Positions 1 to 64,000 of a DNA stretch of 64,000 nt are shown here, piece by piece. This DNA comes from Ralstonia pickettii DTP0602 (lineage in GTDB: Bacteria; Pseudomonadota; Gammaproteobacteria; Burkholderiales; Burkholderiaceae), in the NCBI GenBank assembly GCA_000471925.1, contig CP006668.1, positions 744,001 through 808,000 on the forward strand, written 5' to 3'. Numbering within the stretch: position 1 is the first letter of the stretch; each line of letters opens with the position of its first letter. The position numbers and the translations under genes were made by a program. The notes beneath the pieces are model-generated. The model had not been told where the DNA came from. It was given only the letters and a program-made list of their open reading frames with translations, and did not search any database.

Positions 1-530
1 TGCATGAATCGACGACCGCATCGATCCTGGACCGCCTGGAGAAGCACCAGCTCGACGCCGGCCTGGTGCGCTTCCCGATCCTGAGCAGCGGCGATTATTC
101 GCTGACGCCGCTGGAGAATGACGTGTTCGTGGCCGCGGTACCGGCCGACAGCCCGCTGGCAGGCGAGGAATCGATCCCGCTGCGCACGCTCGCGGCCGAG
201 CCCTTCATCATGTATCCGGCGGAGCAAGTGCCCAACCTGCATGCCGTGGCGATGATGCTGTGCCAGCAGGCGGGGTTTGTCCCGCGCGTCACGCAGGAGG
301 CGGTGCAGGTGCAGACCCAGGTCAGCCTGGTGGAGAGCGGCCTGGGCGTGGCGCTGGTGCCCAGCGTGGCGGCGCGCTACGCCAACCGGCGCGTGCGCTT
401 CCTGCCGCTGTCCAGCCCGCGGCCCGCTGGGCGCATCGGTATCGCGCTGGCGGCGCGGCCGGACGCTGGCGACCGCCAGGTGCAGCGCTTCCTGGCCGCG
501 GCGCAGGAAGCGGTCGGCGAAGGGAAATAG
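1..530 (+). CDS. LysR-family transcriptional regulator, C-terminal part (cut by window start)
   Basis: An open frame enters from the left edge and stops at 528-530. The visible 175 or so residues have the pattern of a LysR effector-binding domain of the BenM/CatM kind: an early stretch HESTTASILDRLEKHQLDAGLVR (quoted in part: L-D-A-G-L-V-R), then the typical hydrophobic strand ending GLGVALVPS about 50 residues before the end. The N-terminal winged helix lies outside the window, so its target cannot be inferred here. It converges on the LuxR-type gene with only 18 bases between stops. No terminator is visible in that gap. Confidence 0.85.
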   Translation, partial: HESTTASILDRLEKHQLDAGLVRFPILSSGDYSLTPLENDVFVAAVPADSPLAGEESIPLRTLAAEPFIMYPAEQVPNLHAVAMMLCQQAGFVPRVTQEAVQVQTQVSLVESGLGVALVPSVAARYANRRVRFLPLSSPRPAGRIGIALAARPDAGDRQVQRFLAAAQEAVGEGK

Positions 531-548
531 GGAGGCGGCTCAGGTGGA

Positions 549-1739
549 TTAGGCGACCCGCGTCGGACGCGGCGTGCGCGGCCGGACGGCCGACGTCACG
601 CCGGCACGCTCCAGGTTTACGCCCGGCAGCAGGTGCAGCAGGCGCACCAGCTCGGACTGGCGATGCGTGCCGGTCTTGCGCAGCGTGTCGCGGATATGCA
701 CGCGCACGGTATGGGGCGACAGGAATTCCCGCTCGGCGATCTCATTGAGCGTTTCGCCAGCCGCCAGGCGGATCGCGATGATGCTTTCCTTGCGCGACAG
801 CCCGAACAGTGATGTCAGTACACTGGCATCGAGCACCGAACGCGATTCCGAATTGCCCAGCAGCATCATCGCCGCCGGCAGTTGCCACGGGCCTTCCACC
901 GGCTGGCGCGACACCAGCGGCGTGACGATGATCGGCACCGGCTGGCCCCCGGAGGTGATATGCATCCATGAGCCCGACGCTGCATCGGCGCCGCGGTCCC
1001 GCACCGCGCCGTCGAGCAGCCGGCGCAGCACCGCCTGCAGCGCGTCGCTGTGGGCGCGCAGCACGCCGTCCTGCAGCGACAGGTTGCTGTCGGCCTGCAC
1101 CAGCGCCTCGGCCCAGCTGTTGGCGTAGCGCACGCGCAGGTCGGCCTGCAGCACCATCACGCCGAAGTCCAGCGTATCGAGGCCGGCCAGTCCCAGGCTG
1201 GCCAGCCCGCTCAGCTCGAAATTGCGCTGCTGCATCCGCGCTGCGCGCACCCAGTGCGGCATCACATGCGCCAGGCGCCGCTCGCGCTGGCCCGCGCTGA
1301 TGCTGCCGGCGCTGGTGCCGCTCATCAGCACGCAGACTTCGGCGTTCTCGATCAGGCGCATGCCCTGTTCCAGCCCGCTGCAGGCGAGCGTGGCCGCGGC
1401 CGGGGCGACCACCCTGCCGTCATGCGCGGCCGCGACCGTGGCTTGCGCCAGTTCCGGCATATCGGACGGGGCACAGCAGGGGCCGCCGTGGGGCAGGTCG
1501 AGCGGGCCGGGCAGCCACCCGGGCACGCTGACGCCGCTGGTGTAGCAGCCGTGCGGCGTCACGCCCAGGCGGGCATGGCCTGCGAGCTTGTCCCAGATCA
1601 GGTAGCGGGGGCTGCCGGTGGAGGTGTAGCGGGAAAAGAGGTCAAGGGCGGCGGGCATGGCCGCGACGTCCAGCGCTGACTCGTAGATAGAGTCGACCAG
1701 GCGATGAAAGTCATCGTCCGAAGTCGGGTGTTCGCCCAT
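549..1739 (-). CDS. LuxR-type (GerE) helix-turn-helix transcriptional regulator
   Basis: About 396 residues. The last 65 residues form a LuxR/NarL-type DNA-binding domain (LSRKE near its start, then GETLNEIAE and SPHTVRVHI, the recognition-helix region). The long N-terminal part resembles an unclassified PAS-like sensor seen in many betaproteobacterial LuxR proteins; no phosphoacceptor domain is evident. I chose the ATG at 1737-1739 because a G-rich Shine-Dalgarno (GGGGGG) lies about 8 bases upstream on the coding strand. An upstream in-frame ATG at 1796 would add 19 residues but lacks a good site. It could regulate the acyl-CoA genes carrying the TCGTCG dyads, but so could the regulator at 40.2 kb. 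Confidence 0.85.
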   Translation of the reverse strand: MGEHPTSDDDFHRLVDSIYESALDVAAMPAALDLFSRYTSTGSPRYLIWDKLAGHARLGVTPHGCYTSGVSVPGWLPGPLDLPHGGPCCAPSDMPELAQATVAAAHDGRVVAPAAATLACSGLEQGMRLIENAEVCVLMSGTSAGSISAGQRERRLAHVMPHWVRAARMQQRNFELSGLASLGLAGLDTLDFGVMVLQADLRVRYANSWAEALVQADSNLSLQDGVLRAHSDALQAVLRRLLDGAVRDRGADAASGSWMHITSGGQPVPIIVTPLVSRQPVEGPWQLPAAMMLLGNSESRSVLDASVLTSLFGLSRKESIIAIRLAAGETLNEIAEREFLSPHTVRVHIRDTLRKTGTHRQSELVRLLHLLPGVNLERAGVTSAVRPRTPRPTRVA

Positions 1740-2034
1740 GTTCAAATTCCCCCCGGTGGCAAACGCCTCTTGCTCAGCGCCACGGCAAGTGGCCATCCTC
1801 TAGTGTTATCGGTTCCGTTCTGGCGTTCTGTATATGCGCCGATACGGCTGCTGCGGGCAACGCGCCGTTCCGGGCGGTTGCGGTACGCCAATCATGCCAA
1901 ACAATGTTGTTTGTTTTATCCCCCGTGTCGGGGGGGAAAACACGGATTGTCGGCGTTGGCCGGCCGCTCTTGTCCGTACGGGGCCTGATACCGCCGCGCC
2001 GCGATGGTAATCGCCGAGAGGAAAACTTCAAAAT

Positions 2035-2048
2035 TTTCAGCGCTGAAA
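2035..2048. promoter_or_regulatory. Perfect palindrome, candidate operator
   Basis: TTTCAGCGCTGAAA reads identically on both strands. It lies in the non-coding region about 300 bases upstream of the LuxR-type start codon. A perfect 14-bp palindrome in an AT-richer gap is a plausible dimer-binding site. No second copy was found in the window, so the binding protein is unknown. Confidence 0.35.
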
Positions 2049-2110
2049 CAGTGCCAGGCGTTTCGCGCGCGCCACATCCGGCGGGCGCAATGATCGTGTC
2101 ATACAGGGGC

Positions 2111-2139
2111 AAAAAAACACAGCGTACCCGTTTCTGCGT
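2111..2139 (-). terminator. Weak intrinsic terminator after the MscS-type gene
   Basis: On the minus strand ACGCAG pairs with CTGTGT (one G-U pair) across an 11-base loop, followed directly by a run of seven T. It sits 15-40 bases beyond the stop of the MscS-type gene. The stem is short, so this is tentative. Confidence 0.35.
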
Positions 2140-2153
2140 GCGGCTCGAGCCCT

Positions 2154-4496
2154 CTATTGTGATGCGGGAGGCCCATTGTCGGTGCCGGCCAGTTGGGCCA
2201 CGCCGCCATCGACCTGGATCGTCAGGCTGGGCGAGGCCATGCGGATGCCGTTGGCGTCGAAATTGCGCTTGAGCCGTACGTTGAAGGCGCGCGTGATTTC
2301 CGCCTGCGTCAGCGGCCGGGTCTTGAACTGCGCCATCACCACGGGGCCGCTGGGGTCGAAGCGGTCCAGCCCCTGGATATCCAGCCCCGACAACAGGTTG
2401 CGCGCGTAGCGATGGTCGCGCGCGATCTCGGCGCCGGTGGCGCGGATCAGTTCCACCGCGCGGTCCAGGTCGCTCTGGTAGCTGATGCCGATATTGAACA
2501 CCGCGTAGCCGTAGCCGCGCGACAGGTTCTTGACCGCCTTGATCTGGCTGTACGGCAGCGTATGCAGCGCGCCGCGGCCGTCACGCAGCTTGACCGTGCG
2601 GATGGTCATGCCTTCGACCACGCCGGCATGGTCGGGCAGTTCGATCGAGTCGCCGATGGCGATGGTGTCCTCGACCACGATAAAGAGCCCCGTGATCAGG
2701 TCCTGCACCAGGCTCTGCGCGCCGAAGCCGATCGCCAGCCCGACCACGCCCGCGCCGGCCAGCAACGGCGTCACGTTGACGCCCAGGTTGGCCAGCACCG
2801 CAATCACCGCGATCACCAGCAGCGCGATAAACGAGGCATTGCGCACCAGCGGCAGGATGGTCTTGACACGCATGCCGGGCTGCGCGCCGCGTCCGTGCAT
2901 CGGCGACAGCGTCTGTGTGATGGCGGTGTCGATCAGCAGCCAGACCAGCCACGCCAGCAGCACGGTGCTGGTCACGCTGAACACCGTCTCGGTGATATGG
3001 CGCCCCGCAGTCGACGATTCGGCCAGCCGGACCAGAGATGTGTCCCAGGTGCGCATGATCATTTCCAGGAAAAACGCCCAGACCAGCACGCGCACCAGCG
3101 CCATCGCAAAGCGGCCGAAGCGTTGCAGGTAGGCCGAGCGCCGGCGGTCGCGGATGCGCAGTGCATGCGCCGTGGCCTTGGGCGAGCGCCTGGCGAGCAT
3201 GGTCAGCAGCAGTGCGGCGACGAACAGTGCCACGGACGCGACCGTGCGGCGCAGGAACACGTCGGCATGTCCGGTGGCCAGGACGGTGCCGATCACCGAC
3301 GCCACCACCACCGCCAGCACTGGCAGGTGCCACGCCTGGCCAGCAAGCCGCAACAGGTCGGTCACGGCCGGATGCGCCTGGCGAAAGGCCAGCGGCCGCT
3401 GGCTGATCAGTTGGCCGATCTGGCGGCGGAAATACAGCGCGAACACGCCGATGCCCAGCGCCGCGGCGATATTGGCGGTAGTGGACACCAGCGCCGCGAG
3501 GTTGGTGCCGATCACGGCGGTGACGCGGCCGTCGGTGGTGCTGTCGCCCAGTGCCGCCAGCGCGCCGGTACAGAACAACAGCCACGGCGAGCGCGCCAGC
3601 AGCTGCCGTACCGCGAGCTGCCGGTGGGCGCTGCGGAACAGCACGAAGATGACCTGGCATATCGCCGCCGCGAGCGCGCCCGCCACGATCGCATACGCGA
3701 CCAGCACGCCGGCGACGCTCGCCGGCGACTGGGCAAAGGTGCGGTTGGCCAGCAGCATCGTGAGCCCGAAGGCCACCATCCACGGTCCGATATGGCGCAG
3801 CATGTAGATGGCGATGTCGACCCAGGAGGGCAGCTCGGGCAGCTTGCCGCGCTCGGCACGCGCTGGCTTGGGCGCACGCCGGCGCCGGATGAGGTGGCCG
3901 ATCTCCCACAACAAAAAGCCGCATATCGCCCACACTGCCAGCACCAGCGCGAACTCGCGCAGCGACGCCAGCGCCGTGCGCGTGCCACTGTGGGTGATCG
4001 CGGCGCGCCATTCCTCACCTGCGAAGCGCATGCGCCAGCGCCAGTACTGCCTCGCGCCGTGGTCCTCGCGCAGGTGCAAGTCGACCTCGTCCAGCACTTC
4101 GGCCACGGCCGTGATCAGCCCGGGCGCCGACGCGCCGGCCTCGGCAGCCGCCGCGGAGGCGGGCGCCACGGCGGAGGCATCCAGGCCGCGCCGCATGGCC
4201 TGCAGCTGCCCCACCAGGGCGCGCCGCTCGCGATCGTCCTGCAGGGTGGCGATGACCTGGTCCAGCGACTGCGCCAGCGGCACGCTGGCCGGCGCGGCAG
4301 GCGCGCTGGCGGGCGCCGGCCGCGCCGCCTGCGGCAGCAGCCCGGCGAGCGGACCGGCCGGTGCGGCGCGGGCCGCTGGCGCCTGCAGCAGCGCGCACAG
4401 CCACGTCATCAGCAAGATCGTGAGCAAGATCGGCGCCGCCGGCGTGGCGCCAGGCAGCGGCAAACGAGCGGGGGCATTGCGTTCGGTTTTGCGCAT
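2154..4496 (-). CDS. MscS-family mechanosensitive channel, large form
   Basis: 780 residues, much longer than E. coli MscS (about 286). A signal peptide (residues 1-44, ending ARAAPA) leads to an extended periplasmic/helical N-terminal part, then multiple hydrophobic segments between residues 170 and 580. The MscS core follows at about 580-770: the glycine/alanine-rich pore helix (GVVGLAIGFGAQSLVQD), then the beta domain (GDSIE, RTVKLRDGRG) and the alpha/beta vestibule. This layout matches the YbiO/YnaI-type large channels that release solutes on hypo-osmotic shock at the inner membrane. It is separate from the neighbouring catabolic genes and divergent from the SDR operon. Confidence 0.9.
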   Translation of the reverse strand: MRKTERNAPARLPLPGATPAAPILLTILLMTWLCALLQAPAARAAPAGPLAGLLPQAARPAPASAPAAPASVPLAQSLDQVIATLQDDRERRALVGQLQAMRRGLDASAVAPASAAAAEAGASAPGLITAVAEVLDEVDLHLREDHGARQYWRWRMRFAGEEWRAAITHSGTRTALASLREFALVLAVWAICGFLLWEIGHLIRRRRAPKPARAERGKLPELPSWVDIAIYMLRHIGPWMVAFGLTMLLANRTFAQSPASVAGVLVAYAIVAGALAAAICQVIFVLFRSAHRQLAVRQLLARSPWLLFCTGALAALGDSTTDGRVTAVIGTNLAALVSTTANIAAALGIGVFALYFRRQIGQLISQRPLAFRQAHPAVTDLLRLAGQAWHLPVLAVVVASVIGTVLATGHADVFLRRTVASVALFVAALLLTMLARRSPKATAHALRIRDRRRSAYLQRFGRFAMALVRVLVWAFFLEMIMRTWDTSLVRLAESSTAGRHITETVFSVTSTVLLAWLVWLLIDTAITQTLSPMHGRGAQPGMRVKTILPLVRNASFIALLVIAVIAVLANLGVNVTPLLAGAGVVGLAIGFGAQSLVQDLITGLFIVVEDTIAIGDSIELPDHAGVVEGMTIRTVKLRDGRGALHTLPYSQIKAVKNLSRGYGYAVFNIGISYQSDLDRAVELIRATGAEIARDHRYARNLLSGLDIQGLDRFDPSGPVVMAQFKTRPLTQAEITRAFNVRLKRNFDANGIRMASPSLTIQVDGGVAQLAGTDNGPPASQ

Positions 4497-4838
4497 GGCT
4501 TGGAATCCGTTGCCGGGTCCGGCGTGCCGCTGTCGGGCCTGGCGGGGGAGGGGCCGTCGATCGCCTCACTGTAGCGCATCGGCCGCGACTGGCGCGGGTG
4601 ATGCCGGGGGCGCGTGGCCAAGGCGGCGCACTGCGCAAAAATGCCGGCACGCGCGCGTCGCTGCCATGCCACCCCGTTCGTCGCTTCGGACGATGCGTGT
4701 GCAGGCCCGATGCACGAAATTCGAACCCACTCCGGCACAGGCGTAATTTCTCCTGGCACATGCCGGCAACATCGAAACCGCGGGGCCGCACGCATCCGGC
4801 GCGGCCCGGCCAGTGACAACAGACAAAGGACAGACGGC
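4497..4838. other. Divergent intergenic region, MscS-type gene / SDR operon
   Basis: About 340 bases. It contains the 16-bp dyad at 4678-4693 and presumably both divergent promoters. In-frame extension of the SDR gene upstream to 4614 is possible but has no protein support, because the family starts at the glycine-rich motif near residue 12. Nothing else was recognised. Confidence 0.55.
4678..4693. promoter_or_regulatory. 16-bp dyad operator, copy 1 of 5
   Basis: TCGTCGCTTCGGACGA: arms TCGTCG and (G)GACGA around CTTC, with one base off perfect symmetry. It lies about 145 bases before the SDR start. The same sequence, nearly base for base, occurs at 38225, 38305, 44670 and 46245, each time before acyl-CoA metabolism genes. 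Repetition at functionally related promoters makes it a likely operator of one regulator. Confidence 0.7.
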
Positions 4839-5621
4839 ATGGAACTCAATGCATCGGTATCGGCAGTGGTGACGGGCGGGGCCTCGGGCCTGGGCGCGGC
4901 AACGGCCCGCGCGCTGGCGGCGCACGGCGTGCGCGTGGCGCTGTTCGACCTCAACGTTGAAAAGGGCGAAGCGCTGGCGCGCGAGCTCGGTGGTGTGTTC
5001 TGCCAGGTCAACGTCACCTCCGAAGCCGAAGTCGAAGCCGGGTTTGCCAGGGCGCGTGCCGCGATCGGCCAGGAACGCATCCTGGTCAACTGCGCCGGCA
5101 CTGGCAACGCCATCAAGACCGCTTCGCGTTCCAAGGAAGCGCCGGACCAGATCAAGCACTTCCCGACCGATGCCTTCGAACGCATCATCCAGATCAACCT
5201 GATCGGCACCTTCCGCTGCATCGCGCGCTCGGCCGCGGGCATGCTGACGCTTGACAGCGCCGACGGCGAGCGCGGCGTGATCATCAACACCGCGTCGGTG
5301 GCGGCGCAGGACGGCCAGATGGGGCAGGCCGCGTATTCGGCATCGAAGGCCGGCGTGGTCGGCATGACGCTGCCGATCGCGCGCGACCTCGCGGGCGAGG
5401 GCATCCGCGTCAATACCATCCTGCCGGGCATCTTCAATACGCCGCTGCTGCAGGGCGCCGCCGAGAACGTCAAGGCAGCGCTGGCCGCATCGGTGCCGTT
5501 CCCCAAGCGACTGGGGCAGCCGGAGGAGTTCGCTTCGCTGGCCGTGGAGATGTGCCGCAACGGCTATTTCAATGGCGAGTCGGTGCGCCTGGACGGCGCC
5601 ATCCGCATGGCGCCGCGCTGA
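4839..5621 (+). CDS. Short-chain dehydrogenase, 3-hydroxyacyl-CoA dehydrogenase type 2-like
   Basis: 260 residues, the usual SDR length. NAD-binding glycine motif TGGASGLG at 12-19, acidic D37 after the second strand (NAD preference), and an intact catalytic set S153, Y166 and K170 (YSASK). An insertion around residues 92-108 and the ending GESVRLDGAIRMAPR are typical of the HSD17B10-like 3-hydroxyacyl-CoA dehydrogenases. It probably oxidises a 3-hydroxyacyl-CoA to the 3-oxo form. The ATG at 4839 was chosen over the longer frame because AAAGGA lies just upstream. It is followed after 80 bases by a CoA ligase, and the TCGTCG dyad upstream links it to the acyl-CoA genes at 36-47.5 kb. Confidence 0.9.
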   Translation: MELNASVSAVVTGGASGLGAATARALAAHGVRVALFDLNVEKGEALARELGGVFCQVNVTSEAEVEAGFARARAAIGQERILVNCAGTGNAIKTASRSKEAPDQIKHFPTDAFERIIQINLIGTFRCIARSAAGMLTLDSADGERGVIINTASVAAQDGQMGQAAYSASKAGVVGMTLPIARDLAGEGIRVNTILPGIFNTPLLQGAAENVKAALAASVPFPKRLGQPEEFASLAVEMCRNGYFNGESVRLDGAIRMAPR

Positions 5622-5701
5622 GGCCGGCAACGGCGCCAGTTGATCGGCGCGGCCGGCCACCATCGAGCCGGCCCGCCCCCGCAACCATCACGGAGACGCG
5701 G

Positions 5702-7285
5702 ATGGAATTCAGCTACCTGGCGACGCTGCCCGCTGCAGTCCGCCATTTTGCCCGGCTGCGGCCCGATGCCGCGGCGTATTCGTTCGAAGGCCGGCTGACC
5801 ACCTATGCCGGGTTCGAGAGCAATACCGACCGCGTGGCGCAGGCGTTGCTGGCCGAGGAGGTCGGCGTGGGCGACCGCATCGCCTACATCGGCAAGAACA
5901 GCGATCACTACTTCGAACTGCTGCTGGGCGCGGGCAAGTGCGGCGCGGTGATGACGCCGGTCAGCTGGCGGCTGGCGCCGCCGGAGGTGAAGTTCATCGT
6001 CGGGCATTGCGATGCGGTGGTGCTCTTCGTCGGGCCGGAATCCGCGGCCTTGGTGACGCGCCTGCTGCCGGCGCTGCCCATGGTGCGCAAGGTGATCGCC
6101 ATGGAACCCTGCGCGGAGCTGGCCGAACGCCCCTGCTACACCGCCTGGCGCGATGCGCAGCCCGCCACGCCACCGGCGCACCATCCGGCGGCGCACGACG
6201 TCGTGCTGCAGCTCTATACGTCCGGCACCACCGGCCGGCCCAAGGGCGCGATGCTCACGCACCGCAACCTGACCATTGGCACTGAAGTCAGCGAACGCGA
6301 GAGCATTCCGTGGTCGCACTGGACCGCGGACGACATCTCGCTGGTGGCGATGCCGGTGGCGCATATCGGCGGCTCCGGCTGGGGGCTGCGCAACCTGCTG
6401 TCCGGCGCCAAGGGCGTGGTGGCGCGCGAATTTGACCCGCGCGCGGTGCTCGACTTCATCGAGCAGGAACGCATCAGCAAGCTGTTCATGGTGCCGGCCG
6501 CGATGCAGATCGTGCTGCGCGATCCACGCGCGCGGCAGGTGGACTACTCGCGCCTGAAGTACCTGCTGTACGGCGCCGCGCCGATTCCCGCGGCGCTGCT
6601 GCGCGAGGGCATAGAGGTGTTTCGCTGCGGCTTCGTGCAGCAGTACGGCATGACCGAGACCACCGGCACCATCGTGGCGCTGCCGCCCGAGGACCACACC
6701 ACCGAGGAGGTGCCGCGCATGCGGGCTGCCGGCAAGCCGCTGCCGGGTGTCGAACTCAAGGTGGTGGACTACGAGGGGCGCCAGCTGGCGCCGGGCGAAG
6801 TCGGCGAAGTGGTGGTGCGCGCGCAGCACAACATGGCCGGCTACTGGAAGCAGCCCGAAGAGACCGCGCGTGCCATCGACGCCGAAGGCTGGCTGCGCAC
6901 CGGCGACGCCGGCTACATGGATGCCGAGGGCTACCTGTACATCCACGACCGCGTCAAGGACATGATCATCAGCGGCGGCGAGAACGTCTATCCGGCCGAG
7001 GTCGAGAGCGCGATCTACGGCCACCCGCAGGTGGCGGACGTGGCGGTGATCGGCGTGCCCGACGAGAAGTGGGGCGAGGCGGTCAAGGCCATCGTCGTGC
7101 TCAAGCCCGGACTGGAAGCCGACCGCGACGGCATCATCGCGTGGACGCGGCAACGGCTGGCGGGATTCAAGGTGCCCAAGAGTATCGACTTCGTCGATGC
7201 GCTGCCGCGCAATCCGTCGGGCAAGCTGCTGCGGCGCAAGCTGCGCGAGCCGTTCTGGGAAGGGATGAACCGGCAGGTGAACTGA
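5702..7285 (+). CDS. AMP-forming acid--CoA ligase
   Basis: 527 residues, ANL superfamily. The phosphate-binding loop is visible as YTSGTTGRPKG near residue 176, the adenine motif as YGMTET, the hinge region as GWLRTGDAGYMD and the C-terminal catalytic lysine as PRNPSGKLLRRKL. The enzyme activates a carboxylic acid with ATP and CoA in the cytoplasm; the acid is not identifiable from motifs. ATG 5702 is preceded by GGAGACGCGG (Shine-Dalgarno GGAG). It shares the operon with the SDR upstream and ends before a strong terminator. Together they could initiate and continue degradation of one acid. Confidence 0.93.
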   Translation: MEFSYLATLPAAVRHFARLRPDAAAYSFEGRLTTYAGFESNTDRVAQALLAEEVGVGDRIAYIGKNSDHYFELLLGAGKCGAVMTPVSWRLAPPEVKFIVGHCDAVVLFVGPESAALVTRLLPALPMVRKVIAMEPCAELAERPCYTAWRDAQPATPPAHHPAAHDVVLQLYTSGTTGRPKGAMLTHRNLTIGTEVSERESIPWSHWTADDISLVAMPVAHIGGSGWGLRNLLSGAKGVVAREFDPRAVLDFIEQERISKLFMVPAAMQIVLRDPRARQVDYSRLKYLLYGAAPIPAALLREGIEVFRCGFVQQYGMTETTGTIVALPPEDHTTEEVPRMRAAGKPLPGVELKVVDYEGRQLAPGEVGEVVVRAQHNMAGYWKQPEETARAIDAEGWLRTGDAGYMDAEGYLYIHDRVKDMIISGGENVYPAEVESAIYGHPQVADVAVIGVPDEKWGEAVKAIVVLKPGLEADRDGIIAWTRQRLAGFKVPKSIDFVDALPRNPSGKLLRRKLREPFWEGMNRQVN

Positions 7286-7299
7286 GCCAGTACGCCCAC

Positions 7300-7333
7300 A
7301 GCAAAAGCCCGCCATAGTTGGCGGGCTTTTGCT
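7300..7333. terminator. Bidirectional intrinsic terminator
   Basis: Perfect 14-bp inverted repeat AGCAAAAGCCCGCC / GGCGGGCTTTTGCT around a 6-base loop. The T-rich arm makes it work in both directions, which suits its position between the convergent ligase gene and Bug-receptor gene. Confidence 0.9.
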
Positions 7334-7402
7334 TTGCCGGTTACCCCAGCCGCACACGGTTTGCTGCCGCGAAGCGGCGCAAGCCGAAGCCGGTGCGCTG
7401 CC

Positions 7403-8395
7403 TCAGTCGGCCTGGATGCCGAACTCCTTGACGATCTTGGTATAGCGCGTGGTATCGGCGGCAATCAGCTTCGACAGCGTTGCCGGCTCGCCGCCCGCGG
7501 GCGTCACCGCGATGGTCGCCATGCGCGACACCACGTCGGGCATCTTCAGGATCTCGTTGACGTGGGTGTTGAGCAGGCGCACCACGTCAGCCGGCATGTT
7601 CTTGGGTCCCAGCAATGCCTGCCACGCGCCGATCTCCACATCCTTGTAGCCGAGCTCTGCCAGCGTCGGCACGTTGGGCGCGAACGGCGAGCGCTTCTGG
7701 TCGGCCACCGCCAGCGGCACCAGGCTGCCGTTGCCGACGTACTGCGCGACCGCGCCGTAGGTGACGTAGGTCACCGGCACCTGGCCGCCGATTACGTCGA
7801 CGATGGCAGGGGCGAGGCCGCGGTAGGGCACCTGGCTGATCTTGATGCCGGCGGACTTGTTGAACAGCTCGCCCATGATGTGCATCGGCGAGCCGTTGCC
7901 CGGCGTGGCATAGGTTTCCACCTTGCCGGCCTTGGCGCGGGCCACCAGGTCGCTCATCTTGGTGATGCCGGTGCCCTTGTTGACCACCACGAACAGCGAC
8001 TGCGTGCCGATCTGCGCGACCGGCGTGAAGTCGTGCTGCACGTCGTAGCTGGCGCCGGTGCCGGCCTTGAGCACCAGCGGCGCGATGGCGACGGTGTTGG
8101 GTGCCAGCAGCAGCGTGTAGCCGTCCGGGTTGGCACGGGCCACGTAGGCGCTGCCGATGGTGCCGGCGGCGCCGGTGCGGTTTTCCACTACCACCGACTG
8201 CTTCAGGCGCGGGGCGAGCTTCTCCGCGAACAGGCGGGCCAGGACGTCGACATCGCCGCCGGCCGGATAGGCGACGACGATGGTGATGGGCTTGTTCGGG
8301 TATGCGCCCTGGGCCAGGGCAGTGCCGGTGGCGGTGGCGACCAGCGCGGTCGCGGCGGCCAGCGTGGCGAGTACTTTGCGGCGTGCAGACTTCAT
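7403..8395 (-). CDS. Bug/TctC-family periplasmic solute-binding protein
   Basis: 330 residues with a clear signal peptide (MKSARRK, hydrophobic core, cleavage after ALA). Family marks are PNKPITIVVAYPAGG after the signal, VVENRTGAAG near residue 70, and the VPTLAELGYKD stretch. Bug proteins bind carboxylates in the periplasm, usually for tripartite tricarboxylate transporters. No TctA or TctB gene is present in the window, so the membrane partner is elsewhere or the protein acts as a sensor. Start 8395 follows a GAGGT site. It is downstream of the porin in the same direction (98-base gap) and is about half identical by eye to the Bug protein at 28.6 kb. Confidence 0.92.
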   Translation of the reverse strand: MKSARRKVLATLAAATALVATATGTALAQGAYPNKPITIVVAYPAGGDVDVLARLFAEKLAPRLKQSVVVENRTGAAGTIGSAYVARANPDGYTLLLAPNTVAIAPLVLKAGTGASYDVQHDFTPVAQIGTQSLFVVVNKGTGITKMSDLVARAKAGKVETYATPGNGSPMHIMGELFNKSAGIKISQVPYRGLAPAIVDVIGGQVPVTYVTYGAVAQYVGNGSLVPLAVADQKRSPFAPNVPTLAELGYKDVEIGAWQALLGPKNMPADVVRLLNTHVNEILKMPDVVSRMATIAVTPAGGEPATLSKLIAADTTRYTKIVKEFGIQAD

Positions 8396-8493
8396 GATGT
8401 TCAGACCTCGGGAAAACTGGGCACCCGGCAGGGCCGGGGGCCGCATGGCTGGGGAGAGCCCGGCGCCTGCGCGGCACCGGGCGACCGCCGGAC

Positions 8494-9588
8494 TCAGAAA
8501 ATGTGCTTGATGCCGACCATCGAGCCCCACTGGTTCTCGCCCGGACGCGGGTTCGAACCGGGCGAGCCGCCGCTGACCGACATCGCCAGCTGGCCGCCGT
8601 TGTTGATAAAGCCGGCGGTCGCATACACCGAGGTGCGCTTGCTGAAGCTGTACATCGCGCGCAGCGTATACAGCATGGCCTGGTTGTCGCTGCCGTGGTA
8701 GTTCAGGAAGTAGACCTGGCCGGCAAGGTTGACCGCGGGCGTGATGTCGTAGGACACGCCGGCGTAGTACAGGTCGCTGATCGGCGTGGGGCTGCCTTCG
8801 TTGTCGCGGCGGATCCAGCCGGCGCCGAGCTTGGTGCGCTTCAGCAGCATGTAGCCGCCCACCGAGAGGCGGTCGTCGGTCAGGCTGCTGTTGGTCAGGC
8901 CGCCGAACGCGCCAGGGCCGCCGCGCTGCGAGTCGTATGCCGCGGTCACGCCCCAGGTCTTGTTGTCATAGCCGATCATGGCCGACCACTCGCGGCACGC
9001 CTTCTTGTCGGCGGCGTTCTCGCCGGCGCAGTTCGTGCCGGAGGGGCTCGGGCCGGCGTTGACCGCATCGCGCCCGAAGCTGTAGGTGGCGCCGAGCACG
9101 AAGCCACTGAAGTTGGCCTTGTACGAGATCGCATTGTCGGCGCGCGTATTGGGCAGGTAGCTGTCGAGCGAGCCCGAGCCGTACACGTTGGGGCCGAGAA
9201 TATCGCTGTCCAGGAGAGCCCAGAACAGCATCGTGTACTGGCGGCCGAACGAAAGTTGCCCATATTGGCTGGTCAGCCCGACCAGCGCCTGGCGCCCGAA
9301 CAGGCGGCCGCCCTGGTTGGAGGTGCCCGAGTCCGGCGAGAAGCCCGACTCCAGCACGAAGATGCTCTTCAGTCCGCCGCCCAGGTCCTCGGTACCGCGG
9401 ATGCCCCAGCGCGAGGGCACGGTGGCGGTCAGGTTGGGCATGCGCACCAGTCCGTCGCCGTTGGCGCCGACATTGCTCACGTACTCGACACCCGTATCGA
9501 TGACCCCGTACAGGGTGACCGAGGACTGCGCCGAGGCCAGCAGGGGGAAAGCCGCGGCCAGGCCCGCGGCGATTCGTGCAAGTTTCAT
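8494..9588 (-). CDS. Gram-negative trimeric porin (OmpC-like, Porin_4)
   Basis: 364 residues: a signal peptide (MKLARIAAGLAAAFPLLASA), then the betaproteobacterial porin opening SSVTLYGVIDTGVEY, and the terminal strand ending in phenylalanine (GIKHIF) that is needed for outer-membrane assembly. The internal pattern RWGIRGTEDLGGGLK is typical of this family. It forms a general diffusion pore and, with the Bug receptor downstream, probably serves uptake of the cluster's substrate. An operator-like element 230-270 bases upstream resembles those of the catabolic operons. Confidence 0.95.
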   Translation of the reverse strand: MKLARIAAGLAAAFPLLASAQSSVTLYGVIDTGVEYVSNVGANGDGLVRMPNLTATVPSRWGIRGTEDLGGGLKSIFVLESGFSPDSGTSNQGGRLFGRQALVGLTSQYGQLSFGRQYTMLFWALLDSDILGPNVYGSGSLDSYLPNTRADNAISYKANFSGFVLGATYSFGRDAVNAGPSPSGTNCAGENAADKKACREWSAMIGYDNKTWGVTAAYDSQRGGPGAFGGLTNSSLTDDRLSVGGYMLLKRTKLGAGWIRRDNEGSPTPISDLYYAGVSYDITPAVNLAGQVYFLNYHGSDNQAMLYTLRAMYSFSKRTSVYATAGFINNGGQLAMSVSGGSPGSNPRPGENQWGSMVGIKHIF

Positions 9589-10195
9589 CTACCAGTTTCC
9601 TTCCAGTTTTCCGTCTTGTAATCGTCTTGTGGTCCGGGCCGCTTCGATGGCGGCCGCGCTTCAGGGCAGGCTTGTGGTGGGCAGGTTCTTCTCCTCGTTA
9701 TGGGTCTGCGCGGGCAGGCGGGCCAGGGCGATGCAGTCAGGGCAGCCATGTCCCGTTGGCGGGGCTTTGATGCAGCGGCCCATGGGAACCGGTGAAAAAT
9801 GCTGCTTCAGCCTCTTGTATGTTTTATATATGGAACGTCAAACAACCTAAGAAACGTTGATGAAAATATAGCCGCGACTTTCCTTAAACTGTGAGGAGGG
9901 TTATCCCTAGTGCGGTCGCGCGACGACGGCATTGGCCGGCTGGTTCTGCACCCGGCGAGTGCGACGGGTGAGCACTGGCAGTGCAGGGAGCGGCATGCGT
10001 GGCCGCGTCCGCCGCTTGGCCGGGTCAGCTTGAAATCCGCATTAACAAAGGCATTGCGCCGGATGACAGGGTCCGGCGCTGCGAGGCGCGCGCGAACCGG
10101 CACATGCACCATGCCGAAGCAGTCCATGACAGAGGATTTCGACACTATCGTTAACCCTGATCCCACTTCGCCAGGCCGACGCCTATGCTTCAAAG
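9589..10195. other. Divergent intergenic region, porin / alpha-beta hydrolase
   Basis: About 600 bases without a credible gene. Its left half carries the porin promoter candidate (TATATT -10 on the minus strand at 9865-9870) and the operator at 9821-9855. Two small overlapping ORFs between 9807 and 10227 have no recognisable family, no good ribosome site and arginine-rich, shadow-like composition. Confidence 0.6.
9821..9855 (-). promoter_or_regulatory. IclR-type tandem operator before the porin operon (imperfect)
   Basis: Read on the minus strand: GTTTCTTAGGTTGTT (9855-9841), a 4-base gap, then GTTCCATATATAAAAC (9836-9821). The 16-mer is nearly the same as those at 10215, 11270 and 28504. 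The 15-mer keeps the GTT start but lacks the AAC end. The element begins about 9 bases after a TATATT -10, as in the other copies. The porin start is about 230 bases further on, a long leader that lowers confidence. Confidence 0.5.
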
Positions 10196-10230
10196 GTTTT
10201 ATTTGCAAACCTAGGTTTTATATATGAAAC
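10196..10230 (+). promoter_or_regulatory. IclR-type tandem operator, overlaps hydrolase start codon
   Basis: GTTTTATTTGCAAAC (10196-10210), a 4-base gap, and GTTTTATATATGAAAC (10215-10230). Offset between the two sites is 19 bases, identical to the copies at 11251 and 28485. A TATGCT -10 candidate lies just upstream (10184-10189). The second site contains the ATG of the hydrolase (10224). Confidence 0.65.
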
Positions 10231-11114
10231 AAAGACAGCCCCACATCCCGGCACAACCGGACCGGCAGTTGCTGGAAGCCCTTGACAGCGGGTTTGCGGA
10301 GCGGGTCGCGCAGGTCGGACCCGACGGCGCGCAGGTGGCTTACCGCAGCGGCGGCACCAGCGGCCCGGTGATCGTGCTGCTGCACGGCATCAGTTCCGGC
10401 GCTGCCTCGTGGCTGCCGTGCGCCAGCCTGCTGACCGCGCAGGCGCGGGTGATCGCCTGGGACGCGCCGGGTTACGGCAACTCGACGCCACTGGCGCAGC
10501 CGCGGCCGCTGGCGGCCGACTATGCGATGCGGCTCGACGGGCTGCTGCAGGCGCTCGGCGTGCAGCCCGCGCTGATCGTCGGGCACTCGCTCGGCGCGCT
10601 GATGGCGGCGGCCTATGTCGCCAATGCGCGCAACCTGCCGGCGCGACTGCTGTTGCTCAGCGTGGCGCAGGGCTACGGCGGCCCGGGCAAGGAAGCGCAG
10701 GCAAAGGAGGTGGCGCGCCAGCGGCTGGAAGCGCTCGAATCCCTCGGCGTCGAGGGCCTGGCGCAGCGCGGCCCGGCCCGCCTGCTGAGCGAGGAGGCCG
10801 ACCCCGGCGCCCAGGCCTGGGTGCGCTGGAACATGCAGCGGCTGAACCCGGACGGCTACCGGCAGGCGGTCGCCATGCTGTGCGGCGACGATATCGACGC
10901 CTACCTGGCGCGCCGCCCGGCAGCGCCGCCGACGCAGATCGCCTGCGGCAGCCGCGACGTGGTCACCACGCCGCCTGCATGCGGCACGCTCGCCGAACGC
11001 TTCGGGCTGCCGTTCTCGCTGATCCCGGATGCCGGCCACGCCTGCTATATCGATCAGGCGGCCGCCACCGCCCGCCTGATCCGGGCCGCGTTGCCTGCCG
11101 ACCAGGCCTCTTAA
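10224..11114 (+). CDS. Alpha/beta hydrolase
   Basis: 296 residues. LLHG (oxyanion region, 52-55), the nucleophile elbow GHSLG with Ser122, and a late DAGH with the catalytic histidine near residue 272 give a complete fold. Such enzymes near Rieske and extradiol genes often hydrolyse ring-fission products or enol-lactones; the substrate here is inferred, not shown. The start is unusual: its ATG sits inside a regulatory site and has only a weak AGG upstream, so the transcript would have a leader of roughly 30 bases. It stands alone with its own operator, 250 bases before the Rieske operon. Confidence 0.88.
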   Translation: MKQRQPHIPAQPDRQLLEALDSGFAERVAQVGPDGAQVAYRSGGTSGPVIVLLHGISSGAASWLPCASLLTAQARVIAWDAPGYGNSTPLAQPRPLAADYAMRLDGLLQALGVQPALIVGHSLGALMAAAYVANARNLPARLLLLSVAQGYGGPGKEAQAKEVARQRLEALESLGVEGLAQRGPARLLSEEADPGAQAWVRWNMQRLNPDGYRQAVAMLCGDDIDAYLARRPAAPPTQIACGSRDVVTTPPACGTLAERFGLPFSLIPDAGHACYIDQAAATARLIRAALPADQAS

Positions 11115-11250
11115 TCCTGACCCAATAGCGGCGGTGCCCCGCATCGCCGCCATCGGCGCGCACGTTGCGCCACCCGTCCCACATCGCTGCGCATTCCGCG
11201 GGTTAACCCCAGTCAATTTTTAAGGCGACGTTGTCTATAGTCGTACCTGT

Positions 11251-11285
11251 GTTCAATATCTAAACCAGTGTTTCATTAGTAAAAC
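11251..11285 (+). promoter_or_regulatory. IclR-type tandem operator before the Rieske operon
   Basis: GTTCAATATCTAAAC (11251-11265), 4-base gap, GTTTCATTAGTAAAAC (11270-11285). A TATAGT -10 candidate is at 11236-11241. Aligned with the copy at 28485-28519, the two elements share the TGTGTTC opening, the AAC, the GTTTC and the TAAAAC end with identical spacing. The geometry places the operator at or just after the transcription start. Confidence 0.7.
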
Positions 11286-11364
11286 ATGACGGACGCAAAG
11301 CAAGGTGCATCCGGACGACGTTGGAACACGGTCCCCCAAGCTGCAAGACATGGAGCAAAGCGCA

Positions 11365-11670
11365 ATGGAAAGCCTCTCGTACAACCCGAACCTGGTGCCC
11401 TGGGAGCGTCCGGCGCCGAACAACGTCGCAGGCAAGGGCCATATCGAGCAACCCGGCAAGGTCGCCAACATCGTCTGGCAGACCCGCGCCAGCGCCGCGA
11501 CCGCCTACGAGAACGCGCTGGGCGATGCCCTGGAAGCCGCGTTCGAGGGCGGCGCGCAGAACCCGCAGGACATCGTGCGCGCCTTTAATGCCGCCGGCTT
11601 CCTCGGCGTCGACGGCCAGCCCTGGACCGAAGAGCGCTTCCTGGCCGAAATGCGCCGGCTTGGCGCTTGA
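11365..11670 (+). CDS. Small conserved helical protein of a Rieske oxygenase cluster
   Basis: About 101 residues. The N-terminal 30 residues are proline-rich and extended (YNPNLVPWERPAPNN); the rest is predicted helical and ends in a motif resembling a recombinase-type helix-turn-helix (AAGFLGVDGQPWTEERF). I recall such proteins being auto-named recombinase-like HTH proteins next to ring-hydroxylating oxygenases, but there is no recombinase catalytic domain. A role as an oxygenase accessory or small subunit, or as a regulator, is possible. ATG 11365 has GGAG 10 bases upstream; ATG 11350 and 11305 are alternatives. It is the first gene of the operon, 47 bases before the Rieske gene. Confidence 0.75.
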   Translation: MESLSYNPNLVPWERPAPNNVAGKGHIEQPGKVANIVWQTRASAATAYENALGDALEAAFEGGAQNPQDIVRAFNAAGFLGVDGQPWTEERFLAEMRRLGA

Positions 11671-11717
11671 GCCCCGGCCCGCCCGCCCTCCACGAAACGC
11701 GTCGTAGCGAGAACAAC

Positions 11718-12788
11718 ATGGAATCGAACAAGCAAGCCCGCGCCGAAGCCCGCCTGAACACCGGCCTGCGCAACTACTGGTACCCGGTCGCCGCCTCGTG
11801 GGCGGTGTCCCATGCCCCGATCGGCATCACCCGCCTGAGCCAGAACATCGTGCTGTGGCGCGATGGCGCCGGCCAGGTCCACGCGCTGGAAGACCGCTGC
11901 CCGCACCGCGGTGCGCGCCTGTCGATGGGCTGGAACCTCGGCGACCGCGTCGCCTGCTGGTACCACGGCGTCGAAGTCGGTGGCGACGGCCAGGTCAAGA
12001 GCGTGCCGGCGGTCGAGAGCTGCCCGCTGGAAGGTCGCACCTGCGTGCGCAGCTACCCGGTGCAGGAGAAGGCCGGCGCGATCTTCCTGTGGTTCGGCGA
12101 CCAGGCCCCGCAAGGCGAGGGCAGCCCCGACGAGCTGCGCCTGCCGGAAGAACTGGTCAGCGAAGAACACAGCAACTTCCTGTGTGTGGCGCACTGGGAC
12201 TGCAACTACCGCTATGCCATCGACAACGTGATGGACCCGATGCACGGCGCCTATCTGCATGCGGTGTCGCACTCGATGGCCAGCGGCGAGAAGTCCGCCG
12301 TGATGCAGATCCGCGAAACCGAGCACGGCCTGGTATTCGAGAAGACCGGCCAGCGCGGCGTCAACTTCGACTGGGTGGAATTCGGCGAGACCGGCACGCT
12401 GTGGCTGCGCCTGGCGATCCCGTACCGCGCCAAGGTCGGCCCCGGCGGCCCGTTCGGCATCGTCGGCATGGCCACGCCGGTCGATGAAGACCACTGCATG
12501 GTGTTCTTCTGGCGTACCCGCCACGTGCAGGGCTGGGAGCGCGATGTGTGGCGCTTCCTGTATCGCAACCGCCTGGAGCAGCTGCACTGGGACGTGCTGG
12601 AGCAGGACCGCGTGGTGCTGGAGATGATGGCGCCCAATGCGCGCGATCACGAGATGCTGTACCAGCACGACGCCGGCATCACGCGCGTGCGCCGGCTGCT
12701 GAAGCGCCGCGCCGACCAGGAAGTGGCCGATGAGCCGGTCGCCATGCTGAAACCCGCGCAAGCCGCCGGAGCCGCCAGCCATGCCTGA
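11718..12788 (+). CDS. Rieske-type aromatic ring-hydroxylating oxygenase, alpha subunit
   Basis: 356 residues. The Rieske [2Fe-2S] ligands are C61-P-H63 and C80-W-Y-H83. The mononuclear iron site shows N170-V-M-D173-P-M-H176 and YLH181, with an acidic residue later (LEQD) as the likely third ligand. Length and layout fit single-component (alpha-only) oxygenases of the phthalate/vanillate demethylase group rather than alpha-beta dioxygenases. It would hydroxylate or O-demethylate an aromatic acid in the cytoplasm using electrons from the PDR-type reductase encoded at 20890. It overlaps the next gene by 8 bases, so the two are translationally coupled. Confidence 0.94.
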   Translation: MESNKQARAEARLNTGLRNYWYPVAASWAVSHAPIGITRLSQNIVLWRDGAGQVHALEDRCPHRGARLSMGWNLGDRVACWYHGVEVGGDGQVKSVPAVESCPLEGRTCVRSYPVQEKAGAIFLWFGDQAPQGEGSPDELRLPEELVSEEHSNFLCVAHWDCNYRYAIDNVMDPMHGAYLHAVSHSMASGEKSAVMQIRETEHGLVFEKTGQRGVNFDWVEFGETGTLWLRLAIPYRAKVGPGGPFGIVGMATPVDEDHCMVFFWRTRHVQGWERDVWRFLYRNRLEQLHWDVLEQDRVVLEMMAPNARDHEMLYQHDAGITRVRRLLKRRADQEVADEPVAMLKPAQAAGAASHA

Positions 12789-13554
12789 GGCCCTCACGAA
12801 CAACACGCTGCTGGCCGGCCGCAAGGTGCTGGTCACCGGCGCCGCGCGCGGCCTGGGCCTGGCCTTCGTCAAGTCGCTGGCTGAAGCGGGTGCTTCGGTG
12901 GCGATGGCCGACATCCTGGCCGAGCGCCTGCAGCAGGAAGCCGATGCACTGCGCGCCCGTGGCCTGAAGGTGGTGCCGGTGCCGGTAGACCTGGCCGATC
13001 CCGCCTCGGTGCAGGCCTGTGCCGAGGCCGCGGTCAAGGCGCTGGGCGGCCTGGACGGCCTGGTCAACAACGCCGCCGTGACCGATTCCGGCGGGCGCGA
13101 CGCCAGCGCCATCGACATCGCCACCTGGGACCGCGTGATGAACGTCAACGTGCGCGGCACCTGGCTGATGACCGCCGCCTGCCTGCCGGCACTGCGCGCC
13201 AGCGGCCGCGGCGCGGTGGTCAACCTGGCGTCGGACACGCCGCTGTGGGGCGCGCCCAACCTGCTGGCCTACGTGGCAAGCAAGAGCGCCATCATCGGCA
13301 TGACCCGTTCGCTCGCCCGCGAACTGGGCCGCGACCAGATCACCGTCAATGCGGTGGCGCCCGGCCTGACGCTGGTGGAAGCGACCGAATACGTGCCCCA
13401 GCATCGCCACGACCTGTATCGCGAACAGCGCGCGATCTCGCGCGAGCAGCTGCCCGACGACGTCTGCGGCGCGGTGCTGTTCGCACTCTCCGATCTTGCC
13501 CGCTTCGTGACCGGCCAGACGCTGGCGGTCAACGGCGGCTTTGTCATGCACTGA
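12781..13554 (+). CDS. Short-chain dehydrogenase with intact active site
   Basis: 257 residues. NAD(P)-binding TGAARGLG at 19-26, D44 after the second strand (MADI), NNAA at 96-99, and catalytic S151, Y164, K168 (YVASK). It could oxidise a cis-dihydrodiol or a hydroxylated intermediate formed by the Rieske enzyme. The start ATG overlaps the Rieske stop (8 bases), so the two proteins are probably made in balance. It contrasts with the degenerate SDR at 15016 in the same operon. Confidence 0.92.
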   Translation: MPEALTNNTLLAGRKVLVTGAARGLGLAFVKSLAEAGASVAMADILAERLQQEADALRARGLKVVPVPVDLADPASVQACAEAAVKALGGLDGLVNNAAVTDSGGRDASAIDIATWDRVMNVNVRGTWLMTAACLPALRASGRGAVVNLASDTPLWGAPNLLAYVASKSAIIGMTRSLARELGRDQITVNAVAPGLTLVEATEYVPQHRHDLYREQRAISREQLPDDVCGAVLFALSDLARFVTGQTLAVNGGFVMH

Positions 13555-13586
13555 TCACCGATCCACGGAAAACACAAGGAATCCAA

Positions 13587-14123
13587 ATGAGCGATCTTTC
13601 CCAACAAGAAAACATCAAGCGTTCCTGGGACCAACCGGCCGGCGCCTCGTTCGACCAGTGGATGGAAGGCCGCGTCGCGCGCTTCGCCACGCGCAAGTAC
13701 GACTGGGACGCGCTGAAGTTCCAGGCCGACTACGACCCCAAGTACCGCCGCGCGCAGATGCGCTACCTCGGCACCGGCGGCACCGGCGTGGCCGCGGACA
13801 CCAATACCGTGCCGAGCGAGAACTTCACCTTCTCCACCATGATCATCCCGGCCGGCCATGAAGGCCCGTCGCATATCCACACCGACGTGGAAGAGGTGTT
13901 CTTCATCCTGCGCGGCAAGGTCAAGCTGATCCTGGAAAAGGACGGCGAGCGCTACGAAACCATCCTGACCGACCGCGACCTGGTTTCGGTGCCGCCGGGC
14001 GTCTACCGCGAGGAAATCAATATCGGCGAGGAAGACGCGCTGATGTGCGTGATGCTCGGCGCCAAGAAGCCGATCACGCCGACGTACCCGCCCGAGCACC
14101 CGCTGTCGAAGATCAAGCGCTGA
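13587..14123 (+). CDS. Cupin-domain protein
   Basis: 178 residues. The cupin motif 1 is seen as GPSHIHTDVEEVFFILRGKVKL (core GPSHIH...E) and motif 2 as VPPGVYREEIN. The conserved His, His and Glu suggest a bound metal. Motif 2 lacks the usual histidine (PPGVYRE instead of PPGxxHx), so catalysis is uncertain. Cupins in aromatic clusters may be dioxygenases, isomerases or sugar-acid-like binding proteins. AAGGA lies before ATG 13587. It sits between the SDR and the IclR gene in the same operon. Confidence 0.85.
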   Translation: MSDLSQQENIKRSWDQPAGASFDQWMEGRVARFATRKYDWDALKFQADYDPKYRRAQMRYLGTGGTGVAADTNTVPSENFTFSTMIIPAGHEGPSHIHTDVEEVFFILRGKVKLILEKDGERYETILTDRDLVSVPPGVYREEINIGEEDALMCVMLGAKKPITPTYPPEHPLSKIKR

Positions 14124-14155
14124 TGCCGGCATCCGCCCGTCCGCCAGCACTGACC

Positions 14156-15010
14156 ATGAGCACGAACGCAATCCCAGCCACGCAAGCCGCTGCCAACGAG
14201 ACTCCGGACAAGTACATCGTCCCGGGCCTGGAGCGCGGCCTGCGCCTGCTCGGCGAGTTCAGCAGCAAGGACCGCACCATGTCGGCCGCGGAACTGGCGC
14301 GCCGGCTCAAGGTGCCGCGCTCGACCGTGTTCCGCCTGCTGGCCACGCTGGAAATGCTGGGCTTTGTCGAGCGTGCCGACGGCGGCCGGGATTTCCGGCT
14401 CGGCATGGCTGTGCTGCGGCTCGGGTTCGAGTACCTGGCATCGCTGGAGCTGACCGAGCTGGGCCGACCCGTGCTGGAGCGGCTGCGCGACGAGATCGGC
14501 TACCCCACCAACCTGGTGGTGCGCGACGGGCGTTCGATCGTCTACGTGGCCAAGGCGGTGTCGCCGCGGCCGTTCGCGAGCTCGGTCAACGTCGGCACGC
14601 GCCTGCCGGCGCATGCCACGGTGCTGGGGCGCGTGCTGCTGGAAGACCTGTCGCTGGCGGAGTTGCGCGCGCTGTATCCGGAGACCCATCTCGAAGTCTT
14701 CTCCGACAGCACACCGCGAACGGTCGATGCGTTGCACGGCATCGTCCAGCGTGACCGCGAACGCGGCTACGTGCTGCAGGAGGGCTTCTTCGAAGCCAGC
14801 ATCTCGACCATCGCGGCGCCGGTGCGCGACCGCAGCGGCAAGGTGGTGGCGGCGCTGGGCGCGACCATCCCCGCCGCGCATATCGATCCGGAACAACTGG
14901 ACGCGATGGTGGAGCAGGTCAGGCTTACCGCGGGCGAGCTGTCGCGCCTGCTCGACTACCGGCCGTCGCTGCACAGCACCGGCAAGGTGGTGAATCTGTA
15001 TCGGGAGTGA
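14156..15010 (+). CDS. IclR-family transcriptional regulator (paralogue 1)
   Basis: About 284 residues. Winged helix at 20-75 (SAAELARRLKVPRSTVFRLL), then the IclR effector domain with RLPAHATVLGRVLLE and the ending FFEASISTIAAPVRD...ALGATIPAA. It is more than 80% identical by eye to the regulator at 34125 over the region starting DKYIVPGLERG. The two likely bind the same tandem operator. The start is uncertain: ATG 14156 matches the paralogue's start, while ATG 14123 overlaps the cupin stop (TGATG) and would be translationally coupled. Being inside the operon suggests autoregulation. Confidence 0.9.
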   Translation: MSTNAIPATQAAANETPDKYIVPGLERGLRLLGEFSSKDRTMSAAELARRLKVPRSTVFRLLATLEMLGFVERADGGRDFRLGMAVLRLGFEYLASLELTELGRPVLERLRDEIGYPTNLVVRDGRSIVYVAKAVSPRPFASSVNVGTRLPAHATVLGRVLLEDLSLAELRALYPETHLEVFSDSTPRTVDALHGIVQRDRERGYVLQEGFFEASISTIAAPVRDRSGKVVAALGATIPAAHIDPEQLDAMVEQVRLTAGELSRLLDYRPSLHSTGKVVNLYRE

Positions 15011-15015
15011 GGACA

Positions 15016-15819
15016 ATGTCCATGATTGAACTCGGCGGCAAGGTTGCCGTCGTTACCGGCGGGTCCTCCGGCATCGGGCTGGCGACCGTCGAACTGCTGC
15101 TCGAAGCGGGTGCCGCCGTCGCCATGTGCGGCCGCGACGAAGCCCGCCTGCGCAGCGCCGAAGCGCAGCTGCGCGAGAAGTTTGCCGGGTGCCGGCTCTT
15201 TGCCGCCACCTGTGACGTGCTCAAGCCTGAACAGGTCGCTGCCTTTGCCGCCGCCGTGCAGGCCACGCTGGGCAACGCCGACATGCTGGTCAACAACGCC
15301 GGCCAGGGTCGTGTCTCCACCTTCGCGAACACCGAGGACGCGGCCTGGATGGAAGAACTGCAGCTCAAGTTCTTCTCCGTGATCCACCCGACGCGCGCCT
15401 TCCTGCCGCAGCTGGAACGTTCCAGCCAGGGCGCCATCGTGTGCGTCAATTCGCTGCTGGCGCAGCAGCCGGAGCCGCACATGGTGGCGACCTCCGCTGC
15501 GCGCGCTGGTGTGCTCAACCTGGTGCGCTCGATGGCCACCGAGTTCGCGCCCAAGGGTGTCCGCGTCAACGGCATCCTGATCGGGCTGGTCGAATCGGGC
15601 CAGTGGCGCCGCCGCTTTGAAGCGCGCCCCGAAGAAGACCGCCACCTGGACTGGGCCGCGTGGACCGCGCGCCTGGCCCAGCAGAAACATATTCCCCTTG
15701 GCCGCCTGGGCCTGCCTGTCGAGGCAGCCCGCGCCATCCTGTTCCTTGCCTCGCCGTTGTCTTCGTACACCACGGGCAGCCATATCGATATCTCCGGAGG
15801 ACACTCCCGTCATGCCTAA
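15016..15819 (+). CDS. SDR-fold protein lacking the catalytic Tyr and Lys
   Basis: 267 residues. The cofactor site is normal (TGGSSGIG at 14-21, NNAG at 93-96), and S146 is present. At the place of the catalytic tyrosine (S+13) there is T159, and at the lysine (Tyr+4) there is R163 (TSAAR instead of YxxxK). The residues around it are well conserved with active SDRs, so this is not a frameshift artefact. It may be a non-oxidoreductase, a binding partner or an enzyme with altered chemistry. GAGG precedes ATG 15016. It overlaps the ThDP enzyme by 8 bases. Confidence 0.9.
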   Translation: MSMIELGGKVAVVTGGSSGIGLATVELLLEAGAAVAMCGRDEARLRSAEAQLREKFAGCRLFAATCDVLKPEQVAAFAAAVQATLGNADMLVNNAGQGRVSTFANTEDAAWMEELQLKFFSVIHPTRAFLPQLERSSQGAIVCVNSLLAQQPEPHMVATSAARAGVLNLVRSMATEFAPKGVRVNGILIGLVESGQWRRRFEARPEEDRHLDWAAWTARLAQQKHIPLGRLGLPVEAARAILFLASPLSSYTTGSHIDISGGHSRHA

Positions 15820-17521
15820 TCAGCAACAGTACGAACAACAACAGGTCACCGTGGGCTGCGCCATCACGGCGTTTCTCGAACAGTGCGGCGTCAAGGCTGC
15901 ATTCGGTGTGATCTCGATCCACAACATGCCGATCCTCGACGCCATGGGCGAGCGCGGCAAGATCCGCTTCGTGCCGGCGCGCGGCGAAGCGGGCGGCACC
16001 AACATGGCCGATGCCTATGCCCGCACCACCGGCGGCCTGGGCGTGTGCCTGACCAGCACAGGCACCGCCGCGGGCAATGCCGCCGGCGCCATGGTGGAAG
16101 CGCTGACCGCCGGCACGCCGCTGCTGCATATCACCGGCCAGATCGAGACGCCGTACCTGGACCAGAGCCTGGCCTACATCCACGAAGCGCCGGACCAGCT
16201 CACCATGCTGAAGGCCGTGTCGAAGGCCGCCTTCCGCATCCGCAGCGCGGATACCGCTATCAGCACCATCAAGCTGGCGGTGCAGACCGCGCTGACGGCG
16301 CCGACCGGCCCGGTCAGCGTGGAGATCCCCATCGACATCCAGGCCGCGCTGATCGACCTGCCGGCCGACCTGCAGCCGTTGCCGGTGCCCAAGCACGTGC
16401 CGTCGACGCACGCGCTGGACGCGCTCGCCGAGCGCCTGGCCAATGCCAAGCGTCCGCTGCTGTGGCTGGGTGGCGGTGCGCGCCACGCCTCGGCGCAGGT
16501 GCGCCGCCTGATGGACCTGGGCTTCGGCGTGGTCACCAGCACGCAGGGCCGCGGCATCGTGGCGGAAGACGATCCCCGAACGCTTGGCGCCTTCAACCTG
16601 CACAAGCCGGTCGAGAACTTCTACCAGACCTGCGACGCAATGCTGGTGGTGGGCTCGCGCCTGCGCGGCAATGAAACGCTGAAGTATGAACTGAAGCTGC
16701 CGCGCCCGCTGCTGCGCATCGACGCCGACCCGGCCGCCGAAGGCCGCTGCTACCAGAGCGACTGCTTTGTCAGCGGCGACGCCGCGCTGGCGCTGGATGC
16801 GCTGGCCGACCGCCTGGAAGGCCGCATGAAGGTCGACCCGGCTTTTGCCGCCGACCTGCGCCGCGCGCATGACGTCGCCGTCAACGGCCTGGTCGATGGC
16901 CTCGGCCCGTACTCGGCGCTGGTGCAGGCGCTGCAGGAAGCGGTCGGCCGCAACTTCAACTGGGTGCGCGACGTGACCGTGTCGAACAGCACCTGGGGCA
17001 ACCGCCAGCTGCGCATCTTCGACTCGCGTGCCGGCGTGCATGCGCTGGGCGGCGGCATCGGCCAGGGCCTGGCGATGGGCATCGGCGCCGCCATCGGCGC
17101 GGCGGCGACGGCCTCGGGCAAGAAGACCTTCACGCTGGCCGGCGACGGCGGCTTCATCCTGAACCTGGGCGAGCTGGCGACTGCGGTGCAGGAACGTGCC
17201 GACATGGTCATTGTGCTGATGAACGACAAGGGCTACGGCGTGATCAAGAACATCCAGGACGCGCAGTATGGCGGCCGCCGTCACTACGTAGACCTGCATA
17301 CGCCCGACTACGCCGCACTGTCCAAGTCGCTGTCGCTGCGCCATGCACGCGTCAGCAGCCTGGCCGAGATCGGCACCGCGCTGGAGCAGGCCACGATCGA
17401 GCCCGGTCCGTTCCTGCTGGAAATCGACATGCTGTCCATCGGCAGCTTCAAGACCGTGTTTGCCGGCCCGCCGGTGAACAAGGAAACCCCGGCTTCGGAA
17501 CAGGCCACCGTCAGCGCCTGA
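15812..17521 (+). CDS. Thiamine-diphosphate-dependent enzyme (acetolactate synthase/decarboxylase-like)
   Basis: 569 residues, three-domain ThDP enzyme. Catalytic Glu is in VPARGEAGG near residue 53; the central domain follows; the ThDP/Mg motif is GDGGF...MNDKGYG in the C-terminal domain. The family includes acetolactate synthase, benzoylformate decarboxylase, 2-hydroxyacyl-CoA lyase and dione hydrolases; the motifs do not settle which. In this pathway it could cleave or decarboxylate a 2-oxo acid after ring opening. GGAGG lies 12 bases upstream of ATG 15812. The 8-base overlap with the degenerate SDR suggests linked production. Confidence 0.92.
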   Translation: MPNQQQYEQQQVTVGCAITAFLEQCGVKAAFGVISIHNMPILDAMGERGKIRFVPARGEAGGTNMADAYARTTGGLGVCLTSTGTAAGNAAGAMVEALTAGTPLLHITGQIETPYLDQSLAYIHEAPDQLTMLKAVSKAAFRIRSADTAISTIKLAVQTALTAPTGPVSVEIPIDIQAALIDLPADLQPLPVPKHVPSTHALDALAERLANAKRPLLWLGGGARHASAQVRRLMDLGFGVVTSTQGRGIVAEDDPRTLGAFNLHKPVENFYQTCDAMLVVGSRLRGNETLKYELKLPRPLLRIDADPAAEGRCYQSDCFVSGDAALALDALADRLEGRMKVDPAFAADLRRAHDVAVNGLVDGLGPYSALVQALQEAVGRNFNWVRDVTVSNSTWGNRQLRIFDSRAGVHALGGGIGQGLAMGIGAAIGAAATASGKKTFTLAGDGGFILNLGELATAVQERADMVIVLMNDKGYGVIKNIQDAQYGGRRHYVDLHTPDYAALSKSLSLRHARVSSLAEIGTALEQATIEPGPFLLEIDMLSIGSFKTVFAGPPVNKETPASEQATVSA

Positions 17522-17535
17522 GGGAGACCAGAAAA

Positions 17536-18342
17536 ATGCTGCATGTGTCCATGATTGGGTGCGGTGCGATCGGCCGCGGCGTGCTCGAGTTGCTCAAGAG
17601 CGATCCGGATGTCGTGTTCGACGTGGTGATCGTGCCCGAGAGCACGATGGACGAAGCACGCGGCGCGCTCTCCGCGCTGGCGCCAGGCGTCCGCGTGGCG
17701 ACGCACCTGAACGACAGCGACGGCCGTCCCGACCTGCTGGTCGAGTGTGCCGGCCACCATGCGCTGGAAGAGCACATCGTGCCGGCGCTGGAGCGCGGCA
17801 TCCCGTGCATGGTGGTGTCGGTGGGCGCGCTGTCCGAACCCGGCATGGCCGAGCGGCTGGAAGAAGCCGCGCGCCGCGGCGGCACGCAGGTGCAGCTGCT
17901 GTCTGGCGCGATCGGCGCCATCGACGCGCTGGCAGCGGCGCGTGTCGGCGGCCTGGACGAGGTCATCTACACCGGCCGCAAGCCGGCGCGCGCCTGGGTC
18001 GGCACGCCGGCCGAGCAGCTGTTCGACCTGGATGCGCTGACCGAGCCGACCGTGATCTTCGAAGGCAGCGCTCGTGACGCGGCGCGTCTTTATCCCAAGA
18101 ACGCCAACGTGGCCGCCACGGTCTCGCTGGCCGGGCTCGGGCTGGATCGCACGTCGGTGAAGCTGCTGGCCGATCCGCATGCGGTTGAGAACGTGCATCA
18201 CGTGGAAGCGCGCGGCGCGTTTGGCGGCTTCGAGCTGACCATGCGCGGCAAGCCGCTCGCGGCCAATCCCAAGACTTCCGCGCTGACGGTGTTCAGCGTG
18301 GTGCGGGCGCTGGGCAACCGCGCCCACGCGGTCTCGATCTAG
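17536..18342 (+). CDS. L-aspartate dehydrogenase-like protein (DUF108 family)
   Basis: 268 residues. Rossmann motif GCGAIG at 8-13; then DLLVECAGHHALEEH and a DUF108 catalytic region (SGAIGAIDAL, KNANVAATVSLAGLGLD, GGFELTM). Characterised relatives in Pseudomonas and Ralstonia interconvert aspartate and oxaloacetate with NAD(P). Here the gene sits between a ThDP enzyme and an aldehyde dehydrogenase and no NAD-biosynthesis genes are near, so its real substrate may be an imine or amino acid from the catabolic pathway. Spacing is 14 bases after the ThDP gene. Confidence 0.88.
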   Translation: MLHVSMIGCGAIGRGVLELLKSDPDVVFDVVIVPESTMDEARGALSALAPGVRVATHLNDSDGRPDLLVECAGHHALEEHIVPALERGIPCMVVSVGALSEPGMAERLEEAARRGGTQVQLLSGAIGAIDALAAARVGGLDEVIYTGRKPARAWVGTPAEQLFDLDALTEPTVIFEGSARDAARLYPKNANVAATVSLAGLGLDRTSVKLLADPHAVENVHHVEARGAFGGFELTMRGKPLAANPKTSALTVFSVVRALGNRAHAVSI

Positions 18343-18382
18343 TCGCGCTCCACGCGCCCCACAGACTTAGCAGGCAACGACA

Positions 18383-19861
18383 ATGAACCCACAAGAAGTA
18401 CTCCGCATCTGCATCGCGGGCGAATGGCGCCTGGGGACCGGCGACCGCTACGGCACGCGCTACCCGGCTACCGGCGAAGTGGTGGCCGAACTCAACGCCG
18501 CCAGCCTGGCGGACGTGGAAGAAGCCATGCAGGGCGCCCATCAGGCCTTCCTCACCAGCGGCTGGGCCCAGCGCAAGCCGCACGAGCGTGCTGCCGTCCT
18601 CTATCGCGTTGCCGAGTTGATCCGCGCGCAAGCCGAGCCGCTCGCCCAGCGCCAGCGCCTGGACAACGGCAAGCCGATCAGCGAGACGCGCGCGCTGGTG
18701 GCCAGCGCCGCCGGCACCTTCCAGTTCTTTGCCGCCGCCTGCGAGACGCTGGAAGAGACCATCACGCCGCAGCGCGGCGACTGCCTGACCATGAGCGTGT
18801 ACGAGCCGATGGGCGTGGTCGCGGCGATCACGCCGTGGAACTCGCCGATCGCCAGCGAGGCACAGAAAATGGCGCCCGCGCTGGCAGCCGGCAACGCCGT
18901 GGTGGTCAAGCCCGCCGAGGTCACGCCGCTGATGGCGCTGGAACTGGCGCGCATCTGCGAAGAGGCCGGCGTGCCCAAGGGCCTGATCAGCGTGCTGCCC
19001 GGCAAGGGCTCGGTGATCGGCGACGCCATCACCAAGCATCCGCTGGTGCGCCGCGTGTCGTTCACCGGCGGCACCACCACCGGCAAGCACATCGCCCATA
19101 TCGCCGCCGACAAGATGATGCCGGTGTCGCTGGAGCTGGGCGGCAAGTCGCCGACCATGGTGTTCGACGATGCCGACCTGGACCACGCGGTCAACGGCGT
19201 GCTGTACGGCATCTTCAGCTCGTCGGGGGAGTCGTGCATCGCCGGCTCGCGCCTGTTCGTGGCGCGCTCGCAGTACGAGGCCTTTATCGACCGCCTGGCC
19301 GCGGGCGCGGCGCACCTGCGCGTGGGCGACCCCGCCGACGATCGCACCCAGATGGGGCCGCTGATCACCGACCGCCACCGTGACAGCATCGAGTCATACG
19401 TGGCAGCAGGCGTGGAAGAGGGTGGCCAACTGCGCACTGGCGGGCTGCGTCCCGAGGTCGCTGGCCTGCCCAACGGCTACTTCTACACGCCGACCATCAT
19501 CGAAGGGCTGGATAACAACGCCCGCATCTGCCAGGAAGAGATCTTCGGGCCGGTGCTGGTGGCGATCCCGTTCGACGACGAGGACGACCTGATCGCGCAG
19601 GCCAACGACAGCGTCTACGCGCTGGCCGCCGGCATCTGGACGCGCGACTACAAGCGCGCCTGGCGCGTGGCACGGGCCTTGCAGGCGGGCAATGTGTGGA
19701 TCAACACCTACAAGCAGTTCTCGATTGCGACGCCGTTCGGCGGCTGGCGCGACAGCGGCCTGGGCCGTGAGAAGGGACGGCTTGGCATCCTGCAGTACAT
19801 GGAGCAGAAGAGCGTGTACTGGGGCCTGAACGAACAACCGCTGCCGTGGGCCAACCACTGA
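18383..19861 (+). CDS. NAD(P)-dependent aldehyde dehydrogenase
   Basis: 492 residues, standard length. N153 (PWNSP), E251 (LELGGKSP) and catalytic C285 (GESCIAG) are all present; cofactor loop FTGGTTTG at 227-234. It would oxidise an aldehyde intermediate, such as a muconic or other semialdehyde, to the acid. The pathway assignment is inferred from neighbours only. It follows the aspartate-dehydrogenase-like gene by 40 bases and precedes the VOC dioxygenase by 22 bases. Confidence 0.95.
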   Translation: MNPQEVLRICIAGEWRLGTGDRYGTRYPATGEVVAELNAASLADVEEAMQGAHQAFLTSGWAQRKPHERAAVLYRVAELIRAQAEPLAQRQRLDNGKPISETRALVASAAGTFQFFAAACETLEETITPQRGDCLTMSVYEPMGVVAAITPWNSPIASEAQKMAPALAAGNAVVVKPAEVTPLMALELARICEEAGVPKGLISVLPGKGSVIGDAITKHPLVRRVSFTGGTTTGKHIAHIAADKMMPVSLELGGKSPTMVFDDADLDHAVNGVLYGIFSSSGESCIAGSRLFVARSQYEAFIDRLAAGAAHLRVGDPADDRTQMGPLITDRHRDSIESYVAAGVEEGGQLRTGGLRPEVAGLPNGYFYTPTIIEGLDNNARICQEEIFGPVLVAIPFDDEDDLIAQANDSVYALAAGIWTRDYKRAWRVARALQAGNVWINTYKQFSIATPFGGWRDSGLGREKGRLGILQYMEQKSVYWGLNEQPLPWANH

Positions 19862-19883
19862 ACCCGGCAGGCTGGAGCTAGCA

Positions 19884-20858
19884 ATGATCAAGGTATTGGG
19901 GATCGACGAGATCGTCTACGGCGCGGATGACTTTGACGCCTGCCGTGGCTTTTTCTCGGACTGGGGCCTGGCCATCAAGCGCGACGACGCGCAGGGCCTG
20001 GACTTCGAAACGCTGAACGGCTGCCGCGTGCTGGTGCGCCGCATCGACGACGCCACGTTGCCGCCCGCCATCGAAGCCGGCCCGACGCTGCGCGAAGTGG
20101 TGTGGGGCGTGGACTCGCAGGCATCGCTCGACCATCTGGCGGACGCAATTGCCGACGCACCGGGCTATGTGAAGCAAGGCGAGGGTGACACCCTGCGCAT
20201 CGGCTGCACCGACCCGAACGGCCTGGCAGTGCGCTTCCAGGTCACGCGCAAGCATGACGTGCAGGTCGAATGCGCGCTGATGAACACATGGAACGACAAG
20301 CCGCGCCTGAACCAGCGCAGCCCGATCTACGACCACGCCACGCCGATCGAGGTGGGCCACGTGGTGTTCTTCGTGAAAGACGTAAAGGCCACGGAGCGCT
20401 TCTATGTCGAGAAGTTCGGCTTCGTGCCGTCGGATCGCTATCCGGATCGCGGCGCGTTCCTGCGCTGCACGGCGGACGGCGGTCACCATGACTTGTTCCT
20501 GCTGCAGCTGCCGGAACCGAAGAGCGGCCTGAACCACGTTGCCTTCACCGTGCGCGACATCCACGAGGTCTTCGGCGGCGGCATGCACGTCTCGCGCAAG
20601 GGCTGGGACACGCAGCTCGGCCCGGGCCGCCACCCAATCTCGTCGGCCTACTTCTGGTACTTCAAGAATCCGGCCGGCGGCCTGATCGAGTACTACGCCG
20701 ACGAAGACCAGCTCGACGAGCACTGGGAGCCGCGCGCCTTCGAGCCTGGCCCGACCATGTTCGCCGAGTGGGCGATCGAGGGCGGCATCGACGGCAACAC
20801 CCGCCGCCAGAAGAACGCGGGCGGACCGGCAGGCAAGTTCCTGACCGAGAAGCGGTAA
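19884..20858 (+). CDS. VOC-family extradiol ring-cleavage dioxygenase-like protein
   Basis: 324 residues built of two VOC modules. The C-terminal module carries the probable iron ligands: His in VGHVVFFV, His in LNHVAFTV and Glu in GLIEYYAD, which is the type I extradiol dioxygenase pattern. The N-terminal module lacks these ligands, as usual. It likely opens a dihydroxylated ring meta to the diol using Fe(II) and O2. Position after the ALDH and before the oxygenase reductase supports a meta-cleavage pathway. Confidence 0.87.
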   Translation: MIKVLGIDEIVYGADDFDACRGFFSDWGLAIKRDDAQGLDFETLNGCRVLVRRIDDATLPPAIEAGPTLREVVWGVDSQASLDHLADAIADAPGYVKQGEGDTLRIGCTDPNGLAVRFQVTRKHDVQVECALMNTWNDKPRLNQRSPIYDHATPIEVGHVVFFVKDVKATERFYVEKFGFVPSDRYPDRGAFLRCTADGGHHDLFLLQLPEPKSGLNHVAFTVRDIHEVFGGGMHVSRKGWDTQLGPGRHPISSAYFWYFKNPAGGLIEYYADEDQLDEHWEPRAFEPGPTMFAEWAIEGGIDGNTRRQKNAGGPAGKFLTEKR

Positions 20859-20889
20859 GTCAGCAGCAAGCGGAAACGAAGGAAGCAGC

Positions 20890-21846
20890 ATGAGTGCCCA
20901 CCAGTCCCTGACCCTGCGTGTCCAGGCCATGCGTTACGAAGCGCGCGGCGTGGTCAGCATCGAATTGCAAGATCCCGAAGGGAAGACCCTGCCCGAGTAC
21001 AGCCCGGGCGCCCATATCGACCTGCACCTGGGCAATGGCCTGGTGCGCAGCTACTCGCTGTGCGGTGCGCCGGAAGTGCGCCAGCGCTATACCGTGGGCG
21101 TGCTGCTGGACCGCGGCAGCCGCGGCGGCTCGCGCTATGTGCACGAGCAGCTGCGCGTGGGCACCACGCTGACCGTGGGCGCGCCGCGCAACAACTTCGC
21201 GCTGGACGAGTCCGCCGCGCACACCGTGCTGGTCGCCGGCGGCATCGGCGTCACGCCGATCGTCTGCATGGCGCGCCGGCTGGCCGAGCTGGGCAAGTCG
21301 TTCACGCTGCTGTACTGTGCGCGTTCGCGCGCCGAGGCGGCGTTTGTCGAGGCGCTGTCGGCGCATGGCGATGCGGTGCGATTCCACTTCGATGACGAGG
21401 CTGGCGTGCCGCCTGACCTGAAGGCAATGCTGGCCGGTCAGGATGCGCAGACGCACTTCTACTGCTGCGGCCCCGGCCCGATGCTCAAGGCATTCGAGGC
21501 CGCCTGCGAAGCGCACGGCTATCCGAATGTCCATATCGAGCGCTTTGCCGCTGACCCGTCGACCGAGGCGGTGCAGGAGGGCGAGTATGTGGTGTCGCTG
21601 TCGCGCACCGGTACCACCGTCAAGGTGCCGTCGGGCAAGTCGCTGCTGGACGCACTGCTCGATGCCGGCGTGGAGATGGACTACAGCTGCCGCGAAGGCG
21701 TGTGCGGTTCGTGCGAGACCGCCGTGCTGGAAGGCTGCCCGGACCACCGCGACAGCGTGCTGAGCAACAGCGAGCGCGCCAGCAACAAGACCATGATGGT
21801 GTGCGTCTCCGGCTGCAAGGGCAATCGCCTGGTGCTGGACCTGTAA
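20890..21846 (+). CDS. Phthalate-dioxygenase-type oxygenase reductase (FMN, NADH, [2Fe-2S])
   Basis: 318 residues. FMN-binding R53-S-Y-S56, NAD-binding GGIGVTP at 117-123 and CGPGPML at 193-199, and a C-terminal plant-type ferredoxin with C267, C272, C275 and C305. This domain order (flavin, NAD, then ferredoxin at the C-terminus) is that of phthalate dioxygenase reductase and vanillate demethylase reductase. It most likely passes electrons to the Rieske protein encoded at 11718. No other oxygenase reductase was seen in the window. Confidence 0.95.
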   Translation: MSAHQSLTLRVQAMRYEARGVVSIELQDPEGKTLPEYSPGAHIDLHLGNGLVRSYSLCGAPEVRQRYTVGVLLDRGSRGGSRYVHEQLRVGTTLTVGAPRNNFALDESAAHTVLVAGGIGVTPIVCMARRLAELGKSFTLLYCARSRAEAAFVEALSAHGDAVRFHFDDEAGVPPDLKAMLAGQDAQTHFYCCGPGPMLKAFEAACEAHGYPNVHIERFAADPSTEAVQEGEYVVSLSRTGTTVKVPSGKSLLDALLDAGVEMDYSCREGVCGSCETAVLEGCPDHRDSVLSNSERASNKTMMVCVSGCKGNRLVLDL

Positions 21847-21860
21847 TTTCGCGACTGGGT

Positions 21861-21901
21861 GCTCCCCTCTCCCGCGTGCGGGAGAGGGGCGGGGGAGAGG
21901 G
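21861..21901. repeat. REP-like palindrome, copy 1
   Basis: A hairpin-forming element (CTCCCCTCTCCCGC then GCGGGAGAGGGGC) followed by GGGGGAGAGGG. A second copy lies inverted at 22001-22042. Such elements recur between genes in this group of bacteria; the pair can fold into a cruciform or stem in RNA. Confidence 0.8.
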
Positions 21902-22000
21902 CAAGCGCTGGCCGCAGGCGACGCACTGCCACATTCCGATCTCCTCTTCAAAGGCCGCCGGGTGGTAGTTCCACGCGTGGATGCCGATCGCGAACGCCAG

Positions 22001-22042
22001 CCCTCTCCCCCGGCCTCTCTCCCGCAAGCGGGAGAGGGGAGC
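22001..22042. repeat. REP-like palindrome, copy 2 (inverted)
   Basis: Reverse complement of the copy at 21861-21901 with a few changes (two extra bases, TTG for GTG in the loop). The two inverted copies with about 100 bases between them resemble a BIME-type doublet and separate the reductase from the transporter gene. Confidence 0.8.
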
Positions 22043-22074
22043 AAACCACCCCCACGAATCAAACGAGAAGTCCC

Positions 22075-23541
22075 GTGTTGACCCAGAGACAAGACGCAGC
22101 GCCGCCCGGCGCGCCGGTGGCCGCCACCGCAGGTATCGTGACCACGGCCGACAGCGCCAGCCAGGGCGCTGCCACGGCAACTGCCCGTACCGGCCCCGTC
22201 ACCCGCGGCAACATCGTCGCCCGCATCGAACGCATGCCGGGCAACGCCATGCATATCCGCGCCCGGCTGCTGATCGGCCTGGCCACCTTCTTCGATGGCT
22301 TCGACGTCATCGCCATCGCCGCCACGCTGCCGCTGCTGATCGCGCAGTGGTCGCTGACGCCAGGCCAGATCGGCTTCCTGATCGCGGCGCCTTCGGTCGG
22401 CCAGCTGGTCGGCGCGCTGCTGTTCCCGGGGTTGGCCGAGCGCTTCGGCCGGCTGCGTTCGATCGGCTGGAGCGCGGGCATCATCGGACTGATGAGCATT
22501 GCCTGCGGCTTCGCGCCGTCATTCGAGATTTTCTTGCTGCTGCGCATCGTGCAGGGCCTCGGCCTTGGCGGTGAGCTGCCGGTGGCCGCCACCTATATCA
22601 ACGAAGTCACGCGCGCGCATGGCCGTGGGCGCTTCGTGCTGCTGTACGAGGTGGTGTTCCCGATCGGCCTGATGGTGTCCAACGGCGTTGGCGCCTGGCT
22701 GGTGCCGCACTACGGCTGGGAGGTGATGTACTTCATCGGCGGCGTGCCACTGGTGCTGTTCTTCATCCTGCGCCGCGTGATCCCGGAATCGCCGCGCTGG
22801 CTGGCGGAGAAAGGCCGTCTTGACGAAGCCGATGCCGCACTGCGTGCGTTCGAGGCGCGCGCCAGGGGTCCGCTGCCGCCGCCGGTCAATGCCAGCAGCT
22901 ACGACCGCATGACCCAGCACCCGCGCCGGCGCGTGCGTGACCTGGTCAGCAAGGCCTACCTCGGCCGCACGCTGGCGGTATGGATGTTGTGGGCGACCTG
23001 CGGCTTTATCCAGTACGGGCTGTCGACGTGGCTGCCTACGGTCTACAAGACTGTGTACCACGCGCCGCTGCAACTGGCGCTGAACCTTGCCGCCGGTGCT
23101 TCGGTGCTGGGTGTGGTCGGTTCGCTGGTATGCGCGATGATCGTCGACAAGGTCGGACGCAAGCCGGTGATCAACGTGTCGTTCCTGCTGTGCGCGCTGT
23201 CGCTGGTGCTGGCGGGCGTGTTCCACGCCTCCTCGGTATATGTGGTGGCGACCTTCTGTGCGCTGGCGATGGGCTTCCTCGCGAGCGGCTTTATCACCGC
23301 CTATGTCTATACGCCGGAGTTGTACCCGACTAGCGTGCGCGCGATGGGCTGCGGCCTGGGCGGAGCCTGGCTGAAGCTGGCGGCGATCTTTGCGCCCGGG
23401 TTGATTGCCGGCACCATCGGCAGCGGCAACCTCAGCGTCGCCTTCTTTGCGCTGGCGGTGGTGCCGGCGCTGGCGGCCATCACCGTGCATTTCCTGGGCA
23501 TCGAGACCAAGGGTCGGGTGCTGGAGGAACTGGAGGTCTGA
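22075..23541 (+). CDS. MFS transporter of the aromatic acid:H+ symporter type
   Basis: About 488 residues from GTG 22075; twelve hydrophobic segments can be followed. The AAHS marks are the DGFD sequence in the first membrane helix and the loop 2-3 motif with LAERFGRLR. A sugar-porter-like PESPRWL follows helix 6. It probably imports the aromatic acid degraded by the cluster. The start is uncertain: the first ATG candidates give loss of helix 1, so GTG 22075 was preferred, with a weak GAGA site. A 60-residue N-terminal extension before helix 1 is long for the family. It ends just before a strong terminator. Confidence 0.88.
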   Translation: MLTQRQDAAPPGAPVAATAGIVTTADSASQGAATATARTGPVTRGNIVARIERMPGNAMHIRARLLIGLATFFDGFDVIAIAATLPLLIAQWSLTPGQIGFLIAAPSVGQLVGALLFPGLAERFGRLRSIGWSAGIIGLMSIACGFAPSFEIFLLLRIVQGLGLGGELPVAATYINEVTRAHGRGRFVLLYEVVFPIGLMVSNGVGAWLVPHYGWEVMYFIGGVPLVLFFILRRVIPESPRWLAEKGRLDEADAALRAFEARARGPLPPPVNASSYDRMTQHPRRRVRDLVSKAYLGRTLAVWMLWATCGFIQYGLSTWLPTVYKTVYHAPLQLALNLAAGASVLGVVGSLVCAMIVDKVGRKPVINVSFLLCALSLVLAGVFHASSVYVVATFCALAMGFLASGFITAYVYTPELYPTSVRAMGCGLGGAWLKLAAIFAPGLIAGTIGSGNLSVAFFALAVVPALAAITVHFLGIETKGRVLEELEV

Positions 23542-23570
23542 ACGGGGGAGTGCTCGTCCCGTTCAGTTAG

Positions 23571-23601
23571 GGCCGCACCGTGATCCGGTGCGGCCTTTTT
23601 T
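23571..23601 (+). terminator. Intrinsic terminator of the long catabolic cluster
   Basis: Perfect 10-bp stem GGCCGCACCG / CGGTGCGGCC with a 5-base loop followed by six T. It ends the plus-strand cluster and lies between convergent genes. Confidence 0.92.
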
Positions 23602-23614
23602 CCTTCTGCGGGGC

Positions 23615-24568
23615 TCAGCTCATCCTCGCCCCGGTAACCGCCACCACCTTGGCCCAGCGCGCGATCTCGCTCTGCAGGAACTGCGTGAACTGGGCGGCAT
23701 CGTTGCCCACCGGCACCAGGCCTTCGCCGGTCAGGCGCTTGCGCATGGCCGGCGACGCCACCGCGGCGCGCACGGATTTCTCCAGTTGCGCAACCAGGTC
23801 CGCCGGCATGCCGGCCGGGCCGAGCAGGCCATACCACGAGCTGTAATCGAAATTGGGTACCACGTCGGCGATCGGTGCGATCTGCGGGAACGTGGCCAGC
23901 CGCTTCAGGCTGCTGATGCCCAGGCCCTTGACCCGGCCGGCCTGGAGCAGGGGCTGCACGGTGGCGACATTGCCCAGCAGCAGGTCGGCCTGGCCGGCGA
24001 CCACGTCGGCCACCGCAGGGCCCGCGCCCTTGTACGGCACGCTGACCAGGTCGATGCCGGCCTCATGCTTGAGCATCTCGCCGGCCAGGTGGTTGGCGCT
24101 GCCGAGGCCGGCCACGGCGATGCTGAGCTTGCCGGGTTTGGACTTGGCCAGCGCGATCAGCTCGCGCACGTTGTTCGCGCCCAGGTCGGGCCGCGACACC
24201 AGCAGCAGCGGTGAACTGGCGATCAGCGAGATCGGCGTGAAGTCCTTGATCGGATCGAACGGCTTCTTGTCGAATAGCGCGGGGTTGATGGCGTGGCTGG
24301 TGTAGCTGAGCAGCAGCGTGCCGCCGTCGGGGTCGGCCTTGGCCACCGCGGTCGCGGCGATATTGCCGGCCGCGCCGCCGCGGTTCTCGACAATAAAGGG
24401 ATGCTTGAGGCGTTGCTCCAGTTCAGCGGCCAGCGCGCGGGCCACCAAGTCGGTGCCGCCGCCTGGCGTGGCGCCGACCAGCACCTTGGTCACGGCCGGG
24501 GCGGCCTGCAGGGTGCTGGGCAGCATCGTGCTGGCCGCCAGCAGCGCCAGGAATTCGCGTCGTTCCAT
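23615..24568 (-). CDS. Bug/TctC-family periplasmic solute-binding protein
   Basis: 317 residues with a signal peptide (MERREFLALLAAS...LQAAPA), partly Tat-like in its RRE start. Family marks: GATPGGGTDLVARAL, FIVENRGGAAGNIA, VPYKGAGPAVADVVAGQ. It is more distant from the other two Bug proteins in the window than these are from each other. It is the third gene of the TauD-like/ICL-family operon, 54 bases after the lyase gene, so its ligand is probably that pathway's substrate. Confidence 0.92.
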   Translation of the reverse strand: MERREFLALLAASTMLPSTLQAAPAVTKVLVGATPGGGTDLVARALAAELEQRLKHPFIVENRGGAAGNIAATAVAKADPDGGTLLLSYTSHAINPALFDKKPFDPIKDFTPISLIASSPLLLVSRPDLGANNVRELIALAKSKPGKLSIAVAGLGSANHLAGEMLKHEAGIDLVSVPYKGAGPAVADVVAGQADLLLGNVATVQPLLQAGRVKGLGISSLKRLATFPQIAPIADVVPNFDYSSWYGLLGPAGMPADLVAQLEKSVRAAVASPAMRKRLTGEGLVPVGNDAAQFTQFLQSEIARWAKVVAVTGARMS

Positions 24569-24622
24569 GTTTTGTCTCCGTTTCTCTATTTATGTTTGTT
24601 CGATGGGCTGCGGCGTGTGCCG

Positions 24623-25510
24623 TCAGTCGTCTTCCGCGTAGCGGCGGCCGGCATCGAGTAGTTGGGGCGTGCCGATCAGCCGGTTCAGTGCATCGAAGTC
24701 GTTCATTTCCTCCATGAAGGCGCGTGTGCTGCCATTGGCCTTGAGCCCGGCGAAGTAGCGCTGCAGCTGGTGCGAGAGGAAGCGCACGGTGCCGCCCGGG
24801 TAGATCACGATGCGATAGCCGCGCTCGCCCAGTTCGGACGCGCTCTGGATCGGCGTCTTGCCGCCCTCGACCATATTGGCCAGCAGCGGCACGCGCGCGC
24901 CGAAGCGGCCGCAGACGTGGTCCATGTCGGTGGCGGACATCACCGCCTCGATAAACAGCGCATCGACCCCGCAGGCCAGGTAGGCTTCGGCGCGCTCGAT
25001 GGCAGCGTCCAGGCCTTCCACTGCGACCGCGTCAGTACGCGCCAGGATCAGCGTGTCGGCGTCATGGCGCGCGTCGAGCGCGGCTTGCAGCTTGCCGCAC
25101 ATCTCGCGCACCGACACCAGCGACTTGCCGGCGAGGTGGCCGCAGCGCTTGGGAAAGCCCTGGTCCTCCAGTTGGATCATGGCGGCGCCGGCGCGCTCGA
25201 AGGCGCGCACGGTGCGCTGCGTGTTGAGCGCGTTGCCGTAGCCGGTGTCGCCGTCGACGATCACCGGCAGCGATACGCGGTCGGTGATGCGCGCCAGCAC
25301 GTCGGCGGTCTCGGTGGCGGTGGTCAGGCCCACGTCGGAGCGGCCCAGCAGCGTGTAGGCGACCGCGCCGCCCGAGAGGTACAGCGCTTCGAAGCCGGCC
25401 TGCTCGGCCAGCAGCGCGCTGAGCGCATCGTAGACGCCGGGCGCCAGCACCGGCTCGCGCCGGCGCAGGCGTTCCTTCAGCGAAGGGGAGGGCATGCCGG
25501 CGGCGCTCAT
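24623..25510 (-). CDS. Isocitrate lyase/PEP mutase-family lyase
   Basis: 295 residues, the short form of the family. The metal/phosphoenolpyruvate loop is DGDTGYGN; the active-site gate is KRCGHLAGK with the lyase-type Cys. This points to a C-C bond lyase (methylisocitrate, 2,3-dimethylmalate or oxaloacetate type) rather than a phosphonate mutase, which lacks the Cys. ATG 25510 overlaps the TauD-like stop (ATGA), indicating translational coupling. The exact substrate is not defined by the sequence. Confidence 0.9.
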   Translation of the reverse strand: MSAAGMPSPSLKERLRRREPVLAPGVYDALSALLAEQAGFEALYLSGGAVAYTLLGRSDVGLTTATETADVLARITDRVSLPVIVDGDTGYGNALNTQRTVRAFERAGAAMIQLEDQGFPKRCGHLAGKSLVSVREMCGKLQAALDARHDADTLILARTDAVAVEGLDAAIERAEAYLACGVDALFIEAVMSATDMDHVCGRFGARVPLLANMVEGGKTPIQSASELGERGYRIVIYPGGTVRFLSHQLQRYFAGLKANGSTRAFMEEMNDFDALNRLIGTPQLLDAGRRYAEDD

Positions 25511-26679
25511 GCCGTAGCTCCCTCGGCGGCCTTGGCCGCATGCTCGGCCAGGATGCGCGCCATGTCTTCCTGGCGCACTTGCGGGCGCCAGGTATCGAAC
25601 GCCATGCCGAGCGCGGCCGCCTGGCGCTTCTCGTACTTGAGGAAGGCCTGCGTGATCTCGCTGCCGCGCACGCCGCCGCGCACCGATCCGGCACGCACGT
25701 CGCCGTAGTACTCCTTCCAGTCGTCGGGCAGCGGCTGCGAACCCGGCACGGCCAGCCACAGGCGGAACAGGTGGCGCTTGCGGTCCGGCTCCTCATAGTC
25801 CTCGAACGGCGTGCGCGAATGCAGGGTGACGTAGTTGTTCAGCAGCTGCATGTCGCCTTGCTCCAGCTCCATGGTGAAGCAAAGCTGATCGCTCGGCATC
25901 AGCTCGTCCAGCAAGTCCAGCGCCTCGACCTGCGCCGGCGTCAGGCGCGGCAGCTCGGCAAAGTCGCGCTGGGCCGCGTCGGTGTTCTTGCGGTTGGTGC
26001 GCGCCGAGAAATACTCGGGATGGCTGCCGAAGATCGGGCAGCGGTAGTACGGCGGCTGGCTGGAGTCCTGGGTGCCCTGGTAGCTGTGGAAGAAGGTGCC
26101 CTTGAGCACCGGGATCAGGTCGGGGCGGCGGCGCTGGACTTCGTCATGCAGTGCGATCGAGCTGATCACCTTGCTGGTGCCGCCCGCGCGGGCGGTGCGG
26201 CGGCACAGCAGGCCGACCACGTCGCACGAGTCCTGGTGGAAATCGAGCCCGGCATTGGTGTTGTAGCCGCGGCCGCCCTTGACTTTGTATTCGCCGCCTT
26301 CATTGCGCACGTCGTTCATGAACTGGCTGGCGCGGTTCTGCGTGCGGCCCACGCCCATGTACAGGCTCATGCCCCAGTAGGCCAGGCGCGATTCTTCCTC
26401 GGTCCATTCGTCCACCGGGAAGCCCTTGACCAGGCACATGCCCCAGCCGCCCTGGGTGATGTCGATGGCGCGCTTGAGCACTGCGCGCGCGGCCTGGTTG
26501 AGCGGGAAGTCGGCCTGTTCCATCTCCAGCAGCGGCTTGTTCAGCGTCTTGGCGTGGTCGAGGGCGTCGCGCATGCCCTGGATTTCTGCCTCGTTCATGC
26601 GCAGGATCCAGGAGCGGTCGTCGCGAGCCTGTTGGGCGGTCCAGGCGACGGGGCGTTGCGATGCGGCGATGGGTGACAT
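25507..26679 (-). CDS. TauD/TfdA-like Fe(II)/2-oxoglutarate-dependent oxygenase
   Basis: 390 residues. Metal-binding HxD is in LDFHQDSCDVV and the distal histidine with the 2-oxoglutarate-binding arginine in the late HSRTPFEDYEE...RHLFRLWL. The protein is about 100 residues longer than TauD, with a long N-terminal extension. It would hydroxylate an organic substrate in the cytoplasm. AAGGAG is 8 bases upstream of ATG 26679. It is the first gene of an operon with the lyase and a Bug receptor, divergent from a LysR gene. Confidence 0.88.
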   Translation of the reverse strand: MSPIAASQRPVAWTAQQARDDRSWILRMNEAEIQGMRDALDHAKTLNKPLLEMEQADFPLNQAARAVLKRAIDITQGGWGMCLVKGFPVDEWTEEESRLAYWGMSLYMGVGRTQNRASQFMNDVRNEGGEYKVKGGRGYNTNAGLDFHQDSCDVVGLLCRRTARAGGTSKVISSIALHDEVQRRRPDLIPVLKGTFFHSYQGTQDSSQPPYYRCPIFGSHPEYFSARTNRKNTDAAQRDFAELPRLTPAQVEALDLLDELMPSDQLCFTMELEQGDMQLLNNYVTLHSRTPFEDYEEPDRKRHLFRLWLAVPGSQPLPDDWKEYYGDVRAGSVRGGVRGSEITQAFLKYEKRQAAALGMAFDTWRPQVRQEDMARILAEHAAKAAEGATA

Positions 26680-26785
26680 GTGGGGGCTCCTTCGGGTGTT
26701 TGTGCATGACGTTGGAAGCAAGTCTAGCGACGTCGCCTATCATTAGAAAAGCGAACATATTTGAGTTACTTCATAAGAGTTTTTG
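26680..26785. promoter_or_regulatory. Divergent promoter region, TauD-like operon / LysR
   Basis: 106 bases between divergent genes, noticeably AT-richer towards the LysR start. A perfect 10-bp palindrome GCGACGTCGC is at 26727-26736. No clear T-N11-A LysR box was identified, so the operator is only suggested by position. Confidence 0.45.
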
Positions 26786-27685
26786 ATGAAAATCGAGACC
26801 TTCCATACGCTCGAAGGCGTGCTGCAGACTGGCACCTTCGCCGGCGCCGCGCGCCAGGCCAACGTCACGCCCAGCGCGGTCAGCATGCAGATGAAGCAGC
26901 TCGAGCAGTACCTGGGCAAGCCGCTGTTCGACCGCTCGGGGCTGCAGGCGCGGCCCAACCAGCTCGCGCACGAGGTGGCCGACACCATGCGCCAGGCGCT
27001 GCAGAACCTGGAGGCGCTGCGCGCCGGCAGCGGGCTGGCGGTGGAAGGAGTGGTGCGGCTGGGGGTGATCGAGTCGCTGCAGCCGGTCGTGCTGCCCGGC
27101 ATCGTGCGCTATGTGCGCGAGCGTCATCCCAAACTGGAGCTGCGCCTGGTGCGCGGCCGCAGCAGCACGCTGACGGCCTCGGTCAAGGCGGGGGATATCG
27201 ATGCGGCGCTGGTGGCGCAGCCGGCAGGCGGCGGCTCGGCGCGGCTGCGCTGGACGCCGATGATGCGGCGCGAACTGATGCTGATCGCACCACCCGCGTC
27301 CACCGAGACCAACGTGGCGTCGCTGTTCCGGCTGTACGACTGGATCCGCTATGACCGCAATACCGTGTCAGGCGCCATGGCTGCGCAATACGTGCATACG
27401 CACGTGTCCGAAATCCGCGGCACGCTGGAATTCGACAGTGCGCCGGCGATCGTGGCGATGGTCAGTGCCGGGCTGGGTGTGTCGATTCTGCAGGGGCCCG
27501 ATCCGACGCTGGTGCAGAACTACCCGGTGCGGCTGGTGCGGCTGGGCCGCGCGGCGCCGGTGCTGACCCTGTCGATGGTGACGCGCAAGGGTGATGACGA
27601 CAATCGCTCGGTGGCCGCTGTGCGCGACGCCATGCGGATGACGTTGGCTTCGTACCAGCGCCAGAACGTGGCGGCGCGGCACTGA
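26786..27685 (+). CDS. LysR-family transcriptional regulator
   Basis: 299 residues. N-terminal winged helix is clear (FAGAARQANVTPSAVSMQMKQLEQYLGKPLFDR), followed by the two-lobe effector domain. It starts at ATG 26786, although a TTG three bases earlier is in frame. Divergence from the TauD-like operon is the standard LysR arrangement, so it likely activates that operon with a pathway ligand. Confidence 0.92.
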   Translation: MKIETFHTLEGVLQTGTFAGAARQANVTPSAVSMQMKQLEQYLGKPLFDRSGLQARPNQLAHEVADTMRQALQNLEALRAGSGLAVEGVVRLGVIESLQPVVLPGIVRYVRERHPKLELRLVRGRSSTLTASVKAGDIDAALVAQPAGGGSARLRWTPMMRRELMLIAPPASTETNVASLFRLYDWIRYDRNTVSGAMAAQYVHTHVSEIRGTLEFDSAPAIVAMVSAGLGVSILQGPDPTLVQNYPVRLVRLGRAAPVLTLSMVTRKGDDDNRSVAAVRDAMRMTLASYQRQNVAARH

Positions 27686-27772
27686 GGCGTCGTGAGGGCC
27701 GGGTTCGGGCACCCGGCAAGCCGTGTTTGTGACGGTTCCAGCAGCGCAGTTCGGCCGGAACCATATTCTTTG

Positions 27773-28288
27773 TCAGCCCTGCGCGCGCAACAGCTTGCGC
27801 AACCCCTGGTAGACCGCCTCGCGCTCTTCCGGCGAAAGCTGCCGGATCACCTGCGCCTGCCCCCGCCGCGCCAGCGGCATCACCTGGTCGTGCAGCGCGG
27901 CGCCGGCTTCGGTAATCGCGCAGATCAGCTTCTTGCGCGGCGTGTTGCCTGTCGAGGTCAGGTGCACCAGCCCGCGCTCTTCCAGCAGCCGCAGCGTGCG
28001 GCTCACCAGCGCCTTGTCCGACGTTGATTGCTTCACCAGCTCCGCAAAGGGCAGTTCGCGCGCGTGCGCGAGCAGCGCAAGGATGCGCCACTCCGGCACG
28101 GTCAGCCCGAACTGCTCGGCATATGGCTTCGTCACCGTGCTGCGCAGCGCGGTGACCAACTGGCTCAGCATCGTGGTCAGGAAATTGTCGACGGTCAGGC
28201 CGCTGCCGGCCTCGTCGAGGTCGGTCCAGGGGCTGGCAGGGATGTCTGGCGCGGGCTGGCCCTTCGCGGGCGCGGCGTCACGGGGCAT
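27773..28288 (-). CDS. MarR-family transcriptional regulator
   Basis: 171 residues. The MarR winged helix is visible at 60-125 (VPEWRILALLAH, then LVKQSTSDKALVSRTLRLLEERGLV, wing TPRKKLICAIT). A 30-residue N-terminal tail is longer than usual. It is divergent from the Bug/molybdenum-hydroxylase operon, about 320 bases away, and may respond to the same aromatic compound. It is convergent with the LysR gene. Confidence 0.9.
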   Translation of the reverse strand: MPRDAAPAKGQPAPDIPASPWTDLDEAGSGLTVDNFLTTMLSQLVTALRSTVTKPYAEQFGLTVPEWRILALLAHARELPFAELVKQSTSDKALVSRTLRLLEERGLVHLTSTGNTPRKKLICAITEAGAALHDQVMPLARRGQAQVIRQLSPEEREAVYQGLRKLLRAQG

Positions 28289-28449
28289 GCGGTCCTCTTG
28301 ATCGAATCTGTCGGCAATGGAATGTCAGGGCCGGTTGGCGGGCCAGATTGTCTCATATGCGGCATCCGAATCCGCCGGGGTGTGTTGCTGTCGATACTCC
28401 GAAACCAGAATGTGAGTATCTATAAATGTCAATTAGGGTTTAACGTAAG
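28289..28449. other. Left part of the MarR / Bug divergent region
   Basis: No gene is supported here. Together with 28450-28610 it is about 320 bases of non-coding DNA holding the MarR promoter and, at its right end, the promoter and operator of the Bug/Mo-hydroxylase operon described separately. Confidence 0.55.
28393..28420. promoter_or_regulatory. Inverted repeat, candidate MarR operator
   Basis: GATACTC (28393-28399) and GAGTATC (28414-28420) form a perfect 7-bp inverted repeat about 105-130 bases upstream of the MarR start, in the divergent region. The spacing of 14 bases is large for a MarR site, so assignment is tentative. Confidence 0.35.
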
Positions 28450-28478
28450 TTGAGTCGTCAATATTGGCGACCTAGGAT
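28450..28478 (+). promoter_or_regulatory. Sigma-70 promoter of the Bug/Mo-hydroxylase operon
   Basis: TTGAGT (28450-28455), a 17-base spacer, and TAGGAT (28473-28478). Expected transcription start falls in or just before the first operator half at 28485. This is the clearest promoter among the four copies of the tandem operator. Confidence 0.55.
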
Positions 28479-28484
28479 GCTTGT

Positions 28485-28519
28485 GTTCCTGATGTGAACG
28501 TAAGTTTCGCTAATAAAAC
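28485..28519 (+). promoter_or_regulatory. IclR-type tandem operator before the Bug/Mo-hydroxylase operon
   Basis: GTTCCTGATGTGAAC (28485-28499), 4-base gap, GTTTCGCTAATAAAAC (28504-28519). Same 15+4+16 layout as at 10196 and 11251. Its place downstream of the -10 would fit repression or roadblocking by a bound regulator. Confidence 0.72.
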
Positions 28520-28610
28520 AACCGAAGCGTTGTAACCCCGAGCCAACCCTGTTTCCGCGGTGCGCACAACAGCCCACTCCACACCGCGAATGCCCCCACA
28601 GGAGCTGTTG

Positions 28611-29603
28611 ATGAGACAAGACCGCCCCCGCCGTATCTTCCTTGCCGCCACTGCCATGGCCGCCTTCACGCTGGCCGCTGGCAGCCCGCTGGCAAGCGCC
28701 GCCTGGCCCGCCAGGACCGTGACCATGGTGGTCGCCTATCCGCCCGGCGGCGACACCGACGCCATGGCGCGCCTGTATGCCGACAAGCTGTCCGCGCGCC
28801 TGAAGCAGCCGGTGATCGTCGAGAATCGCCCAGGCGCCGGCGGCGTGGTCGGCGCGAGCTTTGTCAGCCGCGCGCAGGCCGACGGCTACACGCTGCTGTA
28901 CACGCCCAACCCGTTCACCCTCGCACCGATGGTGCTCAAGCTCGCGCCCGCGGCCAGCTATGACCCGCTGCACGGCTTCACCCCGGTGATCCAGACCGCG
29001 GTGCAGGCGGTGCTGCTGGTGGCGAATCCGGCGGCGGGCGTAAAGACCGTCAGTGAGATGGTCGCCGCGGCCAAGGGGGGCAGGGCGCTGACCTACGGCA
29101 GCCCCGGCGCCGGTTCGCCGATGCATATCGCCGGCGAGATGCTCAACCGCGCCGCCGGCGTGAAGATCCAGCACGTGCCGTACAAGGGCGTGGCGCCCGC
29201 GGTCAACGACGTGGTGGCGGGGCATGTGAACTTCGCCTATGTCACGCTGGGCCCGGTGGCGCAGTACATCAACACCGGCCGGCTGATCCCGCTGGCGATC
29301 ACCGACGCGAAGCGCTCGCCGCTGCTGCCCAACGTGCCGACGCTGGCCGAGCTTGGCTACAAGGATGTGGTGGTCGGCGCCTGGCATGGCGTGATGGCAC
29401 CCAAGGGCACGCCGGCCGAGGTGGTCAAGGTGTTGAACCAGCAGCTCAACGACGTGATCCGTATGCCTGACGTGACCGAGAAGATGGCGACCTTCGGCGC
29501 CATCCCGGTGGGCGGCGCGCCGGCCGCGCTGGAAAAGGTCAACGCGTCCGACTACGAGCGGCTGGGCAAGGTCATCCGCGACCTGGCCATCACCGCGGAA
29601 TGA
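28611..29603 (+). CDS. Bug/TctC-family periplasmic solute-binding protein
   Basis: 330 residues with a signal peptide (MRQDRPRRIF..., cleavage near ASAA). VVAYPPGGDTDAMARL, VIVENRPGAGGVVG and VPTLAELGYKD match the Bug family and especially the protein at 7403, which is about half identical by eye and belongs to the same proposed regulon. GGAG lies 6 bases before ATG 28611. It leads the operon with the molybdenum hydroxylase, so the ligand may be the hydroxylase substrate. No TctAB genes are nearby. Confidence 0.92.
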   Translation: MRQDRPRRIFLAATAMAAFTLAAGSPLASAAWPARTVTMVVAYPPGGDTDAMARLYADKLSARLKQPVIVENRPGAGGVVGASFVSRAQADGYTLLYTPNPFTLAPMVLKLAPAASYDPLHGFTPVIQTAVQAVLLVANPAAGVKTVSEMVAAAKGGRALTYGSPGAGSPMHIAGEMLNRAAGVKIQHVPYKGVAPAVNDVVAGHVNFAYVTLGPVAQYINTGRLIPLAITDAKRSPLLPNVPTLAELGYKDVVVGAWHGVMAPKGTPAEVVKVLNQQLNDVIRMPDVTEKMATFGAIPVGGAPAALEKVNASDYERLGKVIRDLAITAE

Positions 29604-29652
29604 CGCCGGCCAGCGCATCGCATTCATGCAATCCGACAAGCAGGAGACCGGC

Positions 29653-31944
29653 ATGAGCAAGGCCATCGTGGGAACCTCAACACCGCAGGTGACCGCACGG
29701 GAAAAGGTCATGGGGCGCGCGCAATATGCCGGCGACATCAGGTTGCCCGGCATGCTGCACGCCAAGGTGCTGCGCAGCCCGCACCCGCATGCGCGCATCG
29801 TCGGCATCGATACGTCGGCGGCAAAGGCGCTGCCCGGCGTGAAGCTGGTGGTGACCGGGCATGACGTGCCCACGCGCAACTGGGGCCCGCACCGCAAGGA
29901 GCAGCGCATCCTGGCGTGTGGCGTGGTGCGCCATGTCGGCGAGGAAGTCGCGGCGGTGGTCGCAGTCAGCGAGGAAATCGCGCGCGATGCGCTGGACCTG
30001 ATCCGCATCGAGTACGTGCCGCTGCCGGCGCTGCTGACGCCGGCAGCGGCCCTGGCCAAGGGCGCGCCGGAACTCCACCCCGGCACGCACAATATTGGCC
30101 ATGAGATGCGGATCGAACGTGGCGACGTGGAGGCGGGTTTTGCCGCGGCGGCCGCGGTGTATGAAGCCACCTACGACATGCACTCGCAGTACCCCGGCTA
30201 CCTGGAGCCGATGGCCTCGGTCGCGGCGCAGGACGGCAACGGGCGGCTGACGCTATGGGCCTCGACGCAGTCGGTGTTCCTGGCCCGCGCGCGGCTGGCC
30301 GAGGCGCTGGACCGGCCCGCGTCGACCATCCGCGTGGTGCAGGCCACCACCGGCGGCGGCTTCGGCGCCAAGATCGTCGAGGAGAACAACAGCCTGATCT
30401 GCGCCTTCCTGGCGAGCCGGCTGGAGCGCCCCGTGCGGCTGGTCAACAGCCGGCTGGAAGATTTCCAGGGCGCGCGCGCCAGCGTGCCGATGAAGGTTTG
30501 GCTGCGCATGGGGTTGTCGGCCGACGGCGTGATCCTCGCCAAGGACGTGCGCATCGTCGCCGAATGCGGCGCGTACTCGGGCCTGGCCGGCGACGTGATG
30601 CACGTCACCGCGATGCGCAGCGACAATATGCACCGCGTGCAGAACGTGCGCTCGCACGCGGTGATGGCCTATACCAACAACCCGCCGCGCGGCGCCTTCC
30701 GCGGCTTTGGCGGGCAGCAGATGCAGTTCCCGCTGAACTGCCACCTGACCGTGCTGGCCGGCATGATCGGCATGGACCCGGTGGAGGTGCACAAGCGCAA
30801 CGCGATCGGCGCGGGCGAGACCAGCGTGCACGGCTGGAAGATCAGCAGCACCGGCATGGCAGAGTGCCTGGACATGACCCGCAAGGCCATCGGCTGGGAC
30901 GAGAAACGCGCCGCCCCGCGCAGCACCGGCACGCGCCGGCGCGGCGTCGGGATTGCCGCGGCGATGCACGTCAGCGGCAACCGCACGCTGGGCAACTGGG
31001 ACGGCTCGACCATCCTGCTCAAGGTCAATGAGGACGGCCGCGTGATGCTGCAGACCAGCGAATGCGACATCGGGCAGGGCGCCAACACCATGCTCAGCCA
31101 GATCTGTGCGCAGGAACTGAACATCCCGTTGTCGCACGTGACCGTGATGGCGCCCGACACGGATACCGCGCCGTTCTGCCTGGGCTCGCTGGCCTCGCGC
31201 GTGACCATCATCTCCGGCAACGCGGTGCTGCGCGCTGCGCGCAAAGCGCGCGCGAAGCTGCTGGCGCTGGCGGCGGAAAAGCTCGGCGTCGATGCGGAGC
31301 GGCTGGTGATCGCCGACGGCCGTATCAGTGCGCAGGACCAGCCGGACAAATCCGCCACGCTGGCCGAGATCGCGCGGCTGCATATCTTCCGTCACGGCGG
31401 CGAGGGCATCCACGTGCGCGCCACCTACGACGCGCCCACGGTGATGCATGATGCCGACTACTACGGCAACGTCGCGCCGGCGCATTCGTTCGCGGTGCAG
31501 GCGGTGGAGGTAGAAGTCGACACCAGCACCGGCCAGGTCACCGTGATCGACAGCTTTGTCGCAGACGACTGCGGCAAGGCGATCAACCCGCTCGCGGTGC
31601 ACGGCCAGACCCACGGCGCCACCGTGCAGGCGATCGGCTGGACCCTGTATGAAAACCTGCATTACGAGGATGGCCGCCTGATGAACGGCAACTTTGCCGA
31701 CTACACCATGCCTACCGCCGATGCGGTGCCGATGCTGCGCACGGACGTGGTCGAGTCGAACGATCCCAATGGACCGTATGGCGCCAAGGGGGCCAGCGAA
31801 ACCGCGATCCTGCCGGGTGCGGCGGCGATCGCCAATGCCGTCTTCGACGCCGTGGGCGTGCGCATCCAGTCGCTGCCGATCACGCCGGAGAAGGTGCTGG
31901 CGGGTCTGCGCGAACTGAGGGAGCAGGGGGCTACCAATGCGTGA
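29653..31944 (+). CDS. Molybdenum hydroxylase, large (Mo-binding) subunit, xanthine dehydrogenase family
   Basis: 763 residues. The aldehyde oxidase/xanthine dehydrogenase domains start with MGRAQYAGDIRLPGMLHAKVLRSPHPHARI. Molybdopterin contacts are TTGGGFGAK and GAFRGFGGQQ; the catalytic glutamate is in GAKGASE near the C-terminus. The enzyme inserts a water-derived hydroxyl into an electron-poor carbon, typical for N-heteroaromatics, nicotinate-like acids or aldehydes. ATG 29653 with AGGAG 7 bases upstream was preferred over ATG 29626. It overlaps the FAD subunit gene by 8 bases. Confidence 0.94.
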   Translation: MSKAIVGTSTPQVTAREKVMGRAQYAGDIRLPGMLHAKVLRSPHPHARIVGIDTSAAKALPGVKLVVTGHDVPTRNWGPHRKEQRILACGVVRHVGEEVAAVVAVSEEIARDALDLIRIEYVPLPALLTPAAALAKGAPELHPGTHNIGHEMRIERGDVEAGFAAAAAVYEATYDMHSQYPGYLEPMASVAAQDGNGRLTLWASTQSVFLARARLAEALDRPASTIRVVQATTGGGFGAKIVEENNSLICAFLASRLERPVRLVNSRLEDFQGARASVPMKVWLRMGLSADGVILAKDVRIVAECGAYSGLAGDVMHVTAMRSDNMHRVQNVRSHAVMAYTNNPPRGAFRGFGGQQMQFPLNCHLTVLAGMIGMDPVEVHKRNAIGAGETSVHGWKISSTGMAECLDMTRKAIGWDEKRAAPRSTGTRRRGVGIAAAMHVSGNRTLGNWDGSTILLKVNEDGRVMLQTSECDIGQGANTMLSQICAQELNIPLSHVTVMAPDTDTAPFCLGSLASRVTIISGNAVLRAARKARAKLLALAAEKLGVDAERLVIADGRISAQDQPDKSATLAEIARLHIFRHGGEGIHVRATYDAPTVMHDADYYGNVAPAHSFAVQAVEVEVDTSTGQVTVIDSFVADDCGKAINPLAVHGQTHGATVQAIGWTLYENLHYEDGRLMNGNFADYTMPTADAVPMLRTDVVESNDPNGPYGAKGASETAILPGAAAIANAVFDAVGVRIQSLPITPEKVLAGLRELREQGATNA

Positions 31945-32803
31945 TTTCGAGTTCCTGGAGCCGGCGACCGTGGCCGAGGCGAGCCGCATGCTGGCCGACC
32001 TCGGCGATAGCTGCCGCATCTTCGCAGGCGGCACCGCACTGATGCTGGGCATGCGCCAGCGCATGCTGACGCCGAGCCACCTGGTGTCGCTGGGGCGGCT
32101 GGACGCGCTGCGGGGGATCAGCTTCGATGCGCGCGAAGGCCTGCGCATCGGCGCGCTGACGCTGCATGCCGAGGTGGCGCGCTCGCCGCTGGTGCAGGCG
32201 CATTACCCGATGCTGGCCAGCATGGCCGCGCGCGTGGCCAATCCGCAGGTGCGCAACCAGGGCACGCTTGGCGGCAACCTCTGCTATGCCGATCCCGCCA
32301 CCGATCCGCCTGGCTGCCTGATGGCGCTCGGCGCGCAGATCGTGGTCAGCGGCGGCAACGGCGAGCGCGTGATCGATATCAAGGACTTCCTGGTCGACTA
32401 CTACGTCACCGCACTGGCACCGGACGAGGTCGTCACGCAGATTCGCCTGCCCGCGCCCGGCGTGGGCGCCGATGGCCGCTATGCGCGCTTCCTGCGCACG
32501 GCCGCCGAACATCGGCCACTAGCCAGCGTGGCGCTGGCGGTGCGTCGCGAAGGCGCGTTCTGCGCCGAGGCGCGGCTGGCGGTAGGCGCATCCACGCCGA
32601 TCCCGGCCAGGCTGCGCCGTGCCGAGGCGCTGCTGGCCGGCAAGGCCGTCACCGCGGAACTGGCCGAGGAAGCGGCAGCCATCGTCGCCGCGGACATCAA
32701 CGCAGTCTCGGACATGCGCGGGTCCGAAAGCTACCGGCGCGAAATGGTGCGGGTAGTCACGCGCCGCACCATCGCCGAGTTGTTCGGCGTGGCATCCGAG
32801 TAA
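31937..32803 (+). CDS. Molybdenum hydroxylase, FAD-binding medium subunit
   Basis: 288 residues (CoxM type). It starts MRDFEFLEPATVAEASRML; the FAD pyrophosphate loop AGGTALM and the TLGGNLCYADPATDPPG stretch are typical. It conducts electrons from the [2Fe-2S] subunit to the final acceptor. It overlaps the large subunit by 8 bases and precedes the small subunit by 9 bases. Confidence 0.94.
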   Translation: MRDFEFLEPATVAEASRMLADLGDSCRIFAGGTALMLGMRQRMLTPSHLVSLGRLDALRGISFDAREGLRIGALTLHAEVARSPLVQAHYPMLASMAARVANPQVRNQGTLGGNLCYADPATDPPGCLMALGAQIVVSGGNGERVIDIKDFLVDYYVTALAPDEVVTQIRLPAPGVGADGRYARFLRTAAEHRPLASVALAVRREGAFCAEARLAVGASTPIPARLRRAEALLAGKAVTAELAEEAAAIVAADINAVSDMRGSESYRREMVRVVTRRTIAELFGVASE

Positions 32804-32812
32804 GGAGTCCTC

Positions 32813-33289
32813 ATGAACAAAGTCAGCATCGAACTCACCGTCAACGGTGAAGAACACCAGGTGGAAGTGCTGGCCCGGCGCCTGCTTTCCGACCTGTTGC
32901 GCGACGACCTGAACCTGACCGGCACCAAGCGCGGCTGCGAGACCGGCATTTGCGGCGCCTGCTCCGTGCTGGTCGACGGCGAGGTGGTCAAGTCCTGCCT
33001 GATGCTCGCCGTGCAAGTGCGCGGGCGCCATGTGATGACCGTGGAAGGACTGGCCGCCGACGGGCAGCTCCATCCGCTGCAGCAGTGCTTCATGGACAAC
33101 GGCGGGCTGCAGTGCGGCTACTGCACGCCGGGCTTCCTGATGGCCTCGTGCGCGCTGCTCGCCAATAACCCCAACCCTACGGCAGAAGAGGTCCGCCACG
33201 GCCTGAACGGCAACCTGTGCCGCTGCACCGGCTACGTCGGCATCGTCGAATCCATCCTGTCCGCCGCGGAGAAAATGCGTGGAAATTGA
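32813..33289 (+). CDS. Molybdenum hydroxylase, [2Fe-2S] small subunit
   Basis: 158 residues. Two clusters are ligated by C42, C47, C50, C62 (plant-type) and C101, C104, C136, C138 (alpha-helical domain: CGYCTPGF and CRCTGY). This is the full CoxS/HcrC pattern. AAGGAG lies upstream of ATG 32813. With the two previous genes it makes a complete hydroxylase; no XdhC-type or MobA-type maturation gene is seen in the window. Confidence 0.95.
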   Translation: MNKVSIELTVNGEEHQVEVLARRLLSDLLRDDLNLTGTKRGCETGICGACSVLVDGEVVKSCLMLAVQVRGRHVMTVEGLAADGQLHPLQQCFMDNGGLQCGYCTPGFLMASCALLANNPNPTAEEVRHGLNGNLCRCTGYVGIVESILSAAEKMRGN

Positions 33290-34022
33290 AAAGACCCTCA
33301 TCACCGCGGCGCCGCCGGCGCGCGTGTGGGAGCTGCTGCTCGACCCCAACGTGATGGGCGCCTGCGTGCCCGGCATGGAATCCATCGAAGTGCTCAGCGA
33401 TGTCGAGTACATCGCGCACATGGTGGTCAAGATCGCCTTTATCAACGCGCGTTTCCGGCTGCATACGAAGATCGTCGAGACGCGGGCGCCGCATTACCTG
33501 CGCACCGAGGGCACCGGCGAGGATGCCTCGGTGGCCAGCTCGCTGCGCCAGTCGAGCGAGATCTTCCTGACCGGGCAGGATGATGGCTCGACGCAGCTGC
33601 GGATCAAGGTGCAGGTCGATGTGCTGGGCCGGCTGGGCACCTTCGGCCTGAGCGTGATGAAGACCAAGGCCGACCGCATGTGGGACGAGTTCGGCGCCAA
33701 CCTGCTGGCGCGGCTGTCGCCTGACAACGCAACGGTTGCCGCGCCACAACCTGCGCCCCGGCGGCCGGAAGCCGCTGCGGGACAGGGACCGGTCGCGGTC
33801 AACGGCCATGCGGTGCTGCCGGCGCCATCCGTGCCGGCGGCCGCGGCCATGGGCGGGCTGTTCGCCCGCTGGTTCGGCCGCGGCGAGGCCGCGCGCGGCC
33901 CCCACAGCGACATCTGCGTCGAACTGCGCCGACGTGACGAAACCGTCGTGGTGCGCTGGCCGGCGGCGCATGGCGAGCAGTGCGCGGCCTGGCTGCGCGA
34001 TTACCTGCGCCAGGAGGCATAG
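33279..34022 (+). CDS. CoxG-like SRPBCC-domain protein
   Basis: 247 residues. The first 150 form a CoxG/START-like hydrophobic pocket (PARVWELLLDPNVMGACVPGMESIE). The following region is Pro/Ala-rich and then a hydrophobic AAAMGGLFARWF stretch, and the C-terminal 40 residues are a separate module. CoxG in CO dehydrogenase anchors or assists the enzyme at the membrane. The 11-base overlap with the [2Fe-2S] gene supports a direct partnership. Confidence 0.87.
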   Translation: MEIEKTLITAAPPARVWELLLDPNVMGACVPGMESIEVLSDVEYIAHMVVKIAFINARFRLHTKIVETRAPHYLRTEGTGEDASVASSLRQSSEIFLTGQDDGSTQLRIKVQVDVLGRLGTFGLSVMKTKADRMWDEFGANLLARLSPDNATVAAPQPAPRRPEAAAGQGPVAVNGHAVLPAPSVPAAAAMGGLFARWFGRGEAARGPHSDICVELRRRDETVVVRWPAAHGEQCAAWLRDYLRQEA

Positions 34023-34075
34023 CGGGCGCAGGGCAGGGTTTTGTCCGCAATACGGGTACCCTACGGGTCGCAGGC

Positions 34076-34090
34076 GTGATATATGGGAAC
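34076..34090 (+). promoter_or_regulatory. Single IclR-type site before the second IclR gene
   Basis: GTGATATATGGGAAC resembles the 15-mer of the tandem operators (GT...AAC with ATATATGG as in the copy at 9821). No 16-mer partner is found at the expected distance. It lies 35-49 bases before the ATG at 34125 and may serve autoregulation. Confidence 0.4.
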
Positions 34091-34124
34091 GTTACGCCAA
34101 GACCGAATATTGCAGAGACAGACC

Positions 34125-34976
34125 ATGACTACCGATTCGCCGCAGGATGAGGCCCAGGAGAGCGGCCAGGGTAGCGGCCAGGATAGCGGCCAGGACAAAT
34201 ACATCGTGCCGGGGCTGGAGCGCGGCCTGCGGCTGCTGGGCGAGTTCAGCAGCCGCGAGCGCACCTTGTCGGCCGCCGAGCTGGCGCGCCGGCTCAAGGT
34301 GCCGCGTTCTACCGTGTTCCGGCTGCTGGCCACGCTGGAAATGATGGGCTTCGTCGAGCGCACCGATGGCGGGCGCGAGTTCCGCCTCGGCATGGCGGTG
34401 CTGCGCCTTGGCTTCGACTACCTGGCGTCGCTGGAACTGACCGAGTTGGGCCGGCCGCTGCTGGACCGGCTGCGCGACGAGATCCACTACCCGTGCAACC
34501 TGGTGGTGCGCGACGGTCGCTCGATCGTCTACGTGGCCAAGTCGGTGGCGGCGCGGCCGTTTGCCAGCACGGTCAATGTCGGCACGCGGCTGCCGGCGCA
34601 CGCCACCGTGCTGGGGCGCGTGCTGCTGGAGGACCTGTCGCTGGAAGAGCTGCGCGCGCTGTATCCGGAGGAGCGGCTGGAGGTCTACTCCGAAAGCACC
34701 CCGCGCACCGTCGAGGAGCTGTACGAGATGGTCCAGCGCGACCGCCAGCGCGGCTATGTGCTGCACGAAGGATTCTTCGAGGCCAGCATCTCGACCATCG
34801 CGGCGCCGGTGCGGGACCGCAGCGGGAAGGTCGTGGCGGCGCTGGGCGCGACCATCCCGGCCGCGCGCATCGACCCGGACCAGCTCGACATCGTGGTGGA
34901 AAAGGTCAGGCAGTCGGCCGCCGAGCTGTCGCGCCTGCTCGATTACCGGCCGCAGGTGCCCAAGCCGTTCGTCTGA
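34125..34976 (+). CDS. IclR-family transcriptional regulator (paralogue 2)
   Basis: 283 residues, closely similar to the regulator at 14156 (more than 80% by eye), including the winged helix and almost the whole effector domain. The N-terminal tail differs: it has a Ser-Gly-Gln-rich repeat encoded by three 12-bp DNA repeats. ATG 34125 was chosen because upstream in-frame ATG 34083 falls in the regulatory site and lacks a ribosome site. It follows the Mo-hydroxylase operon by about 100 bases. Confidence 0.9.
   Translation: MTTDSPQDEAQESGQGSGQDSGQDKYIVPGLERGLRLLGEFSSRERTLSAAELARRLKVPRSTVFRLLATLEMMGFVERTDGGREFRLGMAVLRLGFDYLASLELTELGRPLLDRLRDEIHYPCNLVVRDGRSIVYVAKSVAARPFASTVNVGTRLPAHATVLGRVLLEDLSLEELRALYPEERLEVYSESTPRTVEELYEMVQRDRQRGYVLHEGFFEASISTIAAPVRDRSGKVVAALGATIPAARIDPDQLDIVVEKVRQSAAELSRLLDYRPQVPKPFV
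34161..34196 (+). repeat. Three 12-bp tandem repeats in the IclR 5' coding region
   Basis: AGCGGCCAGG plus two variable bases, three times in a row, encoding S-G-Q-G/S-G-Q-D/S-G-Q-D. The paralogue at 14156 has no such repeat, so it arose after duplication. Changes in copy number would keep the reading frame. Confidence 0.85.
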
Positions 34977-35030
34977 CCGGCCATCCGACTGGAAGCGATA
35001 TGCTTACCGCGGAATAGTGCGGAGTCGCCT

Positions 35031-35601
35031 TCAGCGTGAGCGTTCGGGGCGATAACCCATCAGCCCCGACAGGTCGCAGTTTGACCTCTTTCTCCACACG
35101 CTCGCGCAACGTGCCATCGTGCTCGAAGCGCTGCTGCGGCCCCGCCACGCTGATGGCGGCAATCACTTCGCCGTCGGCGCCGCGCACCGGTGCCGCACAG
35201 GAGTCGATGCCCGGTTCGTAGGCAGAAATGCTCCACGCGCAGCCCCGCTCGCGATCGGCGGCCAGGATATCGGCCAGCCGCGCATGGGTGGCCGGGCTCT
35301 GGCCGGTCACGGTCGGCAGCGGGTCCGGCCCCAGCAACTCGCGCAGCGTCTCCGGAGGCAGCTCGGCGATCAGCATCCGGCCGGGCGTGGTCAGGTGCGC
35401 GGCAACACGGCTGCCCACCTGGATATTGCTGACCAGGGCGGCTTCGGGCATATGGCGCAGCAGGTAGAGCGCATGACCGCCGTCGCGCACGACCAGGTAG
35501 GCCGACAGCTGCAGCGACGCGCTGAGACGCGTCAGCACCCGGCCTGCGAAGATGGTCAGGTCGTTGGCCGCCAGCAAACCGGCTGAGATGGCGTCAACCA
35601 A
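35031..35601 (-). pseudogene. Truncated, frameshifted IclR-family regulator
   Basis: On the minus strand, residues like AYLVVRDGGHALYLLRHM, NIQVGSRVAAHLTTPGRML and GIDSCAAPVRGADGEVIAAISVAGP are the IclR effector domain. The DNA-binding part is missing: the open frame begins at about 35601 just before the effector domain. Near the end, the natural C-terminus (CDLSGLMGYRPERSR then stop at 35031-35033) lies in a different frame from the upstream region, so a single-base-scale shift occurred near 35065-35080. The gene therefore lacks both DNA binding and an intact C-terminus. It is different in sequence from the two intact IclR paralogues. Confidence 0.8.
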
Positions 35602-35630
35602 GGGTGAACCCTAGGCCGTGACAGATGGGA

Positions 35631-35668
35631 CAAAAAAGAAAGGCCAGCCGCACATGGCGGCTGGCCTT
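35631..35668 (-). terminator. Intrinsic terminator of the acyl-CoA dehydrogenase operon
   Basis: 12-bp perfect stem AAGGCCAGCCGC / GCGGCTGGCCTT with a 5-base loop. On the minus strand it is followed by TTCTTTTTTG. It lies 38 bases beyond the stop of the first acyl-CoA dehydrogenase gene. Confidence 0.88.
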
Positions 35669-35705
35669 GGAGAACGTCCGCTGCCGGCGGGCGGCGACCT
35701 GCCGC

Positions 35706-36941
35706 TCAGAGCCCGAGCACGAGCTTGGCGATGATGTTGCGCTGGATCTCGTTGGACCCGCCGTAGATCGACGCCTTGCGATAGTTGAAATAGCGCGGCG
35801 CCAGCACCGCGGCATAGTCCGGCCCGACGCGCGGCGCGGCCTCGCGGCCTTGCAGCTCGGCCCAGGTGTCCCGCACGAACGGTAGCGCCGCCGGGCCGGC
35901 GGCTTCCACCGCCAGTTCACTGGCCGCCTGCAGCGTCTCCGTGCCCGTGAGCTTCAGCATGCTCGAAGCCGCGCCGACCGAACTGCCCGATTCCAAGCCC
36001 GAGAACACGCGCAACTCCACCGCTTCGAGCGCCGCGGCGCGCACGTGCAGCGCCGCCAGCTTGCGGCGGAAGGCGGGGTCGTCCAGCAACCGGCCACCGT
36101 CGTCGGCGGGCTGGTCGGCGGCAATGTCGGCAATCTTGGCCAGCTGCTTGCGCAGCATCGGGCTGTAGGTGCCGCCGCGCTCGAACTCCAGCAGGTACTT
36201 GGCACAGGTCCAGCCCTTGCCTTCTTCGCCGATGCGGTTTGTCACCGGCACGCGCACGTTCTCGAAGAAGACCTGGTTCACTTCCTGCTGGCCGGCCATG
36301 GGGCCGTCCAGCGTCGGCAGCGGCGACACCGTGATGCCGGGCGTATGCATGTCGAGCAGCAGGAAGGAGATGCCTTCCTGGCGCTTCGATTCGCGGCTGG
36401 TGCGCACCAGGCAGAACATCCAGTCGGCCCACTGCGCGTGCGTGGTCCAGATCTTGGCGCCGTTCAGGACGTAGTACTCGCCGTCGCCATCGGTGACGCG
36501 CTCCGCGCGCATCTGCAGCGAGGCCAGGTCCGAGCCTGAGTTGGGCTCGGAATACCCCTGGCACCACCAGACGTCGGAAGCCAGGATCGGCGGCAGGAAG
36601 CGCGCCTTCTGCTCGGGCGTGCCGTACTTCATGATCACCGGCGCCACCATCTTCAGGCCCATCGGCGATACCGGCGGGCAGCCGGCGGCGGCCAGCTCGG
36701 ACTGGAAGATAAAGCGCTGGGTCGCGTTCCAGCCCGGGCCGCCGTATTCCTCGGGCCAGTTGGGCGCGGCCCAGCCGCGCGCATGCAGCGCCTTTTGCCA
36801 GCGCACCTGGCCGGCCTTGTCGAGGTAGCCGTTCTTGGACTGCGCCATCATGGCGCGCAGGTCGGCGTCATGGGCCTGGGCGATCCAGGCGCGTACGTCT
36901 TCACGGAACTGCTGGTCTTGCGGGGAGAAATCGAGATGCAT
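35706..36941 (-). CDS. Acyl-CoA dehydrogenase (large, FadE-like)
   Basis: 411 residues. FAD and substrate motifs: WCQGYSEPNSGSDLASL, KIWTTHAQ, and the C-terminal YGGSNEIQRNIIAKLVLGL. The usual catalytic glutamate of short-chain enzymes was not located with certainty. It introduces the 2,3 double bond into an acyl-CoA, passing electrons to ETF. It is the second gene of the minus-strand pair with the other dehydrogenase (48-base gap). Such tandem pairs are typical of branched, cyclic or steroid-like acyl-CoA degradation, where two subunits form one heteromer. Confidence 0.9.
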   Translation of the reverse strand: MHLDFSPQDQQFREDVRAWIAQAHDADLRAMMAQSKNGYLDKAGQVRWQKALHARGWAAPNWPEEYGGPGWNATQRFIFQSELAAAGCPPVSPMGLKMVAPVIMKYGTPEQKARFLPPILASDVWWCQGYSEPNSGSDLASLQMRAERVTDGDGEYYVLNGAKIWTTHAQWADWMFCLVRTSRESKRQEGISFLLLDMHTPGITVSPLPTLDGPMAGQQEVNQVFFENVRVPVTNRIGEEGKGWTCAKYLLEFERGGTYSPMLRKQLAKIADIAADQPADDGGRLLDDPAFRRKLAALHVRAAALEAVELRVFSGLESGSSVGAASSMLKLTGTETLQAASELAVEAAGPAALPFVRDTWAELQGREAAPRVGPDYAAVLAPRYFNYRKASIYGGSNEIQRNIIAKLVLGL

Positions 36942-36989
36942 CGACGGGCCTCGCTGGGATAGTCGTCTGGGTTGGCGGGGAGGCGGGCC

Positions 36990-38144
36990 TTATGCCGCGG
37001 CAGGATAGAGCAGGTCGGCGTAGCGGCGCAGGTGGTGTTCGGCCGAACCCATCTGCAGGTCGATCGCCGTGACGCGCTTGAAGTAGTGGCCTACCGCCAG
37101 TTCTTCGGTGACGCCCATGCCGCCGTGGATCTGCACCGCGGCCTGGCCGACGAAGGCACCCGCCTGGCCTGCCTGGATCTTGGCCGCGCACGCAGCCTGC
37201 GCACGGACCTCCGGCGCACTCGTCGCACTCGCCGCCTGCATCGCCGCCACCTGGGTCAGCCCCACTGACTGCTCGAGCTGCATATACATGTCGGCCATGC
37301 GGTGCTGCAGCACCTGGAAGGTACCGATCGGGACGCCGAACTGCTTGCGCTGGCGCGCGTAGTCGATGGTGTCGGCCAGCATGCGCGCCATCGCGCCGTT
37401 GGCTTCGGCGGCGAGCGCGACCATGGCTTCGTCGCACAAGCGCTCGATCAATGCGAACGCTTCACCTTCGGCGCCGATGCGCTGGCTGGCTGGAACCTGC
37501 ACGCCGTCGAGCAAGACCTCGGCGGCGCGCTGGCCGTCGAAGGTTGGGTACTCGCGCAGACCCACGCCCGGCGTATCGCGCGCGATCCAGAACAGGCTGA
37601 TGCCGTCGCGGTCACGGCGCGTGCCGGCGGTGCGGGCGCTGACCACCAGGTGCGAGGCGAACGGCGCGCCGACCACCGCATGCTTTCGTCCGCTTAGCTT
37701 GTAGCCGTCGCCCTGGCGCGTGGCAGTCGCCTGCACGTCGTGGCGGCAGTAACGGCTGGCGGGTTCAGCGTGGGCCCAGGCCGCGGTCGCTTCGCCGCCG
37801 ATGATGGCCGGCACCCACTGCGCCGCCAGTTCGGGGTTGCCGTGCACCAGCGCGCCGCCGCCCAGCACCACCGTGCCCAGGTAAGGCTCCAGCACCAGGT
37901 GGCGGCCGAACTGCTCCATCACGATCATGTGCTCGGCCGCGCCGCCGCCCAGGCCGCCCAGCGTCTCGGGGAAGGCCGCGCCGAGGATGCCGAGTTCGCG
38001 TGCGAACGCGCGCCAGCAATCCGGGCGCCAGCCCGCGGCGGATTGCGTGGCAGCGCGACGCGCTTCGAAATCATAGTGATCGGCCAGGTAACGCGCGATC
38101 GTGTCGCGCAGCATCGACTGTTCTTCGCTGAACTGGAAATCCAC
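36990..38144 (-). CDS. Acyl-CoA dehydrogenase (second subunit or enzyme)
   Basis: 384 residues from the GTG at 38142-38144, preceded by AAGGAG with 5-base spacing. It shows the typical N-terminal helix (FSEEQSMLRDTIARYLAD), a central barrel and the C-terminal IHGGMGVTEELAVGHYFKR. The long open frame continuing upstream to 40049 is antisense to the ligase gene and is not coding. The FAD contact RKQFGVPIGTFQ is clear. Partnered with the downstream dehydrogenase, perhaps as an alpha2-beta2 heteromer; this is inference from pairing. Confidence 0.88.
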   Translation of the reverse strand: MDFQFSEEQSMLRDTIARYLADHYDFEARRAATQSAAGWRPDCWRAFARELGILGAAFPETLGGLGGGAAEHMIVMEQFGRHLVLEPYLGTVVLGGGALVHGNPELAAQWVPAIIGGEATAAWAHAEPASRYCRHDVQATATRQGDGYKLSGRKHAVVGAPFASHLVVSARTAGTRRDRDGISLFWIARDTPGVGLREYPTFDGQRAAEVLLDGVQVPASQRIGAEGEAFALIERLCDEAMVALAAEANGAMARMLADTIDYARQRKQFGVPIGTFQVLQHRMADMYMQLEQSVGLTQVAAMQAASATSAPEVRAQAACAAKIQAGQAGAFVGQAAVQIHGGMGVTEELAVGHYFKRVTAIDLQMGSAEHHLRRYADLLYPAAA

Positions 38145-38224
38145 CGTGGCTCCTTCGGATTGGGGATGAGACGTGACTGCGGTCGTCTGCCGGGCATGAT
38201 CCGGCCGAGCCGCCGGGTGGCGCA

Positions 38225-38240
38225 TCGTCGCATCGGACGA
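38225..38240. promoter_or_regulatory. 16-bp dyad operator, copy 2 of 5
   Basis: TCGTCGCATCGGACGA, 81 bases upstream of the dehydrogenase GTG (minus strand). Core differs from the other copies by CATC instead of CTTC. Its centre is exactly 80 bases from that of copy 3, which faces the opposite gene. Confidence 0.72.
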
Positions 38241-38304
38241 AGCCGCGCGGCCGGGGCAAAGTCCCGTTTTATGCGGCGCTGCGGCAAACCTTGGCCGCGG
38301 CGCT

Positions 38305-38320
38305 TCGTCGCTTCCGACGA
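38305..38320. promoter_or_regulatory. 16-bp dyad operator, copy 3 of 5
   Basis: TCGTCGCTTCCGACGA, perfect 6-bp arms. It ends 80 bases before the ligase ATG at 38400, mirroring copy 2, so each divergent gene has its own site at the same distance. Confidence 0.75.
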
Positions 38321-38399
38321 TGGTTGAACCGCCGGGCCTTCCCAGAATGCGGGATTGGCAATCGCCTATACCGTGACACCTGTCGAGGAGCTCAACGTC

Positions 38400-39947
38400 A
38401 TGCATCCGCACATCCACGCGCAGCGCACGCCAGACAAGCCGGCCGTCATCATGGGCAGCAGCGGCGCAGTCGTCACCTACCGCGAGCTCGACGCGCGCTC
38501 CAACCAGGTCGCCCAGCTGTTCCGCGCGCGTGGGCTGCGGCCGGGCGACCGCGTCGCCTTCATGGTGGAGAACCATCCGCGGCTGTTCGAGCTGTGCTGG
38601 GGTGCGCAACGCAGCGGCATCGTCTTCATCTGCCTGAGCACGCGGCTGAACGTGGCCGATGCCGCCTACATCGTCAACGACAGTGGCGCGAAGATGCTGG
38701 TGACCACGCAGGCGCAGGCCGAAACCGCCGCGGCGCTGGCCGGGCAGACGCCTAACCTGATCGGCAGGCTGATGCTGGACGGCACCGTGCCAGGCTACGA
38801 GGCCTATGAAACGGTGTTGCGCCGCTGCCCGGCCACGCGCATCGAAGACGAGGCCACCGGCGGCGACATGCTCTATTCCTCCGGCACCACCGGCCGGCCC
38901 AAGGGCGTGTTCGCGGCGCCGGCAAGCCCGCGCATCGACGATCCCACGCCGCTGACGGCGCTGTGCCAGCGGCTCTACGGCTTCGATGCCGACACGCGCT
39001 ACCTGTCGCCCGCGCCGCTGTATCACGCCGCGCCGCTGCGCTACAACATGACCGTGCAGGCGCTGGGCGGCACCTCGGTGGTGATGGAGCATTTCGACGC
39101 GGAGCAGTTCCTGCAGCTGGTGCAGCAGCACCGCATCACGCATACGCAGCTGGTGCCGACGATGTTCTCGCGCATGCTCAAGCTGTCCGAGGCGCAGCGG
39201 CTCGCGTACGACGTATCGTCGCTGCGCGTGGCGATCCACGCGGCCGCGCCGTGCCCGGTGCAGGTCAAGGAAGCGATGATCGACTGGTGGGGCCCGGTGA
39301 TCTGGGAGTACTACGCCGGCACCGAAGGCAACGGCGTGACCGTGGTCAGCACCCAGGAGTGGCAGCAGCGCAAGGGCACGGCGGGGCGGGCGATGATCGG
39401 CAAGCTGTGTATCTGCGGCCCGGACGGCGAGCTGATGCCGCCGGGCGAGCCAGGCACGATCTACTTTGCCGAGGGCCGCGCCTTCGCCTACCACAACGAC
39501 GACGCCAAGACCGCGGAGTCGCGCCACCCGCAGCATCCGGACTGGAGCACCATCGGCGATATCGGCTACGTGGACGAGGAGGGCTACCTGTATCTGACCG
39601 ACCGCAAGGCCAACATGATCATCTCCGGCGGCGTCAACATCTATCCGCAGGAGGCCGAGAACCTGCTGATGACGCACCCCAAGGTGATGGACGTGGCCGT
39701 GATCGGCGTGCCCAACGAAGACTTCGGCGAAGAGGTCAAGGCCGTGGTGCAGCCCATCGACATGGCGCAGGCCGGGCCGGAACTGGCCGCCGAGCTGATC
39801 GCCTTCTGCCGCGCTAGTTTGTCCTCGATCAAGTGCCCACGCTCGGTGGACTTCGCCGCCGAGCTGCCGCGCCTGCCGACCGGCAAGCTGCTCAAGCGGC
39901 TGCTGCGCGACCGCTACTGGGCCGGGCACGCCAACAAGCTGGTGTGA
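38400..39947 (+). CDS. AMP-forming acid--CoA ligase
   Basis: 515 residues. Phosphate loop YSSGTTGRPKG near residue 160, YYAGTEGNG for the A5 region, IGDIGYVDEEGYLYLTDR and the C-terminal PRLPTGKLLKR lysine. It activates a carboxylic acid as CoA thioester for the following dehydrogenases. ATG 38400 follows GAGGAG; the longer frame starting TTG 38355 was rejected. It is divergent from the dehydrogenase operon and not closely similar to the ligase at 5702. Confidence 0.93.
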   Translation: MHPHIHAQRTPDKPAVIMGSSGAVVTYRELDARSNQVAQLFRARGLRPGDRVAFMVENHPRLFELCWGAQRSGIVFICLSTRLNVADAAYIVNDSGAKMLVTTQAQAETAAALAGQTPNLIGRLMLDGTVPGYEAYETVLRRCPATRIEDEATGGDMLYSSGTTGRPKGVFAAPASPRIDDPTPLTALCQRLYGFDADTRYLSPAPLYHAAPLRYNMTVQALGGTSVVMEHFDAEQFLQLVQQHRITHTQLVPTMFSRMLKLSEAQRLAYDVSSLRVAIHAAAPCPVQVKEAMIDWWGPVIWEYYAGTEGNGVTVVSTQEWQQRKGTAGRAMIGKLCICGPDGELMPPGEPGTIYFAEGRAFAYHNDDAKTAESRHPQHPDWSTIGDIGYVDEEGYLYLTDRKANMIISGGVNIYPQEAENLLMTHPKVMDVAVIGVPNEDFGEEVKAVVQPIDMAQAGPELAAELIAFCRASLSSIKCPRSVDFAAELPRLPTGKLLKRLLRDRYWAGHANKLV

Positions 39948-40171
39948 CACCAGTGCCGGCGGCGCGGTGCTGCCAGCGCCGGCCGCCGGATCTCCCTTTG
40001 CTGCGTCGCCCGTACTCTGCCTGAAACGCGCCGGCCATCGCACCGCCACTGTTTACGCCATAATTCCGTGTTCCATCCCAGTCACGCCCGCCCCGGCCTG
40101 CACCGCAGAGAAGGGCAGGCGTGTTGCTCCGCCCGCGGCGGCGGCCATGCGCGCAAGACAACAACACGCCA

Positions 40172-42946
40172 ATGGCAAGTATCGAGGAGACAGGGCGGCG
40201 CACGCCGTCCCCCACCGGCGCCGGCGCCGCATCGCTGGCGGCCAAGCTGCGTCCGCCGCTGCTGACCCCGTTCCAGGTCGAGCGCGCGGGGATCTGTGAC
40301 GCCGTGTGCGCCGCGGGCTTCGTCAAGCTGGTGCTGGTGCGCGCGCCGGCGGGCTTCGGCAAGACCACCGCCATGCTCCAGTGCCGCGCGCGGCTGGAGG
40401 CCGCGGGCGGGCGTACCGCCTGGCTTACGCTGGACCGTTCGGACAACGACGCCACGCGCTTTCTCGGCTCGGTCGAAGCCGCCATTGCGCAGGCGCTGGG
40501 CGGCAGCGTGGCGGGCCGGTCCGCGCGCCCCGCGCTGGCGCAGGATGCCGGCGAACAGGCGCTGGCGCTGATCGACCGCCTGGCCAGCTACAGCGGCGCC
40601 TTCACGCTGTTCCTTGACGATTTCGAAGCGATCCAGAATGCCGCCGTGACCGGCCTGGTCTGGCAGCTGGTGGAAAGCCTGCCGCCGGGCTGCCGCGTGG
40701 TGATCGGCACGCGCTGGGTTCCTGAATCCGGGCTGGGCCGGCTGCGCGCGCGCGGCGAGCTGCTTGAGATCGAGCCCGCGCAACTGCGTTTCAGCGCCAG
40801 CGAAACTGAATCCTTCCTGCGCCAGGCGCGCGGGCTCAAGCTGGAACCCGCCGCGATCAGCGCGCTGCATCGCCGCACCGAAGGCTGGGCCACGGCCTTG
40901 TGGCTGGCGTCGGTGGCGCTGGAGCGGCGCAGCCAGCCGGAGGGTTTTATCGCCGGCTTTTCCGGCTCGAACGCGGCCATTGCCGATTACCTGGTCGAAG
41001 ACGTCTTCCTGCACCTGCCCGAGGCGGTGCGCGACTTCCTGCTGCGCACCTCGATCCTGGACCAGCTGTGCGGGCCGCTGTGCGATGCCGTGTGCCAGCC
41101 CTCGGGCGGCGCCGGCAGCAGCGACGACATCCTTGCGTGGCTGGAGCGCGCCAACCTGTTCCTGCTGCCGCTGGAGAGCGAGCGCTATGGCGAACGCGGC
41201 ACCGGCGCGGCGCCGGAGCAGTGGTACCGCTATCACAGCCTGTTTTCCGGTTTCCTGCGCGGCCAGCTCGCGCAGGCCATGCCCGACGTGGTACCGCAAC
41301 TGCATCTTGCCGCGTCGCGCTGGTACGAGTCGCAGGGCCGCCCGGTGCCCGCCATCGAGCATGCGCTCGCGGCCGGCGCGCTGTGGCACGCACTGCAGCT
41401 GCTCGACGGCGCCGCCGACGAGCTGTTGGCGCAGGGCCGCATGCGGCTGCTGACGCGCTGGCTGGAAGCGGTGCCGGCGGACGAACTGGCGCGCTGGCCC
41501 AAGCTTCAGATTGCCCATGTGTGGGCGGTCTCCTTCACGCGCGGACCGGCCGATGCCATCGCGCTGCTGCAGGCGATCCCGACCGAGGGCGCGGCCGGCG
41601 ACCTGCTCGCGCATATCCGCGCGCTGCGGCACATGCTGCTGAATATGATGGACCGCTTCGACGACGCGCGCGCCTTTGCCCGCAACGAGCTGCCGCCATT
41701 GCCGATGGGCTACGCCTTCCCCGATGCGATCCTGGCCACCTCGATGGCGCGCCTGGCCGCGGTCAGCGGCGACTATCCCGAGGCGCGGCGGCTGCTGCAG
41801 GTCGCGCGCCAGGCGGTGCGCGGCTCGGACAGCAACTTCAACAAGATTTTCTCGGAGTCGGTCGAAGGGCTGATCGACCTGCGCCAGGGCCGGTTGCAGC
41901 AGGCGCTGGCGCGCTTTCGCATCGCCGCGCGCACGATGCTGCCGAACCGCTTCGGCCCGACCAATGGCAACGCCATGGCCGGCATCCTGCTGGCCGAAGG
42001 CCTGTACGAGAGCGGCGACACCGAGCGCGCCGGCCGCTTGCTCAACGTCTACCTGCCGCTGTCGCGCGACCTTGGCCTGCCGGACCAGATCATCACCGGC
42101 CACGCGGTGCTGGCCCGCATCGCCTTCGAACGCGGCGAAACCGACCAGGCCCATGAGTGGCTGGCACAACTGGAGGCACTGGGGCACCACCGCGGCCTGA
42201 CCCGGCTGGTGATGGCGGCGATGCTGGAGCGCGCGCGGCTGGCGCTGCGCCAGGGCAATGTCCACGCCGCGCAGGAAGCAATCGAACGCGCCGCGGATCC
42301 GGCGCTGTGGCGCACCCGCCCGGGGGTCAGCTCCTTTGCCCAGGATGTCGAGGACATCGCCGTCGGGCGGCTGCGGCTGGACGTGCATGCGCGGCCCGGC
42401 GCGCAGGTGCGCGAGGCGATCGAGCGCGAACTGGCTGCTGCCACAGTCAATCAGCTGATGCGCCGCGCGCTCAAGCTGCGCATCCTGCTGGCGCAGGCGT
42501 GCCAGCGCATCGGCGACGGCGCGCATGCGCTGGTGGTGATGGGCGAGGCGCTGCGCTTCGGTGCCGCCGAGGGCTTTGTCCGGATCTTTGCCGACGAGGG
42601 CGAAGACGTGTGCCGGCTGGTGGCCGATGCGTGTGCGCGCCAGTCAGCCAGCCTGTCCGCCGCCTACGTGGCAAAGCTGCTGCAGGCCTGCGGCCAGCGC
42701 AGCGCTGACGCGCAGACCGGCAAGCCGGGCCGGCCCGCGCCGGCAGCGCTGGTGGAGCCGCTGACGCCCAAGGAACTGAAGGTGCTGCAGCTTCTTGCCG
42801 AAGGTTTCTCCAACGTGGCGATGGCGGAACGGCTGTTCGTTTCAGAGACCACGGTGCGTACGCACTTGCGCAATATCAGCGCCAAGCTGCACGCCAGCAA
42901 CCGCACGCAGGCGGTGGCCATCGCGCGGCAGCTGGGCTTGCTCTGA
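40172..42946 (+). CDS. Large ATP-dependent LuxR-type regulator (MalT/AlkS-like)
   Basis: 924 residues. Walker A is APAGFGKTT at 58-66, the Walker B-like FLDDFEA about residue 145, then a winged-helix/ARM region, a TPR-like helical section (residues 400-850), and a LuxR/GerE DNA-binding domain at the end (LTPKELKVLQLLAEGFSNVAMAERLFVSETTVRTHLRN). This is the STAND/MalT architecture: an effector and ATP trigger oligomerisation and DNA binding. It stands in the middle of the acyl-CoA genes whose promoters bear the TCGTCG dyad, making it the prime candidate activator. ATG 40172 was preferred by family length; ATG 40121 is an alternative. Confidence 0.92.
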   Translation: MASIEETGRRTPSPTGAGAASLAAKLRPPLLTPFQVERAGICDAVCAAGFVKLVLVRAPAGFGKTTAMLQCRARLEAAGGRTAWLTLDRSDNDATRFLGSVEAAIAQALGGSVAGRSARPALAQDAGEQALALIDRLASYSGAFTLFLDDFEAIQNAAVTGLVWQLVESLPPGCRVVIGTRWVPESGLGRLRARGELLEIEPAQLRFSASETESFLRQARGLKLEPAAISALHRRTEGWATALWLASVALERRSQPEGFIAGFSGSNAAIADYLVEDVFLHLPEAVRDFLLRTSILDQLCGPLCDAVCQPSGGAGSSDDILAWLERANLFLLPLESERYGERGTGAAPEQWYRYHSLFSGFLRGQLAQAMPDVVPQLHLAASRWYESQGRPVPAIEHALAAGALWHALQLLDGAADELLAQGRMRLLTRWLEAVPADELARWPKLQIAHVWAVSFTRGPADAIALLQAIPTEGAAGDLLAHIRALRHMLLNMMDRFDDARAFARNELPPLPMGYAFPDAILATSMARLAAVSGDYPEARRLLQVARQAVRGSDSNFNKIFSESVEGLIDLRQGRLQQALARFRIAARTMLPNRFGPTNGNAMAGILLAEGLYESGDTERAGRLLNVYLPLSRDLGLPDQIITGHAVLARIAFERGETDQAHEWLAQLEALGHHRGLTRLVMAAMLERARLALRQGNVHAAQEAIERAADPALWRTRPGVSSFAQDVEDIAVGRLRLDVHARPGAQVREAIERELAAATVNQLMRRALKLRILLAQACQRIGDGAHALVVMGEALRFGAAEGFVRIFADEGEDVCRLVADACARQSASLSAAYVAKLLQACGQRSADAQTGKPGRPAPAALVEPLTPKELKVLQLLAEGFSNVAMAERLFVSETTVRTHLRNISAKLHASNRTQAVAIARQLGLL

Positions 42947-42955
42947 GCTCGCGGC

Positions 42956-43627
42956 TCAGATGCCGATGAACTCGGCGAACTCTTCCAGCGGCGCACGTGC
43001 GGCACGCAACTGGTTGGCGGGAGCTTCGGGATCCTCGTAGCCGATCGCCATGCCGGTGAACAGCATCCGCTCGGCCGGCAGCGACAGGAACTCGCCGATG
43101 GTCTGCGGGTACATCGCCCAGCATTCCTGCGCGCAACTGTCCAGTCCTTCCTCGCGCAGCAGCAGCATCACTGACTGCAGGTACATGCCCAGGTCCGACC
43201 ATTGCGGCGGGCCCATGCGGCGGTCCACGGTGCAGAACAGTGCCAGCGGCGCGCCGAAGAAGGTGAAGTTATTGGCGAACTGCGCCAGCCGCCGCGGCTT
43301 GTCCTCGCGCGGGATGCCGAGGTAGTGGTACAGCGCCTCGCCCACCTGGAAGCGGCGGTCGCGGTAGGGCGAGACCAGTTCGCGCGGGTAGACGTCGTAC
43401 TCGCGTTCTTCGCCAGCGGGTGCCTGTGCGATGCGCTCGCGCATGATGCCCCGCAGCCCCTCCAGCGCCTCACCGCCGATGACGTGGATATGCCAGGGTT
43501 GCAGGTTGCCGCCCGAGGGCGCGCGCGCGGCGGCGTCGAGCACGCGCCGGATGGTACCCGGCGGCACGGGTTTGGGCAGGAAGCCGCGGACGGACTTGCG
43601 GCTGGCGACGGCTTGGCTGACTTTCAT
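42956..43627 (-). CDS. Nitroreductase-family FMN oxidoreductase
   Basis: 223 residues. FMN-binding SRKSVRGF and APSGGNLQPW at the N-terminus and the late GMAIGYEDPEAPANQLR are typical of NfsB/BluB-related reductases. It reduces nitro groups, quinones or enones using NAD(P)H. It lies 9 bases past the MalT-like gene (convergent) and 35 bases after the hydratase in the same direction, so its role may be in the same pathway. Confidence 0.9.
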   Translation of the reverse strand: MKVSQAVASRKSVRGFLPKPVPPGTIRRVLDAAARAPSGGNLQPWHIHVIGGEALEGLRGIMRERIAQAPAGEEREYDVYPRELVSPYRDRRFQVGEALYHYLGIPREDKPRRLAQFANNFTFFGAPLALFCTVDRRMGPPQWSDLGMYLQSVMLLLREEGLDSCAQECWAMYPQTIGEFLSLPAERMLFTGMAIGYEDPEAPANQLRAARAPLEEFAEFIGI

Positions 43628-43662
43628 GCGAACTCCGGAAGATTGTTGCGGGCAGGTGCGAC

Positions 43663-44538
43663 TCAGGCGAAGGGCGGTTCGCCGCGCCAGTCGAAGAAGT
43701 CCGGCAGGTCTTGCGACACCGTATCGGGGAAAGCGGCGGGACGTTTTTCAAGGAAGGCGCTGACGCCTTCCTTCACATCGGCCGAGCGTCCGCGTGACTG
43801 GATCGCGCGGCTGTCGAGCTTGTGCGCTTCCATCGGGTGGCTGGCACCGGCCATGCGCCAGATCAGCTGGCGCGAGATCGCCACCGACACCGGCGCGGCG
43901 TTGTCCGCGATTTCACGGGCGATTGCCTGCGCGGCCGGCAGCAGGTCCTCCGGCGCGTGCAGCGAGCGCACCAGGCCGCGCTCGAGCGCTTCCTGCGCGG
44001 AGAAGACGCGGCCCGTGTAGCACCATTCCAGCGCGGTCGAAATGCCGACCACGCGCGACAGGAACCACGACGACGCCGCTTCCGGCGTGATGCCGCGGCG
44101 GGCAAAGACAAAGCCGAACTTGGCGTCGGTCGAGGCCAGCCGGATATCCATCGGCAGCTGCATGGTCACCCCTACGCCGACCGCGGCGCCATTGACCGCG
44201 GCGATCACCGGCTTGAGGCTGCGGAAGATGCGCAGCGACACGCGCCCGCCGCCGTCGCGATGGGCGGTGTCGGGACTGGCGCCGTAGCGCTTCTCGAAAT
44301 CGAAGGTCGAGCCGCCGGCCGAGAGGTCGGCGCCGGCGCAGAAGGCACGGCCCGAACCGGTGACGATCACCGCGCGCACGTTGTCGTCGGCATCGGTGGC
44401 ATCGAACGCCGCGATCAGGTCCTGCATCATCTGCGCGGTGAAGGCGTTGAGCTGGTCGGGGCGGTGCAACGTGATGGTGGCGACACCGTCTTCGACGGCG
44501 TAGCGCAGGGTTTCGAACGTAGGCGTGGCTTGCGTCAT
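43663..44538 (-). CDS. Enoyl-CoA hydratase/isomerase family protein
   Basis: 291 residues, crotonase fold. Oxyanion-hole region GRAFCAGADLSAGG and NGAAVGVGVTMQLPMDIRLAS; a glutamate in the second catalytic position (GITPEAASSWFL). It would hydrate the enoyl-CoA made by the dehydrogenases. Start at 44538 with GGAG upstream; a long in-frame extension to 45159 is antisense to the NMO gene and was rejected. It is divergent from the NMO gene around the dyad at 44670. Confidence 0.93.
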   Translation of the reverse strand: MTQATPTFETLRYAVEDGVATITLHRPDQLNAFTAQMMQDLIAAFDATDADDNVRAVIVTGSGRAFCAGADLSAGGSTFDFEKRYGASPDTAHRDGGGRVSLRIFRSLKPVIAAVNGAAVGVGVTMQLPMDIRLASTDAKFGFVFARRGITPEAASSWFLSRVVGISTALEWCYTGRVFSAQEALERGLVRSLHAPEDLLPAAQAIAREIADNAAPVSVAISRQLIWRMAGASHPMEAHKLDSRAIQSRGRSADVKEGVSAFLEKRPAAFPDTVSQDLPDFFDWRGEPPFA

Positions 44539-44669
44539 GGCGGCTCCGGCAAAGGGAAGGGGGGCGAGGATGCTGCGGCCGGCGAGGAGCGACACATCGG
44601 CAGGGGCCAGGCTGTGCCTTGCGCCGGCAAGGGGCCAGCCAACACTAGTGCAGAATGCGCCGCCCGCAA

Positions 44670-44685
44670 TCGTCGCTTCCGACGA
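44670..44685. promoter_or_regulatory. 16-bp dyad operator, copy 4 of 5
   Basis: TCGTCGCTTCCGACGA, identical to the copies at 38305 and 46245. It lies 132 bases before the hydratase (minus) and 94 bases before the NMO gene (plus), in a divergent region, so it could serve both. Confidence 0.75.
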
Positions 44686-44769
44686 GGCCCGGCAGCCGCG
44701 GCTGGCCGTAGACTGGGCCCGATCGCCGGCGGGCCAGCCCTCGCGCGCACCGGCCGGCGCAGACAGTAA

Positions 44770-45750
<981 letters not shown>

Positions 45751-45754
45751 CGCC

Positions 45755-46228
45755 ATGGCCGAAGCCGGGATCGAGGCGGCCATGACCCAGGCCCTGGCCG
45801 AGCCGGCCGGGGTCGCTGGCGCAGGGGACCTGCCGGAGGGCTTTGTGCCCCTGCGCCGGATGAGCGGCTACATGGCCAATTTCGGCCAGCTCTACCTGCA
45901 TGCGGAGCGCCGCACGCTGGCGGTGCGGATCGACGAGAGCCACCTGAACAACCTCGGCATCCCGCACGGAGGCATGCTGGCGACACTGGCCGATACCGCC
46001 ATCGGCATGATGATGTCGCTGGAGACCGGCCGCTCCAAGAGCGCGGTCACGGTCAACCTGAGCCTGGACTACCTCGATTCCGCGCGCCTGGGCGACTGGG
46101 TCGAGGCGCGCGTGGAGTTCGACAAGCTGGGCTCGCGGCTGCGTTATGGCACCTGCCGGGTGGTCAGCGGCGAGCGTTGCCTGTTGCGTGCCACGGCCAT
46201 CTTCGCTGTTCTGGCGCCGCGCGGCTGA
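45755..46228 (+). CDS. PaaI-type hotdog thioesterase
   Basis: 157 residues. The hotdog motif is NNLGIPHGGMLATLADTAIG (HGG then D), the PaaI/YdiI pattern, with SAVTVNLSLDYLDSARLGDWVEA after it. It hydrolyses acyl-CoA esters and could release CoA from dead-end intermediates. ATG 45755 is chosen because it follows the NMO stop by 4 bases; an upstream in-frame ATG at 45701 lies inside the NMO gene. Confidence 0.88.
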   Translation: MAEAGIEAAMTQALAEPAGVAGAGDLPEGFVPLRRMSGYMANFGQLYLHAERRTLAVRIDESHLNNLGIPHGGMLATLADTAIGMMMSLETGRSKSAVTVNLSLDYLDSARLGDWVEARVEFDKLGSRLRYGTCRVVSGERCLLRATAIFAVLAPRG

Positions 46229-46244
46229 GCAGCCTGGCGGACTT

Positions 46245-46260
46245 CGTCGCTTCCGACGAC
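46245..46260. promoter_or_regulatory. 16-bp dyad operator, copy 5 of 5
   Basis: TCGTCGCTTCCGACGA, 114 bases before the thiolase ATG and just after the thioesterase stop. It shows that the thiolase gene has its own regulated promoter. Confidence 0.75.
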
Positions 46261-46373
46261 GCTGCCGCGACGGTGCAGGGCAAGAATACGGATCAACACG
46301 GCCGGCACTCTTGCCGGCACCCCGGATAACGCAGTGGCCGGCCCTGGCGGCCGGCACCGATAAAGGAGATCAC

Positions 46374-47549
46374 ATGGCAGAGGCATATATCGTCGCGGCG
46401 GTCCGCACCGCCGGCGGCCGCAAGGGCGGCAAGCTGTCGGGCTGGCATCCGGCCGACCTGGCCGCGCAGGTGCTCGATGCGCTGGTCGAGCGCACCGGCG
46501 CCGACCCGGCGCTGGTCGACGACGTCATCATGGGTTGCGTGAGCCAGGTAGGCGAGCAGGCCGGCAACGTGGCGCGCAATGCGATTCTGGCTTCGCGCCT
46601 GCCGGAGAGCGTGCCGGGTACGTCGGTGGACCGCCAGTGCGGCTCGTCGCAGCAGGCGCTGCACTTTGCCGCGCAGGCGGTGATGTCGGGTGCGATGGAT
46701 ATCGTGATCGCCGCCGGCGTCGAGAGCATGACCCGCGTGCCGATGGGCCTGTCGTCGCAGCTGCCGGCCAAGAACGGGTTTGGCGTGCCCAAGAGCCCCG
46801 GTGTGGAGGCGCGTTATCCGGGCGTGCAGTTCAGCCAGTTCACCGGCGCCGAGATGATCGCGCGCAAGTATGACCTGTCGCGCGAGCAGATCGATGCCTA
46901 TGCGCTGCTGAGCCACCAGCGCGCAGCCGCCGCGACCAAGGCGGGCCGCTTCAATGCCGAGATCGTACCGGTGGAAGTGCGCACGGCCGAGGGCGGCAAC
47001 GGTGAAATGCATACGTCCGACGAGGGCATCCGCTATGACGCCACGCTGGAGAGCATCGGCAGCGTCAAGCTGATTGCCGAAGGCGGCCGCGTGACCGCCG
47101 CCTCGGCCAGCCAGATCTGCGACGGCGCCGCCGGCCTGATGGTGGTCAACGAGGCCGGCCTGAAGAAGCTCGGCGTCAAGCCGCTGGCACGCGTGCACCA
47201 TATGACCGTGATCGGCCATGACCCGGTGGTCATGCTGGAAGCACCGCTGCCGGCCACCGAGATTGCGCTGAAGAAGGCGGGCCTGAAGATCGGCGATATC
47301 GACCTGTTCGAAGTCAATGAAGCGTTCGCCCCGGTGCCGCTGGCCTGGCTGAAGGCGACGGGCGCCGATCCTTCGCGCCTGAACGTGCATGGCGGCGCGA
47401 TTGCGCTGGGCCATCCGCTGGGCGGCTCGGGTGCCAAGCTGATGACCACGCTGGTGCATGCGCTGCATACGCATGGCAAGCGCTATGGCCTGCAGACGAT
47501 GTGCGAAGGCGGCGGGCTGGCCAACGTGACGATCGTCGAGCGGCTGTAA
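46374..47549 (+). CDS. Acetyl-CoA C-acyltransferase (thiolase)
   Basis: 391 residues. Nucleophile C89 (VDRQCGSSQQ), the GGAIALGHPLGGSG histidine motif, and the second catalytic cysteine QTMCEGGGLAN near the end. It cleaves 3-oxoacyl-CoA to acetyl-CoA and a shortened acyl-CoA, or works in reverse. AAAGGAG precedes ATG 46374. With ligase, dehydrogenases, hydratase and SDR it completes a beta-oxidation set in the dyad regulon. Confidence 0.95.
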   Translation: MAEAYIVAAVRTAGGRKGGKLSGWHPADLAAQVLDALVERTGADPALVDDVIMGCVSQVGEQAGNVARNAILASRLPESVPGTSVDRQCGSSQQALHFAAQAVMSGAMDIVIAAGVESMTRVPMGLSSQLPAKNGFGVPKSPGVEARYPGVQFSQFTGAEMIARKYDLSREQIDAYALLSHQRAAAATKAGRFNAEIVPVEVRTAEGGNGEMHTSDEGIRYDATLESIGSVKLIAEGGRVTAASASQICDGAAGLMVVNEAGLKKLGVKPLARVHHMTVIGHDPVVMLEAPLPATEIALKKAGLKIGDIDLFEVNEAFAPVPLAWLKATGADPSRLNVHGGAIALGHPLGGSGAKLMTTLVHALHTHGKRYGLQTMCEGGGLANVTIVERL

Positions 47550-47668
47550 AGCCTGGGCGTGCCGCGCCGGCACGCCGGGCAGCAAGGTTTGTTGCAGTAA
47601 GGAGTAAAAGGGAGAAGGACCGGCGGCGCGGGCATGTCAAAGTGCCCGCGCCAGCAGCCGGATCAATG

Positions 47669-47698
47669 AGGCCGCGTCACTGCGGCCTACTTTTGTTT
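47669..47698 (+). terminator. Intrinsic terminator after the thiolase gene
   Basis: AGGCCGC / GCGGCCT stem with a 6-base loop followed by ACTTTTGTTT. It lies about 120 bases past the thiolase stop and before the convergent histidine phosphatase gene. Confidence 0.75.
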
Positions 47699-47732
47699 GT
47701 CGCCAGGGCGCGAACCGCTTGGCGGATTTCCT

Positions 47733-48407
47733 TCAGGCGAACGTCAGCGCGCTGCGTCGCTCCACCCGATCCAGGTGCGGCACGTTGTTGAAGCTCAGCA
47801 GCCGCTGCACGCCGCGGCCCACGATGATCTCGCAGAACGCGGTATTGCGGAACTGCAGGTTCATCTCGATCGCTGCTTGCGAAGGGGCGCCGAGCAGGTC
47901 TGCCGTGGCGCGGCCGATCGCACCGCCGGAACTCACCACCAGGATGGCATCCTCGCGCGACGTGCCTTCACAGGCGTGCGCCAGTGCGCCGGCAATGCGC
48001 GAGCCGAAGTCTCCCCAGCTCTCGGGCATGTCGGCGAGGCCGTCCTGGGTCCACGCGTGGTAGGCCGCGCGGAAGGTGCGCCAGTAGTCGTTGTAGTCGC
48101 TGTTCTGGTGGGCGCGGTGGTCGGCGCCGCCAGTGTGGCAGCGGTACAAGGCCTCGCCGTCGTATTCGTTCAGGCCCGGATGCGTGGCGATCTCAGCCTG
48201 CGGCTGTCCCATGGCGGCGAGGATCTCGCTGGCGGTGTCCTGCTGGCGCACCAGCGAGCCGGCCACCACGCGGCAGAAGTGCACGCCGCGCTCGCTGAAG
48301 TACTCGCCCAGCCAGCGCGCCTGCTGGCGGCCGGTTGGCGACAGGCAATCGTAGTTGGCGGCGCCAAACGAGGCTTGTCCGTGCCGGACGAGGAAAAGCG
48401 TGGCCAT
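47733..48407 (-). CDS. Histidine phosphatase (phosphoglycerate mutase-like) family protein
   Basis: 224 residues. The RHG nucleophile motif is at 8-10 (LVRHGQAS), and a late VSSGGAIG replaces the typical VSHGG second histidine: Ser stands where the second catalytic histidine (SHGG) is usual. This may reduce or change activity. The substrate is unknown, such enzymes act on sugar phosphates, phosphohistidine or nucleotides. No link to the neighbouring pathways is visible. Confidence 0.88.
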   Translation of the reverse strand: MATLFLVRHGQASFGAANYDCLSPTGRQQARWLGEYFSERGVHFCRVVAGSLVRQQDTASEILAAMGQPQAEIATHPGLNEYDGEALYRCHTGGADHRAHQNSDYNDYWRTFRAAYHAWTQDGLADMPESWGDFGSRIAGALAHACEGTSREDAILVVSSGGAIGRATADLLGAPSQAAIEMNLQFRNTAFCEIIVGRGVQRLLSFNNVPHLDRVERRSALTFA

Positions 48408-48430
48408 GATCGGTCTCGGTAAACGTTGAT

Positions 48431-48460
48431 GCGCGTTGGTGCGCGTTAGTGCGCGTAGGT
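48431..48460. repeat. Three 10-bp tandem repeats
   Basis: GCGCGTTGGT, GCGCGTTAGT, GCGCGTAGGT in a row, followed by GCGG, about 25-50 bases upstream of the histidine phosphatase start. The period is close to one helical turn, so they could be protein sites or slippage products. Confidence 0.75.
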
Positions 48461-48654
48461 GCGGATATCAGGGTCCAGGCCGCGCCGGGTGCCAGGTCGG
48501 CCTGGCCGGGCGCGGGCCCGGTGTGAACGCATTCTAGGGATGCGCACCGCGCCAGCCAAGCAAGCGGTACGGAATTCATAGCAGCCATGGCCGGGCTGCA
48601 TTACCGCAGGGTGCTGCACGGTGCTGGTGACCCGGCACGCAGTGCGAATTGCGC

Positions 48655-49341
48655 TCAGGCTTGCGGCTCGGACGACACACCCAGGTAGCCGGCCATCATC
48701 CGGCTGAGTTCAGGCACCAGCCGTTCGTCGTCGAGATGCAGCGGGCCCGAGTCATTGAGCACCGCATTGACCAGCACGCTGAAGACGGCCTGCATGGCAA
48801 AACGCACACGCAACTCGGCGATATCGGCGGGCAGTGACAGCCGCGGCACTAGCAGCTGCACCATGCGCTCGACGATCGCCTCGCCGTTCTGGCGGTGGGG
48901 CAGCCATTCCTCGGGCCGGGTCGACGCATGCCGGAGCGAAGCGCGGATCACGCCGCGATTGGCCAGCGTGCCCAGCACCATGAAGCGCGCGGTCTTGTCG
49001 AGCAGTATGCCGGTCGGAACGTCGTCCCAGCGCTCCTGCGCCAGGTAGCGGTCGATCGAGGCAGAGGTTTCTTCCATCACCAGCGTGCGCAGCGCCTCGA
49101 AATAGGCCATCTTGTCGCGGAAGCGCCCGTAGAAGGCGCCCACCGAGACCTGGCAGGACGCGGCGATCTGGGCGACAGACACCGCGGCAAAGTCGCGCGT
49201 TGCAAGCAGCTCACGGCCCGCGCCCAGCAAGGCCTGTTCGGTCTCGCGCGCACGGCGCTGGCGCGGCGGCTGCAGGATCGAAGGCGTATCGATACGGGGG
49301 AAGGAGGCGGAGGCCGAGAGGCCGGAGGGGGTTGTTGACAT
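48655..49341 (-). CDS. TetR-family transcriptional regulator
   Basis: 228 residues. Helix-turn-helix at 45-75 (VSVAQIAASCQVSVGAFYGRFRDKMAYFEAL). The C-terminal ligand domain is unclassified. The 35-residue N-terminal tail is long. A near-perfect 18-bp palindrome starts 9 bases before its start codon, pointing to autoregulation. No neighbouring divergent gene is obvious, since the next gene is in the same direction. Confidence 0.9.
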   Translation of the reverse strand: MSTTPSGLSASASFPRIDTPSILQPPRQRRARETEQALLGAGRELLATRDFAAVSVAQIAASCQVSVGAFYGRFRDKMAYFEALRTLVMEETSASIDRYLAQERWDDVPTGILLDKTARFMVLGTLANRGVIRASLRHASTRPEEWLPHRQNGEAIVERMVQLLVPRLSLPADIAELRVRFAMQAVFSVLVNAVLNDSGPLHLDDERLVPELSRMMAGYLGVSSEPQA

Positions 49342-49349
49342 AGGGTTTT

Positions 49350-49367
49350 TCCGTATTCGAATTCGGA
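49350..49367. promoter_or_regulatory. Palindromic operator before the TetR gene
   Basis: TCCGTATTCGAATTCGGA, 18 bases with a single asymmetric pair (T-T at positions 5/14), 9 bases upstream of the TetR start. Size and symmetry are typical of TetR-type sites. Confidence 0.65.
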
Positions 49368-49511
49368 TTCGATTTTGAAAAATACCGGTGCCCGCTGCGA
49401 CGCGTCAAGGCTTTTGTCGGGTGGTAGCCCGCCCCGCGTGGGGGGCTGCACGGTGGCGCTTGGCAGGGCGGGCCTTCGGCGCCGCGTCAGCGCCATCACA
49501 GGGAAGCCGTC

Positions 49512-50246
49512 TCAGAGCGCGCCGAACACCGTGCCGAGTCCGTAGGTAAAGGACGCCGCCATGCCGCCGATCAGGATCTGCCGCGCGGCCGAGAACCACC
49601 CGGGGCGCCCGTTGAACGAGGACGTGCCCCAGCCCACCAGGCCGAGCCCGGCCAGGCAGGCAACGATGCTGCCGAGCTGGGCCGACGGCCCGTCGGTCAC
49701 CATGAATGGCAGCAATGGCACCAGCGCACCGCTGCTGTACAGCACGAAAGAGATCACCGCCGCCTGCACGGGATTGCCGCCGCGTTCCTGCGGGTTGATA
49801 CCCAGCACGTCGCGCGCAAACGTGTCGAGCGCCGCCTGCGGGTTGCGCATAATCTCGTCGGCGGCGCGCACGGCATCGGCCGGCAGTACACCCTTGGCCG
49901 TGATCACCGCCACCAGTCGCTGCCGCGCCTTGCCCGCATCGTGCGCGATCTCGTACGCCATATCGCGCAGCCGCTTGCTGTTCATCTCGCGGCTGTTGGT
50001 GACCGACAGCCATTCGCCCAGCGCCATCGAGCACGCCCCCGCCGTGAGGCCGGCCAACCCGGCGAGGATGACCGCCTCGCGCGTGGCGGCGGCGCCTTCG
50101 AGCCCCATCACCAGGCAGAAGCTGGACACCAGTCCGTCATTGACGCCGAGCACCGCGGCGCGCAGCGCATTGCCGGAGGGGCGATGGATCAGGCGCCGCA
50201 CGCGGGCGCCAAAGCTGGTTGGAGTCGGGGCGCTGGTCAGGGGCAT
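49512..50246 (-). CDS. VIT1/CCC1-family membrane transporter
   Basis: 244 residues. First helix motif RAAVLGVNDGLVSSFCLVMGLEGA and the TAGACSMALGEWLSVTNSREM segment are the signature of the VIT1/CCC1 iron/manganese transporters; a cytoplasmic metal-binding section with Glu/Asp-rich helices follows (DAVRAADEIMRNPQ), then three more membrane helices. It likely exports or sequesters Fe(II)/Mn(II) at the inner membrane. Single gene, no regulator apparent. Confidence 0.9.
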   Translation of the reverse strand: MPLTSAPTPTSFGARVRRLIHRPSGNALRAAVLGVNDGLVSSFCLVMGLEGAAATREAVILAGLAGLTAGACSMALGEWLSVTNSREMNSKRLRDMAYEIAHDAGKARQRLVAVITAKGVLPADAVRAADEIMRNPQAALDTFARDVLGINPQERGGNPVQAAVISFVLYSSGALVPLLPFMVTDGPSAQLGSIVACLAGLGLVGWGTSSFNGRPGWFSAARQILIGGMAASFTYGLGTVFGAL

Positions 50247-50306
50247 GGTCAGTGGGGGTAAGGGCGGCGTGCTTGTCGATGGGGCGAGCGGCGGCAGCGT
50301 GCAAAG

Positions 50307-51197
50307 TCAGCCGAAGCGCGGGCCCAGGTCATCCCGCATCCATTCGATAAAGGCCCGCGTGCGCGCGGGCAGCAGCCGCGCATGCGGATAGATCAGCGAC
50401 AGCGGCCACGCCGGCTGCTCGAAGGCTTCCAGCACGATGCGCAGCTTGCGCGCCTGCACCAGCTCGGCCACCTGGTACGACAGGAAGTTGCCGAAGCCCG
50501 CGCCTTCGGCACACGCCGCCACGGCGGGCGCGGTCTGGTTGAATTCGAGGTTGCCCGACACCTGCACGTGGAACGGGCGGCCGTCTTCCTGGAAGGTCCA
50601 CCAGTCCGCGGCATTGCCGGTAAAGCGCACGCAATTGGCGTCGGCCAGTTTCTCCGGGCGGCGCGGCACGCCGTGCTTGCGCAGGTAGGCGGGCGTGGCC
50701 ACCACCACGCGCCGGATGCGGCCGACGCTCTGCGCCACCAGCGTGGAATCCGCCAGCGGGCCGATGCGCACACCCACGTCCAGGTCTTCTTCGAGCAGGT
50801 TCACCACGCGGTCGGTGAATTCCATGCGGCAGCGCACGCGCGGATAGCGCTGCACGAAGCGTGTGACCGCCGGCGCCACGTACATCTGCCCGAACAGCAC
50901 CGGCGCGGTTAGCGTGAGCTGGCCGCTGGGTTCCACATGGCTGGCGCTCAGGCCTGCCTCCACCTCGTCAATGGTGGCCAGGATGCGCCGGCAGCTGTCC
51001 AGGTAGCTGCGCCCCTCGCTGGTCAGCGACAGGCGCCGCGTGGTGCGGTTGAGCAGGCGCACCTGCAACTCCGACTCCAGCGCGGCCAGCGTGCGCACCA
51101 CGGCTGGCAGCGAGGTATGCAGCGTCGCGGCGGCGGCGGTCAGGCTGCCCTCGTCGACGATCCGCACAAAGGTCTGCATCGCGCGTAGCTTGTCCAT
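50307..51197 (-). CDS. LysR-family transcriptional regulator
   Basis: 296 residues. The N-terminal winged helix ([38 protein letters not shown]) and the CrgA-type end region ([20 protein letters not shown]) are typical of the large DmlR/CrgA subgroup. Divergent from a glutathione S-transferase gene with an operator-like dyad between them. It likely controls the transferase gene. Confidence 0.93.
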
Positions 51198-51207
51198 GGC
51201 GCCACAT

Positions 51208-51226
51208 TACTCCGATTTGTGGAGTA
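51208..51226. promoter_or_regulatory. LysR-type operator between lysR and the GST gene
   Basis: TACTCC-N7-GGAGTA is a perfect 6-bp dyad and contains the T-N11-A pattern (51211 to 51223) of LysR boxes. It sits 11 bases upstream of the LysR start and about 95 before the GST start. Confidence 0.65.
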
Positions 51227-51318
51227 GTCAAATATCAAACGCCCCCTTTATTGCAAGGTGGCCGGCGCCCAGAATCCCCATATACCAACCGTCGAACCCA
51301 GACTGTCGAGGAGATGCC

Positions 51319-51969
51319 ATGCAAGCCACCAACCGCCCCGCCGCGCCGGCCACCCCGCTGGTGCTGTACCGCTCGCCGCTGTCCGGCCACGCCCATCGGG
51401 CGCAGCTGTTCCTGTCGCTGCTGGCGCTGCCTCACCGGATGGTGGACGTCGACCTGCGCGGCGGCGAGCAGCGCGGCGAGCCGTTCCTGAGGCTCAATCC
51501 GTTCGGCCAGGTGCCGGTGCTGGACGATGATGGCGTGGTGGTGGCCGATTCCAATGCGATCCTGGTCTACCTGGCCACGCGCTATGACGACGGCCGCTGG
51601 CTGCCGCGCGACGCGGCGGGCGCGGCGCGCGTGCAGCGATGGCTGTCGGTGGCGGCCGGCGAGATCGCCTTCGGGCCGGCGACGGCGCGCCTGGGCGTGC
51701 TGTTCGGCCGGCCGGTGGCGATGGATGACGCCATCGCACGGGCGCAGCGGCTGTTCGTGGTGATGGAAGCCGTGCTGGCGGCACAGCCGTTCCTCGCTGC
51801 CAACCACGCCACCATCGCCGACGTCGCCGCCTACAGCTATATTGCCCGGGCCGAAGAGGGCAACGTGCCGCTGGCGCCGTACCCCGCGCTGAATGCATGG
51901 CTGCGCCGCATCGAGGCCTTGCCCGGCTTTGTGCCGATGGTGCCGTCAAAGGTCGGGCTGGCTGCCTGA
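51319..51969 (+). CDS. Glutathione S-transferase family protein
   Basis: 216 residues. Thioredoxin-like N-terminal domain with [20 protein letters not shown], the cis-proline [13 protein letters not shown] and the glutathione gamma-Glu contact [10 protein letters not shown]; all-helical C-terminal domain with [11 protein letters not shown]. It has Ser (PLSG) as likely catalytic residue. GAGGAG precedes ATG 51319. It is followed after 51 bases by a PNPOx-type gene, and both are under the divergent LysR. Confidence 0.92.
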
Positions 51970-52020
51970 GTCCGGCCTGTCGTTGTTACCGCTGAAGCAG
52001 CGCCGAACCAGGAGCGCATC

Positions 52021-52992
52021 ATGGACCTGCCGATCTGGCCGCATGCCGGCCTGCCTTTCCACGCCGGCGAACTGGCCGCGCAGGAACGCGCGGGCAAGCG
52101 CGAGCGCCTGGCCGCGGTCGCGAACCGTGTGATCCGGGGCGAGATGCCGGAGCAGCACCGGGCGTTCTTTGCCCAGTTGCCCTTCCTTCTGCTCGGCGCG
52201 GTCGACGCCGACGGGCTGCCGTGGGCGACGGTGCTGGCCGGCAGGCCGGGGTTTGCGCACACGCCTGACGCCAGGCACTTGCGCATCGACGCGCTGCCGC
52301 TGCCGGGTGATCCGGCGCAGTCGGCGCTGGCGCGGGGCGCGAGCATCGGCCTGCTCGGCATCGAGCTGCATACGCGGCGGCGCAACCGCATGAACGGCAT
52401 CGTGGTCGAGCGCGATGAGGCGGGGTTGACGGTGGAGGTCGAGCAGAGCTTCGGCAACTGCCCGCGCTATATCCAGCTGCGCGAACTGAGCTTTGCCGAG
52501 CCGGCGCCGGCCGTGGCAGCCTGGCAAGGCGCCGCGCTGGATGATCAGGCCGCGGCCTGGCTGCGCGGCGCCGACACGCTGTTTATCGCGACCAGCCATA
52601 CGGCGTCGGAAGCAGAGGGCGCGCACACCGGCGGCGTGGATGTCTCGCACCGTGGCGGCAAGGCGGGCTTTATCCGCGTCGACGACGACGGCACGCTGAC
52701 CTTTCCGGACTTCAACGGCAACAACTACTTCAATACGGTCGGCAACCTGCTTGCCAACCCGCGTGCCGGGCTGGTCGTGCCGGATTTTGCCGACGGCTCG
52801 CTGCTGCATGTCGGCGGGCGCGCCGAAGTGGTCTGGGACGGCGCCGAACTGGCGTCATTCGCCGGCGCCGAGCGGCTGGTGCGGCTGCATGTCGAGCATG
52901 TGGTGCGGCGCCCGGGCGTGCTGCCGCTGCGCTGGCAGTTGCGGGAGTATTCGCCGGTGCTGGAGGATACGGGGGCCTGGCCGGCGACGTGA
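52021..52992 (+). CDS. Pyridoxamine 5'-phosphate oxidase-family flavin protein
   Basis: 323 residues, two-part protein. A split-barrel FMN domain runs from about residue 40 (FLLLGAVDADGLPWATVLAGRPGF) and a second from 180 (ADTLFIATSH...GGVDVSHRGGKAGFI...FNGNNYFNTVGNL). Family relatives include MOSC-associated and ferredoxin-fused oxidoreductases. A true PNP oxidase is about 220 residues, so this is a different member. It forms a likely two-gene operon with the GST. Confidence 0.85.
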   Translation: MDLPIWPHAGLPFHAGELAAQERAGKRERLAAVANRVIRGEMPEQHRAFFAQLPFLLLGAVDADGLPWATVLAGRPGFAHTPDARHLRIDALPLPGDPAQSALARGASIGLLGIELHTRRRNRMNGIVVERDEAGLTVEVEQSFGNCPRYIQLRELSFAEPAPAVAAWQGAALDDQAAAWLRGADTLFIATSHTASEAEGAHTGGVDVSHRGGKAGFIRVDDDGTLTFPDFNGNNYFNTVGNLLANPRAGLVVPDFADGSLLHVGGRAEVVWDGAELASFAGAERLVRLHVEHVVRRPGVLPLRWQLREYSPVLEDTGAWPAT

Positions 52993-53035
52993 GTAGCGGC
53001 GCGCGTCAGGACAACCGGAGCGATGGCCGCCGCGC

Positions 53036-53476
53036 TCAGTCGCGCCCGCGGTACTTCAGGCCGGCGCAACGGCCGACCAAGGTGGTGACGCAGCAGGCAT
53101 TGCCGCGCCATTCCCCGCCGATCACGATGCCGTCCGGGCCTGCCACCAGCTTGCGCTGGCAATGCCCGGGCATCGGCGTGCGTTCCATGCCGGCATCGCG
53201 CGGGCCGGTGCCCGGCGGCCGCGCGGCCGGGATGGTGTCGTTCCACACGTAGGCCGTGCCGGAGGGCATGGCCTGTACCGCTTGCGGGGGTCCCCACTGG
53301 CGTTTGGCTTCGTCGATGGAAACATTCTTCCAGGAATCGAAGACGTTCTGCATGGCGCTGGCTTCCAGGCCCGCGCAGGCGCCTGTGGCGGCCATCGCCC
53401 ACATGGCGGCCAGGCATGCGCGCAGCCGGGCGGCGCCGCAGACTTTCTCGGCGGGACGAACTGGGTTGGCAGACAT
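53036..53476 (-). CDS. Hypothetical exported protein, possible lipoprotein
   Basis: 146 residues. An N-terminal positively charged part and hydrophobic core (LRACLAAMWAMAATGAC) with a cysteine at the expected cleavage position suggest a lipoprotein or exported protein. The mature part has a conserved-looking GPP...YVWNDTIP motif and paired cysteines (NACC, GRCAG). The ATG at 53476 has GGAG 5 bases upstream. I do not recognise a named family beyond general resemblance to small exported betaproteobacterial proteins. Confidence 0.75.
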   Translation of the reverse strand: MSANPVRPAEKVCGAARLRACLAAMWAMAATGACAGLEASAMQNVFDSWKNVSIDEAKRQWGPPQAVQAMPSGTAYVWNDTIPAARPPGTGPRDAGMERTPMPGHCQRKLVAGPDGIVIGGEWRGNACCVTTLVGRCAGLKYRGRD

Positions 53477-53594
53477 GATCACTCCGCGTCGGCGCTGCCG
53501 GCCGCAAGAGCCGGTCTGTGGAGACTAACGGAGGCGAGGGCCGCGTCGCAAGCACGTTTTGCGCGATGGCGAACAGAGCCCGGGCAGGAAGTCT

Positions 53595-55190
53595 TCAGTC
53601 GGCGAACAGACCCAGGGTTTGCTGTCCGGCAGCGGACGGTGCCTTGCGCGCGGCCAGCCCGGGCGGGGCACGCAGCGGGCGCGGCGCTTCGGCAGGGGCT
53701 TCGGGTGCCGTCAGCGCGAAGGCCTTCGCCACGGCCATCGGCACCGCCTGCGGCATCCATTGCGCCATGCGGGGCGCGAGAATCTGGTACGTGTCGAGGT
53801 CGAATCGTGCGGGCGCACCGGCCAGCGCCTGTGCTTCCTCCAGCGTGCCGGCGCAGCCGAGGTAGCACCAGTCCTCAACCACATGCCACCACGCGCGCTC
53901 GCCATGCTGCTCGCGCCAGGCGACCGGACCATCGAAGGGCCAGCGCATCAGCGCGATCGGGGCCAGCGCGGCGGCCAGCCGGGCGCGGTGCCCCGCCAGG
54001 GGTTCGGCGCCGACGCAGGCGCCGGCGCAGCGGTGGACCTGGCGCGCAAAGCAGGGGCTGCCGCGGAGCGTGGTTTTTTCCAGCGACAGCGTGGCCATGC
54101 ACAGGCCATGCTCTTCCGCCAGCGCGCGCAAACGCGCCTCGGCCGCGCCGCGGCTGCCGAACACGCCAAAGAGGTCGCGATGGCGGCAGAAGTTGGTGTC
54201 GCGGTCCGAGCGCAGGCGCGGCACGGGCAGTTGTTGCGGCAACTCCCAGGCGTAGAGCCGGGCATTGCGGCGCAGCAGCTGGTTGTGCACGGGCTGCAGG
54301 CTTTTGACCAGTTGGGCTTCGAGCAGCAGCGCGCCGGTCTCGCCGCCGGTTTCGCGCCATTCGACGCGGCGTACCAGCCGGGCCAGCCGCATGTCCTTGC
54401 CGTATCGATAGTCGCCCGAGAAATGGGCACCGATGCGCTGCCGCAGGTGCACGCTCTTGCCAACATAGAGCGGCACGTCCTGGTCGCCATAGAAGAGATA
54501 GACGCCGGGCGTGGCGGGCACGTCCTCCAGCGCGGTTTCTTCCAGGCCGGCCGGCAGGCTGGCGCGCCGCACCAGCGTGCGCACCGCGGATTCCACCAGC
54601 TCGACCGAATAGGTAGCGTGGATCTTCTGCCAGAACTGCCATAGCAGCTCGGCATCGGCCAGCGCGCGGTGGCGTCCCTTGGGCGTCAGGCCGAAGCGGG
54701 CGATCAGCGCGTCGAGGCCGTGGCGCTCCACGGATGGGAACAGCGAGCGCGACAGCCGTACCGTACACAGCACATCGGCGCGGAAGGTGACGCCGGCGCG
54801 ACGGAACGCGTTCTTCAGGAAGCCATAGTCGAAGCGCGCGTTGTGCGCGACGAACAGCCGTCCTTGCAGGCGCTCGGCCAGCGATTCGGCGAGTGATTCG
54901 AAGGTGGGTTGTCCCAGCACCATCTCGTCGGTGATACCGGTCATGCGCTGGATAAACGGCGGGATCGACATGCCGGGGTCGAGCAGGGTGTCCCATTCGA
55001 CGATGCCGTCCGGGCCCACTTCGACCACTCCTATTTCAGTGATGCGGTCGCGCTGCGCGTCGGCGCCGGTGGTTTCCAGGTCGACAAAGACAATAGGACG
55101 CGACAGCGCGGCGGCCAGCGCCTGGGCGTCGGGAAAGCGTGCGCCGTCGGCTGGCAGGCGCGACGGCAGATAGGTGGGTATGTCCGACAT
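53595..55190 (-). CDS. DnaQ-type 3'-5' exonuclease fused to a UvrC-like GIY-YIG nuclease
   Basis: 531 residues. The first 195 are a DEDDh exonuclease: D37 and E39 (FVDLETTG), D121 (HNARFDYGF) and H174/D179 (HRALADAE). From 225 a GIY-YIG domain follows (GVY at 229-231, YVG at 242-244, RQRIGAHF), as in UvrC and Cho, then a UvrC-like C-terminal part without the HhH pair. It presumably acts in repair or RNA/DNA processing in the cytoplasm. It lies just before the rRNA operon, transcribed away from it. Confidence 0.93.
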   Translation of the reverse strand: MSDIPTYLPSRLPADGARFPDAQALAAALSRPIVFVDLETTGADAQRDRITEIGVVEVGPDGIVEWDTLLDPGMSIPPFIQRMTGITDEMVLGQPTFESLAESLAERLQGRLFVAHNARFDYGFLKNAFRRAGVTFRADVLCTVRLSRSLFPSVERHGLDALIARFGLTPKGRHRALADAELLWQFWQKIHATYSVELVESAVRTLVRRASLPAGLEETALEDVPATPGVYLFYGDQDVPLYVGKSVHLRQRIGAHFSGDYRYGKDMRLARLVRRVEWRETGGETGALLLEAQLVKSLQPVHNQLLRRNARLYAWELPQQLPVPRLRSDRDTNFCRHRDLFGVFGSRGAAEARLRALAEEHGLCMATLSLEKTTLRGSPCFARQVHRCAGACVGAEPLAGHRARLAAALAPIALMRWPFDGPVAWREQHGERAWWHVVEDWCYLGCAGTLEEAQALAGAPARFDLDTYQILAPRMAQWMPQAVPMAVAKAFALTAPEAPAEAPRPLRAPPGLAARKAPSAAGQQTLGLFAD

Positions 55191-55687
55191 CCGCTGATTT
55201 TACGGGGCCTGCAATGGCGGCACGAAGAAGTTTTCAGAAACCGCTTGCCAGCCCGCTCTGCCTCCCTTAATATTCGCCCCCTCGCAACACAACGCAGCGC
55301 TGCAAAGCAGGCGCAGCAAGGGTTGCGGGGTCGGCCGGGAGGTTGGCGCAGCGAGGTTTGCAGCGCTGACCGCAGCAAAAAAAGATTGCTGAAACGGTTG
55401 ACGAAACGAAGAAAGCTCTGCATAATCTCTTTCTCTGCTGCTGACGCAGCGACGCAAACGGCAAAGCCGGAGGCGAGGTCGAAAGACCGGGTTCTTTAAC
55501 AACCAAACAACCGATAAGTGTGGGCGCTGGGTAGCGGACGCCGCTGTCTTCGGACAGTGTTGCTTCAAAAGTTATCAGTGCTCGCACAGCAAAACGTGAC
55601 TGGATCTTCGGATCTGGTCAGTCAGTTTTCTGAGAGTGAGCGACCGCTCGAAAGAGCGAGGGCCCGCGAGGGTCCACACAGAGATTG
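55191..55687 (+). other. rRNA operon promoter and leader region
   Basis: About 500 bases before the 16S gene. It holds the promoter at 55399-55427, an A-rich stretch just upstream of it that resembles an UP element, a boxA-like GTTCTTTAAC at 55491-55500, and a processing stem: about 55509-55528 (CCGATAAGTGTGGGCGCT) pairs with 57242-57260 behind the 16S gene. No protein gene is present. Confidence 0.8.
55399..55427 (+). promoter_or_regulatory. rRNA operon promoter
   Basis: TTGACG (55399-55404), a 17-base spacer and CATAAT (55422-55427), preceded by a run of A. This near-consensus pair with optimal spacing is the only strong promoter in the leader and fits strong rRNA expression. Confidence 0.8.
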
Positions 55688-57218
<1,531 letters not shown>

Positions 57219-57280
57219 CCAGAGGCTTGTGTCTCAAGCCTAGCGTTCACACTTATCGGTTTGTTTGCTGTTACAGCCAA

Positions 57281-57357
57281 GGGTCTGTAGCTCAGGTGGT
57301 TAGAGCACCGTCTTGATAAGGCGGGGGTCGTAGGTTCAAGTCCTACCAGACCCACCA
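57281..57357 (+). tRNA. tRNA-Ile (GAT)
   Basis: 77 bases with encoded CCA. GGGTCTG acceptor pairs with CAGACCC; D-arm AGCTCAGGTGGTTAGAGC; anticodon loop CTTGATAAG; T-arm GGTTCAAGTCC. It is in the normal place between 16S and 23S. Confidence 0.97.
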
Positions 57358-57369
57358 AGTTATCCATGC

Positions 57370-57445
57370 GGGGGATTAGCTCAGCTGGGAGAGCACCTGC
57401 TTTGCAAGCAGGGGGTCGTCGGTTCGATCCCGTCATCCTCCACCA
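57370..57445 (+). tRNA. tRNA-Ala (TGC)
   Basis: 76 bases with encoded CCA. GGGGGAT acceptor pairs with ATCCTCC (one G-U); anticodon loop CTTTGCAAG; T-arm GGTTCGATCCC. Twelve bases after tRNA-Ile. Confidence 0.97.
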
Positions 57446-57470
57446 TCACCTGGTACCTTGGATTGGTTGT

Positions 57471-57506
57471 CAAATGCAAGCGCTTAGCATTGAGCGTTTG
57501 CATTTG
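57471..57506 (+). repeat. Stem-loop in the tRNA-Ala/23S spacer
   Basis: CAAATGCAAGCGCT (57471-57484) and AGCGTTTGCATTTG (57493-57506) form a 14-bp stem with one G-U pair and an 8-base loop. It may act as a processing or antitermination element. Confidence 0.7.
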
Positions 57507-57532
57507 GCATTGCCAAGCGATCTAACGATCGG

Positions 57533-57546
57533 CTGTTCTTTAACAA
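57533..57546 (+). promoter_or_regulatory. boxA-like antitermination element in the spacer
   Basis: CTGTTCTTTAACAA matches the boxA consensus (TGCTCTTTAACA) closely. A second such element is in the leader. BoxA RNA binds the Nus factors that prevent premature termination of rRNA transcripts. Confidence 0.7.
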
Positions 57547-57731
57547 TATGGGATGTAGTAAAGGTGTCGCGCGAGCGTTGATGAGACGCTGCAGTACCAA
57601 CGCGATACCGGGTTGTGATTGTATCAACCAAAATGTATTTAAGTGATCGAAAGATGACTTGGAATACGGCACAAATGCGAGAACTCATCCTGTAGCGAGG
57701 TCTTCGAGCGATCGAGACACACTCGTTATAG

Positions 57732-60610
<2,879 letters not shown>

Positions 60611-60736
60611 ATAACCAGTGTGTTTTATCTGGTATGTGTGATCGCGACTGTGCCGAAACAGTTGACACAAGACGCACAACCCCAACTACATCCCTATTCG
60701 CAGCGTTGGCCTCAACCCCAGCGTTGCAACCCCTTA

Positions 60737-60852
60737 TGCCTGGTGACCATAGCGAGTTGGAACCACCCCTTCCCATCCCGAACAGGTCCGTGAAACGACT
60801 CCGCGCCGATGATAGTGCGGATTACCCGTGTGAAAGTAGGTCATCGCCAGGC
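60737..60852 (+). rRNA. rrf: 5S ribosomal RNA
   Basis: About 116 bases. 5' TGCCTGGTGACCATAGCG and 3' TCATCGCCAGGC form the terminal helix; the central CCCATCCCGAACAGG is the conserved loop. Ends approximate. Confidence 0.95.
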
Positions 60853-60865
60853 TCTTATACCGCAG

Positions 60866-60900
60866 AACCCCAGCCCTAACAGGCTGGGGTTTTTGCTTTT
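60866..60900 (+). terminator. rRNA operon terminator
   Basis: AACCCCAGCC / GGCTGGGGTT 10-bp stem with a 6-base loop, followed by TTTGCTTTTT. It is 13 bases past the 5S gene. Confidence 0.93.
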
Positions 60901-60995
60901 TAGAGCGCGGAATTCAGCGCCGGCGCTCTCTCCAACAGCACGCAAGTTGATTAAATTCCAGCGTCCAGCTTAGTCCGACCGAATCGTCATCGAAT

Positions 60996-61574
60996 TCAGC
61001 AGTGGGTTGCCGTGGCCAGCGGCGCCGCTACGCGATACGTGCTCTGCACGAAGCCGCTTTCGTATGTCGTGGTGCGCAGATGCTCCAGCCGGATATCGTG
61101 CCCGGCATCGCCGAACAGCGGAATACCGCTGCCGATCAGCATCGGGATACGCGTGATGGTCAGCGTATCGATCAGCCCTTCAGCCAGGAACGACTGGATC
61201 AGCTTGCCCCCGTCGACATAGACGCTCTTGGCGCCGGCTGCGGCCAGCGCCGCTGCGGCGTCGTGCACGGTGCCGTGCTGCAGGCTGACCTGACCCGCAA
61301 GCGCGGGCGGGATGGCGGCGTCATCGAGCGTGTTGCTTATTACGACGACGCGCTTGCCCACGTAAGGCCACGGATCGAAGCTCAGCACCTTCTCGTAGGT
61401 GTGCCGGCCCAGCAGCAGCGTGTCGATGGACTGCATGTAGGCGGCATAGCCGTGATCGTCGGTGGAGGTGGTGGCCGTGAGAAGCCAGTCCAGATCGCCG
61501 TCGGCGCGGGCGATGAAGCCGTCGAGGCTGGCGGCGATAAAGACGGAAAAACGCAGGTTCGGTGAGGTGGTCAC
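60996..61574 (-). CDS. Dihydrofolate reductase-like (RibD C-terminal domain) protein
   Basis: 192 residues from GTG 61574, preceded by GGAG at 7 bases. RFSVFIAASLDGFIARADGDLDWL is the opening of the YyaP/RibD-C family; then TLLLGRHTYEKVLSF, KRVVVISNTL, and VYVDGGKLIQSFLAEGLIDTLTITRIPMLIGSGIPLF. These proteins are small NADPH-dependent reductases of unknown substrate, not classical FolA. It is convergent with the rRNA operon and about 85 bases downstream of the nitrate reductase in the same direction. Confidence 0.9.
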   Translation of the reverse strand: MTTSPNLRFSVFIAASLDGFIARADGDLDWLLTATTSTDDHGYAAYMQSIDTLLLGRHTYEKVLSFDPWPYVGKRVVVISNTLDDAAIPPALAGQVSLQHGTVHDAAAALAAAGAKSVYVDGGKLIQSFLAEGLIDTLTITRIPMLIGSGIPLFGDAGHDIRLEHLRTTTYESGFVQSTYRVAAPLATATHC

Positions 61575-61660
61575 GCGGGCGCTCCGGTGCGGGCCGGCCG
61601 GGCCATGGACTGGCCCGCCGGTTCCGGCCGCTATGCTACCCCGAAGCGCGCAGCCAGCGC

Positions 61661-64000
61661 TCAGGCAGTTTCCGCGACGCGTATTTCCACCAGCAGCTTC
61701 TTCAGCTCCGGCACGCACGAACCGCAGTTGCCGCCGGCTTTAACGCAGGCGGTGATCTCGGCCGGCGTCTTCAGGTCGTGCTTGCGCACCGCATCGCAGA
61801 TAGTGTTGCGGCCCACGCCGAAGCACGAGCACACCGTCGGGCCGGTATCGGCGCCTTCCTCCATCGGCTGGCCAAGCAGCAGGCCGATGCGATCGGTATC
61901 CTCGAGTCGCTCGCGGCCGAACAGGCCGGCGAGCCACGCGCGGGACGGCAGCTCGGGTCGCGTAGACACGTAGACGCAGGCTTCGAGCCGGTCGTTGACA
62001 ACGTAGCCGGCATGGTAGACGCCAGCGGTGCGGTCTTCGTACTCGAGCCAGTCGGCGTCCGGATCGGTCACGCCGAGCAGCGCGCGCGCCCAGGTGGCGC
62101 GGTCGGCGATGGCTTCGCGGCCGGCGAATTCGTAGCGCTGGAACTGGCGGCCCTGCACGCGCGTCCAGTAGGTCAGCGCCTCGGCCGGTAGCTCGCTCCG
62201 GCTCAGCACAAAGCCGTGCCAGTTCACGCCGAACGGCTCCACGCGCACCGGCGTGTGCTTGAACTCGGGCTCGCCCGATACGGGATCGACCACCGGGTTG
62301 ACCAGCGCGCCGACGCGCGCATCCGAGCTGAACTGGCCGTTCCAGTGGATCGGCACGAACACGCTGCCGCGCGGGATGCCGCCGCCGTGGTGCACGCGTG
62401 CCACCATCGCGCCCCAGCGCGTGCTGACGCGCGCCAGCTTGCCTTCACCGACGCCGCACAGCAGCGCGTCCTGCGGGTGCATGTCGACGAAGGGCTCGGG
62501 CAGGTGGTCGGCCAGCCGCGCCGACTTGCCGGTGCGCGTCATGGTGTGCCACTGGTCGCGCACGCGGCCGGTGTTGAGGATCAGCGGGAAATCGTCGTCC
62601 GGCGCATGGGCCGGCGCGCGCGGCGGCGTGGCAACAAAGCGGGCCAGGCCGTCGGCGTGGGCGTAGCGGCCGTCGCGGAACAGGCGGCGCGAATCGGTCG
62701 TGGCATTGGCCGGCACGGGCCATTGCACCGGCTCCAGCGTGTCGTAGTGCTCCTTGTCCATGCCGGCGAGCCCGCCGATATCGAACACGCGCGGCGCATC
62801 ATCGTTGCGCCAGGCGCTCAGGCGCGCGTGTTCGTCGAAGATTTCATGCACGGCTGCATAGTCGAAGCCGCTGAAACCCATCCGGCTCGCCACGTCGCAC
62901 AGGATGCGCCAGTCGGCGCGCGCCTCGCCCGGCGCCGCCAGGAAGGCGCGCTGGCGCGAGATGCGCCGTTCGGAGTTTGTGACCGTACCATCTTTTTCGC
63001 CCCAGCCGAGCGCGGGCAGCAGCACGTGCGCGCCGGCATTGGTGTCGGTGCGCTCGATGATGTCGCTGGCGACCACCAGTTCGCACTTCGCCAGTGCGCG
63101 GCGCACCTGGTCGGCGTCGGGCAGGCTCACCACCGGGTTGGTGGCGATCACCCATACCGCCTTGACGCGGCCGGCTTCGATGGCTTCGAACAGTTCCACC
63201 GCCTTCAAGCCCGGACGGTCGGCGACGACCGGCGACTGCCAGAAGCTTTGTACGACCTCGCGGTGCAGTGGGTTGGCCAGCTCCATGTGCGCGGCCAGCA
63301 TATTGGCCAGGCCACCGACCTCGCGCCCGCCCATCGCGTTGGGCTGTCCCGTCAGCGAGAACGGGCCCATGCCCGGCTCGCCGATGCGGCCGGTCAGCAG
63401 GTGGCAGTTGATGATGCTGTTGACCTTGTCAGTGCCCGACGACGACTGGTTGACGCCTTGCGAGAAGGCGGTCACGACCTTATTCGTATCCGCGAACAGC
63501 TGGTAGAAGGCCAGCACGTCCTGCACGTTGAGCTTGCAGGCGCGCGCCACGGCAGCCGGATCGGCGCAGGCGGCATCTGCGGCCTGCAGGGTCTCGTCCA
63601 GACCCGCGGTGCTTGCGGCAACGAAGGCCGCATTGGTGTGGCCTTCGCGCGCCAGGTAGCTCAGCAGCCCATTGAACAGCCACACGTCGGTGCCCGGGCG
63701 GATTGCCAGGTGCACGTCGGCCAGTTCGCAGGTAGCGGTGCGGCGCGGGTCGATCGCCACGATCTTCATCTCGGGGCGGGCTTCCTTGGCCTTGGACAGG
63801 CGCTGGAACAGGATCGGGTGGCACCACGCGGTGTTGGAGCCCACCAGCACCACCAGGTCGGCCAGTTCCAGGTCTTCGTAGTTGCCCGGCACCAGGTCTT
63901 CGCCGAAGGCGCGCTTGTGGCCGGCCACGGCCGACGACATGCACAGGCGCGAGTTGGTGTCGATATTGGCGCTGCCGATGAAACCCTTCATCAGCTTGTT
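61661..64000 (-). CDS. nasA: Assimilatory nitrate reductase, catalytic subunit (C-terminal part; runs off the window)
   Basis: About 780 residues are visible; the N-terminal part, with the [4Fe-4S] domain, lies beyond the right edge. Molybdopterin oxidoreductase motifs: CMSSAVAGHKRAFGED, VLVGSNTAWCHPILF, NSIINCHLLTGRIGEPGMGPFSLTGQPNAMGGREVGGL, and the molybdopterin-binding IHWNGQFSSDARVGALVNP. The C-terminus carries an extra BFD-like [2Fe-2S] domain (TVCSCFGVG...NCGSCVPEL), as in Klebsiella-type NasA. It reduces nitrate to nitrite for nitrogen assimilation, with electrons from a separate reductase. Confidence 0.95.
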   Translation of the reverse strand, partial: NKLMKGFIGSANIDTNSRLCMSSAVAGHKRAFGEDLVPGNYEDLELADLVVLVGSNTAWCHPILFQRLSKAKEARPEMKIVAIDPRRTATCELADVHLAIRPGTDVWLFNGLLSYLAREGHTNAAFVAASTAGLDETLQAADAACADPAAVARACKLNVQDVLAFYQLFADTNKVVTAFSQGVNQSSSGTDKVNSIINCHLLTGRIGEPGMGPFSLTGQPNAMGGREVGGLANMLAAHMELANPLHREVVQSFWQSPVVADRPGLKAVELFEAIEAGRVKAVWVIATNPVVSLPDADQVRRALAKCELVVASDIIERTDTNAGAHVLLPALGWGEKDGTVTNSERRISRQRAFLAAPGEARADWRILCDVASRMGFSGFDYAAVHEIFDEHARLSAWRNDDAPRVFDIGGLAGMDKEHYDTLEPVQWPVPANATTDSRRLFRDGRYAHADGLARFVATPPRAPAHAPDDDFPLILNTGRVRDQWHTMTRTGKSARLADHLPEPFVDMHPQDALLCGVGEGKLARVSTRWGAMVARVHHGGGIPRGSVFVPIHWNGQFSSDARVGALVNPVVDPVSGEPEFKHTPVRVEPFGVNWHGFVLSRSELPAEALTYWTRVQGRQFQRYEFAGREAIADRATWARALLGVTDPDADWLEYEDRTAGVYHAGYVVNDRLEACVYVSTRPELPSRAWLAGLFGRERLEDTDRIGLLLGQPMEEGADTGPTVCSCFGVGRNTICDAVRKHDLKTPAEITACVKAGGNCGSCVPELKKLLVEIRVAETA

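Follow-up and report, generated by a model that had tools for sequence, protein, structure and literature searches.

The sequence data strongly support a 16-bp dyad as the operator of a coherent regulon of acyl-CoA genes in the window, that is, the whole 64-kb stretch of DNA analysed here. Such a regulon had been proposed in an earlier, sequence-only reading of the window, and it is borne out by the genome-wide uniqueness of the dyad, by its conservation at every orthologous promoter examined and by its fixed promoter geometry. Very probably, the dyads are the operators of the LAL regulator encoded at 40172–42946, which would work as a class II activator. The sites, their conservation, their spacing from the −10 hexamer and their co-occurrence with the LAL and its helix type were computed directly. 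The genes and elements concerned are listed in Table 1, where domain and profile matches confirm the beta-oxidation gene set claimed before.

Table 1. Operators, predicted −10 hexamers and genes of the proposed regulon (positions in the window)
Feature	Position	Strand	Remark
operator 1	4678..4693	+	upstream of SDR-ligase pair
predicted −10 GAAATT	4716..4721	+	22 nt past operator 1
SDR (adh_short)	4839..5621	+	domain/profile matches
acyl-CoA ligase (AMP-binding)	5702..7285	+	domain/profile matches
acyl-CoA dehydrogenase, pimC-like	35706..36941	-	below NCBIfam cut-off
acyl-CoA dehydrogenase, pimD-like	36990..38150	-	below NCBIfam cut-off
predicted −10 GATCAT	38196..38201	-	23 nt past operator 2, minus strand
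operator 2	38225..38240	-	predicted target: leftward dehydrogenase operon
operator 3	38305..38320	+	predicted target: rightward ligase
predicted −10 CAGAAT	38343..38348	+	22 nt past operator 3
acyl-CoA ligase, FadD4-like	38400..39947	+	below NCBIfam cut-off
LAL / MalT-like regulator, proposed activator	40172..42946	+	Walker A, TPR_MalT, C-terminal GerE HTH
nitroreductase-family protein, downstream gene, own site absent	42956..43627	-	
enoyl-CoA hydratase	43663..44538	-	domain/profile matches
predicted −10 TAGTGT	44642..44647	-	22 nt past operator 4, leftward
operator 4	44670..44685	.	predicted target: both divergent promoters
predicted −10 TAGACT	44709..44714	+	23 nt past operator 4, rightward
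NMO/FabK-like flavoprotein	44779..45750	+	domain/profile matches
hotdog thioesterase	45755..46228	+	domain/profile matches
operator 5	46244..46259	+	upstream of thiolase
predicted −10 AAGAAT	46282..46287	+	22 nt past operator 5
thiolase	46374..47549	+	profile match

Five dyads are present in the window, against 0.03 expected by chance (100 shuffles, largest count 2). The sequence-only reading had listed these five near-identical copies, three of them identical, and only the start of the last needs correction, from 46245 to 46244. The three identical copies read exactly TCGTCGCTTCCGACGA, the dyad at 4678 reads TCGTCGCTTCGGACGA and that at 38225 reads TCGTCGCATCGGACGA. When the whole genome (3 contigs, 8,125,850 bases) was scanned with TCGTCGCNTCSGACGA, the matches were five and precisely the window dyads, and the reversed control of this pattern matched nowhere in the genome. 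As had been claimed, all five lie in non-coding DNA between genes, and each faces acyl-CoA genes. The gaps from dyad to start codon are 145 nt for the SDR, 74 for the acyl-CoA dehydrogenase, 79 for the ligase, 93 for the NMO, 131 for the hydratase (in the other direction) and 114 for the thiolase; the distance of 80–145 bases given earlier was thus nearly right, the measured range being 74–145.

A loose dyad, TCGTCG-N4-CGACGA with at most one mismatch, was rejected as a motif, with 268 occurrences genome-wide versus 232 for its control. Since it does no better than the control, the whole 16-mer, including its centre, matters. The family-wide pattern TCGTCNNWWNNGACGA matches six places in the genome versus two for its reversed control; the sixth falls in the end of a coding frame and was rejected as a site. 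Among 398 genomes of the family, 154 have a match to the dyad pattern; outside the genus the matches are mostly few and scattered, never more than six per genome.

The dyads also stand in a fixed relation to the promoters. A −10-like hexamer lies 22–23 nt past the dyad in all six promoter directions; the best −10 position is 22 or 23 in each of them, a result equalled by none of 20,000 circular shifts (p = 5e-5). This spacing would put the dyad centre near −42.5, where class II activators sit, and transcription would start near 4728, 38189, 38355, 44721, 44635 and 46294. Judged from the predicted −10 alone, both marks of class II promoters are found, namely a centre near −41.5 to −42.5 and a weak −35; no −35 box above chance was detected at the genus promoters. 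The −10 hexamers at the SDR promoters are weak matches. Operator 4 appears to serve two divergent promoters.

The dyad is conserved in Cupriavidus. Of 204 promoter instances in the genus, the fetched DNA covered 195, and every one of these has TCGTC-N6-GACG[AC]; operator 1 is present upstream of the SDR, with at most one mismatch, in all 34 LAL-bearing genomes. By contrast, none of 164 upstream regions (300 bases) of the LAL gene and of four second-in-operon genes comes within three mismatches of the dyad. The Cupriavidus promoters compared have common ancestry. The same −10 peak is seen in other genera (145 sides of 73 sites), with fractions of 0.32 and 0.17 versus at most 0.07 elsewhere, and a held-out set of 97 sides shows it again (0.19 and 0.24 versus at most 0.06).

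The proposed activator shows the features by which the LAL family is recognised: about 900 residues (924 here), an N-terminal Walker A motif (APAGFGKT, invariant across eight aligned LALs), a MalT-like TPR region (PF17874, 117 bits) and a C-terminal GerE HTH (PF00196, 63.5 bits), whose recognition helix reads TTVRTHLRN. Assignment as MalT proper was rejected, the NCBIfam MalT equivalog scoring 342.1 against a cut-off of 537 bits. The genus survey comprised 60 genomes, 34 with an orthologue of this LAL (32 full length, one ended by the contig end in G045 and one in fragments in G042) and 26 without. At least two dyad copies are present in 34/34 of the former versus any copy in 3/26 of the latter (two in G058, one each in G015 and G017), the other 23 having none. 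This co-occurrence favours the MalT-like protein, one of the two regulators put forward by the sequence-only reading.

The ligase at 5702–7285 (E <= 1e-150) is found in precisely the 34 LAL-bearing genomes and G017, and the SDR/ligase pair adjoins the main cluster in seven genomes. In G017, a 45%-identical LAL lies beside an exact dyad copy that precedes a CoA-transferase-like/NMO/SDR/thiolase operon. The site in G015 is promoter-like, with an SDR-like frame 86 nt downstream and TAGCAT at +23; the VRTH-type helix is absent from the three LALs found there (E <= 1e-60), which have VKSHLRK, VKWNLRN and VKTHVKH. This same G015 site is also present in G024 and G042.

The predicted operator is probably used across a LAL clade in other genera; neither this wider use nor the double role of operator 4 was noticed in the sequence-only reading. 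Around LAL relatives of 36–50% identity from many genera, TCGTC-N6-GACGA came out as the top-ranked palindrome in a de novo ranking of 1024 arms and 13 spacers (73 observed versus 3.5 expected), whereas its rank was only 1192 at 12 loci whose LALs have helices of the VK/IK type. Near-duplicate loci (for instance, L159/L170, L152/L168 and L156/L160) are counted separately here, in the −10 peak of the 73 sites and in the initial set below. In the initial set, the site is present at 34/39 VRTH-type LAL loci versus 6/42 others, with L184, a LAL frame with stops and the helix VRTHRRN, placed in the VRTH class and seven window orthologues excluded. The exact site is absent at five VRTH-type loci: L151, L155 and L176 have none even when one mismatch plus a −10 is allowed, L183 has only a GC-centred one-mismatch site, and L167 has a good one-mismatch site.

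The VRTH rule was derived from the initial data themselves, ahead of a held-out test whose prediction was set down beforehand. At class level, LALs were found in 13/274 genomes, too few for a sample, and the family of G505 was used instead; the search gave 41 places, with G787 (at a contig end) left out. The site is present at 19/19 of these LALs with a VRTH-type helix versus 4/17 others, where L245/L247 and L246/L248 overlap and L254 (VKFHLRN) and L255 (VKWYLKS) belong to the non-VRTH class. On the LAL tree, site presence requires 11 label changes versus 29.2 in shuffles, an imperfect agreement. Because the VRTH/VK contrast tracks the tree, the residue is not demonstrated as the cause of specificity.

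In the proposed mechanism, an inducer, probably a pathway acid or acyl-CoA, and ATP would bind the LAL, and its GerE domains would sit as a dimer on TCGTC-N6-GACGA, from about −50 to −35 and centred near −42.5. From there the LAL would bring in RNA polymerase where a promoter has no −35 box of its own, which is class II activation. In this way, five sites, one of them acting in both directions, would serve six promoters: those of the SDR-ligase pair, the dehydrogenase pair, the ligase, the hydratase, the NMO-thioesterase pair and the thiolase. That the LAL binds the dyads, and that it activates and does not repress, is what we infer from the sequence pattern, as are the ligand and the substrate; the terpenoid, cyclic or branched acids suggested in the sequence-only reading are candidate substrates.

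CpG-rich palindromes are common in this genome, as would be expected if the dyads were a REP-like repeat family or chance occurrences in GC-rich DNA. The sequence-only reading had itself named many unrelated hits, or a REP-like distribution, as grounds against a regulon and had asked for a genome scan; the 8.1-Mb genome has no more than five matches, which lie between the genes of one pathway and within 42 kb, and this refutes such an origin. The fixed −10 spacing and the absence of sites within the LAL coding region in other genera (0/67) also speak against it, and its probability is close to nil. Regulation by the LuxR-like protein (549–1796), the second regulator suggested earlier, is highly improbable: it has a GerE domain and is encoded close to the SDR site, but it is found (E <= 1e-40) in 52/60 genus genomes, including 17/23 motif-free ones.

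The LAL might also bind the dyads as a repressor that occludes the −35 region until the inducer frees it, as a −35-overlapping repressor would sit over the same −50 to −35 stretch. This is unlikely, however, as promoters without a −35 box should need an activator, and passages of PMC8784404 and PMC6099782 describe two catabolic regulators of the LuxR/MalT type, AlkS and TpdR, as activators. Perhaps the dyads are instead bound by an unlinked regulator that travels with the pathways, with the LAL as a mere bystander; the promoter-like site of G015, where no VRTH LAL is among those found, would fit this. Nevertheless, the other loci were found with the LAL as anchor, and site presence tracks the recognition-helix type, which makes a bystander decidedly unlikely.

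The dyad in the lux box of LuxR is centred near −42.5. The operators of the proposed LAL activator would share this position, as placed from the predicted −10, whereas LuxR has another regulator architecture and its box a sequence other than TCGTC-N6-GACGA. MalT of Escherichia coli has the domain plan of the LAL (ATPase, MalT-like TPR region, GerE HTH), yet it binds decanucleotides in direct repeat, as cited in a passage of PMC6099782; these boxes are asymmetric direct repeats, unlike the mirror dyad with its N6 spacer. AlkS of Pseudomonas putida GPo1 is likewise a LAL-type activator of a catabolic pathway (alkane genes), and a passage of PMC8784404 has it recognise a 20-bp inverted repeat next to the −35. 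However, AlkS controls hydroxylase genes and itself, while the LAL gene here has no dyad upstream. TpdR of Rhodococcus jostii TMP1, also a LAL activator of a catabolic operon, differs in being actinobacterial and in its proposed site, a 15-nt direct repeat, according to the part of PMC6099782 that deals with it.

LAL regulators are termed a poorly studied family in the abstract of PMC3282765. A literature search over titles and abstract starts, with few subscription papers, found no report of the operator or regulon; the exact 16-mers did not occur in the searched literature, and the three matches were to a 12-mer only, in rice papers. It is quite likely that a proteobacterial LAL clade with a VRTHLRN-type helix uses one operator, WTCGTC-N6-GACGAW, at a fixed promoter position for the pathway-specific activation of many different acyl-CoA pathways and their uptake systems, with fixed arms and only the six central bases differing among paralogues. 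Paralogues in one cell (e.g., in G016 or in C. necator N-1) may cross-talk or may be distinguished by the centre. If this is true, regulons would be legible straight from sequence. With a sequence rule that connects the helix type to the operator and its place in the promoter, many uncharacterised LAL regulons would become predictable and testable at once, and orphan acyl-CoA clusters (here, the detached SDR/ligase pair) could be assigned to their pathways; the operator-promoter module may also be a possible biosensor part.

The dyad TCGTCG-N4-SGACGA occurs in the window at 4678, 38225, 38305, 44670 and 46244. These five occurrences, against 0.03 expected from shuffling the window, bear out the sites picked in the sequence-only reading. 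When the genome was searched (8,125,850 bases in three contigs, the window being 744001-808000 of contig 2), the loose dyad by itself showed nothing special relative to the control. A tighter form, TCGTCGCNTCSGACGA, used for the genome-wide scan that this reading had proposed, matches exactly five places, namely the window dyads, and its reversed control matches none. The family-wide form TCGTCNNWWNNGACGA is found at six places (two for the reversed control); the sixth, on contig 1, lies within the final codons of a small coding frame and was rejected. In a computational sense, the regulon is real.

Domain searches also match the proposed gene set of ligases, dehydrogenases, hydratase, NMO, thioesterase and thiolase. 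Among solved structures, the regulator (LAL) matches MalT best (8bob, E 4.5e-42). The 28-kb gap that separates the SDR/ligase pair from the cluster (7300-35700) holds other catabolic genes and no dyad; the ten proteins tested there include a Rieske oxygenase, a TPP enzyme, two IclR regulators, TauD, a molybdenum hydroxylase and an aldehyde dehydrogenase. A complete ribosomal RNA operon (16S, two tRNAs, 23S and 5S) at 55687-60852, thus on contig 2, accounts for the lack of genes in that stretch.

Acyl-CoA genes of the proposed regulon and the regulator among them
Feature	Position	Basis
SDR + ligase	4839-7285	Domain searches
Two acyl-CoA dehydrogenases		Resemble a pimeloyl-CoA dehydrogenase pair; 376 bits (cut-off 623.85) and 373 bits (cut-off 652.7), both below cut-off
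FadD4-like ligase		Domain searches
LAL regulator (large ATP-binding, LuxR family), 924 aa	40172-42946, between ligase and hydratase	Walker A motif, MalT-like TPR region, C-terminal GerE helix-turn-helix
Enoyl-CoA hydratase		Domain searches
NMO/FabK-like flavoprotein		Domain searches
Thioesterase		Domain searches
Thiolase		Domain searches

Across 60 Cupriavidus genomes, the motif is present in 37 and a LAL orthologue (71-100% identity) in 34, of which 32 are full length, one is cut by a contig end (G045) and one is fragmented (G042). All 34 carry at least two motif copies; among the 26 genomes lacking the orthologue, G058 has two copies, G015 and G017 have one each and the other 23 have none. 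The ligase at 5702 (E <= 1e-150) is found in exactly the 34 genomes and G017. The other regulator candidate of the earlier reading, a LuxR-like protein at 549-1796, is found in 52 of the 60 genomes, including 17 of the 23 motif-free ones, a distribution that does not match that of the motif. As for the misfits, no AT-centred dyad was found in G058, and in G015 a promoter-like site precedes an SDR-like frame, although the three LALs found there read VKSHLRK, VKWNLRN and VKTHVKH, none of the VRTH type.

The SDR-ligase pair lies 1.6-3.8 kb from the remaining cluster in seven relatives (G003, G004, G005, G006, G007, G016 and G040; no dehydrogenase pair was found in the stretch fetched for G004). 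Since the distance differs among these relatives and the window, the arrangement of the cluster varies. At the SDR promoter, the site is within one mismatch of TCGTCGCWTCSGACGA in all 34 genomes (26 exact, eight with one). Over six promoter directions, TCGTC-N6-GACG[AC] is present in 195 of 195 instances (G017 left out; nine of 204 not within fetched DNA), and variation is almost limited to the six central bases. In the DNA preceding five genes (LAL, nitroreductase, second dehydrogenase, first ligase and thioesterase), the best match has at least four mismatches in all 164 instances; for the NMO, the comparison covers the instances listed.

The placement of the sites is also regular. When hexamers were scanned along the DNA past each site, the best mean position of a -10-like hexamer was 22 or 23 nt in all six directions, and none of 20,000 circular shifts did as well (p = 5e-5). 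Six window sides have such a hexamer (GAAATT, GATCAT, CAGAAT, TAGACT, TAGTGT, AAGAAT), with gene starts 74-145 nt from the site, so that the 80-145 proposed earlier is nearly right; the remaining four sides score -1.0 or lower. TTGACA-like boxes with spacers of 16-18 are at about chance in the genus (means of 1.3-3.1 matches, against 2.3 at random positions of other-genera loci) and scarcely above it in other genera (2.7 against 2.3). If transcription starts at the customary distance from the -10, the dyad would span about -50 to -35, its centre near -42.5, where class II activators of the LuxR type sit. In G015, G024 and G042 (L014, L022, L031), an SDR-like frame is preceded by a conserved TCGTCGCATCCGACGA that has TAGCAT at +23. 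G038 and G025 (L028, L138) have one more exact site away from the cluster, followed by GATACT at +23; the following gene, whose start looks ligase-like, may be an additional regulon member.

The same dyad also stands near many related regulators. In G017, an exact copy directly follows a LAL of 45% identity and lies upstream of an operon encoding NMO, SDR and thiolase; the first protein of this operon is read from its sequence as a putative CoA-transferase of the CaiB/racemase type. Near four more paralogues in other Cupriavidus genomes (42-48% identity), exact-arm dyads number three, two, one and none (L121-L124). At L122, two identical dyads, TCGTCAAAACTGACGA, have an unusual centre and accompany a second acyl-CoA cluster, which has a LAL of its own. 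Named genomes were then scanned with the LAL alignment (80 loci retained), and every palindrome with five-base arms (1024 arms, 13 spacers) was counted. Around LALs of 36-50% identity, TCGTC-N6-GACGA comes out on top (73 found against 3.5 expected; 32 of 47 loci); in 29 more distant loci it is 47th (7 against 1.65). Genera with sites include Noviherbaspirillum, Variovorax, Hydrogenophaga, Marinobacter, Steroidobacter, Bradyrhizobium, Pseudomonas and Zhongshania. The -10-like fraction in other genera is 0.32 at +22, 0.17 at +23 and at most 0.07 elsewhere. From 87 promoter-like sides with a frame, 30 downstream genes, mostly with good -10 scores, were picked: 22 encode acyl-CoA-type enzymes (including four SDRs), four transport proteins and four other or unmatched products. 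In several other genera (L144-L203), unlike in Cupriavidus, some dyads (13 of 67) precede the LAL match by 60-400 nt, which suggests autoregulation or divergent control.

Sites accompany recognition helices reading [VI]RTH.R. One region of the LAL tree has sites in 41 of its 46 rows, and the site label changes 11 times on the whole tree, against 29.2 in shuffles. Of five VRTH loci lacking an exact site, L167 has a good one-mismatch site and the other four have none convincing. As the helix rule had been read from the data, the prediction was written first and then tested on fresh loci from another family (40 fetched of 41 places; 36 left after four copies of used loci were dropped). Sites were found at 19 of 19 VRTH-type loci (49 in 377 kb), against four of 17 with other helices (four in 327 kb, none with a central AT pair), and the -10 peak again fell at 22-23 (0.19, 0.24). 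From these comparisons, the predicted operator belongs to a LAL clade and is not private to the cluster in the window.
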